This document shows, one piece after another, positions 1 to 64,000 of a stretch of 64,000 nucleotides of DNA; position 1 is the first letter of the stretch; each line of letters starts with the position of its first letter. A program made the position numbers and the translations under genes. The DNA comes from Janthinobacterium sp. PAMC25594 (GTDB taxonomy: Bacteria; Pseudomonadota; Gammaproteobacteria; Burkholderiales; Burkholderiaceae_D), in contig NZ_CP080377.1 of the NCBI RefSeq assembly GCF_019443505.1, positions 4,030,001 to 4,094,000 on the forward strand. The letters run 5' to 3'. The notes beneath the pieces were generated by a model that did no database searches, was not told where the DNA came from, and saw only the letters and a program-made list of their open reading frames with translations.

Positions 1-140
1 AGTTTCGTTCCCTGCCGCACGCGGCACAGGGCGCTCTGGAAGACGGGCACGCGGCGCAGGGTTTGCGCGCGGCGCGCCTCGATGGTGCCGTGCGCGATAC
101 GCAGCTCGCTCAGGGCCACCGTTTCCATGTCATCGGCCAT
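1..140 (-). CDS. Partial protein of unknown function, C-terminus outside window
   Basis: An open frame with no stop runs off the left edge, giving about 46 residues from an ATG that overlaps the 3' end of the upstream PEBP gene by 11 bases. A second in-frame ATG lies 12 bases further in and would give a 1-base gap instead. The visible N-terminus begins MADDMETVALSELRIAHGT and is rich in Arg and Ala. Tight coupling to the PEBP gene suggests co-transcription. It could be the N-terminal part of an AraC-type regulator, which often sits beside such genes, but too little is visible to assign a family. Confidence 0.5.
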   Translation of the reverse strand, partial: MADDMETVALSELRIAHGTIEARRAQTLRRVPVFQSALCRVRQGTK

Positions 141-675
141 ACAGTCCCGTCAGCTGTGCCTTGCCCAGCGCGTTGGCGTTGAGCATGTAGCCGAGCATGG
201 CGCCGCTGGCGTGCTGGTCCAGCGGCAGCTTGTCTGTTTTCAGCGCCCACACCGTGATCTCGTAGCGGTGCGGCTGGTCGCCCGGTGGCGGACAGGCGCC
301 GCCGTAGGCGCTATCGCCGTAATCGTTGCGTCCTTGCACGGCGCCCACTGGCAAGGTGGACGTTGTCGTCCCCGCAGGCAAGGAGGTGGTGCTGGTTGGC
401 AGATTGAACACGCTCCAGTGCCACCAGCCGCTGCCCGTGGGCGCGTCGGGATCGTACAGGGTGATGGCAAAGCTGCGCGTGCCGGCGGGAGCATTGCTCC
501 ACGACAATTGCGGCGCCAGATTACCTCCCGTGCAGCCGAAGCCCTGGAATACTTGCGCGCTCGCCAGGCTCTGGCCGGGAGCGATGTCGGTGCTGGTGAC
601 GGTGAAATCGGCCGCGTGGGCACCCAGGTGAAGGGCGAAACCCAGCGTGACGGCGAGGAGGCGGGAAGTGGTCAT
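130..675 (-). CDS. Exported PEBP-family (YbhB/YbcL) protein
   Basis: Encodes 181 residues of the phosphatidylethanolamine-binding/Raf-kinase-inhibitor-like family. A signal peptide with cleavage near AHA-AD (about residue 22) indicates a periplasmic protein. Family marks are the DPDAP segment (75-79), the GGACPPPGD segment (125-133) and the HRYEI motif after it, which together line the anion-binding pocket. The start was placed at the ATG preceded by AAGGAAAA; a longer frame adds a basic, low-complexity tail with no homology-like features. Bacterial members are small-ligand binders of unclear physiology. The family call is firm, the role is not known. Confidence 0.9.
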   Translation of the reverse strand: MTTSRLLAVTLGFALHLGAHAADFTVTSTDIAPGQSLASAQVFQGFGCTGGNLAPQLSWSNAPAGTRSFAITLYDPDAPTGSGWWHWSVFNLPTSTTSLPAGTTTSTLPVGAVQGRNDYGDSAYGGACPPPGDQPHRYEITVWALKTDKLPLDQHASGAMLGYMLNANALGKAQLTGLYGR

Positions 676-889
676 GGTTTTCCTTTCGATAAGTATAGGG
701 GAAAGTGTATGCCGTGCAAGCTGTACCCGCGATGCCGATGCGCTCGCTGATGGTGCTGAAACGCTCGTTTTCAGCCAGTACCAACGTTTCCATGAGCGTG
801 TTGTGCGGTTCTTCCCTTTCTTGATGCGCATGATTTTTACTGTGGGGCTTTCATGCTATCGTTCCGCAGCCCTGTTCCCCAAAGTTTCC

Positions 890-2047
890 ATGTCACAACG
901 CTCGATCAAGTACTTGCTCAGCAAACTGCACCTGTATGCGGGCCTGTGGTTTGGCGCCCTGTTCGTCCTCTTGGGCTTGACGGGTTCCGCCATCGCCTGG
1001 ATGCCGGAACTCGACGCGTATCTGAATCCGAATTTGTTGCAGGCGAGCACGCCCGCGCCCGGCCAGGTGTTCCAGGTGACGCCGCGCTCCGTGCAGGCGG
1101 TGGTGGATGCACTCACGGCCGACCCCGCCTACGGCAAGCCGGCCCAGCTCAATCCGCCCGCCGATGCGCGCGACGTGTACGTGGCCTCGTATCGCCAGGC
1201 CGGCAAGCCGTCCCCGTTCAGTCAGGCCATCGTGCGCCAGGTGATGGTCGACCCCTACACCCTGCAAGTCAAAGGCGAGCGTGACTGGGGGCGTTTCGGC
1301 TTCACGCGTCCGCTATTGATGTCGGGCATGTTTCATTTGCACCGCTATGTATTGTCGGGCGACGCGGGCAAGACCATCACGGGCATTTCCGGCGTGATGC
1401 TGCTGATGATGGCGCTGAGCGGCATCTATCTGTGGTGGCCGCGCCTGCAGTGGATGGCGATCAAGCGCGCGCTGACCGTGTCGCATGGTGGCTCCTGGCC
1501 CCGTTTTTATTACACGTTTCACAAGGCGGCGGGCTTCTTTGCCGCGCCCGTGCTGGCCGTGATCGCCTTTTCCGGCATCTATTTCAATTTGCCGCAATTG
1601 ATCGTGCCGCTGGTGGAGCTCGTGTCGACGGTGCCGGAGACGGCAAAATTGAAAAATGTGGCCCAGGACGGCGCCCTGCTTGATGCGGGCCAGGCGATGG
1701 CTGCCGCGCAACTGCTGTATCCGCAGGCGCGCGTGTCGCGCATCGTGCTGCCGGCCAGGAAGGACCAGCCGTATGACGTGCGCGTGCGCCAGCCTGGCGA
1801 AATCGCCCACGGCGACGGCGCCACGCGCATCACCCTCGACGCGCGCAGCGGCTTGCCCCTGCGCATCCGCGATCCGCTCATGGCCTCGTATGGCGAGCGC
1901 TTCCTGGGCTGGCAATTTCCCCTGCATTCGGGCCAGGCGTTCGGCGTGGCCGGGCGCGCCTTTATTACGGTATTTGGCTTGATGCCGCTGCTGTTCCTGT
2001 TGACGGGCAGTTTGGTGTGGTGGAAACGGCGGCGCGGCCGGAAATAG
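890..2047 (+). CDS. PepSY-associated transmembrane protein
   Basis: 385 residues. An N-terminal membrane helix (about 17-38) follows the KLHLYAGLWFG motif typical of PepSY-TM proteins. Further helices lie at about 163-184, 213-235 and 359-380, and the C-terminus is basic (WWKRRRGRK) and presumably cytoplasmic. Periplasmic PepSY-like segments lie between helices 1-2 and 3-4. Relatives are usually linked with siderophore uptake or membrane flavin/iron reduction, but no TonB receptor gene is adjacent here, so a role in iron reduction is only inference. The start at MSQRSIKYLLSK was chosen because upstream in-frame sequence does not resemble the family. Confidence 0.85.
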   Translation: MSQRSIKYLLSKLHLYAGLWFGALFVLLGLTGSAIAWMPELDAYLNPNLLQASTPAPGQVFQVTPRSVQAVVDALTADPAYGKPAQLNPPADARDVYVASYRQAGKPSPFSQAIVRQVMVDPYTLQVKGERDWGRFGFTRPLLMSGMFHLHRYVLSGDAGKTITGISGVMLLMMALSGIYLWWPRLQWMAIKRALTVSHGGSWPRFYYTFHKAAGFFAAPVLAVIAFSGIYFNLPQLIVPLVELVSTVPETAKLKNVAQDGALLDAGQAMAAAQLLYPQARVSRIVLPARKDQPYDVRVRQPGEIAHGDGATRITLDARSGLPLRIRDPLMASYGERFLGWQFPLHSGQAFGVAGRAFITVFGLMPLLFLLTGSLVWWKRRRGRK

Positions 2048-2137
2048 GCGGCCGTCAAACCGATGCGGGGAAAGTTGCTATCATCATAGTATTTTCCGGC
2101 GTATCCCCTGTCCGGATTCACCCGCACAAGGACCAGC

Positions 2138-2560
2138 ATGAGCAATCCCGACATCACCGTAGCAATGTTGAATGAGCGCGGCACCGGCCGCTTGCCCGGC
2201 CACCTGGGCATCGTCATCACGGCCGTGGGCGACGGCCAGCTGACGGCGGAATTGCCCGTGCTGCCACATCTGCTGGCGCCGAACGGCTATCTGCACGCGG
2301 GCAGCGTCGTGACCCTGGCCGACACGGCGTCCGGCTATGGCTGCATCGTCAACCTGCCCGAAGGCGCGAACAACTTCACCACCATCGAGTTGAAATCGAA
2401 CCACCTGGGCACGGTCCGCGAAGGCACGCTCACCTGCACGGCCAAGGTCGAGCACAAGGGCCGCAACACGCAAGTGTGGGATGCCGTGGTGAAAAACAAG
2501 GAAACGGGCAAGACGATTGCCCTGTTTCGTTGCACGCAGATGATTCTGTATCCGAAATAG
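2138..2560 (+). CDS. PaaI-family hotdog thioesterase
   Basis: 140 residues, the usual size of a single hotdog-fold acyl-CoA thioesterase. The helix carrying LHAGSVVTLADTASGYG (about 52-68) has the HAG...ADT pattern of PaaI-type enzymes, with Asp62 as the probable catalytic acid. The family hydrolyses aromatic or medium-chain acyl-CoA thioesters in the cytoplasm; the substrate here cannot be read from sequence. AAGGA lies a few bases before the ATG. The gene is monocistronic and ends against an inverted repeat that separates it from the convergent anti-sigma gene. Confidence 0.9.
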   Translation: MSNPDITVAMLNERGTGRLPGHLGIVITAVGDGQLTAELPVLPHLLAPNGYLHAGSVVTLADTASGYGCIVNLPEGANNFTTIELKSNHLGTVREGTLTCTAKVEHKGRNTQVWDAVVKNKETGKTIALFRCTQMILYPK

Positions 2561-2564
2561 GCCG

Positions 2565-2601
2565 GTAGGTCGGGTTAGCAGCAGCGCTGCGTAACCCGAC
2601 A
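2565..2601. repeat. REP-like inverted repeat (GTAGGTCGGGTTAGC family)
   Basis: Arms GTAGGTCGGGTTAGC and GCGTAACCCGACA flank a short GC-rich loop. The element fills the 46-base gap between two convergent genes and can form a stable hairpin on either transcript. Related copies occur at 10580, 10641, 14636, 14690 and 47463. Confidence 0.8.
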
Positions 2602-2606
2602 TTTCC

Positions 2607-3302
2607 TTATAGCCTGACCCAGTTACCTTTATACAAACCGGGCCCCGTCGGTCCGTTCGGATTCGGCGAACCGCCTTTCGGTTCCAGGGTGACGGCCAGC
2701 AAGGCCACGTCGTTGCCGATGGCGCGCTGCGACAGGGCCAGTGTCACGTTGCCCTTGTCGGCCAGTAAACCCAGGGAACGCGGGTTGCCGCTCTTCGGCA
2801 CGGCCCACAGTTCCAGGTCGCGATCGGCAGGCACGGGCGCGTTGCCCACCATGCGCACCTCGAGCGCGCCGTGGCGGCTGTCGGCCGTCAGCAGCAGGGC
2901 CGTTTGCGCTTTCTCGTCCGTCAGGCTGGCGACATAGCTGATCTGCGGCGCGTCCATCACGCGCGTGGCCACGACGATCACCAGTAGCGCGGCGATGGCG
3001 CTCGACGCCATGCCCAGGCCACGCCAGAACGACAGCGAATCGCGCCACAGTGACCGGCCCCTCTGCGGCGCCAGGTGCAGGCGCTGCTCGATCTGCTGCC
3101 ACACGCGCTTGGGCGGCGCCACGGGCGTGGCGAATTCCGCCATCGGTTCCAAACGCTGGCGCCATTCGGCCGTGATATTGCGCAAATCGGCGTCGTTGTG
3201 CAGCCAGCCTTCGAAACGCCGCCGCGCGCCCCCTTTCAGGGTGCCCAGCACGTATTCGGACGCCAGTTTCTGACGCAGCGCGTCATTGCCGCGGATATTC
3301 AT
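2607..3302 (-). CDS. Anti-sigma factor, RskA-like
   Basis: 231 residues with a cytoplasmic N-terminal domain containing the EYVLGTL motif of anti-sigma-K proteins, one membrane helix at about 98-116, and a periplasmic C-terminal domain with the ELWAVPKSG-type beta segment of the RskA family. No HxxxCxxC zinc motif is present, so it is not a ChrR/RsrA-type zinc anti-sigma. Its ATG overlaps the stop of the sigma gene (ATGA), indicating translational coupling. It is inferred to hold the adjacent sigma factor at the membrane until an envelope or redox signal arrives. Confidence 0.88.
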   Translation of the reverse strand: MNIRGNDALRQKLASEYVLGTLKGGARRRFEGWLHNDADLRNITAEWRQRLEPMAEFATPVAPPKRVWQQIEQRLHLAPQRGRSLWRDSLSFWRGLGMASSAIAALLVIVVATRVMDAPQISYVASLTDEKAQTALLLTADSRHGALEVRMVGNAPVPADRDLELWAVPKSGNPRSLGLLADKGNVTLALSQRAIGNDVALLAVTLEPKGGSPNPNGPTGPGLYKGNWVRL

Positions 3303-3886
3303 GATGCCTCCCGTTTCTCCAGGCACGTGCGCAGCCGTTCCAGGCTGCGGCGTATCCACGTCTTCACGGTGCCGATCGGCAGCGACATCTGCTGCGCCAC
3401 TTCGCTGTGCGACAGGTCGTGATAGAACGCCAGGGCCACCACCTGCCGGTGCAGCCCTTCCAGGGCCGACATGCAAAACGCCAGCGCCTTGGCGTCACCG
3501 CTCAGTTGCAGTGATTCAATCGGCGTGGCCTGGGGATCCCGCAGTGCATTCATGACTTCGCTATCAAACTGTTCGGCATCGATTTCCACGGTATCGTCGC
3601 TGCGCCGCAGCACATCGAACGCCTTGTTGCGCACGATGGTGGCCATCCAGGTCATTGGCGCGGCCAGATGGCTCTGGTAGGTGGCGGCATTGTTCCAGAT
3701 GGCGACGAAACCCTCTTGCAAGGCTTCTTCAGCGAGCTCTTGCTTATGCAATATACGCAGCGCGAAGCCAAACAGTTTCGATGATGTGCAGTTATATAGC
3801 TGACGGAACGCGATGGCGTCCTTGTTGCCGGCGGCAAGCAGCCAGGCTTTCAGTTGTTGCGGGTCGGGTGGAGCGGCTAGGGGCAC
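3299..3886 (-). CDS. ECF RNA polymerase sigma factor, SigK-like
   Basis: 195 residues with sigma region 2 (about 25-90, including LYNCTSSKLFGFALRIL and WMATIVRNKAFDVLRR) and region 4 (about 135-190, with the SHSEVAQQMSLPIGTVKTWIRR helix-turn-helix). No region 3 is present, as expected for the ECF group. It is the first gene of a two-gene unit with the membrane anti-sigma factor. A thioredoxin-like gene follows further upstream on the same strand and could be part of the same stress response, but no shared promoter was identified. Confidence 0.92.
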   Translation of the reverse strand: MPLAAPPDPQQLKAWLLAAGNKDAIAFRQLYNCTSSKLFGFALRILHKQELAEEALQEGFVAIWNNAATYQSHLAAPMTWMATIVRNKAFDVLRRSDDTVEIDAEQFDSEVMNALRDPQATPIESLQLSGDAKALAFCMSALEGLHRQVVALAFYHDLSHSEVAQQMSLPIGTVKTWIRRSLERLRTCLEKREAS

Positions 3887-3987
3887 GGCTGGCCTTCACA
3901 AGGTGAATCGGATCACGCCTGGGAAGGTTATAACAGTATGGCAACACTTGGCAACAAGGTTTTGTCGCGTGTGCGATGGCCGCGCAA

Positions 3988-4509
3988 TTAGCCGGCGATC
4001 GCAGATTCGAGCAGCTTGTGCAGTTCGGCGAATTCCGGCTTGCCCACGTAGCGCTTGAGGATCTTGCCCTGCTTGTCGAGCACGAAGGTGGTGGGGGTGA
4101 GGGCCACGTCGCCATAGGCCTTGGCCGCTTCGCCCGTCACGTCGAGCGCCACCTTGAACGGCAGCTGGCGCGTTTCGGCGAAGTTCAGCACATAGTTGGC
4201 CGGATCGTATTTCATGGCCACGGCCACAAATTCCAGTCCCTGCCCCTTGTACTTGTTGTAGGTGTCGATCATCTCCGGCATTTCCGCCACGCAGGTGGTG
4301 CACGAGGTGGCCCAGAAATTGACCATCACCACCTTGCCGCGCAGGCTGTTTGACGTGATTTTCTCGCCATGGATGCCGTGGAAGGTCACGTCCGGCGCGC
4401 TTTGCTTGTCATTCAGCGACAGATAGCCGGCTGTCGCCACGCCTGCCACGAAGACGGCGATGAGGGCTGGCTTGATCCAGGACTTGCTTGCGGAGGGCGA
4501 AGTTGACAT
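3988..4509 (-). CDS. TlpA/ResA-type membrane-anchored thioredoxin-like protein
   Basis: 173 residues. An uncleaved signal anchor (about 12-30) places the thioredoxin fold in the periplasm. The active site reads WATSCTTCVAEMP, giving Cys70 and Cys73 in a CTTC motif, and a cis-proline segment (LTPTTF) lies near residue 137. The CTTC dipeptide differs from the CEPC or CGPC of classical TlpA/thioredoxin and may shift its redox potential. The family reduces periplasmic disulfides, for example in cytochrome maturation, or acts as a peroxiredoxin-like thiol protein; the partner is unknown. Confidence 0.88.
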   Translation of the reverse strand: MSTSPSASKSWIKPALIAVFVAGVATAGYLSLNDKQSAPDVTFHGIHGEKITSNSLRGKVVMVNFWATSCTTCVAEMPEMIDTYNKYKGQGLEFVAVAMKYDPANYVLNFAETRQLPFKVALDVTGEAAKAYGDVALTPTTFVLDKQGKILKRYVGKPEFAELHKLLESAIAG

Positions 4510-4596
4510 GGCGAAGTTTCACTAATGTAGAGCAACGATGCGGCCATTATAGTCGCATCATCACTCAGGCGCCGTAGGCCGGATGGGGGAGAACGC

Positions 4597-5929
<1,333 letters not shown>

Positions 5930-6289
5930 TTACATATCGAGGATGTTCCGCAGCCAGCTGATGCGCCCGCCATCGATGGCCAGCGCGTCGAAGCGGCACG
6001 GCGGCAAAGTCTTTTGCCCCTGCAGCCAGGTGTGCGCGGCCACCACCATGCGCCGCTGCTTGGCTGGCGTGATGCTGGCCAGGGCGCCGCCGTAGGCTGC
6101 ACTGCTGCGTAGCCGCACTTCGACGAAAACGATGCAGGCGCCATCGCGCATGATCAGGTCCAGCTCGCCGCCCTTGCACAGGTAATTGCGTTGCAGTAGC
6201 ACCAGGCCTTGCAGCAGCAGATACGCGAGCGCATCGTCTTCTCCCTGCCGTCCCCGTTCCCGTTTGTTCCAGAAAGCGAAGGGCGGCAT
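5930..6289 (-). CDS. yraN: YraN/UPF0102 nuclease-like protein
   Basis: 119 residues, the usual size of the UPF0102 family, which has a restriction-endonuclease-like fold. The conserved marks are RGRQGEDDALAYL (about 12-24), GELDLIMRD (41-49) and FVEVRLR (55-61), corresponding to the E...D...ExK-like metal site, although the last motif reads EVR rather than EVK. The function is not established; links with chromosome processing have been proposed. It lies 11 bases downstream of the lpoA-like gene and is probably co-transcribed with it. Confidence 0.9.
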   Translation of the reverse strand: MPPFAFWNKRERGRQGEDDALAYLLLQGLVLLQRNYLCKGGELDLIMRDGACIVFVEVRLRSSAAYGGALASITPAKQRRMVVAAHTWLQGQKTLPPCRFDALAIDGGRISWLRNILDM

Positions 6290-6300
6290 GGCGCATGTCC

Positions 6301-7656
6301 TTACTGTACCGGTGGCGTGGCCGGCGCGGCCGGCGGCCAGGTGCCTAGCACGCCCTGCTGGTAGGTGGCGGCTTGTTCCGTGCGTTCGAACACGCTTTGA
6401 TCATCGTCAAAGCGTACAGCCAGACGGCCCGTCACGCCATCGAGCGTGAACGGCGTGTTCGGGCGCAGCGCCACTTCGCGCGCCACGCGGAAGGCATCGA
6501 TGCCCAGCGCATACAGGCGTTCCATGTCGGCCGTCAGGCGGCGTTCGGCAGGCTGCGGCGGCTGTGGATACACCATCACTTGCGGATGGTCGCGCTGCAC
6601 TTGCCATGGCAAATCCAGCAGCCGCGCGCCGTCGAGCTCGGGGCCGCTGGCGCCGCGCCCGGCGCCGGGATTCAAGGACGAGGTGCCATACAGGGGCAGA
6701 TCGCTGCCGATGGCCACGCGCAGCTGGCGCGCCTGGTCGGCGTCGAGCGCGACAAACAGCAGGCCCGGCGGCGTCGCGGCCAGGCGTGCGCGCAGCTGCA
6801 CCAGTTCCGCATCGCTCAGGTAGCCGTTCGTGGCCGTCAAGTCCATCGCATCGACCTTGCCGCCCTGGCGCAGCCATTCCTGCTTGAAGGCGGCGCTGAT
6901 GCGGCGCTGCGAAGGCGAACCGGCCGACAGGATCAGCGCGCTGGCGCCCGGCTGTTCGCTGGCGGCCCAGGCAGCGACCTGGCGCGCTTCCGCCTCGATC
7001 GACAGGCCCATCACCAGCAGCTTGGCCGGCAGGCGCGCCTCGCCGCGGTTGTCCGGGTGGTTCAGGGCGATCGTCGGCTTACGCACCAGATCGCTATTCG
7101 CCACGGCCGTCACGGCCGAGCGCGACAAAGGCCCCACGACGACGTCCTGTTCCTCTTGCGCTTGCGCAAACTTGTTCAGGATATCCGTGCTGCCGTCGCC
7201 CGTGTCGATCACCGTCACTTCGAAGCCGCTGCGGTCGCGCTCATACGCGGCCATGAAACCGGTGCGCAGCAATTCGGCGGCCGGGCCCAGGGAGGCCGAG
7301 CGCAGCGGCAGCAGCAGGCCGATGTGGTGGACCTTGCCATCGGACGGCGCCGGCGCCGTGGCGGCCGGCATGTCTTGCGGCGTGCCCGTCGCCGGCTTGG
7401 TGGTGATGGGCGGCAGCGGTGCGCCGTTGCCGTCGTACGCGGTAATATCGGGCACGGCCACGGCAAACGTCACCGGTTCGGGCGCGGGCGGTTTCGGCGG
7501 CACGGGCGGCGGCAGCGGCTTCGGTGGCGGTAGCGCCCTTGTGTTAGATTCAATAGGCGCGCACAATTGCCCGGGCGCGTCGCAAGGCGTGCTGCAAGCG
7601 CTCAGCATGCCGGTCGCGGCACAAACAAGCAGTAACTTCACACTATTAGCAAGCAT
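6301..7656 (-). CDS. lpoA: LpoA-like penicillin-binding protein activator lipoprotein
   Basis: 451 residues. The lipoprotein signal ends at LSAC (Cys21) and is followed by a Pro-rich linker (about 40-110) that could span the periplasm. The remaining 330 residues form a type-1 periplasmic-binding fold (HIGLLLPLRSASLGPAAELLR), as in the C-terminal domain of LpoA. In enterobacteria LpoA stimulates PBP1a peptidoglycan transpeptidation from the outer membrane. The N-terminal TPR domain of E. coli LpoA is missing, which is usual in betaproteobacteria. GGAGG precedes the ATG. The rsmI-divergent, yraN-downstream position is conserved. Confidence 0.85.
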   Translation of the reverse strand: MLANSVKLLLVCAATGMLSACSTPCDAPGQLCAPIESNTRALPPPKPLPPPVPPKPPAPEPVTFAVAVPDITAYDGNGAPLPPITTKPATGTPQDMPAATAPAPSDGKVHHIGLLLPLRSASLGPAAELLRTGFMAAYERDRSGFEVTVIDTGDGSTDILNKFAQAQEEQDVVVGPLSRSAVTAVANSDLVRKPTIALNHPDNRGEARLPAKLLVMGLSIEAEARQVAAWAASEQPGASALILSAGSPSQRRISAAFKQEWLRQGGKVDAMDLTATNGYLSDAELVQLRARLAATPPGLLFVALDADQARQLRVAIGSDLPLYGTSSLNPGAGRGASGPELDGARLLDLPWQVQRDHPQVMVYPQPPQPAERRLTADMERLYALGIDAFRVAREVALRPNTPFTLDGVTGRLAVRFDDDQSVFERTEQAATYQQGVLGTWPPAAPATPPVQ

Positions 7657-7668
7657 TCAACCTCCAAA

Positions 7669-8577
7669 ATGACCGTACAAGAAATCAGTTCCATCGCCAG
7701 CCTGCCCATCATGACAGAGGCGGCGCATCAGGTCTATCCTATCGCAACATTGTATATAGTGGCCACGCCGATCGGCAATGTGACCGACATCAGCCTGCGC
7801 GCGCTGCATTTGCTGAGCATTGCCGACGCCGTCGCCTGTGAAGATACGCGCAACACGGCGCACCTGCTGACGCGCTTCGGCCTGAACAAGCCATTGATTG
7901 CGGCGCATCAACATAATGAGCGCGAGGTGGCGCAAACGCTGATTGCCCGTCTGCACGCGGGCGAGCGCATCGCCCTCGTCTCGGACGCGGGCACGCCGGC
8001 CGTCTCTGACCCGGGCGCGCGCATCGTCGACGCCGTGCGCGCGGCCGGCTTGCGCGTGTTGCCCCTGCCCGGCCCGTCGGCGGCGATCACGGCCATTTCC
8101 GCCAGCGGCCTGTTGAATGACCAGTTTTACTTTGTCGGCTTCCTGCCGGCGAAGGCCAAGCAGCGCGAAAACATCTTGCACAGCCTGCGCGGCGTGACGG
8201 CGACGATGGTGTTCTATGAGGCGCCGCACCGCATCCTCGATTGCGCCACGGCCCTGGTGGAAGCGTTCGAGCCCACGCGCCAGGTGGTGTTTGCGCGCGA
8301 ACTGACGAAAATGTTCGAGGAAATCCACCGCTGTCCCCTGTCCGAAGCGGAAAGCTGGATCCGCGCCGACGCGCACCGCGAAAAGGGAGAGTTCGTCGTC
8401 CTGCTGGAAGGCGCGACCGAAGCGCAGGACGCGGAAGACGTGGAAGCGGAACGCATCCTCAACATCCTGCTGGCCGAATGCAGCGTCAAGCAGGCGGCGA
8501 ATCTGACGGCGCAAATCACGGGCCGCAAGAAAAACGCCCTGTATGAACGGGCGTTGCAGTTGAAGGGGCAGGAATAA
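7669..8577 (+). CDS. rsmI: 16S rRNA (cytidine(1402)-2'-O)-methyltransferase
   Basis: 302 residues of the tetrapyrrole-methylase-like family. Motifs: LYIVATPIGNVTDIS near the N-terminus, CEDTRNTAHLL, LVSDAGTPAVSDPG, and LPGPSAAITA in the SAM-binding region; ARELTKMFEEI follows. It 2'-O-methylates C1402 of 16S rRNA in the ribosomal P site. The start is uncertain: the ATG at 7669 lies only 12 bases from the divergent lpoA start, whereas an internal ATG at 7711 would give an N-terminus closer to E. coli RsmI and leave room for promoters. No clear ribosome-binding site decides between them. Confidence 0.92.
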   Translation: MTVQEISSIASLPIMTEAAHQVYPIATLYIVATPIGNVTDISLRALHLLSIADAVACEDTRNTAHLLTRFGLNKPLIAAHQHNEREVAQTLIARLHAGERIALVSDAGTPAVSDPGARIVDAVRAAGLRVLPLPGPSAAITAISASGLLNDQFYFVGFLPAKAKQRENILHSLRGVTATMVFYEAPHRILDCATALVEAFEPTRQVVFARELTKMFEEIHRCPLSEAESWIRADAHREKGEFVVLLEGATEAQDAEDVEAERILNILLAECSVKQAANLTAQITGRKKNALYERALQLKGQE

Positions 8578-8582
8578 GGCGA

Positions 8583-9023
8583 TCAGGACGGCGGCCGGAC
8601 ATCGAGTGCACTTGCCGCCGCGAGCAACTGTTCCACATGCTCGATCAACTCGTCGACAAAGCCCTGTGTGACATCGAGATCGCCCTCGTATTCCGCCAGA
8701 TTGCGCTTCCGGTGCGCCTGGTTGAATAGCAGCCACTGCTGCGGCGTAAAATTCAGCGTGTGTTCCAGACTCTGAAAGACGAGATAGCGGTTGTCGCTGC
8801 GATAACCATGTTGACGCAGCGCAGACAGGGCAGCCGCATGCGCGGCGTTATACGCCAGGTCGAAGCGGCTTTCCAGCGATAGTATCACCTGCCTGGCATC
8901 GCGCAGGCGCACGGTGGCCGAGCGCAGCAAGCCGGCTCGTTCGCGTGCGTCGGGTGGCTCAGCCTTGAGCTGGCCGATGCGCGCCAGGTTCGCCAGCGCC
9001 TGCGAGGTTGATGAGTTCATCAT
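8583..9023 (-). CDS. HEPN-domain protein, partner of MNT nucleotidyltransferase
   Basis: About 146 residues, nearly all helical, with the HEPN-type C-terminal helix HRKRNLAEYEGD (104-115). HEPN toxins of the HepT type carry R-x4-H-x-Y; here Arg105 and Tyr112 fit, but the His position is Ala110. The gene overlaps the upstream nucleotidyltransferase gene by 65 bases in another frame, so translation is probably coupled. In known pairs the HEPN protein is a toxin or RNase that the MNT partner inactivates by AMPylating the Tyr. The start at MMNSSTSQ is a choice; MNSSTSQ or an upstream extension is possible. Confidence 0.8.
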   Translation of the reverse strand: MMNSSTSQALANLARIGQLKAEPPDARERAGLLRSATVRLRDARQVILSLESRFDLAYNAAHAAALSALRQHGYRSDNRYLVFQSLEHTLNFTPQQWLLFNQAHRKRNLAEYEGDLDVTQGFVDELIEHVEQLLAAASALDVRPPS

Positions 9024-9591
9024 CGGCCCCTTTGACAAAAATCTTGGGTTGTTCGAGGATGCGCCCAACGAACGACTTGCCCTCGTCTATTCTTTGCCGC
9101 CATTCTTCTGGCGTGTACAAGGTCGGGTTGATGCTGCGCCCCAGCTGCTGTTGCGCTGGCTGCAAGGCCGTCAGCAACTGGGCGTTTGATGTCATGCCGC
9201 CGATGACCATCAGGTCGATGTCGCTGTGCGCCTGTTCCGTGCCCTTGGCCATCGAACCGTACACAAACGCCAGGTCGATTTCCTGCCAATACGGTTGCAG
9301 GGCCACGCGCAGCACATCGGCGACGCCAAAGGTTTTCAGCACGATGCTGCGCAGCTCGTCGAAGATCGGCGCATCATGATTTGCCTGGTAATGCTTCTGG
9401 TTGCCCACTTTTTTGACGGTCACCAGGGCCGATTTCACCAGCTTGGCCAGTTCGCGTTGCACGGCGCCCGAACCGATGGCCGCGAAGGCGATGATTTCAT
9501 TTGCATAGAAAGACCGTTGCGCCTGGCCAAAGAGCAAAGCCAGCACGCGTTGCTGTGTCTTGGAAAATAATGTATCTGCGAAAGTACCCAT
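8959..9591 (-). CDS. Winged-helix/MNT nucleotidyltransferase (antitoxin-like)
   Basis: 210 residues. The N-terminal half (about 5-70) is a winged helix-turn-helix (TQQRVLALLFGQAQRSFY; GSGAVQRELAKLVKSALV), and residues 105-200 form a minimal nucleotidyltransferase domain. The G-S-x10-D-x-D motif is complete (Gly112, Ser113, Asp124, Asp126). Such proteins pair with HEPN partners and modify them with AMP; the winged helix suggests autoregulation. The chosen ATG sits inside a double palindrome and has no clear ribosome-binding site. An ATG at 9636 that overlaps the stop of the upstream gene would add 15 residues encoded by the palindromes. Confidence 0.82.
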   Translation of the reverse strand: MGTFADTLFSKTQQRVLALLFGQAQRSFYANEIIAFAAIGSGAVQRELAKLVKSALVTVKKVGNQKHYQANHDAPIFDELRSIVLKTFGVADVLRVALQPYWQEIDLAFVYGSMAKGTEQAHSDIDLMVIGGMTSNAQLLTALQPAQQQLGRSINPTLYTPEEWRQRIDEGKSFVGRILEQPKIFVKGADDELINLAGAGEPGAHRPAQG

Positions 9592-9620
9592 ATTGGGTAT
9601 GTTAGTACCCAATATGGGTA
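9585..9620. promoter_or_regulatory. Double-palindrome operator over the MNT start
   Basis: Two 15-base sites, TACCCATATTGGGTA and its reverse complement, lie 21 bases apart centre to centre (two helical turns). Each is itself a dyad, TACCCA-N3-TGGGTA, so four half-sites are present. The right position for an autorepressor is inferred from the overlap with the start codon of the winged-helix protein. Confidence 0.75.
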
Positions 9621-9635
9621 TAGTCAAGCAGCCCA

Positions 9636-10283
9636 TCACCACTTGCAACCACTATCTTTTTTATCGAGCAACATCAGCACGGGCGCCAGCAAGCCCGCCC
9701 CTGCATAAGCGGTGCGGCAATCGCCGCGCTTGCCTTGCGCGATGTCGCGCGCCAGCTGGGTTTCCGTTTGCAGCGGCTTGTCGGGAATTTGCCCCACGGC
9801 CGTGCCCACCTTGGACGGGTCGCGCTCGCCCGCCATCTTGCGCGCCGTCTTCCTGGCCGCTTCCATGTCGAACTTTGGCGTCTCCGCAGTTTCTTGCCTG
9901 AAGGTATCGGGACTGGCCGCCGGCGTGGCCGGTGACGCGGTGACGACCGTGATGGCTTGCGGGCTGGATGCCGCCGCCGGTGTTTCGCGGGCAGCGGCGA
10001 GTCTTGGCTTGCTGACGGGTTTGGCTTCCCGCTTCGGCTTGACCACCTCGACAGGTGGCGGCGGGGGCCTGGCGGCCAGCGGGCGTATCCACACGGCGAT
10101 CGATTCCACGCGCGGGGCCGTGTCCGGTGGCACAGACGGCTGCACGTGGCGCCACAAGTAGATCAAGGCGCCATGCAGCAGCAAGGACACGCCGACGCCG
10201 AGCGCGATGCCGCGGCGGTTCGGCAAGGGTTGGCCGCCGTCGCTTCTTTCAATACTGAAATCCATTGCCGTCGTCGCCTTCAT
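9636..10283 (-). CDS. TonB-like single-pass membrane protein of unknown function
   Basis: 215 residues. A short cytoplasmic N-terminus precedes one membrane helix (about 27-47, ALGVGVSLLLHGALIYLW) and a Pro/Lys-rich stretch (RPPPPPVEVVKPKREAKPVSKP), just as in TonB. The C-terminus, however, lacks the TonB YPxxARxxxxEG fold. It instead carries a region with GDCRTAYAGAGLLAPVLMLLDKKDSGCKW, including two cysteines that could form a disulfide. It may be an envelope-spanning protein, but its partner is unknown. It diverges from the tRNA-Pro gene. Two ATGs 18 bases apart are possible starts; the upstream one is reported. Confidence 0.7.
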   Translation of the reverse strand: MKATTAMDFSIERSDGGQPLPNRRGIALGVGVSLLLHGALIYLWRHVQPSVPPDTAPRVESIAVWIRPLAARPPPPPVEVVKPKREAKPVSKPRLAAARETPAAASSPQAITVVTASPATPAASPDTFRQETAETPKFDMEAARKTARKMAGERDPSKVGTAVGQIPDKPLQTETQLARDIAQGKRGDCRTAYAGAGLLAPVLMLLDKKDSGCKW

Positions 10284-10393
10284 GTCTGATCGGGAAAACT
10301 TGCAAACCCAGTGTCGCATACTTGTATCGTTTTGAAAAATACATGAGTCGCAGTGCCGCGCGTAAATAATTTACACAGAGTTTCACCTGACCC

Positions 10394-10422
10394 TTGACCG
10401 AAGTCGATACGGCCTGTATTAT
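10394..10422 (+). promoter_or_regulatory. Sigma-70 promoter of tRNA-Pro
   Basis: TTGACC, 17-base spacer, TATTAT. The predicted start is 2-3 bases before the mature tRNA 5' end, so the precursor leader would be very short. Confidence 0.8.
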
Positions 10423-10431
10423 CTTGGTCTT

Positions 10432-10508
10432 CGGAGTGTGGCGCAGCCCGGTAGCGCACCTGGTTTGGGACCAGGGGGTCCAAGGTTCGAATCCTTGTAC
10501 TCCGACCA
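10432..10508 (+). tRNA. tRNA-Pro (TGG)
   Basis: 77 bases with encoded CCA. The anticodon loop TTTGGGA places anticodon TGG at 10466-10468, the T loop is GTTCGAATC, and the acceptor arms CGGAGTG and TACTCCG pair. It is a single-gene transcript with its own promoter and terminator. Confidence 0.97.
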
Positions 10509-10522
10509 AATTTGTAGAAAAA

Positions 10523-10554
10523 AACCCAAGAGTTTCGACTCTTGGGTTTTTTTT
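10523..10554 (+). terminator. Intrinsic terminator of tRNA-Pro
   Basis: Perfect hairpin with arms AACCCAAGAGT and ACTCTTGGGTT, followed by eight T and then CGTCTG. The same T8-CGTC arrangement follows four other terminators in the window. Confidence 0.92.
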
Positions 10555-10579
10555 CGTCTGTACGGGTCACGCCAGTCGG

Positions 10580-10615
10580 GTAGGTCGGATTAGCGCGCAA
10601 GCGCGTAATCCGACA
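10580..10615. repeat. REP-like inverted repeat, copy 2
   Basis: GTAGGTCGGATTAGC arm and GCGTAATCCGACA arm with a CGCAAG-type loop. It is paired in opposite orientation with the copy 25 bases downstream, forming a BIME-like couple between tRNA-Pro and hmgL. Confidence 0.85.
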
Positions 10616-10640
10616 CCACCAGGGTCATGGCAAACACTGT

Positions 10641-10681
10641 TGTCGGATTACGCGTGGCTCCGCCACGCTAATCCGACCTAC
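10641..10681. repeat. REP-like inverted repeat, copy 3, supplying the hmgL stop codon
   Basis: Inverted relative to copy 2: TGTCGGATTACGCG arm, GCTAATCCGACCTAC arm, central TGGCTCCGCCA. On the minus strand the TAG of GTAGGTCGG is the stop codon of hmgL, so the element forms the very end of that reading frame. Confidence 0.85.
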
Positions 10682-11601
10682 GCCGCGAGGCGTTTCGCCG
10701 CAATGGCGTTGCCGGCCCGGCTAGACCCCTTGCGCCCCAGCTGCTGCGAGATGAACTGCCCCGCATCGACCACCAGGTCCAGGTCGATGCCGGTGTCTAT
10801 CCCCAGCCCCTGCATCATGTACAGCACGTCTTCGGTGGCCACATTGCCGGTGGCACCCTTGGCGTACGGGCAGCCGCCCAGGCCCGACACGGACGAGTGA
10901 TAAATCGCGATGCCCACCTCCAGGCTGGCGTAGATATTCGCCAGCGCCTGGCCGTAGGTGTCGTGGAAGTGGCCGGACAGGCCGCCCACGTGGAAAGCCG
11001 CGATGGCGCGTTGCATCACCGCCTGCGTTTTTCTCGGCGTGGCCACGCCGATGGTGTCGGCGATGTCGATCTCGTCGCAACCGAGGTCGCGCATGCGGCC
11101 CACCACGTCGGCCACGGCGTCCAGCGGCACGTCGCCCTGGTAGGGGCAGCCGAAGGCGCAGCTGATGCTGCCGCGCAGGCGCAGGCCGTGTTGCTTGGCC
11201 GCCTTCGCCACGCCTTCGAAGCGGGCGATCGATTCGGCGATCGAGCAGTTGATGTTCTTTTGCGAGAAGGCCTCGGAGGCCGAACCGAAGATCACCACTT
11301 CATCGGCCTTCGCCGCCAGCGCCGCCTCGAAACCCTGCATGTTTGGCGTCAGCGCCGAATAAATGGTGCCCGGGCGGCGCGCGATCTTTGCCATCACTTC
11401 CGCGCTGGTGGCCATCTGCGGCACCCATTTCGGCGAGACGAAGGACGCCGCCTCGATGTTGGCGAAGCCCGCCAGTGTCAGGCGGTCGACCAGTTCGATC
11501 TTGACGGCGGCGCTGATGGTGTCCTTTTCGTTTTGCAGGCCGTCGCGCGGGCCCACTTCGACGATCTTGACCTGCTTGGGCAAACTGGTAGTAGGGTTCA
11601 T
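10678..11601 (-). CDS. liuE: Hydroxymethylglutaryl-CoA lyase
   Basis: 307 residues, a TIM-barrel enzyme that splits HMG-CoA into acetyl-CoA and acetoacetate, the last step of leucine degradation. Visible motifs: the substrate-binding EVGPRDGLQNE near the N-terminus, the metal-binding HFHDTYG (211-217) and the signature GGCPYAKGATGN (242-253) with the catalytic Cys. It follows ghrA with a 1-base gap and is the last gene of the liu/bio cluster. The C-terminal AAKRLAA is terminated by a stop that belongs to a REP-like repeat. Confidence 0.96.
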   Translation of the reverse strand: MNPTTSLPKQVKIVEVGPRDGLQNEKDTISAAVKIELVDRLTLAGFANIEAASFVSPKWVPQMATSAEVMAKIARRPGTIYSALTPNMQGFEAALAAKADEVVIFGSASEAFSQKNINCSIAESIARFEGVAKAAKQHGLRLRGSISCAFGCPYQGDVPLDAVADVVGRMRDLGCDEIDIADTIGVATPRKTQAVMQRAIAAFHVGGLSGHFHDTYGQALANIYASLEVGIAIYHSSVSGLGGCPYAKGATGNVATEDVLYMMQGLGIDTGIDLDLVVDAGQFISQQLGRKGSSRAGNAIAAKRLAA

Positions 11602-11602
11602 C

Positions 11603-12535
11603 TCAATATCCTTGCAAACGGTTGACGATACCGGCGACGGAGTCTCCGGCGTGCAGGCGGCGCATCTTGGCGGCGATCTGCGCCACGCTTTCGCGGCGCA
11701 GGGTGGCGGCCGAAATATGCGGCGTGATGGTGATACGCGGTTCTTGCCAGAACGGGTGCTGCTGCGGCAGCGGCTCGTTGCGGAACACGTCGAGTGTCGC
11801 CCCGGCGATATGCCCGGAGCGGATCAACGTCAATAAGTCCGGTTCGGCCAGATGCGCGCCGCGCGCCACGTTGATGACGTAGGCGCCCGGCAGCAGCATC
11901 GACAGGCGTGCGCGGTCGAGCAGGTTGTGCGTGTCCGGCGTGAGCGGCAGCATGCACACCAGCACGCGCGTGCCGCGCATGAATGCTTCCAGCCCCTCCT
12001 CGCCCGCGAAGCATTGCACGCCATCGAGCTGCTTGCGGCTGCGGCTCCATCCCCGCAGAGGAAACTCGAACTGCGCCAGCGCTTCGAGCACGCGCGTGCC
12101 CAGCACGCCCATGCCCAGCACGCCGACGGGGAAATCCATCTTGTCGAAGGCGGGCAGCGGCTGCCAGATGCCGGCGCGGCCCTGTGCCTCGTAATCGTCG
12201 AAGCGGCGGAAGTGGCGCAGCACGGCGTGGCTCACGTATTCGGCCATCTGCACGCCCATGCCCGCATCATCGAGGCGCACCAGCGGCACATGGGCGGGCA
12301 GCGCGTCGCCGAATTTCAACAGCGCGTCGACGCCGGCGCCCGTGTTGAAGATGGCTTTGACGTCGCGCAATGCGGGCAGCATGGCGGCGGGCGGCTGCCA
12401 CACGACGGCATAGTCGCATGGCGCGAACGTCTCGCCTTCGCGCCAGAAGACAATTTCGGCTTCGGGCAGCAAGTCCTTGAAATCGGCGATCCACGCCGCT
12501 TCCTTGCCATCCGCGCGTTGTAAAAGGATGCGCAT
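11603..12535 (-). CDS. ghrA: Glyoxylate/hydroxypyruvate reductase A-like dehydrogenase
   Basis: 310 residues of the D-2-hydroxyacid dehydrogenase family. The Rossmann motif GVLGMGVLGTRVLEAL lies at about residue 139, and the catalytic Arg (INVARGAHL), Glu (RNEPLP) and His (ITPHISA) are all present in the expected order. GhrA-type enzymes reduce glyoxylate and hydroxypyruvate with NADPH in the cytoplasm. Its position between mccA (11-base gap) and hmgL (1-base gap) is unusual for a leucine-catabolic operon; a side role on 2-ketoacids is possible but not shown by the sequence. Confidence 0.88.
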   Translation of the reverse strand: MRILLQRADGKEAAWIADFKDLLPEAEIVFWREGETFAPCDYAVVWQPPAAMLPALRDVKAIFNTGAGVDALLKFGDALPAHVPLVRLDDAGMGVQMAEYVSHAVLRHFRRFDDYEAQGRAGIWQPLPAFDKMDFPVGVLGMGVLGTRVLEALAQFEFPLRGWSRSRKQLDGVQCFAGEEGLEAFMRGTRVLVCMLPLTPDTHNLLDRARLSMLLPGAYVINVARGAHLAEPDLLTLIRSGHIAGATLDVFRNEPLPQQHPFWQEPRITITPHISAATLRRESVAQIAAKMRRLHAGDSVAGIVNRLQGY

Positions 12536-12546
12536 CGTGCCAGCCT

Positions 12547-14574
12547 CTATGCGGCAGCCTTGAAGGCCAGCAGCGGCGCGCCATCCGCCACCTGGTCGCC
12601 GACGGCGTACAGCACGTCTTCCACCAGGCCGTCGTGCGGCGCGGCGATCGTGTGCTCCATCTTCATCGCTTCCATGATGACCAAAGGCTCGCCCTTTTTG
12701 ACGTCCTGGCCCTTGTTGACCAGCACGGCGACGACCTTGCCCGGCATCGGTGCCGTCAGGCGCCCGCCTTCCGCTTCCACTTCGCCCGCATGCGCCATCG
12801 GGTCGCTGTAGTGCAGTGTGTAGTGCAAGCCGCTGGTAAATACGTGGAACTGCTCGCCATCGCGCAGCACCGTGCCATGCACGGCACGCTCACCGAGCTT
12901 GATGTGCAGCTCGTTGCCCCGGTGCGCCGTCAGGGTCAGGGGCTGGCCGTTGAACAGCCAGCCATCCGTCTTGTAGGCGATGCGCGCGGCATAGGCCTTG
13001 CTGTCGCCAGCCAGCGCGAATTCATCGGCAAACGCCAGGCTGCGTCCCAGGGTGCTGTTCAAGCGCCAGCCCAGGGCATTGCCCCACGGGTCGGCGGGGT
13101 TGCTCGACTGCGCTTCGGACGCGGCTTTTTCTTGCGTCAGCAGGGCGACGGACGCCAGCGCCAGGGCCGTATCGGGCGCTGCTTGCAGGGCGGGGAACAG
13201 CGACGCCTGATTGCGCTCGATGAGGCCCGTATCAAGATCGGCAGAGCTGAATGCCTGGCCTTCGACCAGGCGTTTCAAAAAGGCGATATTGCTGGCCAGT
13301 CCCACGATCTGGTATTCCGACAGCGCCTGCGCCATGCGCGCCAGCGCTTCGCGGCGGTCCGCGCCCCAGACGATCAGCTTGGCGATCATCGGGTCGTAGA
13401 ACGGAGAGATGGCGTCGCCTTCGCGCACGCCCGAATCGATGCGCACGGACGCCGGTACCAGCGTGCCACCCAGCTCGAACGTGACGGCCGATGGCGACTG
13501 CATGTGGCGCAGGGTGCCGATCGATGGCAAAAAGCCCTTCTCCGGATTTTCCGCATAGATGCGCGCCTCGATGGCGTGGCCGTGGATCGTCAATTCGCTC
13601 TGTTTTTTCGGCAGCGGTTCGCCAAAGGCGACGCGCAGCTGCCATTCCACCAGGTCGGTGCCGGTGATCATTTCCGTTACGGGATGCTCCACCTGCAGGC
13701 GCGTGTTCATCTCCATGAAGTAGAACGAGCCATCCTGGTTGGCGATGAATTCCACCGTGCCCGCGCCCACGTAACCGACGGCCTTGGCGGCGGCGACAGC
13801 CGCTTCGCCCATGGCGGCGCGGCGCTCCGCCGGCATGCCCGGCGCTGGCGCTTCTTCCAGCACTTTTTGATGACGGCGCTGCACCGAGCAGTCGCGCTCG
13901 AACAGGTAGATGCAGTTGCCCAGCATGTCGGCGAACACCTGGATTTCGATATGCCGCGGACGCGACAGGTATTTTTCGGCCAGCACCTTGTCGTCGCCGA
14001 AAGAGCTGATCGCTTCGCGCTTGCACGAAGCCAGCGCGGCCTTGAAGTCGGCGCTGTTCTCGATGACGCGCATGCCCTTGCCGCCGCCGCCGGCGGACGC
14101 CTTCAGCAGCACGGGGTAGCCGATCTTGTCGGCCTGGCCGTGCAGGAAGTCCGCATCCTGTTCCTCGCCGTGGTAGCCGGGCACCAGCGGCACGTTGGCT
14201 TTCTCCATCAGCGACTTGGCGGCCGACTTCGAGCCCATGGCGCGCATGGCGGACGCCGGCGGGCCGATGAAGACCAGGCCCGCCGCGTGGCAGGCGTCGG
14301 CGAAGTCGGCGTTTTCGGACAAAAAGCCGTAGCCGGGGTGGATCGCCTGCGCCCCTGTCGCCAGCGCCACGGCGATGATCTTGTCGCCGCACAGATAGCT
14401 TTCCTTGGCCGGCGCGGGGCCGATCAGCACCGCTTCGTCGCACACGGCGACGTGCTTGGCGTTGGCGTCCGCCTCCGAATACACGGCGACGGTCTGGATG
14501 CCCATGCGGCGGGCGGTAGCGGCGACACGGCAAGCGATTTCGCCGCGGTTGGCGATCAGGATTTTAGTGAACAT
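12547..14574 (-). CDS. liuD: Methylcrotonoyl-CoA carboxylase, biotin-carboxylase/BCCP subunit
   Basis: 675 residues. The N-terminal biotin carboxylase (about 1-450) starts with FTKILIANRGEIACRV and has the ATP-grasp Gly-rich loop KASAGGGGKGMRV and the EMNTRLQVEHPVTE segment. A linker of about 130 residues leads to a C-terminal biotinyl domain with VIMEAMKMEH, Lys638 being the biotin attachment site. Length and linker match MccA/LiuD rather than acetyl-CoA or geranyl-CoA carboxylases. It works with the mccB product encoded upstream. The bioB-mccA gap of 159 bases contains two repeat elements. Confidence 0.95.
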   Translation of the reverse strand: MFTKILIANRGEIACRVAATARRMGIQTVAVYSEADANAKHVAVCDEAVLIGPAPAKESYLCGDKIIAVALATGAQAIHPGYGFLSENADFADACHAAGLVFIGPPASAMRAMGSKSAAKSLMEKANVPLVPGYHGEEQDADFLHGQADKIGYPVLLKASAGGGGKGMRVIENSADFKAALASCKREAISSFGDDKVLAEKYLSRPRHIEIQVFADMLGNCIYLFERDCSVQRRHQKVLEEAPAPGMPAERRAAMGEAAVAAAKAVGYVGAGTVEFIANQDGSFYFMEMNTRLQVEHPVTEMITGTDLVEWQLRVAFGEPLPKKQSELTIHGHAIEARIYAENPEKGFLPSIGTLRHMQSPSAVTFELGGTLVPASVRIDSGVREGDAISPFYDPMIAKLIVWGADRREALARMAQALSEYQIVGLASNIAFLKRLVEGQAFSSADLDTGLIERNQASLFPALQAAPDTALALASVALLTQEKAASEAQSSNPADPWGNALGWRLNSTLGRSLAFADEFALAGDSKAYAARIAYKTDGWLFNGQPLTLTAHRGNELHIKLGERAVHGTVLRDGEQFHVFTSGLHYTLHYSDPMAHAGEVEAEGGRLTAPMPGKVVAVLVNKGQDVKKGEPLVIMEAMKMEHTIAAPHDGLVEDVLYAVGDQVADGAPLLAFKAAA

Positions 14575-14635
14575 GGTCTCTCTCTATTCTCTCAAAAAGG
14601 GGCAGCTGTCTCTTGATGGACCTGTTCTGCTGGTT

Positions 14636-14670
14636 TGTCGGTTTACGCGCTACGCGCTAAACCGACCTAC
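14636..14670. repeat. REP-like inverted repeat, copy 4
   Basis: TGTCGGTTTACGCG arm and CGCTAAACCGACCTAC arm. It forms an inverted couple with copy 5, 19 bases downstream, in the gap between bioB and mccA, and could attenuate or stabilise the polycistronic mRNA there. Confidence 0.85.
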
Positions 14671-14689
14671 GCATGGTGAGGCGGTATTC

Positions 14690-14724
14690 GTAGGTCGGGT
14701 TAGCCGGCACGGCGTAACCCGACA
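14690..14724. repeat. REP-like inverted repeat, copy 5
   Basis: GTAGGTCGGGTTAGCC arm and GGCGTAACCCGACA arm, in the same sequence class as copy 1 but inverted relative to copy 4. It ends 9 bases before the bioB stop codon. Confidence 0.85.
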
Positions 14725-14733
14725 GGGCTGTCA

Positions 14734-15780
14734 TCAGCAGCCACACTTCTCTTTCTGCACCGAGTCGAGCATGGCGCCGCGCGTCTGCAGGCCCAGTTTG
14801 CCCAGCAAGACGCGGTCGTCTTCCGCTTCCGGGTTGTCGGTGGTGAGCAGCTTGTCGCCGTAGAAGATGGAATTGGCGCCAGCCAGGAAGCACATCGCTT
14901 GCACGGCTTCGCCCATCTGGCGGCGGCCCGCCGACAAACGCACGCGCGCCTTCGGCATGGTGATGCGGGCCACGGCGATCGTGCGCACGAATTCGAACGG
15001 ATCGAGCGCTTCCAGGCCAAACAAAGGCGTGCCTTCCACTTGCACCAGGTGGTTGACGGGCACCGATTCCGGATACGGGTTCAGGTTCGCCAGCTGGGCG
15101 ATCAGGCCCGCGCGCTGCAAGCGCGTCTCGCCCATGCCGACGATGCCGCCGCAGCACACTTTCAAGCCCGCTTCGCGCACGCGGCCCAAAGTGTCCAGGC
15201 GGTCCTGGTATTCGCGCGTGGAGATGACGTTGTCGTAGAACTCGGGCGCCGTATCGAGGTTATGGTTGTAGAAGTCCAGGCCAGCGTTTTTCAGGCGGTC
15301 CGCCTGTCCCTCTTCCAGCATGCCCAAAGTAGCGCACGTTTCCAGGCCCAGCGCCTTCACCTTGGTCACCATCTCTTCGACTTTTTCCATGTCGCGCTCT
15401 TTCGGGCTGCGCCAGGCGGCGCCCATGCAGAAGCGCGTGGCGCCGTTGGCTTTCGCCTGGCGGGCGGCGTCGAGCACCGTGTCGATGTCGAGGATTTTTT
15501 TCGCTTCCACGCCCGTGTCATAGCGGGCCGCCTGCGGGCAGTAGCCGCAATCTTCCTCGCAGCCGCCCGTCTTGATCGACAACAGGGTCGCCAGTTCCAC
15601 GTCGCCATCGGGGAAGTTGATGCGGTGGGTTTGCTGGGCCTTGAACATCAGGTCATTGAATGGCAGGTCGAACAGGGCCAGTACATCGGCGACGGGCCAG
15701 GTGGCCGCTTCCGGCACGGTGATGCGCGCCGCAGGGCGGTGCAGTTCGACGGTTTTTGCTGCTTCTTGGACGTGAGACAT
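14734..15780 (-). CDS. bioB: Biotin synthase
   Basis: 348 residues of the radical-SAM family; inserts sulfur into dethiobiotin. The radical-SAM cluster motif CEEDCGYC supplies Cys74, Cys78 and Cys81, and the family segments YNHNLDT and [10 protein letters not shown] follow. The C-terminus ends QKEKCGC. It is the last of four bio genes on this strand and starts 32 bases after bioD. Biotin made here is the prosthetic group of the carboxylase encoded by the flanking mcc genes. Confidence 0.97.
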
Positions 15781-15812
15781 GTGATTCCTTCGCTTCTATT
15801 TTTTGGATACGT

Positions 15813-16604
15813 TTAAGTGTTGGGATGCTGCGCCGGCCAGTTGGGCAAGCCGGTGAAATCGAGATACGCCGCCGCCGCTTGCGCGCTCGGCTGCGCCAGG
15901 CGCGGCACCTTGCCCAGCAGCGGCGCCGGGATGCGCTCGATCAGCGCATCGATATTTTCGTCGAGGAAGCGCATTTCCACTTCCAGGGTGTTGGCCACCC
16001 AGCCGATAACCGTCAGGCCGCGCGCTTCGATGGCTTCCAGCGTCAGCAAGGCCTGGCTGATGCAGCCCAAACGCATGCCGACCACCAGGATCACGGGCAG
16101 ATCGAGTTGCTGCGCCAGGTCGGCCGAATCGAAGCCGGGCGACAGAGGCACGCGGAAACCGCCCACGCCTTCGACCACCACGGCGTCCGAGGCGGCGGCG
16201 ATTTCCAGGTAGGCGGCCAGAATCGGCACCGATTCGATGCTCACGCCTTCGAGCGCGGCGGCGATGTGCGGCGCGGCCGCTTCCTTCAGCATGTAGGGCG
16301 TCGTCAGGCTGCGCAGCATGGTGACGTTGCCGGCGGCGATCAGGCTGTCGGCGTCTTCATTATGCAGTTCGCCGTCGCGCATCTCGGCGCCGGCGGCGAC
16401 CGGCTTCATGCCGCAGGCGCGCACGCCGCGCGCGACCAGCGCGTGCAGCAGGGCCGACGAGGTCAGGGTCTTGCCGATTTCCGTGTCGGTACCGGTGACG
16501 AAACAGGCAAAGCGCGAGGGCAGGCCGGCAATGGCCGGAGCCGGCTGCACGGCCGGCGCCAGGTCCGCCAGCACTTCGGCCACGATGGGGTCATCAAGGC
16601 TCAT
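15813..16604 (-). CDS. bioD: Dethiobiotin synthetase
   Basis: 263 residues. The P-loop [15 protein letters not shown] lies at about 37-50 instead of near residue 10 as in E. coli BioD, because the N-terminus carries about 28 extra residues, rich in Ala, Pro and Val. [12 protein letters not shown] matches the family's second loop. It carboxylates 7,8-diaminopelargonate and closes the ureido ring with ATP. The start overlaps the end of bioF by 11 bases, which supports this long form, though a start nearer the P-loop is possible. Confidence 0.93.
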
Positions 16605-17790
16605 GGCGAGTCCTTTCCAGGGTGTTGACTGCGTTGATCAATTGCGCCACTTCCTGCGCCGTGTGGCCGGCCGACAGGGTTACGCGCAGGCGCGCCGACC
16701 CCGCTGGCACGGTGGGCGGGCGGATGGCGCCGACCCACAGGCCCTGCTGGTACAGCTGGGCGGCTATGTCCAGCATGTCCGCGTTGTCGCCGATGATGAC
16801 GGGCTGGATGGCGCTCAATGATGGCAAGGCTTGCCAGCGCTGCAGCTGCAAGCCCTCGTTCCATTGCGCCACCAGCGCCGCCAGGTGCATCCGACGGTGT
16901 TTTCCTTCATCACCGGCGATGATGTCCAGGCTGACCAGCAGCGCATGCGCCAGCGCGGGCGCGGCCGCCGTGGTGAAGATGTAGGGGCGCGCCTTCTGGA
17001 TCAGCGTTTCGATCACGGTTTCATGCGCGCAAACAAAGGCGCCACCCACGCCGGCCGATTTGCCCAGGGTGCCCACGTAGACCAGGTGCGGCGAATGCAG
17101 GTCGAAGTGTTCCAGCGCGCCGCGGCCGTTGGCTCCCAGCGCGCCGAAGCCGTGCGCGTCGTCGACCACCAGCCAGGCGCCGTACTGCTCGCACAGGGCC
17201 AGCAGCGCGGGCAGCGGCGCCAGGTCGCCATCCATGCTGAAGATGCTGTCGGTGACGACGATCTTGGTTTTGGCTTTGCTGGCCGCCAGCAGGGCCGTCA
17301 GGGCATCGAGGTCCGCATGCGGATACACGCGCGTTTTCACGCGGGCCAGGCGCGTGCCGTCGATCAGCGAGGCGTGGTTCAGCGCTTCCGAGAAGATCTC
17401 GGTGTCCGCGTCGCCCGCCGCCAGGGCCGTCAGCACGGCTAAATTAGCCATGTAGCCGGTGCAGAAATACAGGGCGCGCGCCTGTTCCAGGTTGGCGCCG
17501 ACGAAAGCGGCCAGGCGTTCTTCCAGCTGCGCGTGGGCGCGGCTGTGGCCGCTGATCAGGTGCGAAGCGCCGCTGCCGGCGCCATACAGGTCGGCGCCCT
17601 CTTTCAGCGCGGCGACGATGCGTGGATGCGACGCCAGGCCCAGGTAGTCATTGCTGCAAAAGGCCAGCATGGCGCGCCCGTCCACCGTCAGGCGCGGCGC
17701 GCACGGCGTGTCGACGGTGCGGCGGCGGCGCATCAGGCTGCGCTCTTCCAGTCCTTGCAGCTGCTGTTGCAATCGCGCGATCAGTTCCAT
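16594..17790 (-). CDS. bioF: 8-amino-7-oxononanoate synthase
   Basis: 398 residues of the alpha-oxoamine synthase family. PLP-binding Lys244 lies in [23 protein letters not shown] and [12 protein letters not shown] are typical. It condenses pimeloyl-ACP/CoA with alanine in the first committed ring-forming step of biotin synthesis. It sits 1 base after bioA and overlaps bioD, so bioA-F-D are translationally linked. No bioC or bioH is visible beside it. Confidence 0.96.
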
Positions 17791-17791
17791 C

Positions 17792-19132
17792 TCAGGCTCC
17801 GATCACTTTGTTGAAGACTGCCAAGGTCTGCTGGCCCAGGCCCGCGATTTCGGCGTCGTCGAGGATGTACGGCGGCATCAGGTAGACGGTCGAACCGATG
17901 GGGCGCATCAACAGTTCGTGTTCCAGCGCCGTGCTGAAGAAGCGGCGCGAAAAATCGGGCGCCGCATCGACGGCGTCAAACGCCCAGATCATGCCCCGCT
18001 GGCGGAAGTGTTTTACGCGCTCGTGCTGCGCCAGCGGCGCCAGGGCGCGCGTGATTTTGGCGGCGCGTTCGCGGTTGGCCACCAGCACATCGTCTTCCTC
18101 GAAGATCGACAGGGTCGCCAGCGCCGCGCGGCACGCCAGCGGGTTGCCCGTGTACGAGTGCGAATGCAAAAAGCCGCGGCGCACGTCGGTGCTGTAGAAC
18201 GCTTGATAGATGTCTTCGCGCGTCATCACGAGGGACAGGGGCAAATAGCCGCCGCTGATGCCTTTCGACAGACAGACGAAGTCGGGCCAGATGCCGGCCT
18301 GTTCGCACGCAAAGAAGGTGCCCGTGCGCCCGCAGCCGACGGCGATTTCGTCGAGGATCAGATGGACTTGATAGCGGTCGCACAGGGCGCGCACCAGCGA
18401 CAGGTACAGCGGGTCGTGCATGGCCATGCCGGTGGCGCATTGCACCAGCGGCTCGATGATGATGGCGGCGATCTTGTCCGACTTTTCCTGGAACAGCCGT
18501 TCCACGTCGGCCGCCGCGCGGCGCGCCACGTCTTCGGCGGATTCGCCCTCGGCGGCCTGGCGGAAGTCGGGCGACATCACCGTCGTTGATGCGCGCAGCA
18601 GGGGGCCATAGGCATCCTTGAACAGCGCGACGTCGGTGACGGCCAGCGCGCCGATGGTCTCGCCGTGGTAGCTGCCTTGTAAACAGACGAATTCCTGTTT
18701 TTCACTCTTGCCGCTGTTGCGCCATGCGTGAAAACTCATTTTCAGGGCGATTTCCACGGCCGACGCGCCGTCGGACGCGTAAAAGCTGTGACCGAGCACG
18801 CCGCCGGTCAATGCCGACAGGTTTTCCGACAGTTCGACCACTGGTGCATGCGTGAAACCGGCCAGCATCGCGTGTTCCAGCCGGTCCAGTTGGTCCTTGA
18901 GTTCCGCATTGATGCGCGGATTGGCGTGGCCGAACAGGTTCACCCACCAGGAGCTGATGGCGTCCAGGTAGCGTCGTCCTTCGTGGTCATACAGCCAGGC
19001 GCCGCGGCCATGGCTGACGGGGATGAGCGGTACAGCGTCGTTAGCCGATGCGTGATGCTGCATCTGTGTGCAAGGGTGCCACACGCTGCGCAGACTGCGT
19101 TCGACCCAGTCCGATTGTTTTTCTGCTTTCAA
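17792..19132 (-). CDS. bioA: Adenosylmethionine-8-amino-7-oxononanoate aminotransferase
   Basis: 446 residues, a class III aminotransferase that uses SAM as amino donor to make 7,8-diaminopelargonate. Asp261 in [14 protein letters not shown] binds the PLP ring nitrogen and Lys290 in [13 protein letters not shown] forms the aldimine. VWHPCTQM near residue 17 is a BioA hallmark. It is the first bio gene, 45 bases downstream of liuC, with no visible BirA-type operator in the gap, which suggests transcription from the liu promoter. Confidence 0.96.
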
Positions 19133-19177
19133 AACTGCTCCAATGATTTTCTTAGTCCATGAGCTCTAGACTATTAA

Positions 19178-19966
19178 CTAGCCCATGAGCCAACCCGGCT
19201 TGCGCTTGTCGAGGAACGATTGCACGCCTTCGCGGCCCTGCTCCGAGGCGCGGATCTGCGCGATGCGCTCGGCGGTGTCCGCCAGCAGCGCGTCATCGAC
19301 CGGCTGGCCAACGATTTCGCGCACCAGCGTTTTCGCTTGCGCCACGGCGTGAGGGCTGTTGCCCGTCAGCGCCTTGAGCACCTCGGCCGTTTTCGCGTCC
19401 AGCGCGTCGCCAGCGACTACCTCGTGGGCAAAGCCGATGCGCAACGCTTCCTGAGCGGAGAATCGCTCCGCGGTCAGGAAATAGCGGCGTGCCGCGTTTT
19501 CGCCCATGGCCTTGATGACATACGGTGAAATAGTGGCCGGGATCAGTCCCAGCCGCACTTCGCTCAGGCAGAAATGCACGTCTTCCGCAACCAGAATGAT
19601 ATCGCATGCGGCGACGAGGCCCATGCCGCCCGCATAACAGTCGCCCTGGATCTTCGCCACCACGGGTTTCGGACACAGGTAAATCGTGCGCAGCATCTGC
19701 GCCAGCTGCAGCGCGTCGGCCTGGTTTTCGGCATGCGTGTAGCCTGCCATCTTCTTCATCCAGTTCAGGTCCGCGCCGGCGCAAAAGGCGGCGCCATTCG
19801 CCGCCAGCACAATGGCGCGCACCATGTCGCTGCGCCCCAGGCCCTCGAAGGCGCGCGCCAGTTCGGCGATCGTCGTCTCGTTGAAGGCGTTGCGCACGTC
19901 CGGGCGGTTCAGGGTCACGGTGGCGACATTGCCCTCGATGACCAGCTTTAAGGTTTCAAATTCCAT
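19178..19966 (-). CDS. liuC: Methylglutaconyl-CoA hydratase (enoyl-CoA hydratase family)
   Basis: 262 residues of the crotonase superfamily. Oxyanion-hole segments are FCAGADLNWMKKM (about 60-72) and YAGGMGLVAACD (about 111-122), and the acidic LSEVRLGLIPATISPY follows. By family and position between mccB and the bio genes it should hydrate 3-methylglutaconyl-CoA to HMG-CoA, the step between the carboxylase and hmgL. It starts 13 bases after mccB. Substrate assignment is from context. Confidence 0.92.
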   Translation of the reverse strand: MEFETLKLVIEGNVATVTLNRPDVRNAFNETTIAELARAFEGLGRSDMVRAIVLAANGAAFCAGADLNWMKKMAGYTHAENQADALQLAQMLRTIYLCPKPVVAKIQGDCYAGGMGLVAACDIILVAEDVHFCLSEVRLGLIPATISPYVIKAMGENAARRYFLTAERFSAQEALRIGFAHEVVAGDALDAKTAEVLKALTGNSPHAVAQAKTLVREIVGQPVDDALLADTAERIAQIRASEQGREGVQSFLDKRKPGWLMG

Positions 19967-19979
19967 GGTTTTCTCTCCC

Positions 19980-21602
19980 TTACATGCGGAATACGCCGAA
20001 CTTCGTGTCCGGGATTTCCGCGTTCAAGGCGGCCGACAGGCCCAGGCCGAGCACCATGCGCGTGTCGGCCGGGTCGATCACGCCATCGTCCCACAGGCGC
20101 GCGGTGGCGTAGTACGGGTGGCCCTGGTGTTCGTATTGATCCTTGATCGGCTGCTTGAAGGCCGCTTCCTCGTCCGCGCTCCATGCGCCGCCCTTGCCCT
20201 CGATGCCGTCGCGCTTGACGGTGGCGAGCACGGAAGCGGCCTGGTCGCCGCCCATGACGGAAATGCGCGCATTTGGCCACATCCACATGAAACGGGGAGA
20301 GAACGCGCGGCCGCACATGCCGTAGTTGCCGGCGCCGAAGCTGCCGCCGATGATGACCGTGAATTTCGGCACGGCGGCCGTGGCCACGGCCGTCACCATC
20401 TTGGCGCCATTGCGGGCGATGCCTTCGTTTTCGTACTTGCGGCCCACCATGAAGCCCGTGATGTTTTGCAGGAAGACCAGCGGGATCTTGCGCTGGCAGC
20501 ACAATTCGATGAAATGCGTGCCTTTCAAGGCCGATTCGGAAAACAGGATGCCGTTATTGGCGATGATGCCCACTTTGACGCCATAGATGTGCGCGAAACC
20601 GCAGATCAGGGTGGTGCCGTAGCGGGCCTTGAATTCGTCGAAATCGCTGCCGTCGACGATGCGCGCGATCACTTCACGCACATCGAACGGCTTGCGCGTA
20701 TCGACGGGGATCACGCCATACAGTTCCTGCGTCGGGTATGTCGGTTCCACGGACTCGCGCAGCGCCATCTGCTGCGGTTTTTTACGGTTCAGATTCGAGA
20801 CGATGGTGCGCGCCAGCGACAGCGCATGCAAATCGTTCTGCGCCAGGTGGTCGACCACGCCGGACAAACGCGTGTGCACGTCGCCGCCGCCGAGGTCTTC
20901 CGCCGTCACCACTTCGCCGGTGGCCGCCTTCACCAGCGGCGGGCCGCCGAGGAAAATAGTGCCCTGCTCCTTGACGATGATCGACTCGTCGCTCATGGCC
21001 GGCACGTAGGCGCCACCGGCCGTGCAAGAACCCATCACGACGGCGATCTGCGGAATGCCCTTGGCCGACAGATTCGCCTGGTTATAAAAAATGCGGCCGA
21101 AATGGTCGCGGTCGGGGAAGACGTCGTCCTGGTTCGGCAGGTTGGCGCCGCCCGAGTCGACCAGGTAGATGCAGGGCAGGTTGTTCTGGTCGGCGATTTC
21201 CTGGGCGCGCAAATGTTTTTTCACCGTCATCGGGTAGTAGGTGCCGCCCTTGACGGTGGCGTCGTTGCAGACGATGACGCATTCCTGGCCGGAGACCCTG
21301 CCGATGCCGGTGATGATGCCGGCGCTAGGGGCCGCATCGACGCCCTTGGCGTCCTGGTACATGGCGTAAGCCGCCATCTGGGAAAACTCGAGGAAAGGCG
21401 TGCCGGGATCGAGCAGCATCTGCACTCTGTCGCGCGGCAGCAGTTTGCCGCGCGCCAGGTGCTTGGCCGCCGCCGCCTCGCCGCCGCCGGCCGCGATCTT
21501 TTCCACCTTGTCGCGCAAATCGTCGACGATGGCTTGCATGGCCGCGGCATTGGCCTTGAAATCTTCACTGCGCGGATTGAGTTTGCTTTCGATGTGCGGC
21601 AT
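19980..21602 (-). CDS. liuB: Methylcrotonoyl-CoA carboxylase, carboxyltransferase subunit
   Basis: 540 residues with two crotonase-like carboxyltransferase halves. Motifs: [65 protein letters not shown] and [18 protein letters not shown], a set that distinguishes MCC-beta from propionyl-CoA carboxylase. It transfers carboxyl from biotin to 3-methylcrotonyl-CoA. It is the first gene of the cluster on this strand; the usual liuR (MerR) and liuA neighbours are not directly upstream, and liuA instead lies at the right end of the window. Confidence 0.96.
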
Positions 21603-21642
21603 TGCGGTTCCTTTTTATGATCGCCCGGTCTCTCGGGTCGCG

Positions 21643-22092
21643 TTATTCGGGAAAACTGCCGTCGAGATAAAACCAGCGCAGGGCACCACCGCCCTCGCCC
21701 GCCTCGCGCACGAAGCGGCTCACCTCATGCAGGCGGTGCGCGCGGCCGTTGACCTTGTAGCGGGCCACGAATTCCACGGTATCGCGGTGTATCTCTTCGG
21801 CTTGATAGTCTGATTCTGCTTTACGTTGACGTAAACGTAAAGCAGATTTTACCTCAAGTCCCAGCCAGTGGACTTTTTCTTCGTCGGCAAACAAGGCGTC
21901 GGCGGGACGGGTGCTGGCGTGCCAGGTGGCGCGCAGGTAGGGTTCATCGCGCAAGGTAAACGCCGTGTAGCGCGAACGCATCAGGGATGCAGCCGTGGGC
22001 GGCAAGGCGTCGCCCGCGAGATACGGGCCGCAGCAGCTGGCGTAGGAGGCGCCGCCGCAAGGGCAGGCGGCAGATGTCGAAGGTGTGGGCAT
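21643..22092 (-). CDS. YchJ-family protein with an N-terminal SEC-C zinc motif
   Basis: 149 residues. An N-terminal CPCGGASYASCCGPY motif can bind one zinc, and LMRSRYTAF and WLGLEV are YchJ-family marks. The C-terminal second SEC-C motif of E. coli YchJ is absent. After WLGLEV the protein has about 11 more residues (SALRLRQRKAE...) than E. coli before the FVARY segment; this extra piece is encoded by a perfect inverted repeat. Function unknown. It lies 40 bases upstream of mccB but probably has its own promoter. Confidence 0.88.
   Translation of the reverse strand: MPTPSTSAACPCGGASYASCCGPYLAGDALPPTAASLMRSRYTAFTLRDEPYLRATWHASTRPADALFADEEKVHWLGLEVKSALRLRQRKAESDYQAEEIHRDTVEFVARYKVNGRAHRLHEVSRFVREAGEGGGALRWFYLDGSFPE
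21816..21845. repeat. Perfect 30-base inverted repeat within the YchJ gene
   Basis: Arms CTGCTTTACGTT and AACGTAAAGCAG (12 bp, no mismatch) with a 6-base loop. It is AT-richer than the surrounding gene and 30 bases long, so it preserves the reading frame, encoding roughly ALRLRQRKAE. Confidence 0.85.
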
Positions 22093-22163
22093 GCGGTAAC
22101 GGATAGGGGAACAGGAAAGTTCCGCAATTATCCGCCATAACGGCGGCGCCGGTCGCCGGCGCG

Positions 22164-23411
22164 CTATCTTTCAGGGCTGAGGAAGTCCAGCGCGAACGGT
22201 GGCGCCTTGCCGGCCATGAGATCGGCCAAGATGCGCGCCGTGCCGGCGGCAAACGTAAAACCCAGCGGACCGTGGCCCACGTTGAGCCACAGGTTCGCAA
22301 CTTTGCTGGCGCCCACCAGCGGCGCGTTGTTCGGCGTGGCGGGGCGCAGGCCGGCCCAGGCCGTGGCCTGGTCGTAATCGGCGCCGTGCGGCATGGCTTC
22401 GCGCGCCAGCCGCGTCAGGCCCGCGATGCGGTTCCAATCGATGCTGTTGTCGGCGCCCACCATGTCGACCATGGCGGCCACGCGCAGGTCGCTGCCAATG
22501 CGCGCATACAGCACCTTGCGCTCGAAATCCGTGATGCTGATCTCGGGCGCCCGGTCTTGCGCGCGGATGGGCGCCGTCAGGCTGTAGCCCTTCAGCGGGT
22601 ACAGGGGCAGGTAGATGCCCGCCGTGGCGGCCAGGTCGCGGCTCTGGATGCCGGCCGCCAGCACGTAATGGTCCGCTTGCAACAGGCCCAGGCTGGTGTC
22701 GAGGCCCGCGATCCTGCCCCTGTGCGTGACGAGGCGGCGCGCCTCGCCTTTCAATATGAGTGAACAATTCGGGTGCCGCAGCAGGCGCGCTTCCAGGGCC
22801 AGGCAAAAGGCGTGGCAATCGGCCACCGCTTCGCCTTCGGTAAAGATGCCGCCAGCCAATGAACTCTGCAAGGCGGCCAGCGCCGGTTCGCGCTGCACGG
22901 CCTCAGCGGGCGACAAGACGATGCGCGCCTCTTCCGATTCCGGCCGCGCCACGGCCCGCTGGAAGATGGCGGGCGAGCGGTAGACGATGAGTTTACCCGC
23001 ATCGCGCCGGGCATACGCCTCGGGCGGCACCGTCAACTCCAGCTGCGCCATGCCGGCGCGGCTCCATTCTCCCAGCTGCAGCAGCTTGGCCGTCGTGCGG
23101 GCATTGCTGGCAGCATTGCAATTGCGCAAGAAACTGGCCAGCCAGCGCCACTGGCGCCAGTCCGCTTCGGGCCGGAAGCGCAGCGGGCCATCTTTCTGCA
23201 GCAACCATTGCAGGGCTTTGAACGGCACGCCCGCATCCGCCAGGGGCGCCACATAGCGATAGCTGAGCTGGCCGCCATTGCGGTAGCTGGCGGCGATCGC
23301 CACTTGTTCATTGCGTTCCAGTACTGTGACCTTGTAGCCGGCCTCGGCCAGCCACCAGGCCGATGTCAGACCGACGACGCCGCCGCCGATGATGATGACG
23401 TGTTGCTGCAT
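22164..23411 (-). CDS. DadA-like FAD-dependent D-amino acid dehydrogenase
   Basis: 415 residues of the DAO family. The N-terminal FAD motif is VIIIGGGVVGLTSAWWLAEAGY, followed by AASYRNGGQLSY, as in DadA; the C-terminal GLRPATPNNAPLVG and NVGHGPLGFTFAAGTARIL close the FAD fold. It probably oxidises D-amino acids to 2-ketoacids and passes electrons to the respiratory chain. The substrate is unproven. The upstream gap carries the bipartite 37-bp element shared with two other genes. The start is the ATG at MQQHVIIIGG; the longer frame adds an unrelated 13 residues. Confidence 0.86.
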   Translation of the reverse strand: MQQHVIIIGGGVVGLTSAWWLAEAGYKVTVLERNEQVAIAASYRNGGQLSYRYVAPLADAGVPFKALQWLLQKDGPLRFRPEADWRQWRWLASFLRNCNAASNARTTAKLLQLGEWSRAGMAQLELTVPPEAYARRDAGKLIVYRSPAIFQRAVARPESEEARIVLSPAEAVQREPALAALQSSLAGGIFTEGEAVADCHAFCLALEARLLRHPNCSLILKGEARRLVTHRGRIAGLDTSLGLLQADHYVLAAGIQSRDLAATAGIYLPLYPLKGYSLTAPIRAQDRAPEISITDFERKVLYARIGSDLRVAAMVDMVGADNSIDWNRIAGLTRLAREAMPHGADYDQATAWAGLRPATPNNAPLVGASKVANLWLNVGHGPLGFTFAAGTARILADLMAGKAPPFALDFLSPER

Positions 23412-23780
23412 GTTGCCTCGCTGCGTTGCGCTCCCATGGTGCGGGAGCATTCGATGAGAGCTTAGGGGCTGGCCATCACGGCAGCCAATGAAACATCATG
23501 GTGCAGCCATAACTTTCAGGAATGCACCCTTCCAGTAATCCCGTCATGTGCATGTTTCCCTGTTTCGCGGTGTGCTGGAGGCGCCACCAGCATAGGGCGC
23601 GATGCTTGACTACGCCAATAAATATTGCTTATTTATCTATAATGTAAAGCGATACGTACGGTAAAACATCGTTTTTTTAAGTGTATAACCGTTATTTATG
23701 GCCATTTTCCATTTATTCATGGGTGGACGGGCTACGCGCAAGCGCCATCGCTATTACACTAGGAGGACAAGGAGAACTGT
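23412..23780. other. Divergent intergenic region, dadA-like / GntR regulator
   Basis: 369 bases without a gene. The left half, on the minus strand, holds the bipartite element and dadA promoter plus a small hairpin (arms GCTCCC/GGGAGC, 23430-23448) just upstream of the dadA start. The right half (about 23610-23700) is much AT-richer than its surroundings and contains TATAAT near 23638. Two purine-rich ribosome-binding sites (AGGAGG, AAGGAG) precede the GntR gene. Confidence 0.7.
23484..23520 (-). promoter_or_regulatory. Bipartite 37-bp element upstream of the dadA-like gene
   Basis: Read on the minus strand: CCTGAAAGTTAT, 14 bases, GTTTCATTGGC. The TTGGCT at its end can act as a -35 box, with TAAGCT about 18 bases later. 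It ends 73 bases before the start codon. Near-identical elements lie upstream of the peptide-binding protein and TonB receptor genes. Confidence 0.72.
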
Positions 23781-24521
23781 ATGAGCCAGACCAGCGTAGA
23801 ACTCAAGGTCGATTTAAATGACAATTCGCCTTTATATATGCAGATCGCCCGCAAGCTGAGCGATGACGTACGCAACGGCCGCTACCAGGTAGACCAGGCC
23901 CTGCCATCCGAACGAACCCTGTCCGAACTGCTCGACGTATCGCGCGTGACTGCCCGCAAGGCTATCGATCAATTGGTCGAGCAAGGCCTCGTCGTGCGCC
24001 GCCGTGGTTCGGGCAACTATATTGCCCCGCGCATCGAACAGCCGCTGTCGAACCTGTCGAGCTTTTCCGAGCAGTTGCAGCAGCGCGGCTACCGCCCCGG
24101 CTCGCGCTGGCTCAAGCGCGATGTCGTCATCGCCAGCAGCGATGAACAGCTGAGCCTGGGCCTGGCGCAGAACACGAAAGTGGCGCGCCTCGAGCGCTTG
24201 CGCCTGGCCGACGATGTGGTGATGGCGTATGAAGTGAGCGTGCTGCCATTCAGCGTGGTGCCGGATCCGGCCGCCGTGGGCGATTCGCTGTACGAATACT
24301 TGAACAGCATCAAGAAGGCCCCCGTGCGTGCCTTGCAGCACATCCGCGCCATGAACGCGACGGACGTGCTGGCCAAGCAGCTGGGCATCCCTGATGGCCA
24401 GGCCGTGCTATTTATTACGCGCATCGCCTACCTGGAATCGGGCGAGGCGGTGGAACTCACGCATTCGTATTGCCGCAGCGATCATTACGATTTTGTGGCG
24501 GAAATGCGCCGCGCTCCCTGA
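23781..24521 (+). CDS. GntR-family regulator with UTRA domain (NagR-like)
   Basis: 246 residues: an N-terminal GntR winged helix (about 15-80, PLYMQIARKLSDDVRNGRY ... VSRVTARKAIDQLVEQGLV) and a C-terminal UTRA effector domain (about 100-240) of the HutC/NagR subfamily. Such regulators often respond to amino-sugar phosphates. The murQ-ampG-kinase recycling genes begin 2.5 kb downstream, which makes GlcNAc-6-P or MurNAc-6-P plausible effectors; no matching operator dyad was found upstream of murQ. It could also control the divergent dadA-like gene. Confidence 0.88.
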   Translation: MSQTSVELKVDLNDNSPLYMQIARKLSDDVRNGRYQVDQALPSERTLSELLDVSRVTARKAIDQLVEQGLVVRRRGSGNYIAPRIEQPLSNLSSFSEQLQQRGYRPGSRWLKRDVVIASSDEQLSLGLAQNTKVARLERLRLADDVVMAYEVSVLPFSVVPDPAAVGDSLYEYLNSIKKAPVRALQHIRAMNATDVLAKQLGIPDGQAVLFITRIAYLESGEAVELTHSYCRSDHYDFVAEMRRAP

Positions 24522-24523
24522 AT

Positions 24524-25657
24524 CTACTGATCGAGCAGGCGGATCATGGATTCGGCCACGCCGACGGACGACTCCCAGCTCATGCCGGTCACCAGCCGGC
24601 CATCGACCTCGACGTGACTCTTGCCGTTGGCGCCGTGCCTGAAGATGCCGCCATGGCGCTTGATGCTGGCTTCCGCCGAAAAGGGATAGGCCTTGTATAC
24701 CGGCGATTCCTTGTTGAGATACGCATCGGGGAACGAGGTGAGCACCTTGCCCTGGATCAGGAAAGTCCCGTCACTGAGCTTCAGATTCTTGATGCCCTCG
24801 GTGCCATGGCAGATGGCCGCGATCACCCCGCCCTGTTGTTCGTAGATGCGCACAGCGATGTCCTGCAGCGGCTGGTTGTCCGGGATGCCGACGATGGCCG
24901 CGCCGCCGCCGACGAACGCCATGCCCGCATACTCGTCTGCCCTGACCTCGGCGACGGGCCTGGTATGGGCCAGTGCCCACATGAAATCACTGTCGTACAG
25001 ATGCTTCTTGAGCAACTCGTCCGATGTGACGATCATTTCCAAAGGAATGGCGCCCCCCTCGGGACTGACGAAATCGACCGCGTACCCTGCTTTGCGAAAG
25101 GCATCATAGGTATAGGCCAGCTCGGGAAAATTATTGCCTGCGTTAATTTTCGTGCCCGGATATTGATGCACATTCGACACCACCAGCAGCACCTTGCGTG
25201 CGCGGTGCGGGGCTGCCGGCTCGCGATCGGCCGACTTGCTGATGATCTTCCAGTGGCCGGCGATCTTTTTCAACAGAAATACATCCACATAGCGCACCCC
25301 GTGCTGGGGAATGTGGATCTCGGCCTTGGCGGTGGCCACCTTGCCGCTCGCCTCCACCTTGATCAGTCGCCCGTGGCGCCCATTGAATTGCCCTATTTTT
25401 TCTTGGGAAAAGAGTTTGGCGTATTCCGGACCACTGAGCTCCCATTCCGCATCGTTTTTGCCGTCCAGGTAAAGACGGGCGTTTGCATGGAAGGCCTGGT
25501 TGATCTCATCCGGTACGTTGAAGCTGGTGCCATGCAGATACAAGCGTACGGTCTCCCGGATGGCATTTTCGTCCTGGTCGGCGGTTGCGGCGATGCCGGC
25601 GGCGGCGCTGCTGAGCAAGCAACAGGCGAGTATCGTTCGCAATAAAAACTGAATCAT
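24524..25657 (-). CDS. Exported fusion of NTF2-like (lumazine-binding-type) and DJ-1/PfpI domains
   Basis: 377 residues. A signal peptide (1-24) precedes an NTF2-like domain (about 28-145, with AIRETVRLYLHGT and GHWKIISKSADR) and a DJ-1/PfpI domain (about 154-375). The nucleophile elbow VIAAICHGTEG supplies Cys283-His284. PfpI members are proteases, glyoxalases or chaperones; one predicted for the periplasm and fused to an NTF2-like domain is uncommon. It sits between the GntR gene and a membrane-bound AraC regulator on the same strand. The start at MIQFLLRTILACC was preferred over an ATG five codons upstream. Confidence 0.8.
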   Translation of the reverse strand: MIQFLLRTILACCLLSSAAAGIAATADQDENAIRETVRLYLHGTSFNVPDEINQAFHANARLYLDGKNDAEWELSGPEYAKLFSQEKIGQFNGRHGRLIKVEASGKVATAKAEIHIPQHGVRYVDVFLLKKIAGHWKIISKSADREPAAPHRARKVLLVVSNVHQYPGTKINAGNNFPELAYTYDAFRKAGYAVDFVSPEGGAIPLEMIVTSDELLKKHLYDSDFMWALAHTRPVAEVRADEYAGMAFVGGGAAIVGIPDNQPLQDIAVRIYEQQGGVIAAICHGTEGIKNLKLSDGTFLIQGKVLTSFPDAYLNKESPVYKAYPFSAEASIKRHGGIFRHGANGKSHVEVDGRLVTGMSWESSVGVAESMIRLLDQ

Positions 25658-25799
25658 GGATTTACCCTGCATGTAGAACTGCGTTTATCGGAGCAACGAC
25701 TATTTCAGGTCGTTGATGGTCGATAATTTATCGAAATGCAGGGAAATTAATGTCGCCAAACATGATTTCAGACTCCGGAATGGCGATTCCGGAGCGGTT

Positions 25800-26858
25800 T
25801 TACGCGGAAATGGTCCTGGCCGCCTGGCTGGGTTGAGCCCGGAAGCTGGCGGGCGTCTGCCCAGCAACTTTCTTGAAGGTCGAGTAGAAGGTGGAACTGG
25901 AATTGAAGCCGCAGCGCTCGGCAACGGTATCCATGTTCAGTTGCGGTTCGTCTATCAATACCTGTTGCGCTTCGGCGATACGGTATGCGTTGACGTAGGT
26001 GTTGAAACCCTTGCTCAGCTTGTCATTCAGCACCTGCGACACCTGCGCCTGCGTACATCCCGCCCGTTTGGCCAGTTGGGCCAGGGTCAGATTCGGATTC
26101 AGATAGGATTTCTGCCCGCTCATCTGTTGTTCCAGCGCAGCGAGCACGGCCAGCGCATCGTCGTGCGTCAGGCGGCTGTTCTGGTACTTCTGCTTCGGGT
26201 CGCCAGGCGTCGAGGTTTCCTTTCTCAGCAGAAAGACCATAACCGCGACATGCAGCGAGAAGGTGAACGACAAGGCACCGACAATATACGACGTGAACGG
26301 CGTGCTCGCGTATGCCGCCAGCATGATAGCGCTGCCTGCAAAGACGCTCAGCACTAGCACGCTGCTGGTCGCCATCCGCTGTCCGTCATTCAGCCATGCA
26401 TGGCGGCTTTGCCAGAGCAACTTGGCAGTTGCCAGCAGGTAGCCTAGCCAGAACACATGAATGGCATGACTCGACAGGTCCCACACACGACGATACGCGG
26501 AATACGGAAAGGCAACGCCTATGACTATCAGCAGGAAGGACAGGCCGAGATGCCAGCGCCATTGCTGCCCGGCAGGCAGTTGCGTGAGCCCGGCGATGAA
26601 AGAGCGCACATAGAGATAGGTCAAGGGACCGATCAGCAGGCAGGCCGACAGGCCCAGCTGGCGAAATTCGATGGCGATCGCCGGGTTGAAGTAGAGGAAG
26701 GCGGATTTGGCGGTGCGCACCCCGACGGCAAGCAGCAATGCACCGAGCATGCAGTCGGCGAGGCAGCGAGGCCGACGGCTGAAAAAATAGACGGCCAGGA
26801 AAATGCCGTTGATGGCGCCAAGGGCGCTAAACAGGAACAGCAATTGGCGAGCGATCAT
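25800..26858 (-). CDS. Membrane-bound AraC-family transcriptional regulator
   Basis: 352 residues. The first 235 or so contain six to seven hydrophobic helices, and the C-terminal 100 residues (about 245-345) are an AraC DNA-binding domain with two helix-turn-helix units (LTLAQLAKRAGCTQAQVSQVLN; LNMDTVAERCGFNSSSTFYSTFKK). This 7TM-AraC layout belongs to one-component sensors that bind DNA from the membrane. The likely target is the PfpI fusion gene 142 bases downstream, by proximity only. The start at MIARQLLFLFSALGA puts the first helix at the N-terminus. Confidence 0.85.
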   Translation of the reverse strand: MIARQLLFLFSALGAINGIFLAVYFFSRRPRCLADCMLGALLLAVGVRTAKSAFLYFNPAIAIEFRQLGLSACLLIGPLTYLYVRSFIAGLTQLPAGQQWRWHLGLSFLLIVIGVAFPYSAYRRVWDLSSHAIHVFWLGYLLATAKLLWQSRHAWLNDGQRMATSSVLVLSVFAGSAIMLAAYASTPFTSYIVGALSFTFSLHVAVMVFLLRKETSTPGDPKQKYQNSRLTHDDALAVLAALEQQMSGQKSYLNPNLTLAQLAKRAGCTQAQVSQVLNDKLSKGFNTYVNAYRIAEAQQVLIDEPQLNMDTVAERCGFNSSSTFYSTFKKVAGQTPASFRAQPSQAARTISA

Positions 26859-27044
26859 GGGCGTGTCATGGATTAGGACGTCGAATCGAAGTATAGACAC
26901 AAACGGGAGCGTATCGAAGTACAAGTAGTACGCCACCTTCCTGCACCAGCCATAAACTCCCGTTATGCCCGCCCACCAAGCTTTCATGGCTGATCTTGCC
27001 CGTTGGTATTAAACTGGTTTCACGTTCAACTATGTTCTGAAATC

Positions 27045-27926
27045 ATGTTGAAAACTGAAACCCCGAGCCGGCGGCATCCGGATCTGGACCTGTATCCTGT
27101 GGAGCAACTGGTGGCGGCGCTGGTCGATGACCAGTTCTGGGCTGTCGAAGCCGTGCGGCTGGCCTCGCCGCAGATAGCGGCCGCCATCACGGCCGCCCTG
27201 CCCCGCATCGCCGCTGGCGGACGCCTGCTGTACGTGGGCGCGGGCACGTCGGGCCGGCTTGGCGTGCTCGACAGCGTTGAATTGACTCCCACGTTTTCCT
27301 GGCCACCCGAGCGGGCCGTCGCCATCCTGGCTGGCGGCGCGGGCGCCATGTTTGCGGCCGTCGAAGGGGCGGAAGATGATGTACAACAAGGCGAGCGGGA
27401 TGTGCTGGCCTTGCAGCCGCAGGTCAACGATGTGGTGATCCTGCTGGCCGCCTCCGGCGCCACACCGTACGTGCTGGGTGCGCTGCTGGCCGCGCGCCAG
27501 GCGGGCGCCTTGACGATCGGCATCGCCAACAATGTGGACGCTCCCGTGGCGCATGAGGCGCAATGCGGCATCGTGCTCGACACGGGTATGGAAGTCATTT
27601 CCGGCAGCACGCGTCTGAAAGCGGGCACGGCGCAAAAAATCACCCTGAACACGATTTCCAGCGCCTTGATGGTGGGTTTGCATAAAACTTACGGAAACTT
27701 GATGGTAGACTTGAAGCCGACCAACGCCAAGCTGATCTGGCGGGCGGTGCGTCTGACCATGCATGCCACGGGCGCCAGCGAGGCGCAGGCCAGGGCCGTG
27801 CTGGAGCAATGCCACTATCACGTCAAGGTGGCGATAGTTGCCTTGATCAAAAAAATCAACACAAACCAGGCACAGGCATTGTTGGCCGGCGCGGACGGCA
27901 GTGTGCGGGTGGCACTGGCGGCCTGA
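27045..27926 (+). CDS. murQ: N-acetylmuramic acid 6-phosphate etherase
   Basis: 293 residues with a SIS fold. Signature segments: LLYVGAGTSGRLGVLDSVELTPTF near residue 65, LLAASGATPYVLGAL, GMEVISGSTRLKAGTAQKITLN and the C-terminal helical domain. It cleaves the lactyl ether of MurNAc-6-P to give GlcNAc-6-P and D-lactate, the key step of cell-wall sugar recycling. The ATG is reported after a weak ribosome-binding region; the longer frame is not homologous-looking. First gene of a plus-strand recycling block. Confidence 0.94.
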   Translation: MLKTETPSRRHPDLDLYPVEQLVAALVDDQFWAVEAVRLASPQIAAAITAALPRIAAGGRLLYVGAGTSGRLGVLDSVELTPTFSWPPERAVAILAGGAGAMFAAVEGAEDDVQQGERDVLALQPQVNDVVILLAASGATPYVLGALLAARQAGALTIGIANNVDAPVAHEAQCGIVLDTGMEVISGSTRLKAGTAQKITLNTISSALMVGLHKTYGNLMVDLKPTNAKLIWRAVRLTMHATGASEAQARAVLEQCHYHVKVAIVALIKKINTNQAQALLAGADGSVRVALAA

Positions 27927-27971
27927 GCCGATGGCGCGGCATTCTTCTGTCTGGGAGACAAAGAAGGATGT

Positions 27972-29270
27972 ATGGAGCTAGTGAAACAAACCGCCGCGGC
28001 GCGCGCGAACAAGCCGTGGCTGTGGATCCCATCCCTGTATTTCGGCCAGGGCATTCCCTATGTAGTGGTCATGACCTTGTCCGTGATCATGTACAAGAAC
28101 TATGGTTTCAGCAATACGGATATCGCGCTGTATACCAGCTGGCTGTACTTGCCTTGGGTCATCAAGCCCCTGTGGTCGCCCTTTATCGATATGTACCGCA
28201 CCAAGCGTTTCTGGATCGTCGGCTTGCAGCTGGTGATCGGCGCCGCGCTGGCGCTGGTGGCCCTGACGACGTCCTTGCCCCACTTTTTCCAGATCAGCCT
28301 GGCCATCTTCTGGCTGATGGCCTTCAGTTCCGCCACGCATGACATCGCCGCCGACGGCTTTTATATGCTGGGCCTGGAAGAGCACCAGCAGGCGGCCTTT
28401 GTCGGCGTGCGCAGCACGTTTTATCGCCTGGCCATGATCGCGGGCCAGGGTGGCCTGGTGTTTCTGGCCGGCTATCTCACGCATGCGACGGGCAATGTGC
28501 AGCTGGCCTGGTCCGTCGTGTTCGCGATTCTGGCGGGCCTGTTCATCGCCCTGTTCCTGTACCACTATTTTGTCTTGCCGAAACCGAAAGATGACCGCCC
28601 CAGCATCCAGGACGCCGGTGTTTCCCCGTTGCAAGAGTTCGTCGCCACCTTTGCCGCCTTCTTCAAGAAGAAGGATATTGTCGTCATCCTCGGCTTCTTG
28701 CTGCTGTTCCGCCTCGGCGAAGCGCAACTGCTCAAATTGGCCGCGCCCTTCCTGCTCGACCCCGTCACCAAGGGCGGCCTGGGCCTGAGCACGGAACAGG
28801 TGGGCCTCGTCTACGGCACCATCGGCGTGATTGCCCTGACCCTCGGTGGCTTGCTGGGCGGATTCATCATTTCCCGCTTCGGCTTGAAACGCTGTCTGTG
28901 GATCATGGTGCTGTCCGTGCACCTGCCCGACCTGGTCTTCGTCTACCTGGCCAGCGCCTTGCCCAGCAGCATCTATGTGATCGCGGGGGGCATCGCCCTG
29001 GAGCAATTTGGCTATGGCTTCGGTTTCGCCTCGTACATGTTGTACATGATCATGGTGTCCGATGGCGCGCATAAAACGGCCCATTACGCCATTTGCACGG
29101 GTTTCATGGCCCTGGGCATGATGCTGCCGGGCATGGCCAGCGGCTGGATACAGCAAATGCTCGGCTACCAGCATTTCTTCATCTGGGTCTGCATCGCCAC
29201 CATTCCTGCTTTCATCATGGCCGCGCTGGTCAAGATCGATCCGGAATTCGGCAAGAAGGCCGAGGCTTGA
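27972..29270 (+). CDS. ampG: AmpG-like muropeptide/MFS permease
   Basis: 432 residues with about 12 membrane helices. N-terminal IPSLYFGQGIPYVVV, the loop SWLYLPWVIKPLWSPFID, and ATHDIAADGFY match the AmpG family, which imports anhydro-muropeptides across the inner membrane. It follows murQ by 45 bases, preceded by GGGAGA and AAGAAGGA. Other substrates within the family (for example siderophore-type compounds) cannot be excluded, but the neighbours favour cell-wall fragments. Confidence 0.88.
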   Translation: MELVKQTAAARANKPWLWIPSLYFGQGIPYVVVMTLSVIMYKNYGFSNTDIALYTSWLYLPWVIKPLWSPFIDMYRTKRFWIVGLQLVIGAALALVALTTSLPHFFQISLAIFWLMAFSSATHDIAADGFYMLGLEEHQQAAFVGVRSTFYRLAMIAGQGGLVFLAGYLTHATGNVQLAWSVVFAILAGLFIALFLYHYFVLPKPKDDRPSIQDAGVSPLQEFVATFAAFFKKKDIVVILGFLLLFRLGEAQLLKLAAPFLLDPVTKGGLGLSTEQVGLVYGTIGVIALTLGGLLGGFIISRFGLKRCLWIMVLSVHLPDLVFVYLASALPSSIYVIAGGIALEQFGYGFGFASYMLYMIMVSDGAHKTAHYAICTGFMALGMMLPGMASGWIQQMLGYQHFFIWVCIATIPAFIMAALVKIDPEFGKKAEA

Positions 29271-29280
29271 TTCTTTTGAA

Positions 29281-29311
29281 CTGTGCGCCCGCAAGGATGG
29301 CGGGCGCACAG
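29281..29311 (+). repeat. Intercistronic 12-bp perfect hairpin between ampG and the glycosidase gene
   Basis: Arms CTGTGCGCCCGC and GCGGGCGCACAG with a 7-base loop, 10 bases after the ampG stop. No T-tract follows, so it is more likely an mRNA-stability or partial-attenuation structure than a full terminator. Confidence 0.75.
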
Positions 29312-29361
29312 TAAAATGCCCGCACCGATACACCTGCGCTTCACCACTGCAAGGAATTGTT

Positions 29362-31023
29362 TTGTTGTCTACTTTGAAAAAACGCCTGGGCGCCACGGCT
29401 GGCGTGCTGGCCGCGCTGGCCACCGCCACATTGCTCAGCAGCTGTACCAGCACCAAACTGCCCTCCGCAGTGACGCCAGGCGAAGCGGGTTTGCCGGCCG
29501 TGCCGCCCGTGCAGCACATCACGGGCGAAGTGCCGCCGCCGGCGCCGCGCGAGTTCCGCGCCGCCTGGGTCTCGACGGTCGCGAATATCGACTGGCCCAG
29601 CCGCAGCAACTTGCCGGTCGCCAAGCAGCAAGCCGAGGCCATCGCCATCCTCGACCGTGCCAAGTCCTTGAATCTGAACGCGATTGTGCTGCAGGTGCGG
29701 CCCAGCGCTGATACGATTTACCCGTCGCAACTGGAACCGTGGTCGGAATACCTGACTGGCAAGCAAGGCCAGCCGCCGTTGCCCATGTATGACCCGCTGG
29801 CTTTCTGGGTGGCGCAGGCGCATGCGCGCGGCCTGGAATTGCACGCTTGGTTCAACCCCTACCGTGCCCGTCACGCGACGGCCAAGTCGCCGCTGGCGCG
29901 CGACAGTTTCGCGTCCACCAACCCGGCATCCGTCAAGCAATATGGCCGCTACCTGTGGATGGACCCGGGCGACGCCGCCGCCTCGAAGCACACGACGGAC
30001 GTGGTGCTGGACGTGGTGCGCCGCTACGATATCGATGGCGTGCACATCGACGATTACTTTTATCCGTATCCGATCGATGCGCCTGGCGCCGGCGCCGGTG
30101 CGGAAACAGCCGCGCTGGACGCGGGCAATGGCGGCGCCAAGCGCGAACTGCCGTTTCCCGATGAGCCTTCCTGGCAGCAATATCTGCTGGCCGGTGGCCA
30201 GCTGGACCGCCCTTCCTGGCGCCGCCAGAACGTCAACCAGCTGATCGAAGCCTTATATACCGGTATCCACCGCGAAAAGAGCTGGGTGCGCTTCGGCATC
30301 AGCCCGTTCGGCATCGGCCGTCCCGACCGCCGCCCTGCCGGCATCGTCGGTTTCAGCCAGTACGATAAATTGTATGCGGATGCGGAACTGTGGCTGGCCA
30401 AGGGCTGGCTCGATTACCTGTCGCCGCAGCTGTACTGGCCCGTGGCGCAGGCGCCACAGGCGTTTGGCGTGCTGCTCGACTACTGGCTGGCGCAAAATCC
30501 GTATGGCCGCCACGTGTGGCCGGGTTTATATACGAGCCGCATCGACAATTCCGCCAAGTCCTTCACGCCGCAAGAGATCATCAAGCAGATCGAAGTGACG
30601 CGCACGCGCCCCGGCGCGAATGGGCAAGTGCATTTCAGCATGGCGCCGCTGATGCAGAACCGCAAGGGTGTCAGCGAGCAACTCAAGGCCATGGTGTACC
30701 AGAGCCCGGCCTTGATTCCCGCCACGCCGTGGCTGGGCAAGGACGCGCCGGGCACGCCCGTGCTGGCCTTGCGCCGCGATTCCACCAGCCTGAACATCAA
30801 GTTGACGTCGGGTGGCGGCAAACCCGTGGCGCAATATGCCGTCTGGGCCCGCTACGGCGAAGACTGGCGCTTTAGCGTGGTCACGGGCGTGCAGGGTGAG
30901 CTGACCCTGGTCGATGATGCCATTGGTAAAGTCAACGCGGTGGTGGTCAGCGCCGTGGACCGTCTCGGCAATGAAAGCCCCCGCGTCACCGTGCGCACAC
31001 CGTTTACGGCCGCCGCCAAGTAA
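29362..31023 (+). CDS. Lipoprotein glycoside hydrolase, GHL10 family (DigH/YngK-like)
   Basis: 553 residues. The lipoprotein signal ends LLSSC (Cys28). The catalytic GHL10 (DUF187) TIM barrel begins at EFRAAWVSTVANIDWPSR (about 65) and includes NAIVLQVRPSADTIYPS, LHAWFNPYRARH, DGVHIDDYFYPYP and VRFGISPFGIGRPDRRP; a small beta domain ends the protein. E. coli DigH of this family cleaves denuded peptidoglycan glycans, which fits the recycling neighbours. The start codon is TTG, preceded by AAGGAA; a second TTG follows immediately. Confidence 0.87.
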   Translation: MLSTLKKRLGATAGVLAALATATLLSSCTSTKLPSAVTPGEAGLPAVPPVQHITGEVPPPAPREFRAAWVSTVANIDWPSRSNLPVAKQQAEAIAILDRAKSLNLNAIVLQVRPSADTIYPSQLEPWSEYLTGKQGQPPLPMYDPLAFWVAQAHARGLELHAWFNPYRARHATAKSPLARDSFASTNPASVKQYGRYLWMDPGDAAASKHTTDVVLDVVRRYDIDGVHIDDYFYPYPIDAPGAGAGAETAALDAGNGGAKRELPFPDEPSWQQYLLAGGQLDRPSWRRQNVNQLIEALYTGIHREKSWVRFGISPFGIGRPDRRPAGIVGFSQYDKLYADAELWLAKGWLDYLSPQLYWPVAQAPQAFGVLLDYWLAQNPYGRHVWPGLYTSRIDNSAKSFTPQEIIKQIEVTRTRPGANGQVHFSMAPLMQNRKGVSEQLKAMVYQSPALIPATPWLGKDAPGTPVLALRRDSTSLNIKLTSGGGKPVAQYAVWARYGEDWRFSVVTGVQGELTLVDDAIGKVNAVVVSAVDRLGNESPRVTVRTPFTAAAK

Positions 31024-31053
31024 TTGTTGACCGTTCAACGGTAGTCCATAACC

Positions 31054-31090
31054 TGCAGGCATGAAACATGCGCAAGCTTTCATGCCTGCA
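31054..31090 (+). repeat. Intercistronic 13-bp perfect hairpin upstream of the sugar kinase
   Basis: Arms TGCAGGCATGAAA and TTTCATGCCTGCA enclose an 11-base loop, in the 94-base gap after the glycosidase gene. Like the hairpin at 29281 it lacks a T-tract. It would sequester an in-frame upstream ATG, supporting the downstream start of the kinase. Confidence 0.75.
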
Positions 31091-31117
31091 AGCCCAGCTT
31101 GGCTTTACACTCTTGCC

Positions 31118-32065
31118 ATGATTTCCTTCCCTACAGCCAATAATGCGGTGCCCGTGCTGGGCCTGGGCATCGACGCGGGCGGCACGCAGACGCGCTGGGC
31201 CCTGGCCACCGTTGACGGCGTCATCGTGGCCGACGGGGCAGTGGAAGGCTTGTCTGCCTTGCAAATGAGCAGCGATGCGGGCCGCGCAGCCGTGCACGCC
31301 ACGTTTACCGGGCTGTGCCAGGCCGTACTGGCCGTCGGCCAGCCGCGTGCCGTGGTGGCGGGCTTGACGGGTTTTGGCGGCGACGATGTTGTGCTGGCGA
31401 AAATGTTGTCCGCCTTGCTGGCGCTGGACGCCGGCAACGTCAGCATCGGCAACGATATCGACATCGCGTATCGCGACAGTTTTGAACCAGGTCAGGGTTA
31501 TCTGGTCTACGCTGGCACGGGCTCGATTGCCGCCTGGATCGATGCGGAGGGCGTGTTTCATCGGGCAGGCGGGCGTGGCGTGCTGCTCGACGATGGCGGC
31601 GGCGGTTACTGGATCGCCCGTGAAGCCTTGCGCCACATCTGGCGCCGCGAAGACGAGGCGCCCGGCAGCTGGCAAAGCTCGCCCATGGCCGAGGCCGTGT
31701 TTGCGCAACTGGGAGGCAGCGACTGGTCGCTGTCGCGCGCCTTCATGTATGGCCAGGACCGGGGCGCCATCGGCCGGCTGGCGCTGGCCGTGGCCGCCAG
31801 TGCGGACACCGATCCGCTGGCGCTGGACATCTTGCAGCGCGCGGGCCAGGAGCTGGCGCGTTTGGCGCTGGCCCTGACGGCGCGCTACGGCCCCCGTCCC
31901 GTGGTGCTGGCGGGCCGCGCGGCGCAGTTGCACCCGGCCATCGCCGCTGCCATGCGCACCGCTTTGCCTGTATCGTTGCAGATGGAGCAAAAAGTTGCCC
32001 GCTCGCATGAGGCCGCGGCCAAGCTGGCAGCCAGGACGGCCAGCTTGTATGCCGGCAAAGACTGA
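31118..32065 (+). CDS. BadF/BadG-type sugar kinase (GlcNAc/MurNAc kinase-like)
   Basis: 315 residues of the actin-like ASKHA ATPase superfamily. Phosphate 1 motif LGLGIDAGGTQTRWALA at about residue 13, IGNDIDIAYRDSF (connect/phosphate region), LVYAGTGSIAAWI and GRGVLLDDGGGGYWIAREALR follow. Family members phosphorylate N-acetylglucosamine or N-acetylmuramic acid. With murQ in the block and no anmK seen, it may supply MurNAc-6-P or GlcNAc-6-P; this is inference. An upstream in-frame start is possible but falls in a hairpin. Confidence 0.85.
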   Translation: MISFPTANNAVPVLGLGIDAGGTQTRWALATVDGVIVADGAVEGLSALQMSSDAGRAAVHATFTGLCQAVLAVGQPRAVVAGLTGFGGDDVVLAKMLSALLALDAGNVSIGNDIDIAYRDSFEPGQGYLVYAGTGSIAAWIDAEGVFHRAGGRGVLLDDGGGGYWIAREALRHIWRREDEAPGSWQSSPMAEAVFAQLGGSDWSLSRAFMYGQDRGAIGRLALAVAASADTDPLALDILQRAGQELARLALALTARYGPRPVVLAGRAAQLHPAIAAAMRTALPVSLQMEQKVARSHEAAAKLAARTASLYAGKD

Positions 32066-32095
32066 CTATTTTATTAACCCGAACATGGATCTTTC

Positions 32096-32896
32096 ATGAA
32101 AAAAATCGCCCTCGCCCTGCTGGTGGCCCTGCTTTCCGCCTGTACCACGCCCGCGCCGCACCTCGACCATAGCTTGACGGCGCGCAGCCAGAGCCCGCGC
32201 GTCAAATTCATCGTCATCCATTACACGGTCAGCGACCTGCCCCGCTCGATCAAGATCCTGACGGAACAAGTGGTCAGCAGCCATTATTTGCTGACGGATA
32301 CGGACAAGCCGAAGTTTTACGTGCTGGTCGACGAATCGCGCCAGGCCAATCACGCGGGTGTGAGTAACTGGAAGACTTATACACAGCTGAATGTCAGCTC
32401 GATCGGCATCGAGATCGTCAATCCTGGCTACAAGGACACGCCGGAAGGTCGCCTCTGGTATCCGTTTCCGCAGGCACAGATCGATGAGCTGATTCCGCTG
32501 CTGAAAGATATCCAGGCCCGCTATAACATCGCGCCGGAAAATATCCTGGGTCACAACGAAATCGCCCCGCAGCGCAAGCAGGATCCGGGGCCGCTGTTTC
32601 CATGGCGCCAGCTGGCCGATGCGGGCCTGATCGTCTGGCCCGATGCCAACCGCGTGGCCGCGCAACGAGCCATTTTTGAGCAGCAAGTGCCGGATGCCGT
32701 CTGGTTCCAGAAAAAGCTGGCCCAGCATGGTTACGCGACGCCGAATACGGGCGTCTTCGACGAAGCGACGCGCAATGTGCTGATCGCCTTCCAGATGAAG
32801 TACCGCAATACGCGCTTTGACGGCATGCCCGATGGCGAGACGGCAGCCCTGCTGGAAGTGCTGACGACGCCGGCCGCAGCTGTTGTAGCAAAGTAG
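32096..32896 (+). CDS. amiD: AmiD-like N-acetylmuramoyl-L-alanine amidase lipoprotein
   Basis: 266 residues. The lipoprotein signal ends LLSAC (Cys16). The Amidase_2 domain (about 35-185) has zinc ligands His42 (IHYT), His153 (GHNE) and Asp163 (KQDPG) with Glu106 as a probable catalytic residue. A C-terminal peptidoglycan-binding domain (about 195-260) follows. E. coli AmiD of the same layout is an outer-membrane enzyme that removes peptides from MurNAc and anhydro-MurNAc. It follows the kinase by 30 bases. Confidence 0.93.
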   Translation: MKKIALALLVALLSACTTPAPHLDHSLTARSQSPRVKFIVIHYTVSDLPRSIKILTEQVVSSHYLLTDTDKPKFYVLVDESRQANHAGVSNWKTYTQLNVSSIGIEIVNPGYKDTPEGRLWYPFPQAQIDELIPLLKDIQARYNIAPENILGHNEIAPQRKQDPGPLFPWRQLADAGLIVWPDANRVAAQRAIFEQQVPDAVWFQKKLAQHGYATPNTGVFDEATRNVLIAFQMKYRNTRFDGMPDGETAALLEVLTTPAAAVVAK

Positions 32897-32979
32897 CACG
32901 GCCGTTCCAGCCCATGACTTTTTCTTATATGCTGAACGTTGACGGCCCAGACGGCCACGGCAAGGTAAAGGAATAGCTC

Positions 32980-33882
32980 ATGCGGCTGCGTCATATCGAA
33001 GTGTTTCACGCCATCATGCAAGTTGGCACCATCAGCGGTGCGGCCCAGGTGCTGCATATCTCGCAACCGGCCGTGACCAAGGTCTTGCAGCATTGCGAGT
33101 TGCAACTGGGCATGCCGCTGTTCGAGCGCGTGCGGGGCAAGCTGTACCCGAAGCCGGAGGCGCACCGTTTGTTTGTCGAAACGGAAAAGCTCAACCGCGA
33201 TTTATTGGGCATCCGCCGCCTGGCGGCCAGCCTGAAGGGCCATGCGGTGGAAACCATCCGCCTGGTGTCCACGCCGACGCTCGCCATCAGCGTCTTGCCG
33301 TTTGCCATGACGGAGTGGCGGCGCGACTTTCCCCATACGCGTTGCCAGCTGGCTACCCACCACACGGGCGAGATCGTCAATACCCTGCGCCTCGGGGAAG
33401 CGGACCTGGCCGTGTCGCTGCAAGACCCGCGCCATCCGGGCATCGTGGCCGAACCCATTGCGCACGGTGTCATGACGGTGATCGCGCCAGCCGGCACCTG
33501 GCATGCGGCCGAGTGCGGCACACCGTTGACGGCGCAGGGCCTCAATGGCGAGCTGATCGGCCATGCGGACAACGATCCGCTGGGCGAACTGGTGGTGGCC
33601 GCCTGCGAGGCACAGGACATCCACCCCGTGTTTTCTACCGTGGTGCAGACGTATCAAATTGCCCGTTCCCTGGTGGAAGCGGGCGCCGGCATGGCCGTGG
33701 TCGACCCGTTTACGGCCGCGTCCGGCTTGCCCGAGCGGCTGCAGCGCCGTCCCTGGGCACCCACGATACCGATCCAACTGTATTTATTGACGGCGAGCCA
33801 CTCGCCGCTGTCGCATGGCGCGCGGCGCCTGGCCGACAGCATCGGCGTGGCGGCGCGCAACTGCCTGGAAAGAGGAGTCTGA
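32980..33882 (+). CDS. LysR-family transcriptional regulator
   Basis: 300 residues with the N-terminal winged helix (MRLRHIEVFHAIMQVGTISGAAQVLHISQPAVTKVLQHCE) and a substrate-binding-like effector domain (about 90-295). Its stop overlaps the ATG of ddpX (TGATG), so it is co-translated with that gene and may regulate it or the whole recycling block. The effector cannot be read from the sequence. Confidence 0.92.
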   Translation: MRLRHIEVFHAIMQVGTISGAAQVLHISQPAVTKVLQHCELQLGMPLFERVRGKLYPKPEAHRLFVETEKLNRDLLGIRRLAASLKGHAVETIRLVSTPTLAISVLPFAMTEWRRDFPHTRCQLATHHTGEIVNTLRLGEADLAVSLQDPRHPGIVAEPIAHGVMTVIAPAGTWHAAECGTPLTAQGLNGELIGHADNDPLGELVVAACEAQDIHPVFSTVVQTYQIARSLVEAGAGMAVVDPFTAASGLPERLQRRPWAPTIPIQLYLLTASHSPLSHGARRLADSIGVAARNCLERGV

Positions 33883-34496
33883 TGTCTGTTGCAAGTTTGC
33901 AATTGGAAGCGGTGGGCAGCGATCCGCAATTTCGCCACCTGAGCAGCATCGCCGGCATTGCCGTCGACTTGCGCTACGCCACGCCCGACAATTTCGTCGG
34001 CCGCGACTTATACAGCCCCATCGATTGTGCCTGGCTGCACCGCGATGCGGCCGCCGCGCTGGAACAGGCAGTGGCTTGGCTGGCTGCGCATCGCCCCGAT
34101 CATCATCTCTTGGTGCTCGATGCGCTGCGCCCGCAGCGGGTGCAGCAGCAACTGTGGGATGCGCTGCAGGGAACCGAGTTGCTGGGCTACATCGCCGAGC
34201 CGTCGCGCGGCTCGATCCACTCGTTCGGCATGGCGCTCGACATCACCATCGTCGGGCCGGACGGGCAGGAACTGGACATGGGCACGGGCTTTGACGACTT
34301 GAGTGAGCGCTCGCATCCGGCGCTGGAGCTGGCTTTGCTGGAAAGCGGGGAGATTACGCAGGAGCAGGTGGCGCACCGCCGCTTGTTGCGCGACGCCATG
34401 TTCCAGGCGGGCTTCTTCGGCATCAACAGCGAATGGTGGCATTTCGATTGCGGCGACCGGGTGCTGGTGCGCCAGACCTACACCCGGGTACTCTGA
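33882..34496 (+). CDS. ddpX: D-alanyl-D-alanine dipeptidase
   Basis: 204 residues, the usual VanX/DdpX size. Zinc ligands are His113 and Asp120 in SIHSFGMALD, and His187 in EWWHFD, with Glu184 as catalytic base; Arg83 in LDALRPQ matches the transition-state Arg. It hydrolyses D-Ala-D-Ala. AGAGGAG precedes the ATG, which overlaps the LysR stop by one base. In this context it would recycle D-Ala rather than give vancomycin resistance; no vanH/vanA gene is present. No signal peptide, so cytoplasmic. Confidence 0.94.
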   Translation: MSVASLQLEAVGSDPQFRHLSSIAGIAVDLRYATPDNFVGRDLYSPIDCAWLHRDAAAALEQAVAWLAAHRPDHHLLVLDALRPQRVQQQLWDALQGTELLGYIAEPSRGSIHSFGMALDITIVGPDGQELDMGTGFDDLSERSHPALELALLESGEITQEQVAHRRLLRDAMFQAGFFGINSEWWHFDCGDRVLVRQTYTRVL

Positions 34497-35876
34497 TTAG
34501 AAGACCTTTAATCCCTTCAGCATCACGATCAGGATCAATACAGGCGAGACAAAGCGCAGCAGGAACAGCAGTACATGCGCCAGGGTTTGATTCTGCAACT
34601 GGCCGTGATTGCTGATCGCTTCGATGAAATTGTGCTTGCCCCAGGCCCAGCCTGTAAACAAGGCAATCGCGATGCCGCCCACGGGCAGGAAGATATTCGA
34701 CGAGACGAAGTCGAACAGATCAAACATATTCAAATTAAACAGCTTGAAGTTCGCCAGGGTGCTGTTGCTCAGGGCGCAGACGGAACCGAGCACGGCCAGC
34801 AGCAGCATGGTCACCACGGTGGCCTTGGTGCGCGTCCAGCCGAAGCGTTCATGGAAAATCACCACGGGCACTTCCATCAGCGACAGCATCGCCCCCGTGG
34901 CGGCCACGGCTGCCAGGATGAAGAACACCACCATCAGCGCTTGCCCCATGGGAATTTGCGAAAACACGGCCGGAATCGTGATGAACACCAGCGACGGTCC
35001 CGCGCTGGGGGCGAAGCCAAACGTGAACACGGCGGGGAAGATGGCGATGCCGGCCAGCATGGAGACACCCAGGTCGGCCGCCATCACGCGCAAGGTGGTG
35101 ACAGGGATATTCTGGTCATCGCGGAAATAGCTGCCGTAGGTCATCATCGTCCCCATGCCGACGGACAATTTAAAGAAGGCCAGGCCCATGGCCGTCAGCA
35201 CGACGGAAGCCGTCAGCTTGGAAAAATCAGGACGGAACAAAAAGGCCAGGCCTTCGCCCGCTTTATCGAGCGACAGGCTGACCGCACAGAGCAGCAGCAG
35301 TAACAGGAACAGCAGTGGCATGAGTTTCTTGGCGATCGCCTCGATGCCCTTGGTCACGCCCAGCATCAGGATGCCACCGATAAACAGCAGCACGCCCCAT
35401 TGCCACAACAGCGATTGGAAAGGATTGCTGATCAGTGAGGCGAAGGCCGCTTCCGTCACCAGCTTGTCGCTGCTGAGGATGGAGCCATCGATGGCCTTGG
35501 CGATATACGCAAACACCCAGCCCACCACTTCCGAATAGAACGCGACGATCAGGAAGGCGGCGACCATGCCGATCACGCCGACCAGCCACCAGGGCTTGCC
35601 CTTCGGTGCCAGCTGTTCCATGGTGGAGATGGGATTGACCTTGGCGCGGCGGCCCAGGGTGATTTCCGCGATCATCACGGGCAATCCCACTAATAAGGTG
35701 GCGAGCAGATAGATGAGCAGGAAGCCGGCGCCGCCATTGGCGCCCGTCAGGTAGGGGAACTTCCAGATGTTGCCGAGACCGACTGCGGAACCGAGGGTGG
35801 CGGCGAGCACGCCGAAGCCAGTGGTAAAGCCAGCTCGTTTCAGGGTCAGGCCTGATCCTTGAGCTTGTTGTTTCAT
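34497..35876 (-). CDS. SLC6/NSS-family sodium-dependent transporter
   Basis: 459 residues with about 11-12 membrane helices in the LeuT fold. Helix 1 contains FGVLAATLGSAVGLGNIWKFPYLTGANGGAGF, including the sodium-site AVGLGN and the unwound segment. Substrates of bacterial members are amino acids (Leu, Tyr, Trp, Ala). It is convergent with ddpX with no intervening base. A D- or L-alanine role would fit the neighbours but is speculation. Start at MKQQAQGSG was set by the transporter N-terminus; the longer frame runs into the rRNA promoter region. Confidence 0.92.
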   Translation of the reverse strand: MKQQAQGSGLTLKRAGFTTGFGVLAATLGSAVGLGNIWKFPYLTGANGGAGFLLIYLLATLLVGLPVMIAEITLGRRAKVNPISTMEQLAPKGKPWWLVGVIGMVAAFLIVAFYSEVVGWVFAYIAKAIDGSILSSDKLVTEAAFASLISNPFQSLLWQWGVLLFIGGILMLGVTKGIEAIAKKLMPLLFLLLLLLCAVSLSLDKAGEGLAFLFRPDFSKLTASVVLTAMGLAFFKLSVGMGTMMTYGSYFRDDQNIPVTTLRVMAADLGVSMLAGIAIFPAVFTFGFAPSAGPSLVFITIPAVFSQIPMGQALMVVFFILAAVAATGAMLSLMEVPVVIFHERFGWTRTKATVVTMLLLAVLGSVCALSNSTLANFKLFNLNMFDLFDFVSSNIFLPVGGIAIALFTGWAWGKHNFIEAISNHGQLQNQTLAHVLLFLLRFVSPVLILIVMLKGLKVF

Positions 35877-35958
35877 GGTGAATCTTCTATGGTGGGACGC
35901 GAATTTGCGCTGAGGGGGCGAAATTGTAGCAGTTGGCCGCAAATACCCCGGAAAAGCC

Positions 35959-35987
35959 TTGCTACTGGCGGGGCGCTTTGCTATAGT
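35959..35987 (+). promoter_or_regulatory. rrn copy 1 promoter P1
   Basis: TTGCTA, 17-base spacer, TATAGT, followed by the GC-rich discriminator TCGCCTCCCC typical of stringently controlled rRNA promoters. The -10 and discriminator are identical to copy 2. Confidence 0.78.
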
Positions 35988-36064
35988 TCGCCTCCCCAAT
36001 GAGACGCAGTCAAATGCGGCACTTGAGGATCACCGGAAACGGCGATGAGTAGTAAAAGAAGGAG

Positions 36065-36093
36065 TTGACGGATGTAGTGAAATGCTTCATACT
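36065..36093 (+). promoter_or_regulatory. rrn copy 1 promoter P2
   Basis: TTGACG, 17-base spacer, CATACT. It lies about 106 bases downstream of P1, the usual tandem P1-P2 arrangement. Confidence 0.72.
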
Positions 36094-36156
36094 CTCTCTT
36101 CTTCGCAGCTGACAAACACAACGCTTTGTCGATAGCGCGAAAGCAGTACCGAATAC

Positions 36157-36169
36157 CGTTCTTTAACAA
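36157..36169 (+). promoter_or_regulatory. Leader boxA antitermination site, rrn copy 1
   Basis: CGTTCTTTAACAA, nearly the consensus boxA (TGCTCTTTAACAA), where NusB-NusE load to prevent Rho termination. Confidence 0.8.
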
Positions 36170-36199
36170 TTAACAGTCGATAAGTGTGGGCATTTGATG
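36169..36199 (+). other. 5' strand of the 16S RNase III processing stem, copy 1
   Basis: These 31 bases pair along their whole length with 37923-37953 downstream of 16S, with only three G-U wobbles. This forms the long stem that RNase III cuts to release pre-16S rRNA. In copy 2 the partners are 42026-42056 and 43779-43809. Confidence 0.85.
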
Positions 36200-36270
36200 T
36201 AAGTGCAGCGTCAATCTTCGGATTGGCGTCTAACTTAAAGTATCAAATGTTCACAAGAAATAATGAAATA

Positions 36271-36292
36271 GGATACTTCTTCGGAAGTAGCC
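36271..36292 (+). other. Leader hairpin capped by TTCG, rrn copy 1
   Basis: Stem GGATACTTC / GAAGTAGCC (one A-G mismatch) with a TTCG tetraloop. The same position in copy 2 carries a different stem with a GCAA tetraloop. Confidence 0.75.
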
Positions 36293-36359
36293 TGTCAGTT
36301 TTTTGAGTGAGCGACCCGTCGCAAGACGGTGCCAATAAAATGGCAAAGTAACAGAGATT

Positions 36360-37893
<1,534 letters not shown>

Positions 37894-37922
37894 GAGTTTG
37901 CACGAATCAGTAATGATTCACG

Positions 37923-37953
37923 CATCAAATGTTCACACTTATCGGCTGTTAAT
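37923..37953 (+). other. 3' strand of the 16S RNase III processing stem, copy 1
   Basis: Reverse-complementary to the leader segment at 36169-36199 apart from three G-U pairs. It starts 33 bases after the 16S 3' end. Confidence 0.85.
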
Positions 37954-37969
37954 ATAAAGAACAGCATTT

Positions 37970-38046
37970 GGGGCTGTAGCTCAGCTGGTTAGAGCACCGT
38001 GTTGATAACGCGGGGGTCGTTGGTTCGAGTCCAACCAGCCCTACCA
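37970..38046 (+). tRNA. tRNA-Ile (GAT), rrn copy 1
   Basis: 77 bases including encoded CCA. Anticodon GAT at 38004-38006 in loop TTGATAA; acceptor arm GGGGCTG pairs with CAGCCCT (1-72 is G-U); T loop TTCGAGT. Confidence 0.97.
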
Positions 38047-38071
38047 GTTTCTGTAGTCTGGAAATACCCTA

Positions 38072-38147
38072 GGGGGATTAGCTCAGCTGGGAGAGCACCT
38101 GCTTTGCAAGCAGGGGGTCGTCGGTTCGATCCCGTCATCCTCCACCA
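38072..38147 (+). tRNA. tRNA-Ala (TGC), rrn copy 1
   Basis: 76 bases including encoded CCA. Anticodon TGC at 38105-38107 in loop TTTGCAA; T loop TTCGATC. It follows tRNA-Ile by 25 bases in the 16S-23S spacer, as in most betaproteobacterial rRNA operons. Confidence 0.97.
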
Positions 38148-38218
38148 AAAGTTCAAACGTAAATCAGCGCACATGGCGCCGGGATTTAGGTTTGGTCTTT
38201 TCGAGATCAAGTGCTGTA

Positions 38219-38231
38219 TGTTCTTTAACAA
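38219..38231 (+). promoter_or_regulatory. Spacer boxA antitermination site, rrn copy 1
   Basis: TGTTCTTTAACAA upstream of 23S, the second boxA expected in an rRNA operon. It is directly followed by the 5' strand of the 23S processing stem (38233-38345), which pairs with 41291-41366 beyond the 23S 3' end. Confidence 0.8.
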
Positions 38232-38387
38232 TCTGGAAGAAGTAAAGATTATTTATTGATCGGTTTGCCGTAAAAAGCAAATCGATGGGTAATGATTGTA
38301 TGTATCAACAAACAAGCAACAACGTTGTACTTTCTTATCCCTGTAGCGCTCTTTCATCATGTAAATGTTGAGAGGCTAACGTTATAG

Positions 38388-41277
<2,890 letters not shown>

Positions 41278-41412
41278 ATAACCTTAGCAGGTACAGAGGA
41301 TAAGACGGTACAACGTTGTGCGTTTGTTGATACTACTATTCATTACCCAATCTTTGCTTCTTCCAGATTCAGGCTTTGTCGCTCCACTGAGGACAAATGC
41401 CGGTACAAGTTA

Positions 41413-41528
41413 TGCCTGATGACCATAGCAAGTTGGTCCCACCCCTTCCCATCCCGAACAGGACCGTGAAACAACTTTGCGCCGATGATAGTGCTGCAAC
41501 CAGTGTGAAAGTAGGTTATCGTCAGGCT
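41413..41528 (+). rRNA. rrf: 5S ribosomal RNA, copy 1
   Basis: About 116 bases from TGCCTGATGACC to CGTCAGGCT, whose ends pair as helix I. The internal CCCATCCCGAAC and GCGCCGATGATAGTG segments are 5S hallmarks. Confidence 0.95.
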
Positions 41529-41548
41529 TGTTATACGCAGTAGAGAAA

Positions 41549-41578
41549 AACCCGATCCGCAATGGTCGGGTTTTTTTT
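41549..41578 (+). terminator. Intrinsic terminator of rrn copy 1
   Basis: Arms AACCCGATC and GGTCGGGTT (one T-G pair) with loop CGCAAT, followed by eight T and CGTCTGG. Confidence 0.9.
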
Positions 41579-41816
41579 CGTCTGGCGCTTTATTCTCCAG
41601 ATATTACTGAAAATGCTGTCGTCAGCCAGTACTAATCTGCGCATTGCTGCTCCTGCAGTCACCAGGCCGGCGCCGAGCTGGTACAGCTGTATGTGGATCA
41701 GCCCGTTAATATGCAAGCTTCAACGGGTACCAGGGCGTTCAGAATAGTGTTACCTGGTCGATTTGATGGCAATATGGCATCGCATCATTAAATTTCACAC
41801 TTTCTTAGAATAAACC
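41579..41816. other. Spacer between the two rRNA operons
   Basis: 238 bases between the copy 1 terminator and the copy 2 P1 promoter. No gene or repeat was recognised; short frames here have no supporting ribosome-binding sites. A moderately AT-rich stretch (41755-41816) directly upstream of P1 could act as an UP element. Confidence 0.6.
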
Positions 41817-41845
41817 TTGCTGCCTGCGTATAGCTTTGCTATAGT
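41817..41845 (+). promoter_or_regulatory. rrn copy 2 promoter P1
   Basis: TTGCTG, 17-base spacer, TATAGT and the same discriminator as copy 1. The spacer differs from copy 1, and the upstream DNA is unrelated and AT-richer. Confidence 0.78.
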
Positions 41846-41921
41846 TCGCCTCCCCAATGAGACGCTGCAGTTTGCGAAACAACGGGATCACTGGAAACGG
41901 TGAGGGTAGTAAAAAAGAAGG

Positions 41922-41950
41922 TTGACGGATTTAGCGAAATGCTTCATACT
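41922..41950 (+). promoter_or_regulatory. rrn copy 2 promoter P2
   Basis: TTGACG, 17-base spacer, CATACT, with both hexamers identical to copy 1. Confidence 0.72.
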
Positions 41951-42013
41951 CTTTCTTCTTCGCAGCTGACAAACACAACGCTTTGTCGATAGCGCAAAAG
42001 CAGTACCGAATAC

Positions 42014-42026
42014 CGTTCTTTAACAA
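42014..42026 (+). promoter_or_regulatory. Leader boxA antitermination site, rrn copy 2
   Basis: CGTTCTTTAACAA, identical to copy 1. Confidence 0.8.
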
Positions 42027-42127
42027 TTAACAGTCGATAAGTGTGGGCATTTGATGTAAGTGCAGCGTCAATCTTCGGATTGGCGTCTAACTTAAAATAT
42101 CAAATGTTCACAAGAAATAATGAAATA

Positions 42128-42148
42128 GGCGCTACGCAAGTAGTGGCC
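42128..42148 (+). other. Leader hairpin capped by GCAA, rrn copy 2
   Basis: Stem GGCGCTAC / GTAGTGGCC (one bulge) with a GCAA tetraloop. It replaces the TTCG hairpin of copy 1 at the same site and makes the leader one base shorter. Confidence 0.75.
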
Positions 42149-42215
42149 TGTCAGTTTTTTGAGTGAGCGACCCGTCGCAAGACGGTGCCAATAAAATGGC
42201 AAAGTAACAGAGATT

Positions 42216-43749
<1,534 letters not shown>

Positions 43750-43825
43750 GAGTTTGCACGAATCAGTAATGATTCACGCATCAAATGTTCACACTTATCG
43801 GCTGTTAATATAAAGAACAGCATTT

Positions 43826-43902
43826 GGGGCTGTAGCTCAGCTGGTTAGAGCACCGTGTTGATAACGCGGGGGTCGTTGGTTCGAGTCCAACCAGCCCTAC
43901 CA
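43826..43902 (+). tRNA. tRNA-Ile (GAT), rrn copy 2
   Basis: Identical to the copy 1 tRNA-Ile, 77 bases with encoded CCA; anticodon GAT at 43860-43862. Confidence 0.97.
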
Positions 43903-43927
43903 GTTTCTGTAGTCTGGAAATACCCTA

Positions 43928-44003
43928 GGGGGATTAGCTCAGCTGGGAGAGCACCTGCTTTGCAAGCAGGGGGTCGTCGGTTCGATCCCGTCATCCTCCA
44001 CCA
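43928..44003 (+). tRNA. tRNA-Ala (TGC), rrn copy 2
   Basis: Identical to the copy 1 tRNA-Ala, 76 bases with encoded CCA; anticodon TGC at 43961-43963. Confidence 0.97.
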
Positions 44004-44074
44004 AAAGTTCAAACGTAAATCAGCGCACATGGCGCCGGGATTTAGGTTTGGTCTTTTCGAGATCAAGTGCTGTA

Positions 44075-44087
44075 TGTTCTTTAACAA
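44075..44087 (+). promoter_or_regulatory. Spacer boxA antitermination site, rrn copy 2
   Basis: TGTTCTTTAACAA, identical to the spacer boxA of copy 1. Confidence 0.8.
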
Positions 44088-44243
44088 TCTGGAAGAAGTA
44101 AAGATTATTTATTGATCGGTTTGCCGTAAAAAGCAAATCGATGGGTAATGATTGTATGTATCAACAAACAAGCAACAACGTTGTACTTTCTTATCCCTGT
44201 AGCGCTCTTTCATCATGTAAATGTTGAGAGGCTAACGTTATAG

Positions 44244-47133
<2,890 letters not shown>

Positions 47134-47268
47134 ATAACCTTAGCAGGTACAGAGGATAAGACGGTACAACGTTGTGCGTTTGTTGATACTACTATTCATT
47201 ACCCAATCTTTGCTTCTTCCAGATTCAGGCTTTGTCGCTCCACTGAGGACAAATGCCGGTACAAGTTA

Positions 47269-47384
47269 TGCCTGATGACCATAGCAAGTTGGTCCCACCC
47301 CTTCCCATCCCGAACAGGACCGTGAAACAACTTTGCGCCGATGATAGTGCTGCAACCAGTGTGAAAGTAGGTTATCGTCAGGCT
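47269..47384 (+). rRNA. rrf: 5S ribosomal RNA, copy 2
   Basis: Same 116-base sequence as copy 1. Only one 5S gene follows each 23S. Confidence 0.95.
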
Positions 47385-47404
47385 TGTTATACGCAGTAGA
47401 GAAA

Positions 47405-47434
47405 AACCCGATCTGCAATGGTCGGTTTTTTTTT
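47405..47434 (+). terminator. Intrinsic terminator of rrn copy 2
   Basis: Equivalent to the copy 1 terminator but with a G-to-T change in the 3' arm (GGTCGGTTT) and C-to-T in the loop, so the stem loses one G-C pair while the T-tract gains a base. CGTCTGG follows again. Confidence 0.87.
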
Positions 47435-47462
47435 CGTCTGGTGGTTGGGCGCTGGTGGTGGC

Positions 47463-47497
47463 TGTCGGCTTACGCGCGTTGCGCTAAGCCGACCTAC
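47463..47497. repeat. REP-like inverted repeat, copy 6
   Basis: TGTCGGCTTACGCG arm and GCGCTAAGCCGACCTAC arm. It lies between the rRNA terminator and dacB, and further GACCTACG-like fragments follow it directly. Confidence 0.82.
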
Positions 47498-47544
47498 GCC
47501 GACGTACGCTGGCCTACGGTCAGACCCCGGCTGTTCAGATGACG

Positions 47545-47570
47545 AAAAAAAAGCAGCGTTAGGCGCTGCC
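47545..47570 (-). terminator. Intrinsic terminator of dacB
   Basis: On the minus strand: GCAGCG, loop, CGCTGC, then eight T and CGTC. It lies 21 bases after the dacB stop codon. Confidence 0.88.
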
Positions 47571-47590
47571 TTTCTGTCTTTACTTCCCTT

Positions 47591-49093
47591 TTATTGACCG
47601 GCAACCACAGGCGTCGCGCCGCTCCTGGCCACCCACTCGATCAGCGCATCGACGGCGGCGCGGCCATTGCCATTGCCCACCAGGTCGCTATTGATCATGG
47701 CGACCACCACGCATAACTGGTTGTTGGCATCAGGCACGTAGCCGGCAATGGCGACCACATTTTTTAATGTCCCCGTCTTGATGCGGGCGCGCGCGGCGGC
47801 TGGGCTGTTCAGCAGGCGCTTGCGCATGGTGCCGTCCAGCGCCACGATGGGCAGGCTGGACTGGAACTCGGGCGCCCACGGACTTTGCTGCATCGCTTGC
47901 AGCACGCCAGCCATTTGTGCTGGCGCAATGCGTCCCGTGCGCGACAAGCCGGAGCCGTTGTCGACCAGCATGCCCTGGGTGTCGATATGGTGCCGCTGGA
48001 ACCATTCCTGGATGACCAGTCGCGCCCGATTGGCCGTATCTTCCGGCGCCGCCATGGCGACGGGGCGGCTGCCCAGCCAGTTATCGCTCTGCAAGCTGCC
48101 CAGGCTGAGGAACAGGGTGCGGGCCAGAGTGTTGTCGGACGTCTTGTTGATATCGCGCAAGACTTCCGGCAAGGCCCGCGCCACATGGTCGGCCAGCATG
48201 CGCGTGCCGACCGGCTCGGCCGTCGGCGGCAAGCCCGTAAATGGCGCTTCGCGCACCGTGCCCGTGATCGTGCCGCCCAGGCGTTTCCAGGTGGCACGGA
48301 ACAAGCGGTCCGCATAATCGTTGCGGTCGAGCACATTGATGCTGGTGGCCTTGCTGCAGTTTTGCGGGAAGGTGCCGTGCAAGATCACCTGCAGCTTGCC
48401 GCTCGCATCGCGCCGGTATTCGGGCGGGTGCCAACCGTCTTCCCATTTGGCACAGCTGCCCTTGACCAGCTTCATGTCGCTGGTGATGCTGACGTTCTCC
48501 AGCGGCGGCTGCATCAGGATGCTCAATTGCCGATCCGTCGAGTTCATGTTGATATCGAGCAAATTGGTGTTCAGCAACAAGGCATCGGGAATGACGTTGT
48601 AGCGGAACTCGGCCGACTCATCGAAGGGCGGCGTACCGATATCGGGCCGGGCTGGCTGGAACAACTGGCGGTCCAGAATCAGGTCGCCCTTGATTTTGAC
48701 GATGCCCTGGTTGCGCAGGGTTTGCAGCATGTGTGCCAGCACGTCCGCGTTGAAATCCGTGTCGGCGCCGCCACGCAGGATCAAGTCGCCTTTCAGCACG
48801 CCATTGATGACGTCGGCGCTGGTGCGCAATTCCGTGCGGCCGCGGAAGATGGGGCCCAATTGCTCCAGGCCCACGGCCGTCGTCACCAGCTTCATGGTGG
48901 AAGCGGGCTGCATGCTGCGCTCGGCGCCGTGCGACAGCACGGTGGCGTTGCCACGCAAAACGATGGCGCCCATGGCGTCTTCGGGAATATTCGCGCTGCG
49001 CAGCAGCAGGCTGACGGATTCGGGCAATTGCGCGTGGGCAGTCGACAGGCCAAGACCCGCCAACAGCGCAGCCATCAGAACAGGACGTAACAT
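47591..49093 (-). CDS. dacB: D-alanyl-D-alanine carboxypeptidase/endopeptidase (PBP4)
   Basis: 500 residues. A signal peptide ends near THA-QL (about 21). The penicilloyl-serine motif is SxxK at Ser65-Lys68 (PASTMK); SxN is SDN in NKTSDNTLAR; KTG is in IKTGTLKNVV. The large insert between SxxK and SDN is typical of class C low-molecular-mass PBPs. It trims D-Ala and cleaves cross-links in the periplasm, generating material for the recycling genes on the other side of the rRNA operons. It is 8 bases downstream of the membrane protein gene. Confidence 0.95.
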   Translation of the reverse strand: MLRPVLMAALLAGLGLSTAHAQLPESVSLLLRSANIPEDAMGAIVLRGNATVLSHGAERSMQPASTMKLVTTAVGLEQLGPIFRGRTELRTSADVINGVLKGDLILRGGADTDFNADVLAHMLQTLRNQGIVKIKGDLILDRQLFQPARPDIGTPPFDESAEFRYNVIPDALLLNTNLLDINMNSTDRQLSILMQPPLENVSITSDMKLVKGSCAKWEDGWHPPEYRRDASGKLQVILHGTFPQNCSKATSINVLDRNDYADRLFRATWKRLGGTITGTVREAPFTGLPPTAEPVGTRMLADHVARALPEVLRDINKTSDNTLARTLFLSLGSLQSDNWLGSRPVAMAAPEDTANRARLVIQEWFQRHHIDTQGMLVDNGSGLSRTGRIAPAQMAGVLQAMQQSPWAPEFQSSLPIVALDGTMRKRLLNSPAAARARIKTGTLKNVVAIAGYVPDANNQLCVVVAMINSDLVGNGNGRAAVDALIEWVARSGATPVVAGQ

Positions 49094-49101
49094 GGTGCTC
49101 C

Positions 49102-50340
49102 TTAATGGAAAAAGACGTAGGCGACAAAGACGGCCGTGACCACGCCAGCGAAATCGGCGATCAGGCCGGCCGTGATCGCATAGCGCGTCTTGCGGATGCC
49201 GACGGAACCGAAGTACAGGGCCACGATATAGAAGGTGGTGTCGGCCGAGCCCTGGAAGACGCAGGCCAGGCGGCCGACGAAGGAATCGACGCCGTAGGTA
49301 TTCATGGCGTCGATCATCATGGCTTTCGAGCCGGAGCCGCTGAGCGGCTTCATCATGGCCGTCGGCAGGGCGGGCACGAAGTCCGTATTGATGCCCAGGT
49401 TGGCGAAGAACCAGTTCATGCCGCTCATCAGGAAATTGAACACGCCCGCGTTGCGGATCACGCTGATGGCCACCAGCATGCCGACCAAGTAGGGAATCAC
49501 GGTAATCGAGGTCTGGATACCGCCTTTCGCCCCTTCGATGAAGGCGTCATACACGTTCACCTTCTTGCGCAGGGCGCCGATGATGAAGATGGCAATGACG
49601 CTGATCAACACCAGATTGCTGACCACCTTGGACACCAGCTCGATTTCCTGTTTCGTCAGATATTGCGTGAAATACCAGATCATGGCGACGATGGCGCTCG
49701 TCATGCCGCCCATCCAGCTCAGGACGACGCGGTTGAGCAGGTTAATGCGTTGCTTGATGGACACCGTGATGATGCCGACCACAGTGGCCACATAGGTGGC
49801 GATCATGCAGGGGATAAAGATGTCGGACGGGTCGGCTGCGCCGAGGATGGAGCGCTGCGCCATGATGGCCAGCGGAATCAGGGTCAGGCCCGAGGTGTGC
49901 AGCACCAAAAACATGATTTGCGCATTCGTCGCCTCTTCCTTGTTCGGATTCAGGGTTTGCAGGCTTTCCATGGCTTTTAAACCGAACGGCGTGGCCGCAT
50001 TGTCCAGACCCAGCAGGTTGGCCGAGAAATTCATCACCATGTGTCCGGTCGCCGGATGGTCTTTCGGAATTTCCGGGAAGATGCGCGAAAAGAAGGGCGC
50101 GATCACTTTCGCCAGCCAGCCGACGATGCCCGCTTTTTCACCAATGTTCATGATGCCCAGCCATAAGGTCATCACGCCCGCCAGCGGCAGGGCGATATCC
50201 ATCACACCCATGCGCGCCGTTTCAAACGTGCCGTCGATGATGCGCTTGAAGATATCGTTATCGCCGAGAAACAGCCACTGCAGCACCGCGGCCAGGAAGC
50301 CAACGAGGAAAAAGCCGGACCAGATGTAATTAAGTGCCAT
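49102..50340 (-). CDS. SpmA/SpmB-like membrane protein with two Gate domains
   Basis: 412 residues with about 9-10 hydrophobic segments. Two nucleoside-recognition (Gate) domains are visible, at about 40-160 (MNFSANLLGLDNAATPFGLKAM) and 270-400 (LPTAMMKPLSGSGSKAMMIDAM), so it is the fused equivalent of Bacillus SpmA and SpmB. The transported or sensed molecule is unknown. It is co-directional with dacB (8-base gap), as in several gram-negatives, suggesting a link to cell-wall metabolism. It diverges from the peptide-binding protein gene across a 214-base gap holding a bipartite element. Confidence 0.88.
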   Translation of the reverse strand: MALNYIWSGFFLVGFLAAVLQWLFLGDNDIFKRIIDGTFETARMGVMDIALPLAGVMTLWLGIMNIGEKAGIVGWLAKVIAPFFSRIFPEIPKDHPATGHMVMNFSANLLGLDNAATPFGLKAMESLQTLNPNKEEATNAQIMFLVLHTSGLTLIPLAIMAQRSILGAADPSDIFIPCMIATYVATVVGIITVSIKQRINLLNRVVLSWMGGMTSAIVAMIWYFTQYLTKQEIELVSKVVSNLVLISVIAIFIIGALRKKVNVYDAFIEGAKGGIQTSITVIPYLVGMLVAISVIRNAGVFNFLMSGMNWFFANLGINTDFVPALPTAMMKPLSGSGSKAMMIDAMNTYGVDSFVGRLACVFQGSADTTFYIVALYFGSVGIRKTRYAITAGLIADFAGVVTAVFVAYVFFH

Positions 50341-50437
50341 ATGCGATCAGTTCTGTGTGTCGGGAGTGAAAAATGTCTGCATACAAAGTATAGGGGCAGC
50401 CCGATACGAGTTGATGAAAGAATGCAGCAATCGCATG

Positions 50438-50474
50438 CCAAAAAGTTATAAGCTGGCAGCCTGTTTTCATTGGC
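50438..50474 (+). promoter_or_regulatory. Bipartite 37-bp element upstream of the peptide-binding protein gene
   Basis: CCAAAAAGTTAT, 14 bases, TTTTCATTGGC. The terminal TTGGCG can serve as -35, with TAGTGT 18 bases later. It ends 80 bases before the start codon and could also act on the divergent membrane-protein gene. Confidence 0.78.
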
Positions 50475-50554
50475 GCCCCGTCGCTTGCCCGCGTAGTGTG
50501 GGGGATGCCTGTCGCTTATCGCTGTTCGTTACCCTTGTCTGCACTGGATCACTG

Positions 50555-52360
50555 ATGATGTTTTTACGCAAAACCGCCTGCGCCGCCAGCCTGGCCCTGT
50601 TGACGCTTTTTAGCGTGCCCGGCATTGCCGCCACCGATGCCCGCGCGAACAAGACCTTGCACTTGTTCTTGAGCACCAGCGAGACGGGCCTGGACCCGGC
50701 CGTGGCCTCGGACCTGGCCAGCCTGAATTTGATGGAAAATATTTTTGACCCGCTCTTGCGCTATGACTACCTGACGCGTCCGGTGCAGCTGCAGGGCAAT
50801 ACGGCGCGCGGCTTGCCCACCGTGGAAGATGGCGGACGCACGTATCTGTTTCACTTGCAGCCTGGTATTTTCTTCACCCCCGATCCCGCCTTCAAGGGCC
50901 GGCCGCGCGAAGTGACGGCGCAGGATTATGTCTACAGCCTGACGCGCCTGTATGACCCCGGCCTGAAGTCGCCGTGGCTGTTCTTGCTGGAGGACAAGCT
51001 GGTGGGCGATGCGGCCCTGAAAGCCAAATTCAGCTACGACACGCCGATCGCCGGCTTGCAGGCGCTGGACAAATACACCTTGCGCATCCGCCTCAACGCC
51101 ATCGACCCGAACTTCCTGTTTTACCTGGCCATGCCGGCGACTGCCGTGGTGGCGCGCGAAGTGGCCGAAGCGTACCCGGCGGCAGGGCAGATCGGTAATC
51201 ACCCCGTGGGCACGGGGCCGTTCCTGGTCAAGGAATGGAAGCGCAGCGACAAGATCGTGCTGCAAGCCAATCCGACTTTCCGTGCCACCGTGTTCCATAC
51301 CGAGGCCAAGGCGCTGGCCGCCTTGCCGGTCGACGTGCGCGCCATCGCCACTGCGCTGGAAGGCAAGCGCTTACCGCTGGTCGAGCGTATCGAAGTGCGC
51401 ATCGTCGAGGAATATCAATCGCGCATGCTGGGTTTCCTGAAAGGCGAATTCGATTACCTGGAACAAGTGCCGGAATCGATGACGGACATGGTGCTGGAAA
51501 ACGGCGCCCTGAAACCGGCGCTGGCCGCCAAGGGCTTGCAACTGACGCGCTTTCCCGTGCTGCAGACGTATTACATGTGGATGAACATGGACGACCCCGT
51601 GCTGGGTGGCACGAGCAAGGACAAGCTGGCCCTGCGGCGCGCCATCGCCCTCAGCTACAACAGCCGCGAAGACATCGCCTTATTAAAAAAGGGGCTGGCC
51701 TTGCCGGCGCAGTCGCCGCTGCCGCCGAATGTGCTCGGTTACGACAAGGCTTACCGCAGCCCCGTCGGCTACGATCCGGCGCTGGCGCGCGCCTTGCTGG
51801 ACCGCTTCGGCTACAAGGTGGGCGTCGATGGTTTCCGCACGCAGCCCGATGGCACGCCCTTGCTGCTGACCATGCACACGGAGCCGAGCACGGTGGGCCG
51901 GCTGCGCGATGAATTGTGGCGCCGCAACCTGAACGCCATCGGCCTGCGCGTGGAGTTCAAAAGCGACAAGAAGACGGAAATCATCAAGGCGTCGCGCCTG
52001 GGCAAGGTGCAGATGTTCGAGACCAACTGGATCGCCGACTTCCCCGATGGTGATAACTTTATGCAATTGTTGTATGGCGGCAACGTTGGCCGCGCCAACT
52101 ATGCCCGCTTCAATTTGCCCGATTACAATAAACGCTATGAGGAGGCGCGCCTGCTATCCGATACGCCGCGCCGACGCAGTCTGTACTTCGACCTGTTTCA
52201 GCTGATCCACGCTTACACGCCGTGGGTGCTGCTGACGCATCCCATCTCTGCCGACCTGCAGCAACCGTGGCTAAAAAACTACAGGCGCCACCCCGTGGAA
52301 TTCACGTCCTGGCGCTATCTGGACGTCGATCCCGCCAAGGGCCGCCCCGCAGGCAAGTGA
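50555..52360 (+). CDS. Family 5 extracellular solute-binding protein (peptide type)
   Basis: 601 residues. A signal peptide ends near GIAATDA (about 25). The SBP_bac_5 fold follows, with GLDPAVASDLASLNLMENIFDPLLRYDY near the N-terminus, GTGPFLVKEW and RRAIALSYNSRED as family marks. Members bind oligopeptides, glutathione, nickel or muropeptides. No permease or ATPase gene is adjacent, so it must share a transporter encoded elsewhere. The TonB receptor gene follows 217 bases later. Start was set at the ATG-ATG pair before FLRKTACAASLALL. Confidence 0.88.
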   Translation: MMFLRKTACAASLALLTLFSVPGIAATDARANKTLHLFLSTSETGLDPAVASDLASLNLMENIFDPLLRYDYLTRPVQLQGNTARGLPTVEDGGRTYLFHLQPGIFFTPDPAFKGRPREVTAQDYVYSLTRLYDPGLKSPWLFLLEDKLVGDAALKAKFSYDTPIAGLQALDKYTLRIRLNAIDPNFLFYLAMPATAVVAREVAEAYPAAGQIGNHPVGTGPFLVKEWKRSDKIVLQANPTFRATVFHTEAKALAALPVDVRAIATALEGKRLPLVERIEVRIVEEYQSRMLGFLKGEFDYLEQVPESMTDMVLENGALKPALAAKGLQLTRFPVLQTYYMWMNMDDPVLGGTSKDKLALRRAIALSYNSREDIALLKKGLALPAQSPLPPNVLGYDKAYRSPVGYDPALARALLDRFGYKVGVDGFRTQPDGTPLLLTMHTEPSTVGRLRDELWRRNLNAIGLRVEFKSDKKTEIIKASRLGKVQMFETNWIADFPDGDNFMQLLYGGNVGRANYARFNLPDYNKRYEEARLLSDTPRRRSLYFDLFQLIHAYTPWVLLTHPISADLQQPWLKNYRRHPVEFTSWRYLDVDPAKGRPAGK

Positions 52361-52386
52361 CCACGTCGTTGAAAAGGGCATTCATT

Positions 52387-52423
52387 CCAAAAAGTTATGG
52401 TTAGGAAAGCATTTTTCATTGGC
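52387..52423 (+). promoter_or_regulatory. Bipartite 37-bp element upstream of the TonB receptor gene
   Basis: CCAAAAAGTTAT, 14 bases, TTTTCATTGGC: both blocks are base-for-base identical to the copy at 50438, with the same spacing but an unrelated spacer. It ends 154 bases before the GTG start. Confidence 0.78.
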
Positions 52424-52577
52424 TGGGCCTGGTTGCATCGCGCTACTCTGAAAATGAAAACAAATAAAGTAAAGCGCTGGCGTCATAAAAAAATGTACTG
52501 CGAGACAGACGCCGCGACCTTACAAAACAGCCTGGACTTGAGAACTCAAGTTTCGATTGCCCAACAAGGAGAGACCA

Positions 52578-55331
52578 GTGAAATTGAAGAAACTAGCGCA
52601 GTTGGTGGCATTGATGGGGGTGGTGGGGCCGGTGATGGCACAGGACGCGGCGGCGCCAGCGATGCAACGGGTTGAGGTGACGGGTAGCAGCATCAAGCGC
52701 GTGGCCAAGGAAGGCGCGCTGCCGGTGCAAGTCATCAGCTTTGAGCAGATGGAAAAGCAGGGCATCACGACGGCCGAGCAACTGGTGCGTACCCTGTCGG
52801 CGAATGGAACGGGCGCCGAGAACATGACTTCGGGCAATAACGTCTTTGGCGCCGACGCGGACCGCCTGGCCGGCGGCGCTTCGTTCGCCTCGCTGCGCGG
52901 GCTGGGACCGGGCGCGACCCTGGTGCTGCTGAACGGCCGCCGCGTCGCCACGCATGGCGCCAGTGGCCGCGCTGTCGACTTGAATTCCATTCCGCTCGGG
53001 GCAATCTCGCGCGTGGAAATCCTCAAGGATGGCGCCTCGGCCATCTACGGCACGGACGCCATCGGCGGCGTGATCAATTTCATTCTGAAAACCAATTACA
53101 GCGGGGTGGAAGCCTCCGTTTCTACCAACGACACGCAAGCGGGCGGCGGCGCCACGCGCCGCGCTTCCATCCTGGCCGGCACGGGCTCGCTGGAAGAAGA
53201 CCGCTACAACATCATGGTCAGTTTGACGGTCGACAAAGCACAGCGCCTGAACGGCAGCGACCGCTCCTTCGTCAATGGCTACCAGCCGGGCCGCGGCCTG
53301 TCGCCGGACACCACGGGCACGCCGTTTGCCAACCAGATGGCGGGGGCCGGCACGGCGTTGGGCACCGCGTTCCAGCTGCCTGGCGACCCGAATCAATACC
53401 TGCAAGCCAATCCCCTGAGCTTCCAGGGCAAGTGCGACAGCGTCGCCGGCATGTCGCAATACCAGACGGCACTGTGGAAAGACGTGACGTCGCCGTTGCG
53501 CACCAAGTATTCCTGCGCCTACGACTATGGCGCCGACTATGTGCTGCAATTCCCTGTAGAACGGGCCAATTTCCTGTCGCGCGGCACGTTCAAGCTGGCG
53601 CCCGACCACCGCATGTTTGTCGAAGCGCTCGGTTCGCGCACCAAGGCCACGGCGATTTTGACGCCGATGCAGGTGCAGACGAGCATTGCCAACAAGGCCG
53701 TCTACCCCGTGGGCGGCGCGTATTACCAGGATTTGTCGGCCTACATCCCGTCGTTCGACAAGACCAAGCCAATTGCCTACAAATGGCGCGCGAATGACGT
53801 GGGCAACCGCACGCAGGAAAACACCACCGACAATGCGCGTGTACTGCTGGGTTTTGAAGGCAACTTCGGCAAGTGGGATTACAAGACTGGCGTTTCCTAC
53901 GCACAGAGCACCACCAAGACCAAGCTGACCGATGGCTATTCCTACACGGACAAGTTGTACGCGGCCCTGGGGACAGGGATCATCAATCCGTGGGTGGGCG
54001 CGGGCCAGAGCCAGACGGAAGCGGCCAAACAATTGATCGAGTCGACCAAGTTCCGTGGCGCCTTCCAGCATGGCAAGACGACTCTCACCCAGATCGATGG
54101 CGCCGTTTCCGGTGAGCTGTTCCAGCTGCCTGCTGGCGCCGTGGCGATGGCGGCCGGTTTTGATTTGCGCCGCGAGGGCTACAGTTTCGGACAGGATGTC
54201 GATGCCAACCTGATTCTGTTGGCGCCAGGAAATGCTGCATTGAAGGATGTCAGCCGCAACGTCAAGGCCGTGTATGCCGAGTTGCTGGTACCCATCATGA
54301 AAGACCTGGAAATGCAGCTGGCCGTGCGTCGTGATGATTACAGCCAGGTGGGCGCCACCACGAATCCGAAGATTGCCTTGCGTTACCAGCCGGCCGACTT
54401 CGTCCTGTTCCGCGCCTCGACCAGCAAGGGCTTCCTGGCACCGAGTTTCGACCAGCTCTATTCAGGTGTATTGACGCAGGAATTGCCGAATGGTGTGAAA
54501 GATCCGGAAGGCTGTATCAAGCATCCCGGCGTGAAGGAATATTGCAGCATCGATCGTCTCAGCTACACGACGGGCGGCAACCTGAACCTGAAGCCGGAGA
54601 CGTCAAAGCAGGGCAGCGTCGGCATCGTCATCGAACCGGTCAAGGGTTACTCCGCCTCGTTTGATTACTGGGCCATCAATACCCAGGACCAGCTCCTGAA
54701 ACGCACGCCGCAAGTCGTGCTGGCCAATTACCAGGCGCTGAACCAGTATATTTTCCGCAAGGCCGATGGCACCATCGATTATGTACAAGCGGGTTGGTTC
54801 AATGCGGGGGGCAGCCGCGTGCGCGGCCTGGACGTGAGCTTGCGCGGCGAAGGCAAGGTCCAGGACGTGAAATGGACGGCGACCCTGGACGGTACGTACA
54901 TGGACAGCTTTAAATTTGCCGAATACAAGGGGCAAGAATACAAGGAGCTGGTCGGCAATTTCTACACGCGTGATTTGTACTTGCGCTGGAAACACAATGC
55001 CAGCTTCGGTGTCTCGCGCGGCGACTGGAGCGGCTTGCTGATCCAGAGTTTTGCTTCCGGCTACAAGGACCAGGTACCGAATGACGGCAAGGGCACGCCG
55101 CCGCCGGGCTTCAAGGCCGATGTGTCCAGCTACACCACGTATAACTTGTCGGGCACGTACACGGGCTTCAAGAATACGACCTTGACCCTGGGCATCCAGA
55201 ACCTGTTCGACCGCGATCCACCATTCACCGCGCACAACGTGGATGAAGTGGTGGGCGCCGGCTGGGATCCGCGCGTGGCCGACCCGCGCGGCCGCGGCTT
55301 CACCTTCCAGCTGAAGTACAAGTTCCTGTAA
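52578..55331 (+). CDS. TonB-dependent outer-membrane receptor
   Basis: 917 residues. The start is GTG, preceded by AAGGAG, leading a signal peptide (KLKKLAQLVALMGVVGPVMAQ). A plug domain (about 40-170) contains RVEVTGSSIKRV, RGLGPGATLVLLNGRR and VEILKDGASAIYGTDAIGGVINFI; the rest is a 22-strand-type barrel ending FQLKYKFL. It belongs to the large group with the NGRRVATHG plug motif, often for peptides or carbohydrates, and carries no siderophore signature. Together with the peptide-binding protein and shared upstream element, a role in peptide or muropeptide uptake is likely but unproven. Confidence 0.92.
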   Translation: MKLKKLAQLVALMGVVGPVMAQDAAAPAMQRVEVTGSSIKRVAKEGALPVQVISFEQMEKQGITTAEQLVRTLSANGTGAENMTSGNNVFGADADRLAGGASFASLRGLGPGATLVLLNGRRVATHGASGRAVDLNSIPLGAISRVEILKDGASAIYGTDAIGGVINFILKTNYSGVEASVSTNDTQAGGGATRRASILAGTGSLEEDRYNIMVSLTVDKAQRLNGSDRSFVNGYQPGRGLSPDTTGTPFANQMAGAGTALGTAFQLPGDPNQYLQANPLSFQGKCDSVAGMSQYQTALWKDVTSPLRTKYSCAYDYGADYVLQFPVERANFLSRGTFKLAPDHRMFVEALGSRTKATAILTPMQVQTSIANKAVYPVGGAYYQDLSAYIPSFDKTKPIAYKWRANDVGNRTQENTTDNARVLLGFEGNFGKWDYKTGVSYAQSTTKTKLTDGYSYTDKLYAALGTGIINPWVGAGQSQTEAAKQLIESTKFRGAFQHGKTTLTQIDGAVSGELFQLPAGAVAMAAGFDLRREGYSFGQDVDANLILLAPGNAALKDVSRNVKAVYAELLVPIMKDLEMQLAVRRDDYSQVGATTNPKIALRYQPADFVLFRASTSKGFLAPSFDQLYSGVLTQELPNGVKDPEGCIKHPGVKEYCSIDRLSYTTGGNLNLKPETSKQGSVGIVIEPVKGYSASFDYWAINTQDQLLKRTPQVVLANYQALNQYIFRKADGTIDYVQAGWFNAGGSRVRGLDVSLRGEGKVQDVKWTATLDGTYMDSFKFAEYKGQEYKELVGNFYTRDLYLRWKHNASFGVSRGDWSGLLIQSFASGYKDQVPNDGKGTPPPGFKADVSSYTTYNLSGTYTGFKNTTLTLGIQNLFDRDPPFTAHNVDEVVGAGWDPRVADPRGRGFTFQLKYKFL

Positions 55332-55359
55332 GGCGGCCATCTGGCATGCTAACCTCGTG

Positions 55360-55386
55360 CGGCGGCGCCTGGTGTCGCCGTTTTTT
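55360..55386 (+). terminator. Probable terminator after the TonB receptor gene
   Basis: Arms CGGCG and CGCCG around an 11-base GC-rich loop, followed by six T. The T-tract lies 19 bases before the next start codon, so some read-through into the peptidase gene is likely. Confidence 0.55.
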
Positions 55387-55404
55387 ATTTCAGGAAAGGG
55401 CCGC

Positions 55405-56484
55405 ATGTCGAGTCAGACCAATCTCAGCCGGCGCCGCTTCGGCGGCTTGCTGGCCGCCACCGTGGGGGCGGCAGGCACACCGGCGTGGGCGGCGGCCGCG
55501 CAAGGGAAGGGCAAACGCATGCAACAGCACCACGCATTGATCAAACCGGCGCGCCTGCGCGACGGCGACCTGGTCGCCATTATCGCACCGGGCGGTTTTA
55601 CGGATGAAGACGCCATCGCCCAGGCCGTGCGCAATATCGAATCGCTGGGGCTGCGCGCCAGCCTGGGCGCGAATATCCGCGCCGTGCACGGCAACTATGC
55701 GGGCACGGTGCGGCAGCGCCTCGACGACCTGCACGCGGCGTTCGCCGATCCCGAGGTCAAGGCGATCTGGGCCATCCGTGGCGGCTCCGGCTGCATTTCG
55801 CTGCTGGCGCTGCTCGACTACGCCTTGATCCAGCGCAATCCGAAAGTGCTGATCGGCTATTCCGACATCACGGCCCTGCACCTGGCCATCGCCAGCCAGA
55901 CGGGCCTGGTGACCTTCCACGGCCCCGTGGCCTCATCCACGTTTTCCGACTACACGGTGACGCAGCTGCGTAACGTGCTGATGACGCCGCAAGACAGCTA
56001 CACGATTCCGATGGCCTTGGACAACCACCGCCGCGCGCAGACGCAGCCGAACTTCGCCATCCGCACCGTGCATGGCGGCCAGGCGACGGGACGCTTGACG
56101 GGCGGCAACCTGTGCCTGGTCAGCGCGCTGGCCGGCACGCCGTATGCGGCCGATTTCCGCGAGCATATCCTTTTCCTCGAAGAAATCAATGAAGTGCCGT
56201 ACCGCATCGACCGCATGCTGTGCCAGCTCGACCTTTCCGTCGGTTTCAAGCACGCGGCGGCCTTGATGCTGGGCATTTTCGAGCATTGCGAGGCGGCCGA
56301 GGGCGATACTGCGCTGAGCCTCGATGCTACCCTGGACCAGCATTTGCAGCCTTTACGCGTACCGGCCGTCAGCGGCTACTCGTTTGGCCACATCCGCCAC
56401 CAGTTCACGCTACCTATGGGTATATTGGCGACCCTGGATGCGGACCGGCAAACCTTGACCTTGCTGGAGCCGGCCGTCTGCTAG
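55405..56484 (+). CDS. ldcA: LD-carboxypeptidase (S66 family), Tat-exported
   Basis: 359 residues. The N-terminus SQTNLSRRRFGGLLAA is a twin-arginine signal, with cleavage near AWA-AA (about 30). The S66 fold has the nucleophile Ser153 in GYSD, the Glu of FLEEINEVPYRIDRML and the His of SGYSFGHIRHQ. Cytoplasmic LdcA removes the terminal D-Ala from muropeptides between L- and D-centres; MccF relatives cleave microcin C. A Tat-exported form would act in the periplasm, which is less usual. AGGAAAGG precedes the ATG. Confidence 0.9.
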   Translation: MSSQTNLSRRRFGGLLAATVGAAGTPAWAAAAQGKGKRMQQHHALIKPARLRDGDLVAIIAPGGFTDEDAIAQAVRNIESLGLRASLGANIRAVHGNYAGTVRQRLDDLHAAFADPEVKAIWAIRGGSGCISLLALLDYALIQRNPKVLIGYSDITALHLAIASQTGLVTFHGPVASSTFSDYTVTQLRNVLMTPQDSYTIPMALDNHRRAQTQPNFAIRTVHGGQATGRLTGGNLCLVSALAGTPYAADFREHILFLEEINEVPYRIDRMLCQLDLSVGFKHAAALMLGIFEHCEAAEGDTALSLDATLDQHLQPLRVPAVSGYSFGHIRHQFTLPMGILATLDADRQTLTLLEPAVC

Positions 56485-56569
56485 CGCACGGTGCGGCAGG
56501 GCGATTGTCAGTATGCTAGTGTGATAAGGCGTGGCACGAGGCCGCGCCGTCTTCCTCACCGCACCCGAC

Positions 56570-57463
56570 ATGATCAACCGCCACGCCAGTACCTACATCC
56601 TCAGCCACCCGCTGGCCTTCGCGCTGCAGGTGCTGAAGGGTTTCCGCGCCAACCAGGGCTTGCTGCTGGCGGGCGCCGTCGCGTATTACTCGCTGCTGTC
56701 CATCGTGCCCTTGCTGATGCTGGTGGTGGTGGCCCTGTCGCACGTGATCGCGCAGGACGAATTGCTGCAAACAATCGGCCATTACCTGGAGTGGCTGGTG
56801 CCGGGACAATCGAAGGCCATCGTGGGCGAGATCGCACATTTTCTCGACAACCGGGGCGTGATGGGCTGGCTGTTGCTGCTGACCATGCTGTTTTTCAGTT
56901 CCTTGGCGTTTACCGTGCTGGAAAACGCCATGAGCGTGATTTTCATTCACCGCGTCGCCATCCGCCGCCGCCATTTCCTCATTTCCGCCGTGCTGCCGTA
57001 CTGCTACATCCTGTGCCTGGGCGTGGGTATCCTGCTCATCACGCTGGTGGCGGGCGGCTTGCAGGTGATGGGCGAGGAAAGCGTGCGCTTCCTGCGCCAC
57101 GACTGGGGCCTGGAAGGCGTGTCCGGCGTGCTGCTGTATCTGCTGGGGCTGGGGGGAGAAATCCTCGTGCTCAGCTCGATTTACCTGGTCATGCCGGTGG
57201 GAAGATTATCGATTACGCATGCGCTGATCGGCGGCGTGACGGCGGCCCTGCTGTGGGAAATCGCCCGCCACGTGCTGGTCTGGTATTTTTCCACCTTGTC
57301 GCAGGTGAATGTCGTGTATGGCTCGATGACGACGGCCATCGTCGTCATGTTCAGCCTGGAAATCGGCGCCACCCTGCTACTGCTGGGCGCGCAAGTGATT
57401 TCCGAATACGAAAGAGTGGCGCGTGGCGGCGAAGAGGACAAGCCGCTGGCGCTAAGGACTTGA
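56570..57463 (+). CDS. YihY/BrkB-family inner-membrane protein
   Basis: 298 residues with six hydrophobic helices. Conserved segments are GLLLAGAVAYYSLLSIVPLLMLVVV near the N-terminus, LFFSSLAFTVLENAMSVIF, and VYGSMTTAIVVMFSLEIGATLLLLGAQ near the C-terminus. The family was once called ribonuclease BN by mistake; its function is not settled, though transport has been suggested. An alternative GTG start 39 bases upstream would add 13 residues. The small RNA promoter begins 13 bases after its stop. Confidence 0.87.
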   Translation: MINRHASTYILSHPLAFALQVLKGFRANQGLLLAGAVAYYSLLSIVPLLMLVVVALSHVIAQDELLQTIGHYLEWLVPGQSKAIVGEIAHFLDNRGVMGWLLLLTMLFFSSLAFTVLENAMSVIFIHRVAIRRRHFLISAVLPYCYILCLGVGILLITLVAGGLQVMGEESVRFLRHDWGLEGVSGVLLYLLGLGGEILVLSSIYLVMPVGRLSITHALIGGVTAALLWEIARHVLVWYFSTLSQVNVVYGSMTTAIVVMFSLEIGATLLLLGAQVISEYERVARGGEEDKPLALRT

Positions 57464-57476
57464 TTTAAAAAGGTTG

Positions 57477-57505
57477 TTGCGTCGCACAAAAGGCTGTGCT
57501 ATACT
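57477..57505 (+). promoter_or_regulatory. Sigma-70 promoter of the candidate small RNA
   Basis: TTGCGT, 17-base spacer, TATACT, with the transcript predicted to start about 57511-57513. The -10 box is close to consensus and no coding start with a ribosome-binding site follows directly. Confidence 0.75.
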
Positions 57506-57511
57506 CCGTTC

Positions 57512-57774
57512 AGTGATTGAGATTTGGCAGCAAATCATCTCACCATCCAGTTTCAGCGCTGCGACCGACAGGTGTAATGTCGATGGCGTGACAGAGCGAA
57601 GAGTGGATTTTGTAATTCCGGATACGATGGTTGATTTACACCTTGGAGTCACCATGCAGATAGCATGGGAGTCCGAAAATCAGGAGGCACTTTGCAGATA
57701 GCACTGGCGTCCATGACACGATTAAAGCATTGGTAATACATTGGAACGAAGCCCGCGCTAGCGGGCTTTTTTTT
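57512..57774 (+). ncRNA. Candidate small RNA with two tandem hairpins
   Basis: About 263 nt between a clear promoter and a strong terminator, in a 385-base gap without a recognisable gene. Visible structures: a 6-bp hairpin GATTTG-GCAG-CAAATC (57521-57536); CGACA-N7-TGTCG (57566-57582); and two related hairpins 38 bases apart (57645-57674 and 57683-57712). The latter share GGAG...GTCC bases and the identical apical TGCAGATAGCA with an AGATA loop. Six GGA triplets are present, some at stem bases, so CsrA-type binding is possible. It is not 6S, 4.5S, tmRNA or RNase P RNA by signature. A 15-codon frame with a ribosome-binding site lies inside it. Confidence 0.68.
57749..57774 (+). terminator. 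Intrinsic terminator of the candidate small RNA
   Basis: Perfect stem AAGCCCGC / GCGGGCTT with a GCTA loop and eight T (overlapping the stem end), then CGTCT. Confidence 0.92.
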
Positions 57775-57804
57775 CGTCTATTGAAAACCCAGCGGCGTAA
57801 CCCC

Positions 57805-57832
57805 GGGGTCGTACCCTGCAGGGTACGACCCC
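57805..57832. repeat. Perfect 28-bp palindrome
   Basis: The half-site GGGGTCGTACCCTG is followed directly by its exact reverse complement, with no loop. A second small hairpin (CCCCAG / CTGGGG, 57829-57847) overlaps its right end. It lies just beyond the stop of the acyl-CoA dehydrogenase gene and could end or protect that transcript. Confidence 0.85.
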
Positions 57833-57848
57833 AGCCTTTGCCTGGGGT

Positions 57849-58976
57849 TTACAAAGCTCTGGCGATGAGTATCTTCTGGATATCGCTGGTGCCCTCGTAA
57901 ATCTGGCACACGCGCACGTCGCGGTAGATGCGTTCGACGGGGAAATCGGACACATAACCGTAGCCGCCGTGCACCTGGATGGCGTCCGAACAGACCTTTT
58001 CCGCCATTTCCGACGCAAACAGCTTGGCCATGGCCGCTTCCTTCAGGCACGGCAGGCCCGCATCCTTCATGGCCGCCGCGTGGCGGATCAGCTGGCGCGC
58101 CGCTTCGATCTGCGTGGCCATGTCGGCCAGGCGGAATTGCACGGCCTGGTGTTCATAGATGGGTTTGCCGAAACTCTCGCGCTCGCGCGCGTAGCTCAAG
58201 GCCGCTTCGTACGCGGCGCGCGCCATGCCCACGGCTTGCGAAGCGATGCCGATGCGTCCGCCTTCCAGGCCGGACAGGGCGATCTTGTAGCCTTGTCCTT
58301 CTTCGCCGATTAAATTTTCCGCCGGGATGCGGCAGTTGTCGAACAGGATTTGCGCCGTGTCCGACGAATGCTGACCCATCTTCTGTTCCAGTCCCGCCAC
58401 GATGTAGCCGGGCGTGTTCGTCGGCACCCAGAAGGCGCTGATGCCGCGCTTGCCGGCCGCCTTGTCGGTGACGGCCATGACGATGGCCACGTCCGCATAC
58501 TTGCCGCTGGTAATGAATTGTTTCGTGCCGTTGATGACGTACGCATTGCCGTCGCGGGTGGCCGTGGTGCGCAGGGCCGAGGCATCGCTGCCCGTGTGCG
58601 GTTCCGTCAGGCAAAACGCCCCCAGCATGGCGCCTTGCGCCAGCGGACGCAGCCACTGTTCTTTCTGTGCATCGTTGGCATACATCATGGCGATGCTGCA
58701 CACGGGGCAATTGTTGACGGAAATGATGGTCGACGTGCCGCCATCACCGGCGGCGATTTCTTCCAGCACCAGGGCCAGCGACACGTAGTCGAGGCCGGCG
58801 CCACCGAGCGCTTCCGGCACGGCCACGCCAAAGGCGCCCAGCGCGGCCAGTTCCTGCAATTCTTCCTTCGGGAAATGATGTTCCTTGTCCCAGCGGGCCG
58901 CGTTGGGCGCCAGGCGCTCGCGCGAAAAACTGCGCAGCGCTTCCTGGATCATGGTCTGTTCTTCATTGAGTATCAT
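57849..58976 (-). CDS. Acyl-CoA dehydrogenase (short/medium-chain type)
   Basis: 375 residues with the full acyl-CoA dehydrogenase fold. FAD-contact segments are FCLTEPHTGSDASALRTTA and YVINGTKQFITSG; the C-terminal IQVHGGYGYVSDFPVERIYRD and CQIYEGTSDIQ include the catalytic Glu in the YEGT position used by short/medium-chain enzymes. The substrate is not defined; butyryl-CoA-like is likely from the motif set. It is followed upstream on the same strand by SDR, thiolase and aceK genes. Confidence 0.93.
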   Translation of the reverse strand: MILNEEQTMIQEALRSFSRERLAPNAARWDKEHHFPKEELQELAALGAFGVAVPEALGGAGLDYVSLALVLEEIAAGDGGTSTIISVNNCPVCSIAMMYANDAQKEQWLRPLAQGAMLGAFCLTEPHTGSDASALRTTATRDGNAYVINGTKQFITSGKYADVAIVMAVTDKAAGKRGISAFWVPTNTPGYIVAGLEQKMGQHSSDTAQILFDNCRIPAENLIGEEGQGYKIALSGLEGGRIGIASQAVGMARAAYEAALSYARERESFGKPIYEHQAVQFRLADMATQIEAARQLIRHAAAMKDAGLPCLKEAAMAKLFASEMAEKVCSDAIQVHGGYGYVSDFPVERIYRDVRVCQIYEGTSDIQKILIARAL

Positions 58977-59015
58977 GGGACGTCGTCTCGTTTGTTTTTA
59001 TGGTGTGTGGGGGAA

Positions 59016-59684
59016 TTACCAGCCGATGGGCTTGCCATCGTAGTTGCGGAACACGGCCTTGTCCGTGGCCGGCAGGCTGGCCAGCGTGGCGCGGATACCG
59101 GCAGCGCTTTCTTCCGGGGAAATATCCGCGCCGGCGCCGCCCATGTCCGTGCGCACCCAGCCTGGGTGGAAAGCCACGCAGCTGACGCCTTGCGGGCCAT
59201 GCACGAGGGCTGTGTCGATCAGCACGGAATTCAAGGCGGCCTTGCTGGCGCGGTACAGCGAACCGCTGGGGTTGCCCCGTTCGCTCAGGGAACCCATGTG
59301 CGAGGACAGCACGGCGAGTTTCCCTTTTGCATTGACCACCAGCGGTGCCAGGATCGGCAGCAGCCGCATGGCCGCCAGCACGTTCGTGTGCATGACGGCA
59401 TCGAAATCTTCTTGCGTGGGGGTACCGTCGTGACGGGGGCCATACACGCCCGCGTTGAGGATGGCCACGTCGAGTTTTTCATCGTCGAGCTTACGGCCCA
59501 GGGCGGCACAGCCGTCCACATCCGTCACGTCGAGCTGGTGCGCTTCCGCGCCCAGTTGCGCAAGGGCGTCGCAAGCGTCTTGTGTGCGCGCCGTGGCGAT
59601 CACCCGCCAGCCGTCGTGGCAGTATTGACGGGCGATTGCGTGGCCGATGCCGCGCGAGGCGCCGATGATCAATGCGGTAGGCAT
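59016..59684 (-). CDS. Short-chain dehydrogenase/reductase
   Basis: 222 residues of the classical SDR superfamily. NAD(P) motif ALIIGASRGIGHAIARQY at the N-terminus, LNAGVYGP for the NAG motif, the catalytic Ser in LSSHMGS and YRASK with the Tyr-Lys pair. Short relatives resemble CsgA/C-factor-type SDRs. Substrate unknown; position beside acyl-CoA dehydrogenase and thiolase genes hints at a hydroxyacyl or carbonyl compound. It starts 39 bases from the next gene. Confidence 0.88.
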   Translation of the reverse strand: MPTALIIGASRGIGHAIARQYCHDGWRVIATARTQDACDALAQLGAEAHQLDVTDVDGCAALGRKLDDEKLDVAILNAGVYGPRHDGTPTQEDFDAVMHTNVLAAMRLLPILAPLVVNAKGKLAVLSSHMGSLSERGNPSGSLYRASKAALNSVLIDTALVHGPQGVSCVAFHPGWVRTDMGGAGADISPEESAAGIRATLASLPATDKAVFRNYDGKPIGW

Positions 59685-59762
59685 GTGTTTTCTCCTGGGT
59701 AATCAATGAAAAGGCGCGCAGCAAACGAGTCCACGCCGCGCGCCTGTCGTCAACAGAGCCGC

Positions 59763-60959
59763 TTATACCAGTTCGATCGCCATCGCCGTCGCTTCGCCGC
59801 CGCCGATGCACAGGGCCGCCACGCCGCGCTTGCCGCCGGTTTTCTTCAAGGCGCCCAGCAGGGTAACGATGATGCGCGCGCCCGAGGCGCCGATCGGGTG
59901 GCCCAGCGCGCACGCGCCGCCGTGGATGTTGATCTTGCTGTGTGGAATGTCCAGGTCGTGCATGGCGGCCATCGGCACGGCGGCGAACGCTTCATTGATC
60001 TCGAACAAGTCCACCTTGCTGCTGCTCCAGCCTGTTTTGGCGTACAGCTTCTTGATGGCGCCGATGGGCGCCGTGGTGAATTCGTTCGGCGCCTGTGCGT
60101 GCGTGGCGTGGCCGTGGATCTTGGCGATGACGGTGCAGCCGAGCTTTTTCGCCGTCGATTCGCGCATCAGCACCAGGGCGGCCGCGCCATCGTTGATCGA
60201 CGAAGACGAGGCGGCCGTGATGGTGCCGTCCTTCTTGAACGCCGCTTTCAGGGTCGGGATTTTTTCCAGGCGGGCTTTTTGCGGGCCTTCATCGATGCTG
60301 ACGATGGTGTCGCCGCCGCGGCCGGAAACGGTCACGGGCACGATTTCCCATTCGAAACTGCCATCCTTGGTGGCCGCTTGCGCGCGTTTCACCGAGTCGA
60401 TGGCAAACGCATCCTGCGCTTCGCGCGTGAAGCCGTACTGGCTGGCGCACTCTTCGGCAAATGTGCCCATCGAGCGGGCATTGCCCTTTTCATCGCGGCT
60501 GTAGGCATCTTCCAGGCCATCCATCATCATGTGGTCATAGATCATGCCGTGGCCGATGCGGTAGCCGCCGCGCGCCTTCGGCACCAGGTAGGGGGCGTTG
60601 GTCATCGATTCCATGCCGCCCGCCACCACCACGTCGGCGCTGCCGGCGAGCAAGGTGTCATGCGCGAACATGGTCGTCTGCATGGCCGAGCCGCACATTT
60701 TCGACAAGGTCACGGCGCCCGTGGAATCGGGCAAGCCAGCCTTGCGCAAGGCCTGGCGCGCGGGCGCCTGGCCCTGGCCAGCCATCAGGCAATTGCCGAA
60801 AAACACGTGTTCCACGGCATCCGGCGCCACGCCGGACCGTTCGACGGCGGCGCGGATGGCCACGGCGCCCAGGTCGCTGGCGGTGACGTTGGCAAAATCG
60901 CCCTGGAAGGCGCCCATGGGGGTGCGCGCGGCACCGACGATTACGACTGGATCATTCAT
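59763..60959 (-). CDS. Acetyl-CoA C-acyltransferase (thiolase)
   Basis: 398 residues. Nucleophilic Cys89 in [10 protein letters not shown]; the C-terminal [20 protein letters not shown] and [11 protein letters not shown] supply the His and second Cys. It either cleaves 3-ketoacyl-CoA or condenses acetyl-CoA; as leucine breakdown yields acetoacetate, an acetoacetyl-CoA thiolase role is plausible. Its ATG overlaps the end of aceK by 8 bases, so the two are co-translated. Confidence 0.95.
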
Positions 60960-62754
60960 GTTGGATCTCCGGTTGGGGGTGGGAAGGTGCTTGCTTACAA
61001 AAACGCAGGTGCTGCGGATACGGGAAGACGTCCTCGATATGGCCGTCTTCGATGCGCTGCTTGCGCGCCTGCCAATATTGCGCCGTCAGCAGGTCGGCAT
61101 GGTGCTGCATGAAATAGGTGCGGATGCGGGGATTGCCCAGCAGGAATGTGCCGAATTGTTCGGGAAACACATCGTGCTTGCCGATGGGATACCACGGTTC
61201 GGCCGACATTTCTTCCTCCTCCGTGCGGGCTTGCGGGATGACGCGGAACTGGCAATCGGTGATGTACTCGATTTCATCGTAATCGTAAAAAACGACACGC
61301 TGATGACGTGTCACGCCAAAGTTTTTATACAGCATGTCGCCCGGAAAAATATTCGCCGCCACCAGTTCCTTGATGGCGTTGCCGTACTCGATGATGGCGT
61401 GTTCCACCAGGTCGTCGCGGCCTTCCTTCTCGGCATTGCTCAGCCACATGTTCAGCGGCACCATGCGCCGCTCGATGTACAGGTGGCGGATGATGATCTG
61501 CTCCTGGTCTTCCTCGATCAGCGAGGGGGCGAACTGTTTCAGCTCGGCCAGCAGTTCCGCAGTAAAACGGGCACGGGGAAAGGCCACGTTGGAATACTCG
61601 AGTGTGTCGGCCATGCGGCCTACGCGGTCGTGGTGTTTCACCAGCAAGTACTTTTGCTGGACTTGCGCGCGCGTGGTTTCCTTGGGCGGCGGGAAAAAAT
61701 CCTTGATCACCTTGAAGACATATGGAAACGACGGCAGGGCAAACACCAGCATCACCAGGCCGCGGATGCCGGGCGCGCTTTCGAAGTGGTCCGACGAGTG
61801 TTTTAAATGCTGCAGGTAGTCGCGGTAAAACAAGGTCTTGCCCTGTTTTTGCAGGCCCAGTATCGTGTAAATTTCGCTGCGCGGTTTGCGCGGCAGCAAG
61901 CTGCGCAGGAATTGCACATAGGCCGACGGCACTTCCATATCCACCAGAAAATAGGCACGCGTAAACGAAAACAGCACGGCGATCTGTTGCTGCTCGAACA
62001 GTACCGTGTCGAGTACCAGCTTGCCGTGGCGGTTGTGCAGGATGGGCACGACGAACGGGTATTCGCGGTTGCCGTTGATGCCCTTGCCGACCAGGTAGGC
62101 GCCCTTGTTGCGGTAGAACAAACTGGTCAAGACCTGGAGCTGGTGGTTCGGCTCCAGCTTGTCGCTGCCGAACAGCTGCCGCAGGCGCGCTTCCACCTGG
62201 GCCACGTCGCGCTCCAGGTCGGCAAATGCGCAGTCCAGCTGGAAGTTGCCCAGCATGAGCGTCAGGGTATGGCGCAAGCCATCCTTGCCCGGGTAATACA
62301 CGCGGTAGGTGGGCACCGGGTCTTGCGTCTCGATGTATTCCGTGGAAACGACGGGACGCACGAAAATATAGTCGTTATTGAAATAAGTGCGGTGCAGGAT
62401 GTTGCAGCAGACGGAATTGAAGAAGGTTTCCGCCAGTTCCGGTTGCTTGTGCTCCGTCAGCATGCCGATGTAGTGCAGCTTGAGTTCGCGCCACACTTCG
62501 TCGCTCAACTCCGACTCTTCGTACTCATCTTCGAGCATCTGCACGCATTCCTGCACGCGCTTGTCATAAAAGTCGATGCGTTCGCGGGCCGCCGTCTGGG
62601 CCGCGCTCCAGGCGCCTTGTTCGAAATACCGCTTGGCGTGCTGGCTCGTTTCGCGGAACAGACGGTAATGCTTGTCGAAGCCGTCGCGGATGGTGCGCGC
62701 GATATCGAATGCAATCTGGGAAGAGAGCAATTTGGGGAAGGCAATTTGCGTCAT
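60952..62754 (-). CDS. aceK: Isocitrate dehydrogenase kinase/phosphatase
   Basis: 600 residues, close to the E. coli length. The ATP-binding loop region [27 protein letters not shown] and the acidic [15 protein letters not shown] segment are hallmarks. AceK phosphorylates or dephosphorylates isocitrate dehydrogenase and so sets the split between the TCA cycle and the glyoxylate bypass. It is not next to aceA/aceB here but between liuA (53-base gap) and a thiolase gene, which ties the switch to acetyl-CoA-producing catabolism. Confidence 0.96.
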
Positions 62755-62807
62755 AGTTGTGCTCGCATGAATGGCTTATCCCCCAGTCGATAACCGCGCG
62801 CCCGTGC

Positions 62808-63992
62808 TTACTTGGTTTCCGCAAACAATTCGCGGCCGATCAGCATGCGGCGGATTTCGCTGGTCCCGGCGCCGATTTCGTACAGCTTGGCATCGCGCCA
62901 CAGGCGGCCGGCCGGATACTCGTTGATGTAGCCGTTGCCGCCCAGTGCCTGGATCGCTTCGCCCGCCATCCAGGTCGCCTTCTCCGCACTATACAGAATG
63001 GCGCCGGCCGCATCCTTGCGCAACTGGCGCACGGCTTCCGGCGTGGTGGCGCGGTCGCAGGCCTGGCCCACGGCGTAGACATAGGCCTTGCACGCCATCA
63101 TGGTCGAGTACATATCGGCCAGCTTACCTTGCATCAACTGGAACTCGCCGATGGCCTGGCCAAATTGCTTGCGGTCATGCACGTAGGGCACGACCAGGTC
63201 CATGCAGGCCTGCATGATGCCCAGCGGGCCGCCGGACAGCACGGTGCGCTCGAAATCGAGGCCCGACATCAGCACGTTGACGCCCTTGCCCAGGCCACCG
63301 AGCACGTTTTCGGCCGGCACTTCGCAATCCTGGAACACCAGTTCGCCCGTGTGCGAGCCGCGCATGCCCAGCTTGTCGAGCTTTTGCGCGATGGAAAATC
63401 CTTTGAAATTCTTTTCGATCAGGAACGCCGTCATGCCGCGCGCACCCGCTTCCAGGTCGTTTTTCGCGTACACCACCAGCACGTCCGCGTCGGGACCGTT
63501 GGTGATCCACATCTTGGTGCCGTTCAGAACCCAGCGGTCGCCCTTGAAGTCGGCGCGCAGCTTCATGCTGACGACGTCCGAGCCCGCGTTCGGCTCCGAC
63601 ATGGCCAAGGCGCCGATGTGCTCGCCCGTGATGAGTTTTGGCAGGTACTTCGCCTTTTGCTCGGCCGTGCCGTTGCGCTTGATCTGGTTCACGCACAGGT
63701 TCGAGTGGGCGCCGTAGGACAGGCCGACGGAGGCCGAGGCGCGCGAGATCTCTTCCATGGCGATGATGTGCGCCAGGTAGCCCATGCCGGCGCCGCCATA
63801 TTCTTCGCTGACGGTGATGCCGAGCAAGCCCATGTCGCCCATCTTGCGCCACAGGTCCATGGGGAACTGGTCGGTGCGGTCGATCTCGGCCGCGCGCGGC
63901 GCGATTTCGGCGGCGGCAAATTGTTGGATCGCTTCGCGCAGGGAGGCGATGTCGTCGCCGTGGTCAAAGGTCAAGCCTGGGAGATGGAGCAT
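62808..63992 (-). CDS. liuA: Isovaleryl-CoA dehydrogenase
   Basis: 394 residues. The catalytic base is Glu248 in [14 protein letters not shown], the IVD-specific position, while the usual C-terminal YEGT is replaced by YEIGAGTSE; together these identify isovaleryl-CoA dehydrogenase. It converts isovaleryl-CoA to 3-methylcrotonyl-CoA, the substrate of the carboxylase encoded at 12-21 kb. AGGA lies just before the ATG at the right edge of the window. It is the first visible gene of a minus-strand run with aceK and thiolase. Confidence 0.96.
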
Positions 63993-64000
63993 GTCGTCCT

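Follow-up and report, generated by a model that had tools for sequence, protein, structure and literature searches.

In the 64,000-nucleotide stretch of DNA analysed here (the window) a bipartite element of 37 bp precedes three genes, and this raises the question of which protein recognizes the element and what the three genes have in common. The positions, letters and equal spacing of the three copies, as given in a preliminary description, were all reproduced. The pattern AAAGTTAT-N15-TTTCATTGGC has exactly three copies in the 6.55-Mb genome, all of them inside the window, where searching with up to three mismatches gave 3 matches vs 0.01 expected from shuffled sequences. In the whole genome the three copies are the sole matches with up to two mismatches, and at three mismatches two further matches appear, the reversed-pattern control giving three. 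An Rfam scan for an RNA element returned rRNA and tRNA only. Judged by eye, a palindrome between the two blocks is weak.

Table 1. Coordinates of the operators, promoter boxes and genes discussed, numbered from the first letter of the window
Feature	Position	Strand	Basis or remark
Operator copy 1	23484-23524	-	Before DadA-like gene; sequence match
Parts of copy 1	CATTCC arm 23519-23524; AAAGTTAT 23509-23516; TTTCATTGGC block 23484-23493	-	
Operator copy 2	50434-50474	+	Before peptide-binding protein; CATGCC arm; AAAGTTAT 50442-50449; TTTCATTGGC 50465-50474
Operator copy 3	52383-52423	+	Before TonB receptor; CATTCC arm; AAAGTTAT 52391-52398; TTTCATTGGC 52414-52423
Putative -10 box TAAGCT, DadA-like gene	23459-23464	-	Sequence; TA kept at same distance in non-redundant sites
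Putative -10 box TAGTGT, copy 2	50494-50499	+	Sequence; position conserved
Putative -10 box TACTCT, copy 3	52444-52449	+	Sequence; conserved in other genera
DadA-like D-amino acid dehydrogenase	22164-23411	-	NCBIfam PRK00711, 429.1 bits (above subfamily cut-off 383); Pfam DAO
GntR/UTRA regulator	23781-24521	+	Divergent from DadA-like gene; considered as the element's regulator, disfavoured
AraC-family regulator	25800-26987	-	Considered as the element's regulator, rejected
MurNAc-6-phosphate etherase MurQ	27003-27926	+	Above two subfamily cut-offs
AmpG-family-like MFS permease	27972-29270	+	189.5 bits, under curated cut-off 350
GHL10 glycoside hydrolase	29362-31023	+	PDB match: peptidoglycan hydrolase Cwp19
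BadF-type amino-sugar kinase	31061-32065	+	NagK-like, below cut-off
Amidase_2 with peptidoglycan-binding domain, AmpD-like	32096-32896	+	80.7 bits vs cut-off 143
LysR-type regulator (LTTR), proposed binder of the three operators	32980-33882	+	Pfam HTH_1 and LysR_substrate; co-occurrence with element
Peptidase_M15, D-Ala-D-Ala dipeptidase-like	33882-34496	+	142 bits vs cut-off 176; begins at regulator gene end
PBP4/DacB-type DD-carboxypeptidase/endopeptidase	47591-49093	-	198 bits, cut-off 107.8
Gate-domain membrane protein	49102-50340	-	
Periplasmic peptide-binding protein, SBP_bac_5 family	50558-52360	+	
TonB-dependent outer-membrane receptor	52578-55331	+	Pfam Plug and TonB_dep_Rec
LD-carboxypeptidase (S66)	55357-56484	+	Pfam Peptidase_S66; best PDB chain 6uuk, annotated muramoyltetrapeptide carboxypeptidase

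The genes behind the element

The three genes had been called unlinked, which is wrong: a single functional cluster, interrupted by two rRNA operons (36360-47383), has them at its two ends. Going by the predicted functions of its genes (Table 1), the element-bearing genes flank one peptidoglycan-recycling cluster. MurQ exceeds the cut-offs of two subfamily models (PRK05441, 352.7 bits vs 168; PRK12570, 306.3 vs 255) and reaches 281.3 bits vs 302 with the equivalog model TIGR00274. The LD-carboxypeptidase scores 182 bits with the NCBIfam muramoyltetrapeptide carboxypeptidase model, under its cut-off of 378, and is probably co-transcribed with the TonB receptor; a Tat-like leader, SRRRFGG, can be seen by eye close to its start. 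The longest frame of the DadA-like gene starts at 23450, the likely start being 23411.

A different reading keeps the operator and the regulator as we propose them below and takes the substrate to be D-amino-acid-containing or ordinary peptides, the peptidoglycan genes being mere neighbours. The best PDB relatives of the binding protein are general peptide or heme binders, the murein peptide-binding protein (3o9p/4toz) being among its relatives though not the best ones, and the receptor has only distant relatives of solved structure, for example Cir, BtuB and enterobactin receptors. In addition, DadA acts on many D-amino acids, and several cluster proteins fall under the curated cut-offs of the peptidoglycan models. 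Against this stand the LD-carboxypeptidase as the receptor's partner, the location of the LTTR gene between the AmpD-like amidase and the M15 dipeptidase, and a Cwp19-like GHL10 gene that has an element of its own in a related genome (G284, locus L125). We regard this reading as rather improbable and retain peptidoglycan fragments. The link between uptake, binding and amino-acid oxidation that had been suggested is right as far as it goes, with peptidoglycan fragments as its context in place of sulfur or general peptides.

Conservation in related loci

The element recurs across the Oxalobacteraceae, a family of soil and water bacteria, and what had been said of the window copies, namely that the spacers are unrelated and the spacing is fixed, holds there as well, with a gap of 15 bp. 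In a set of 76 related loci (1.44 Mb) the 15-bp spacer gave 58 matches with up to three mismatches (42, 9, 5 and 2 with zero, one, two and three), and the remaining spacer lengths between 8 and 22, taken together, gave 1 exact match, none with one mismatch, 2 with two and 36 with three, spacer 9 accounting for 21 of these 36. Of the 58 matches 56 are situated just upstream of cluster genes, none inside located cluster genes and two elsewhere. A regulon was to be refuted by the element being as frequent inside genes as upstream of them, and this is not what the counts show. At exactly four mismatches there are 2 matches upstream, 1 inside and 6 elsewhere. Matches scored as elsewhere may include coding DNA, because only the cluster genes were annotated in these loci.

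Copies upstream of dadA are found in other genera (e.g., L123, L127, L128, also L201-L213). In 40 stretches chosen for holding a match, 28 matches with up to two mismatches precede cluster genes, another 17 lying elsewhere. Matches having no located cluster gene nearby were counted as background (e.g., L129, L143-L147, L149, L150, L152-L156, L158, L159).

Co-occurrence with a LysR-type regulator gene

The product of the LTTR gene has an N-terminal HTH_1 domain (PF00126, 56.1 bits, cut-off 26.6) and a C-terminal LysR_substrate domain (PF03466, 101.9 bits, cut-off 28), and judging from its distribution it is most likely the regulator of the element. Among 45 comparable places, the window included, 14 have both the LTTR and the element, 29 have neither, two have the LTTR only and none the element only. 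The LTTR is carried by 32 of the 40 genomes of the genus, with the own genome counted, and every one of these 32 has at least two elements; six of the eight genomes lacking the LTTR are without element, the other two having one match each. In the family (294 genomes, own included) a match with up to two mismatches is found in 75/92 LTTR-positive vs 52/202 LTTR-negative genomes, leaving 150 genomes negative for both. Fifteen of the 17 LTTR-positive exceptions contain diverged copies with 2-4 core mismatches before the TonB receptor, DadA or S12 genes; the relaxed limit of three to four mismatches was used for these 17 exceptions, the genome-wide search of the LTTR-negative genomes going up to two. 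The LTTR-negative genomes hold 66 matches vs 32 for the control pattern, an excess which is only partly explained; in genus group g72 most of the extra matches were called background from their letters alone.

Phylogenetically independent pairs are few, six in all; about five of them agree, none opposes and one shows no difference (median p 0.0625). Element presence also tracks receptor presence (four independent pairs), and therefore the regulator may move with its targets as one block. Two loci, L082 and L089, have kept the receptor (44% and 53% identity) and the carboxypeptidase and contain neither LTTR nor element. In G165 (L128) MurQ and the LTTR sit between the element-bearing DadA and TonB receptor genes. 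In G008 the amidase gene adjoins an SNF gene with neither LTTR nor M15 between them, and the element of the binding protein gene has one altered core letter.

LTTR-positive places with no recognizable site are L058 and L071 (near the binding protein gene) as well as L214 and L216. At L073 the binding protein and the carboxypeptidase are present, and receptor and element are absent; L214 (genome G294), whose contig is as long as that of L073, is a further LTTR-positive place of this kind. Genome G300, scored as LTTR-negative, is that of L110, as site letters and the contig coordinate 2873257 are common to both; in L110 the LTTR stretch is present and broken across frames, the assembly being given as 48% complete. 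Next to the LTTR gene itself, the window showed no copy of the element. Searching proteins with the LTTR as query added no function, the names among the best 120 of 1043 proteins being mostly absent or plain "LysR family".

Architecture of the site and of the putative promoter

The site is longer than had been described, since each of the three copies has a CAT(T/G)CC arm beginning 8 bp before AAAGTTAT and a TAnnnT box 20-21 bp after TTGG. Column conservation was determined for 64 non-redundant sites that precede cluster genes (a smaller set contained 37). Outside the letters used for selection, the CAT arm is conserved (C 45/64, A 60/64, T 60/64) and so is the TA of the -10 box, divided between two registers. 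With the arm a T-N11-A dyad is complete, roughly 65 bp ahead of where transcription is inferred to begin, its T at -6 being present in 60/64 and its A at +6 in 63/64 sites; of these two columns only the T lies outside the selection letters, its partner A being inside the block. In the TTTCATTGG block a clear dyad was not seen. The dyad of the CAT arm and the -10 box 20-21 bp past TTGG together give the arrangement of an activator site of the LysR type: provided that the conserved TAnnnT serves as -10 box, a recognition site lies near -65 and a second site at -35. The earlier proposal of a LysR-type activator site overlapping -35 gains support, and a specific candidate protein can now be named.

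Instead of being a plain activator, the LTTR might repress these promoters or act both ways like AmpR, as the second block covers the -35 region. Activation agrees with the weak -35 and with a recognition site near -65, and where the LTTR is missing the sites are missing or changed and not kept, so we consider repression unlikely. Still less probable, to a degree that makes it hardly credible, is that an alternative (ECF-type) sigma factor uses the two blocks as -35 and -10 of its promoter: the fixed 15-bp gap and unconserved spacer are typical of such promoters, but a separate TAnnnT box is conserved, a third arm upstream (A and T each in 60/64 sites) makes the T-N11-A dyad, and the LTTR co-occurs with the element. 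A sigma-54 promoter was rejected by eye because the spacing of the GG and GC elements does not fit.

Very improbable as regulator are the GntR/UTRA and AraC proteins, both encoded near copy 1, even though an AraC dimer might well use a bipartite site of 37 bp: the AraC gene is present in 20/40 genus genomes and has no match in 12/32 element-positive, LTTR-positive ones, and loci L060, L061, L062 and L093 contain the GntR gene, in part truncated at the edge of the locus, and have no element around the binding protein gene, their dadA promoters being outside these stretches. CysB, suggested as the regulator in the preliminary description, is not borne out, the candidate LTTR scoring 33.1 bits vs a cut-off of 436 with the NCBIfam CysB model and 50.4 vs 402 with the CysB-family model.

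Comparison with known systems

LysR-type operators have a recognition site at about -65 and an activation site at -35. The sites described here resemble them in the AT-N11-AT dyad, in the second block over -35 and in the fixed spacing; they differ in that the first block varies more than the second, in which only a CATT half-site can be seen. A published extended motif for comparison is CTATA-n9-TATAG (PMC5002191).

With the LTTR the best NCBIfam model covers residues 2-287 at 110.7 bits, short of the equivalog cut-off of 288. This model is PRK11013, which we take to be LysR itself. E. coli LysR, the sole E. coli LTTR compared, shares 28% identity with the LTTR over 285 positions; it activates lysA, and the LTTR here has different targets. 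By chain names, none of the 31 PDB chains matched by the LTTR (E <=0.001) is called AmpR, several carrying general LysR-family names only. AmpR regulates ampC and senses muropeptides. The LTTR is likewise tied to peptidoglycan recycling, but its targets are uptake and catabolic genes.

AmpR is a LysR-type regulator linked to peptidoglycan recycling (PMC13046382) and the effector of E. coli LysR is diaminopimelate (PMC6254735). Tannerella forsythia is reported to take up environmental muropeptides (PMC5388701), which resembles the scavenging of outside wall fragments proposed here, in our case with a TonB receptor and an LTTR at the locus. The Caulobacter GlcNAc clusters combine a TonB receptor with GntR-type regulators, one TonB receptor being GlcNAc-specific and the range of the other open (PMC13046382). 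There, too, a TonB receptor is tied to amino-sugar or wall metabolism, whereas the enzymes co-regulated in our cluster act on peptide parts.

Proposed mechanism and significance

The site, its architecture, its location before cluster genes, the co-occurrence of the LTTR and the peptidoglycan context come from sequence comparison. We are fairly confident that the LTTR binds each copy as an operator-promoter and activates genes for the uptake and digestion of wall fragments. CAT-N2-C-N5-G-N2-ATG, whose centre is some 65 bp ahead of the inferred start of the transcript, would be the high-affinity T-N11-A recognition site and WTTCATTGG over -35 the activation site, next to a weak promoter (TTGGC, 18-19 bp, TAnnnT). 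Binding to all three operators and responding to a cytoplasmic product of an imported cell-wall peptide, the LTTR would activate the TonB receptor and its LD-carboxypeptidase together with the genes of the peptide-binding protein and the DadA-like dehydrogenase. Its apparent targets in relatives include an S12-type serine hydrolase as well, joined in a single genome by a second GHL10 enzyme. Direct binding, activation and not repression, the ligand and the substrate are what we infer in this scheme.

The job of the regulon is likely the uptake of muropeptides or D-amino-acid peptides. More tentatively, and with some doubt on our side, the TonB receptor may be an energized importer in the outer membrane for muropeptides or stem peptides that other cells have shed, and the LTTR a non-AmpR sensor of wall fragments that switches on import, trimming by the exported LD-carboxypeptidase, capture and D-alanine oxidation, so that the bacteria could feed on the walls of their neighbours. 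No description of this regulon was found in the literature searched, the LTTR class itself being known. For a hitherto anonymous TonB receptor, present in several Oxalobacteraceae genera, there is now a candidate operator together with a probable class of substrate and a regulator gene that can be named. Should muropeptides be its cargo, the scavenging of outside peptidoglycan would have a defined route through the outer membrane, and its sensing a second LTTR logic beside AmpR.

Occurrence and position of the element

The three copies of the bipartite element claimed in the preliminary description were found as written in the window sequence, where three matches with at most three mismatches stand against 0.01 expected from shuffling. 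They are the sole matches with at most two mismatches in the complete 6.55-Mb chromosome; at three mismatches the element pattern gains two further matches and a reversed control pattern has three.

We then scanned a family set of 294 Oxalobacteraceae genomes, the own genome included. Among the matches listed, the pattern occurs with differing spacers in at least many genera of the family. The gap length was analyzed in 76 loci (L036-L111) gathered by one scan with the peptide-binding protein. A 15-bp spacer gave 42, 9, 5 and 2 matches at zero, one, two and three mismatches, and the remaining spacer lengths in the range 8-22, pooled, gave 1, 0, 2 and 36. Both two-mismatch matches of this pool have spacer 22, and its sole exact match has spacer 14. 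This match, in L042, is a natural operator before the TonB receptor gene in which the 14-bp gap arose from a one-T deletion; it is a ready test of spacing tolerance. Spacer 9 accounts for 21 of the 36 three-mismatch matches, perhaps a conserved coding stretch.

The preliminary description had named equal frequency inside and upstream of genes as the outcome speaking against a regulon, and this was not seen. Out of the 58 matches with at most three mismatches in the 76 loci, 56 lie upstream (30-260 bp before a cluster gene), none inside and two elsewhere, "inside" referring here and below to located cluster genes only and not to every gene. At exactly four mismatches the counts are two, one and six. 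In 40 further stretches, chosen for holding a match in the genus or family scan, matches with at most two mismatches lie upstream of cluster genes in 28 cases, inside in none and elsewhere in 17. Isolated matches with one or two mismatches in genomes at large are thus often background.

The candidate regulator and its co-occurrence with the element

The own genome has 79 HTH_1 matches, and one of them is in the window. It belongs to a full LysR-type regulator (LTTR) gene according to Pfam, which has an AmpD-like amidase gene on one side and the gene of an M15 dipeptidase on the other and is overlapped by a longer frame (see table).

Coordinates of the features.
Feature	Sequence	Position	Remark
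LTTR gene	window	32980-33882	
M15 dipeptidase gene, real start	window	33882	
DJ-1/PfpI-domain gene and AraC-family gene	window	24524-26987	between GntR and MurQ
Two complete tandem rRNA operons	window	36360-47383	equal Rfam scores; inside the peptidoglycan cluster
BrkB-family membrane protein gene	window	56531-57463	
Frame overlapping the BrkB-family gene	window	56491-57468	no Pfam match
Regulator match with one in-frame TAG	G165, C15	297979-298869	operators nevertheless on both sides (L128)
Locus L125 with the second GHL10 gene	G284, C1	3014300-3019400	

Within Janthinobacterium the regulator is present in 32 of 40 genomes (own included), and all 32 carry at least two elements. Six of the eight genomes lacking it have no element match, three of the eight being only 82-88% complete. 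The other two have one match each, with one core letter changed in G008 and with no cluster gene located nearby in G021. In the G008 locus (L161) the changed copy precedes the peptide-binding protein gene, and the amidase gene adjoins an SNF symporter gene with neither regulator nor M15 gene between.

Across the family the regulator, called at 55% identity or more, is present in 92 of 294 genomes. Element matches with at most two mismatches occur in 75 of these 92 versus 52 of the 202 others. The regulator-negative genomes hold 66 element matches versus 32 for a control pattern, so that much, though not all, of these matches is background. Among the matches listed for regulator-positive genomes outside the genus, 25 of 30 sites lie within 17 kb of the regulator gene, four on other contigs and one at 1.9 Mb.

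The 17 regulator-positive genomes without a family-scan match of at most two mismatches are mostly apparent exceptions, since in 15 of them the expected promoters have copies with the same 15-bp gap, mostly with three or four mismatches. Copies in L202, L207 and L217 have only two mismatches in the 17-letter core and were missed because the family-wide scan also scored the last C. With up to four mismatches and the 15-bp gap, 39 matches in this set lie upstream, none inside and four elsewhere; spacers 13, 14, 16 and 17 pooled give five upstream. The expected promoters of the remaining two (L214, L216) have no copy with up to four mismatches.

The regulator position is covered in 45 places (44 loci and the window): 14 have regulator and element, 29 neither, two the regulator only (L058, L071) and none the element only. 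Around the peptide-binding protein gene the 29 regulator-negative loci have no match with up to four mismatches, the dadA promoters lying mostly outside these loci. On the peptide-binding protein tree we find six independent pairs, of which about five agree, none opposes and one shows no difference (median sign-test p 0.0625; with so few pairs 0.05 is out of reach). Receptor presence likewise follows the element (four pairs); L082 and L089 have receptor and carboxypeptidase genes with neither regulator nor element.

Site architecture

In the layout typical of LysR-type regulators the recognition site is at -65 and the activation site at -35. We aligned the copies that precede cluster genes after reducing them to 64 sites with less than 80% identity (30 TonB receptor, 15 DadA, 10 S12, six peptide-binding protein, two MurQ, one BadF). 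The constancy of the core blocks stems partly from selection, and the columns outside them are informative because they were not selected. Eight bases upstream there is a conserved CAT arm (C 45/64, A 60/64, T 60/64), and a putative -10 TA is located 20-21 bp past TTGG. The centre of the dyad CAT-N2-C-N5-G-N2-ATG would lie about 65 bp before the transcription start, as placed from the conserved -10. T(-6)-N11-A(+6) is present with T in 60 and A in 63 of the 64 sites; PMC5002191 gives the LysR motif as T-n11-A with the extended form CTATA-n9-TATAG. To sum up, the copies form a genuine set of operators belonging to a known class, and sequence comparison strongly supports the candidate LTTR as its probable regulator.

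The proposed regulon and the peptidoglycan cluster

In the window the element precedes the genes of the receptor with the LD-carboxypeptidase, the peptide-binding protein and the DadA-like dehydrogenase. In relatives (L120, L131, L132, L148) the S12-type hydrolase gene adjoining dadA has its own copy, and in G284 so does a second GHL10 gene (36% identity) about 1.9 Mb from the regulator. In L217, from one genome of the genus group g72, MurQ and the BadF kinase gene are preceded by copies with two or three mismatches, which suggests a wider regulon in that genus.

The sole PDB match of the GHL10 enzyme is Cwp19, a peptidoglycan hydrolase according to PMC5765458. The cluster MurQ scores above two subfamily cut-offs and below one equivalog cut-off. 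Further cluster genes encode PBP4, an AmpG-like permease, an amino-sugar kinase, the AmpD-like amidase and the M15 dipeptidase; AmpG, AmpD, kinase, M15 and LD-carboxypeptidase are assigned by family membership and score below NCBIfam equivalog or subfamily cut-offs. The gene order is conserved in Massilia, Duganella and Rugamonas within the extent of the loci.

Many Janthinobacterium loci end early on the rRNA side of the peptide-binding protein gene, perhaps because contigs end at the rRNA. Only half of the genus genomes (20 of 40) have the AraC gene, and in L120, L131 and L148 GntR adjoins MurQ.

Among the papers listed, no title or abstract beginning described, for Oxalobacteraceae, a TonB receptor for muropeptides that is under LysR control. 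Likewise no publication was found treating Janthinobacterium with peptidoglycan, TonB and LysR together; as most subscription papers and all preprints were outside the scope, this does not prove that the system is unpublished.

A role of the regulon in muropeptide use is plausible. Muropeptides would enter through the receptor, be trimmed by the carboxypeptidase and pass to the binding protein, and D-alanine would then be oxidized.
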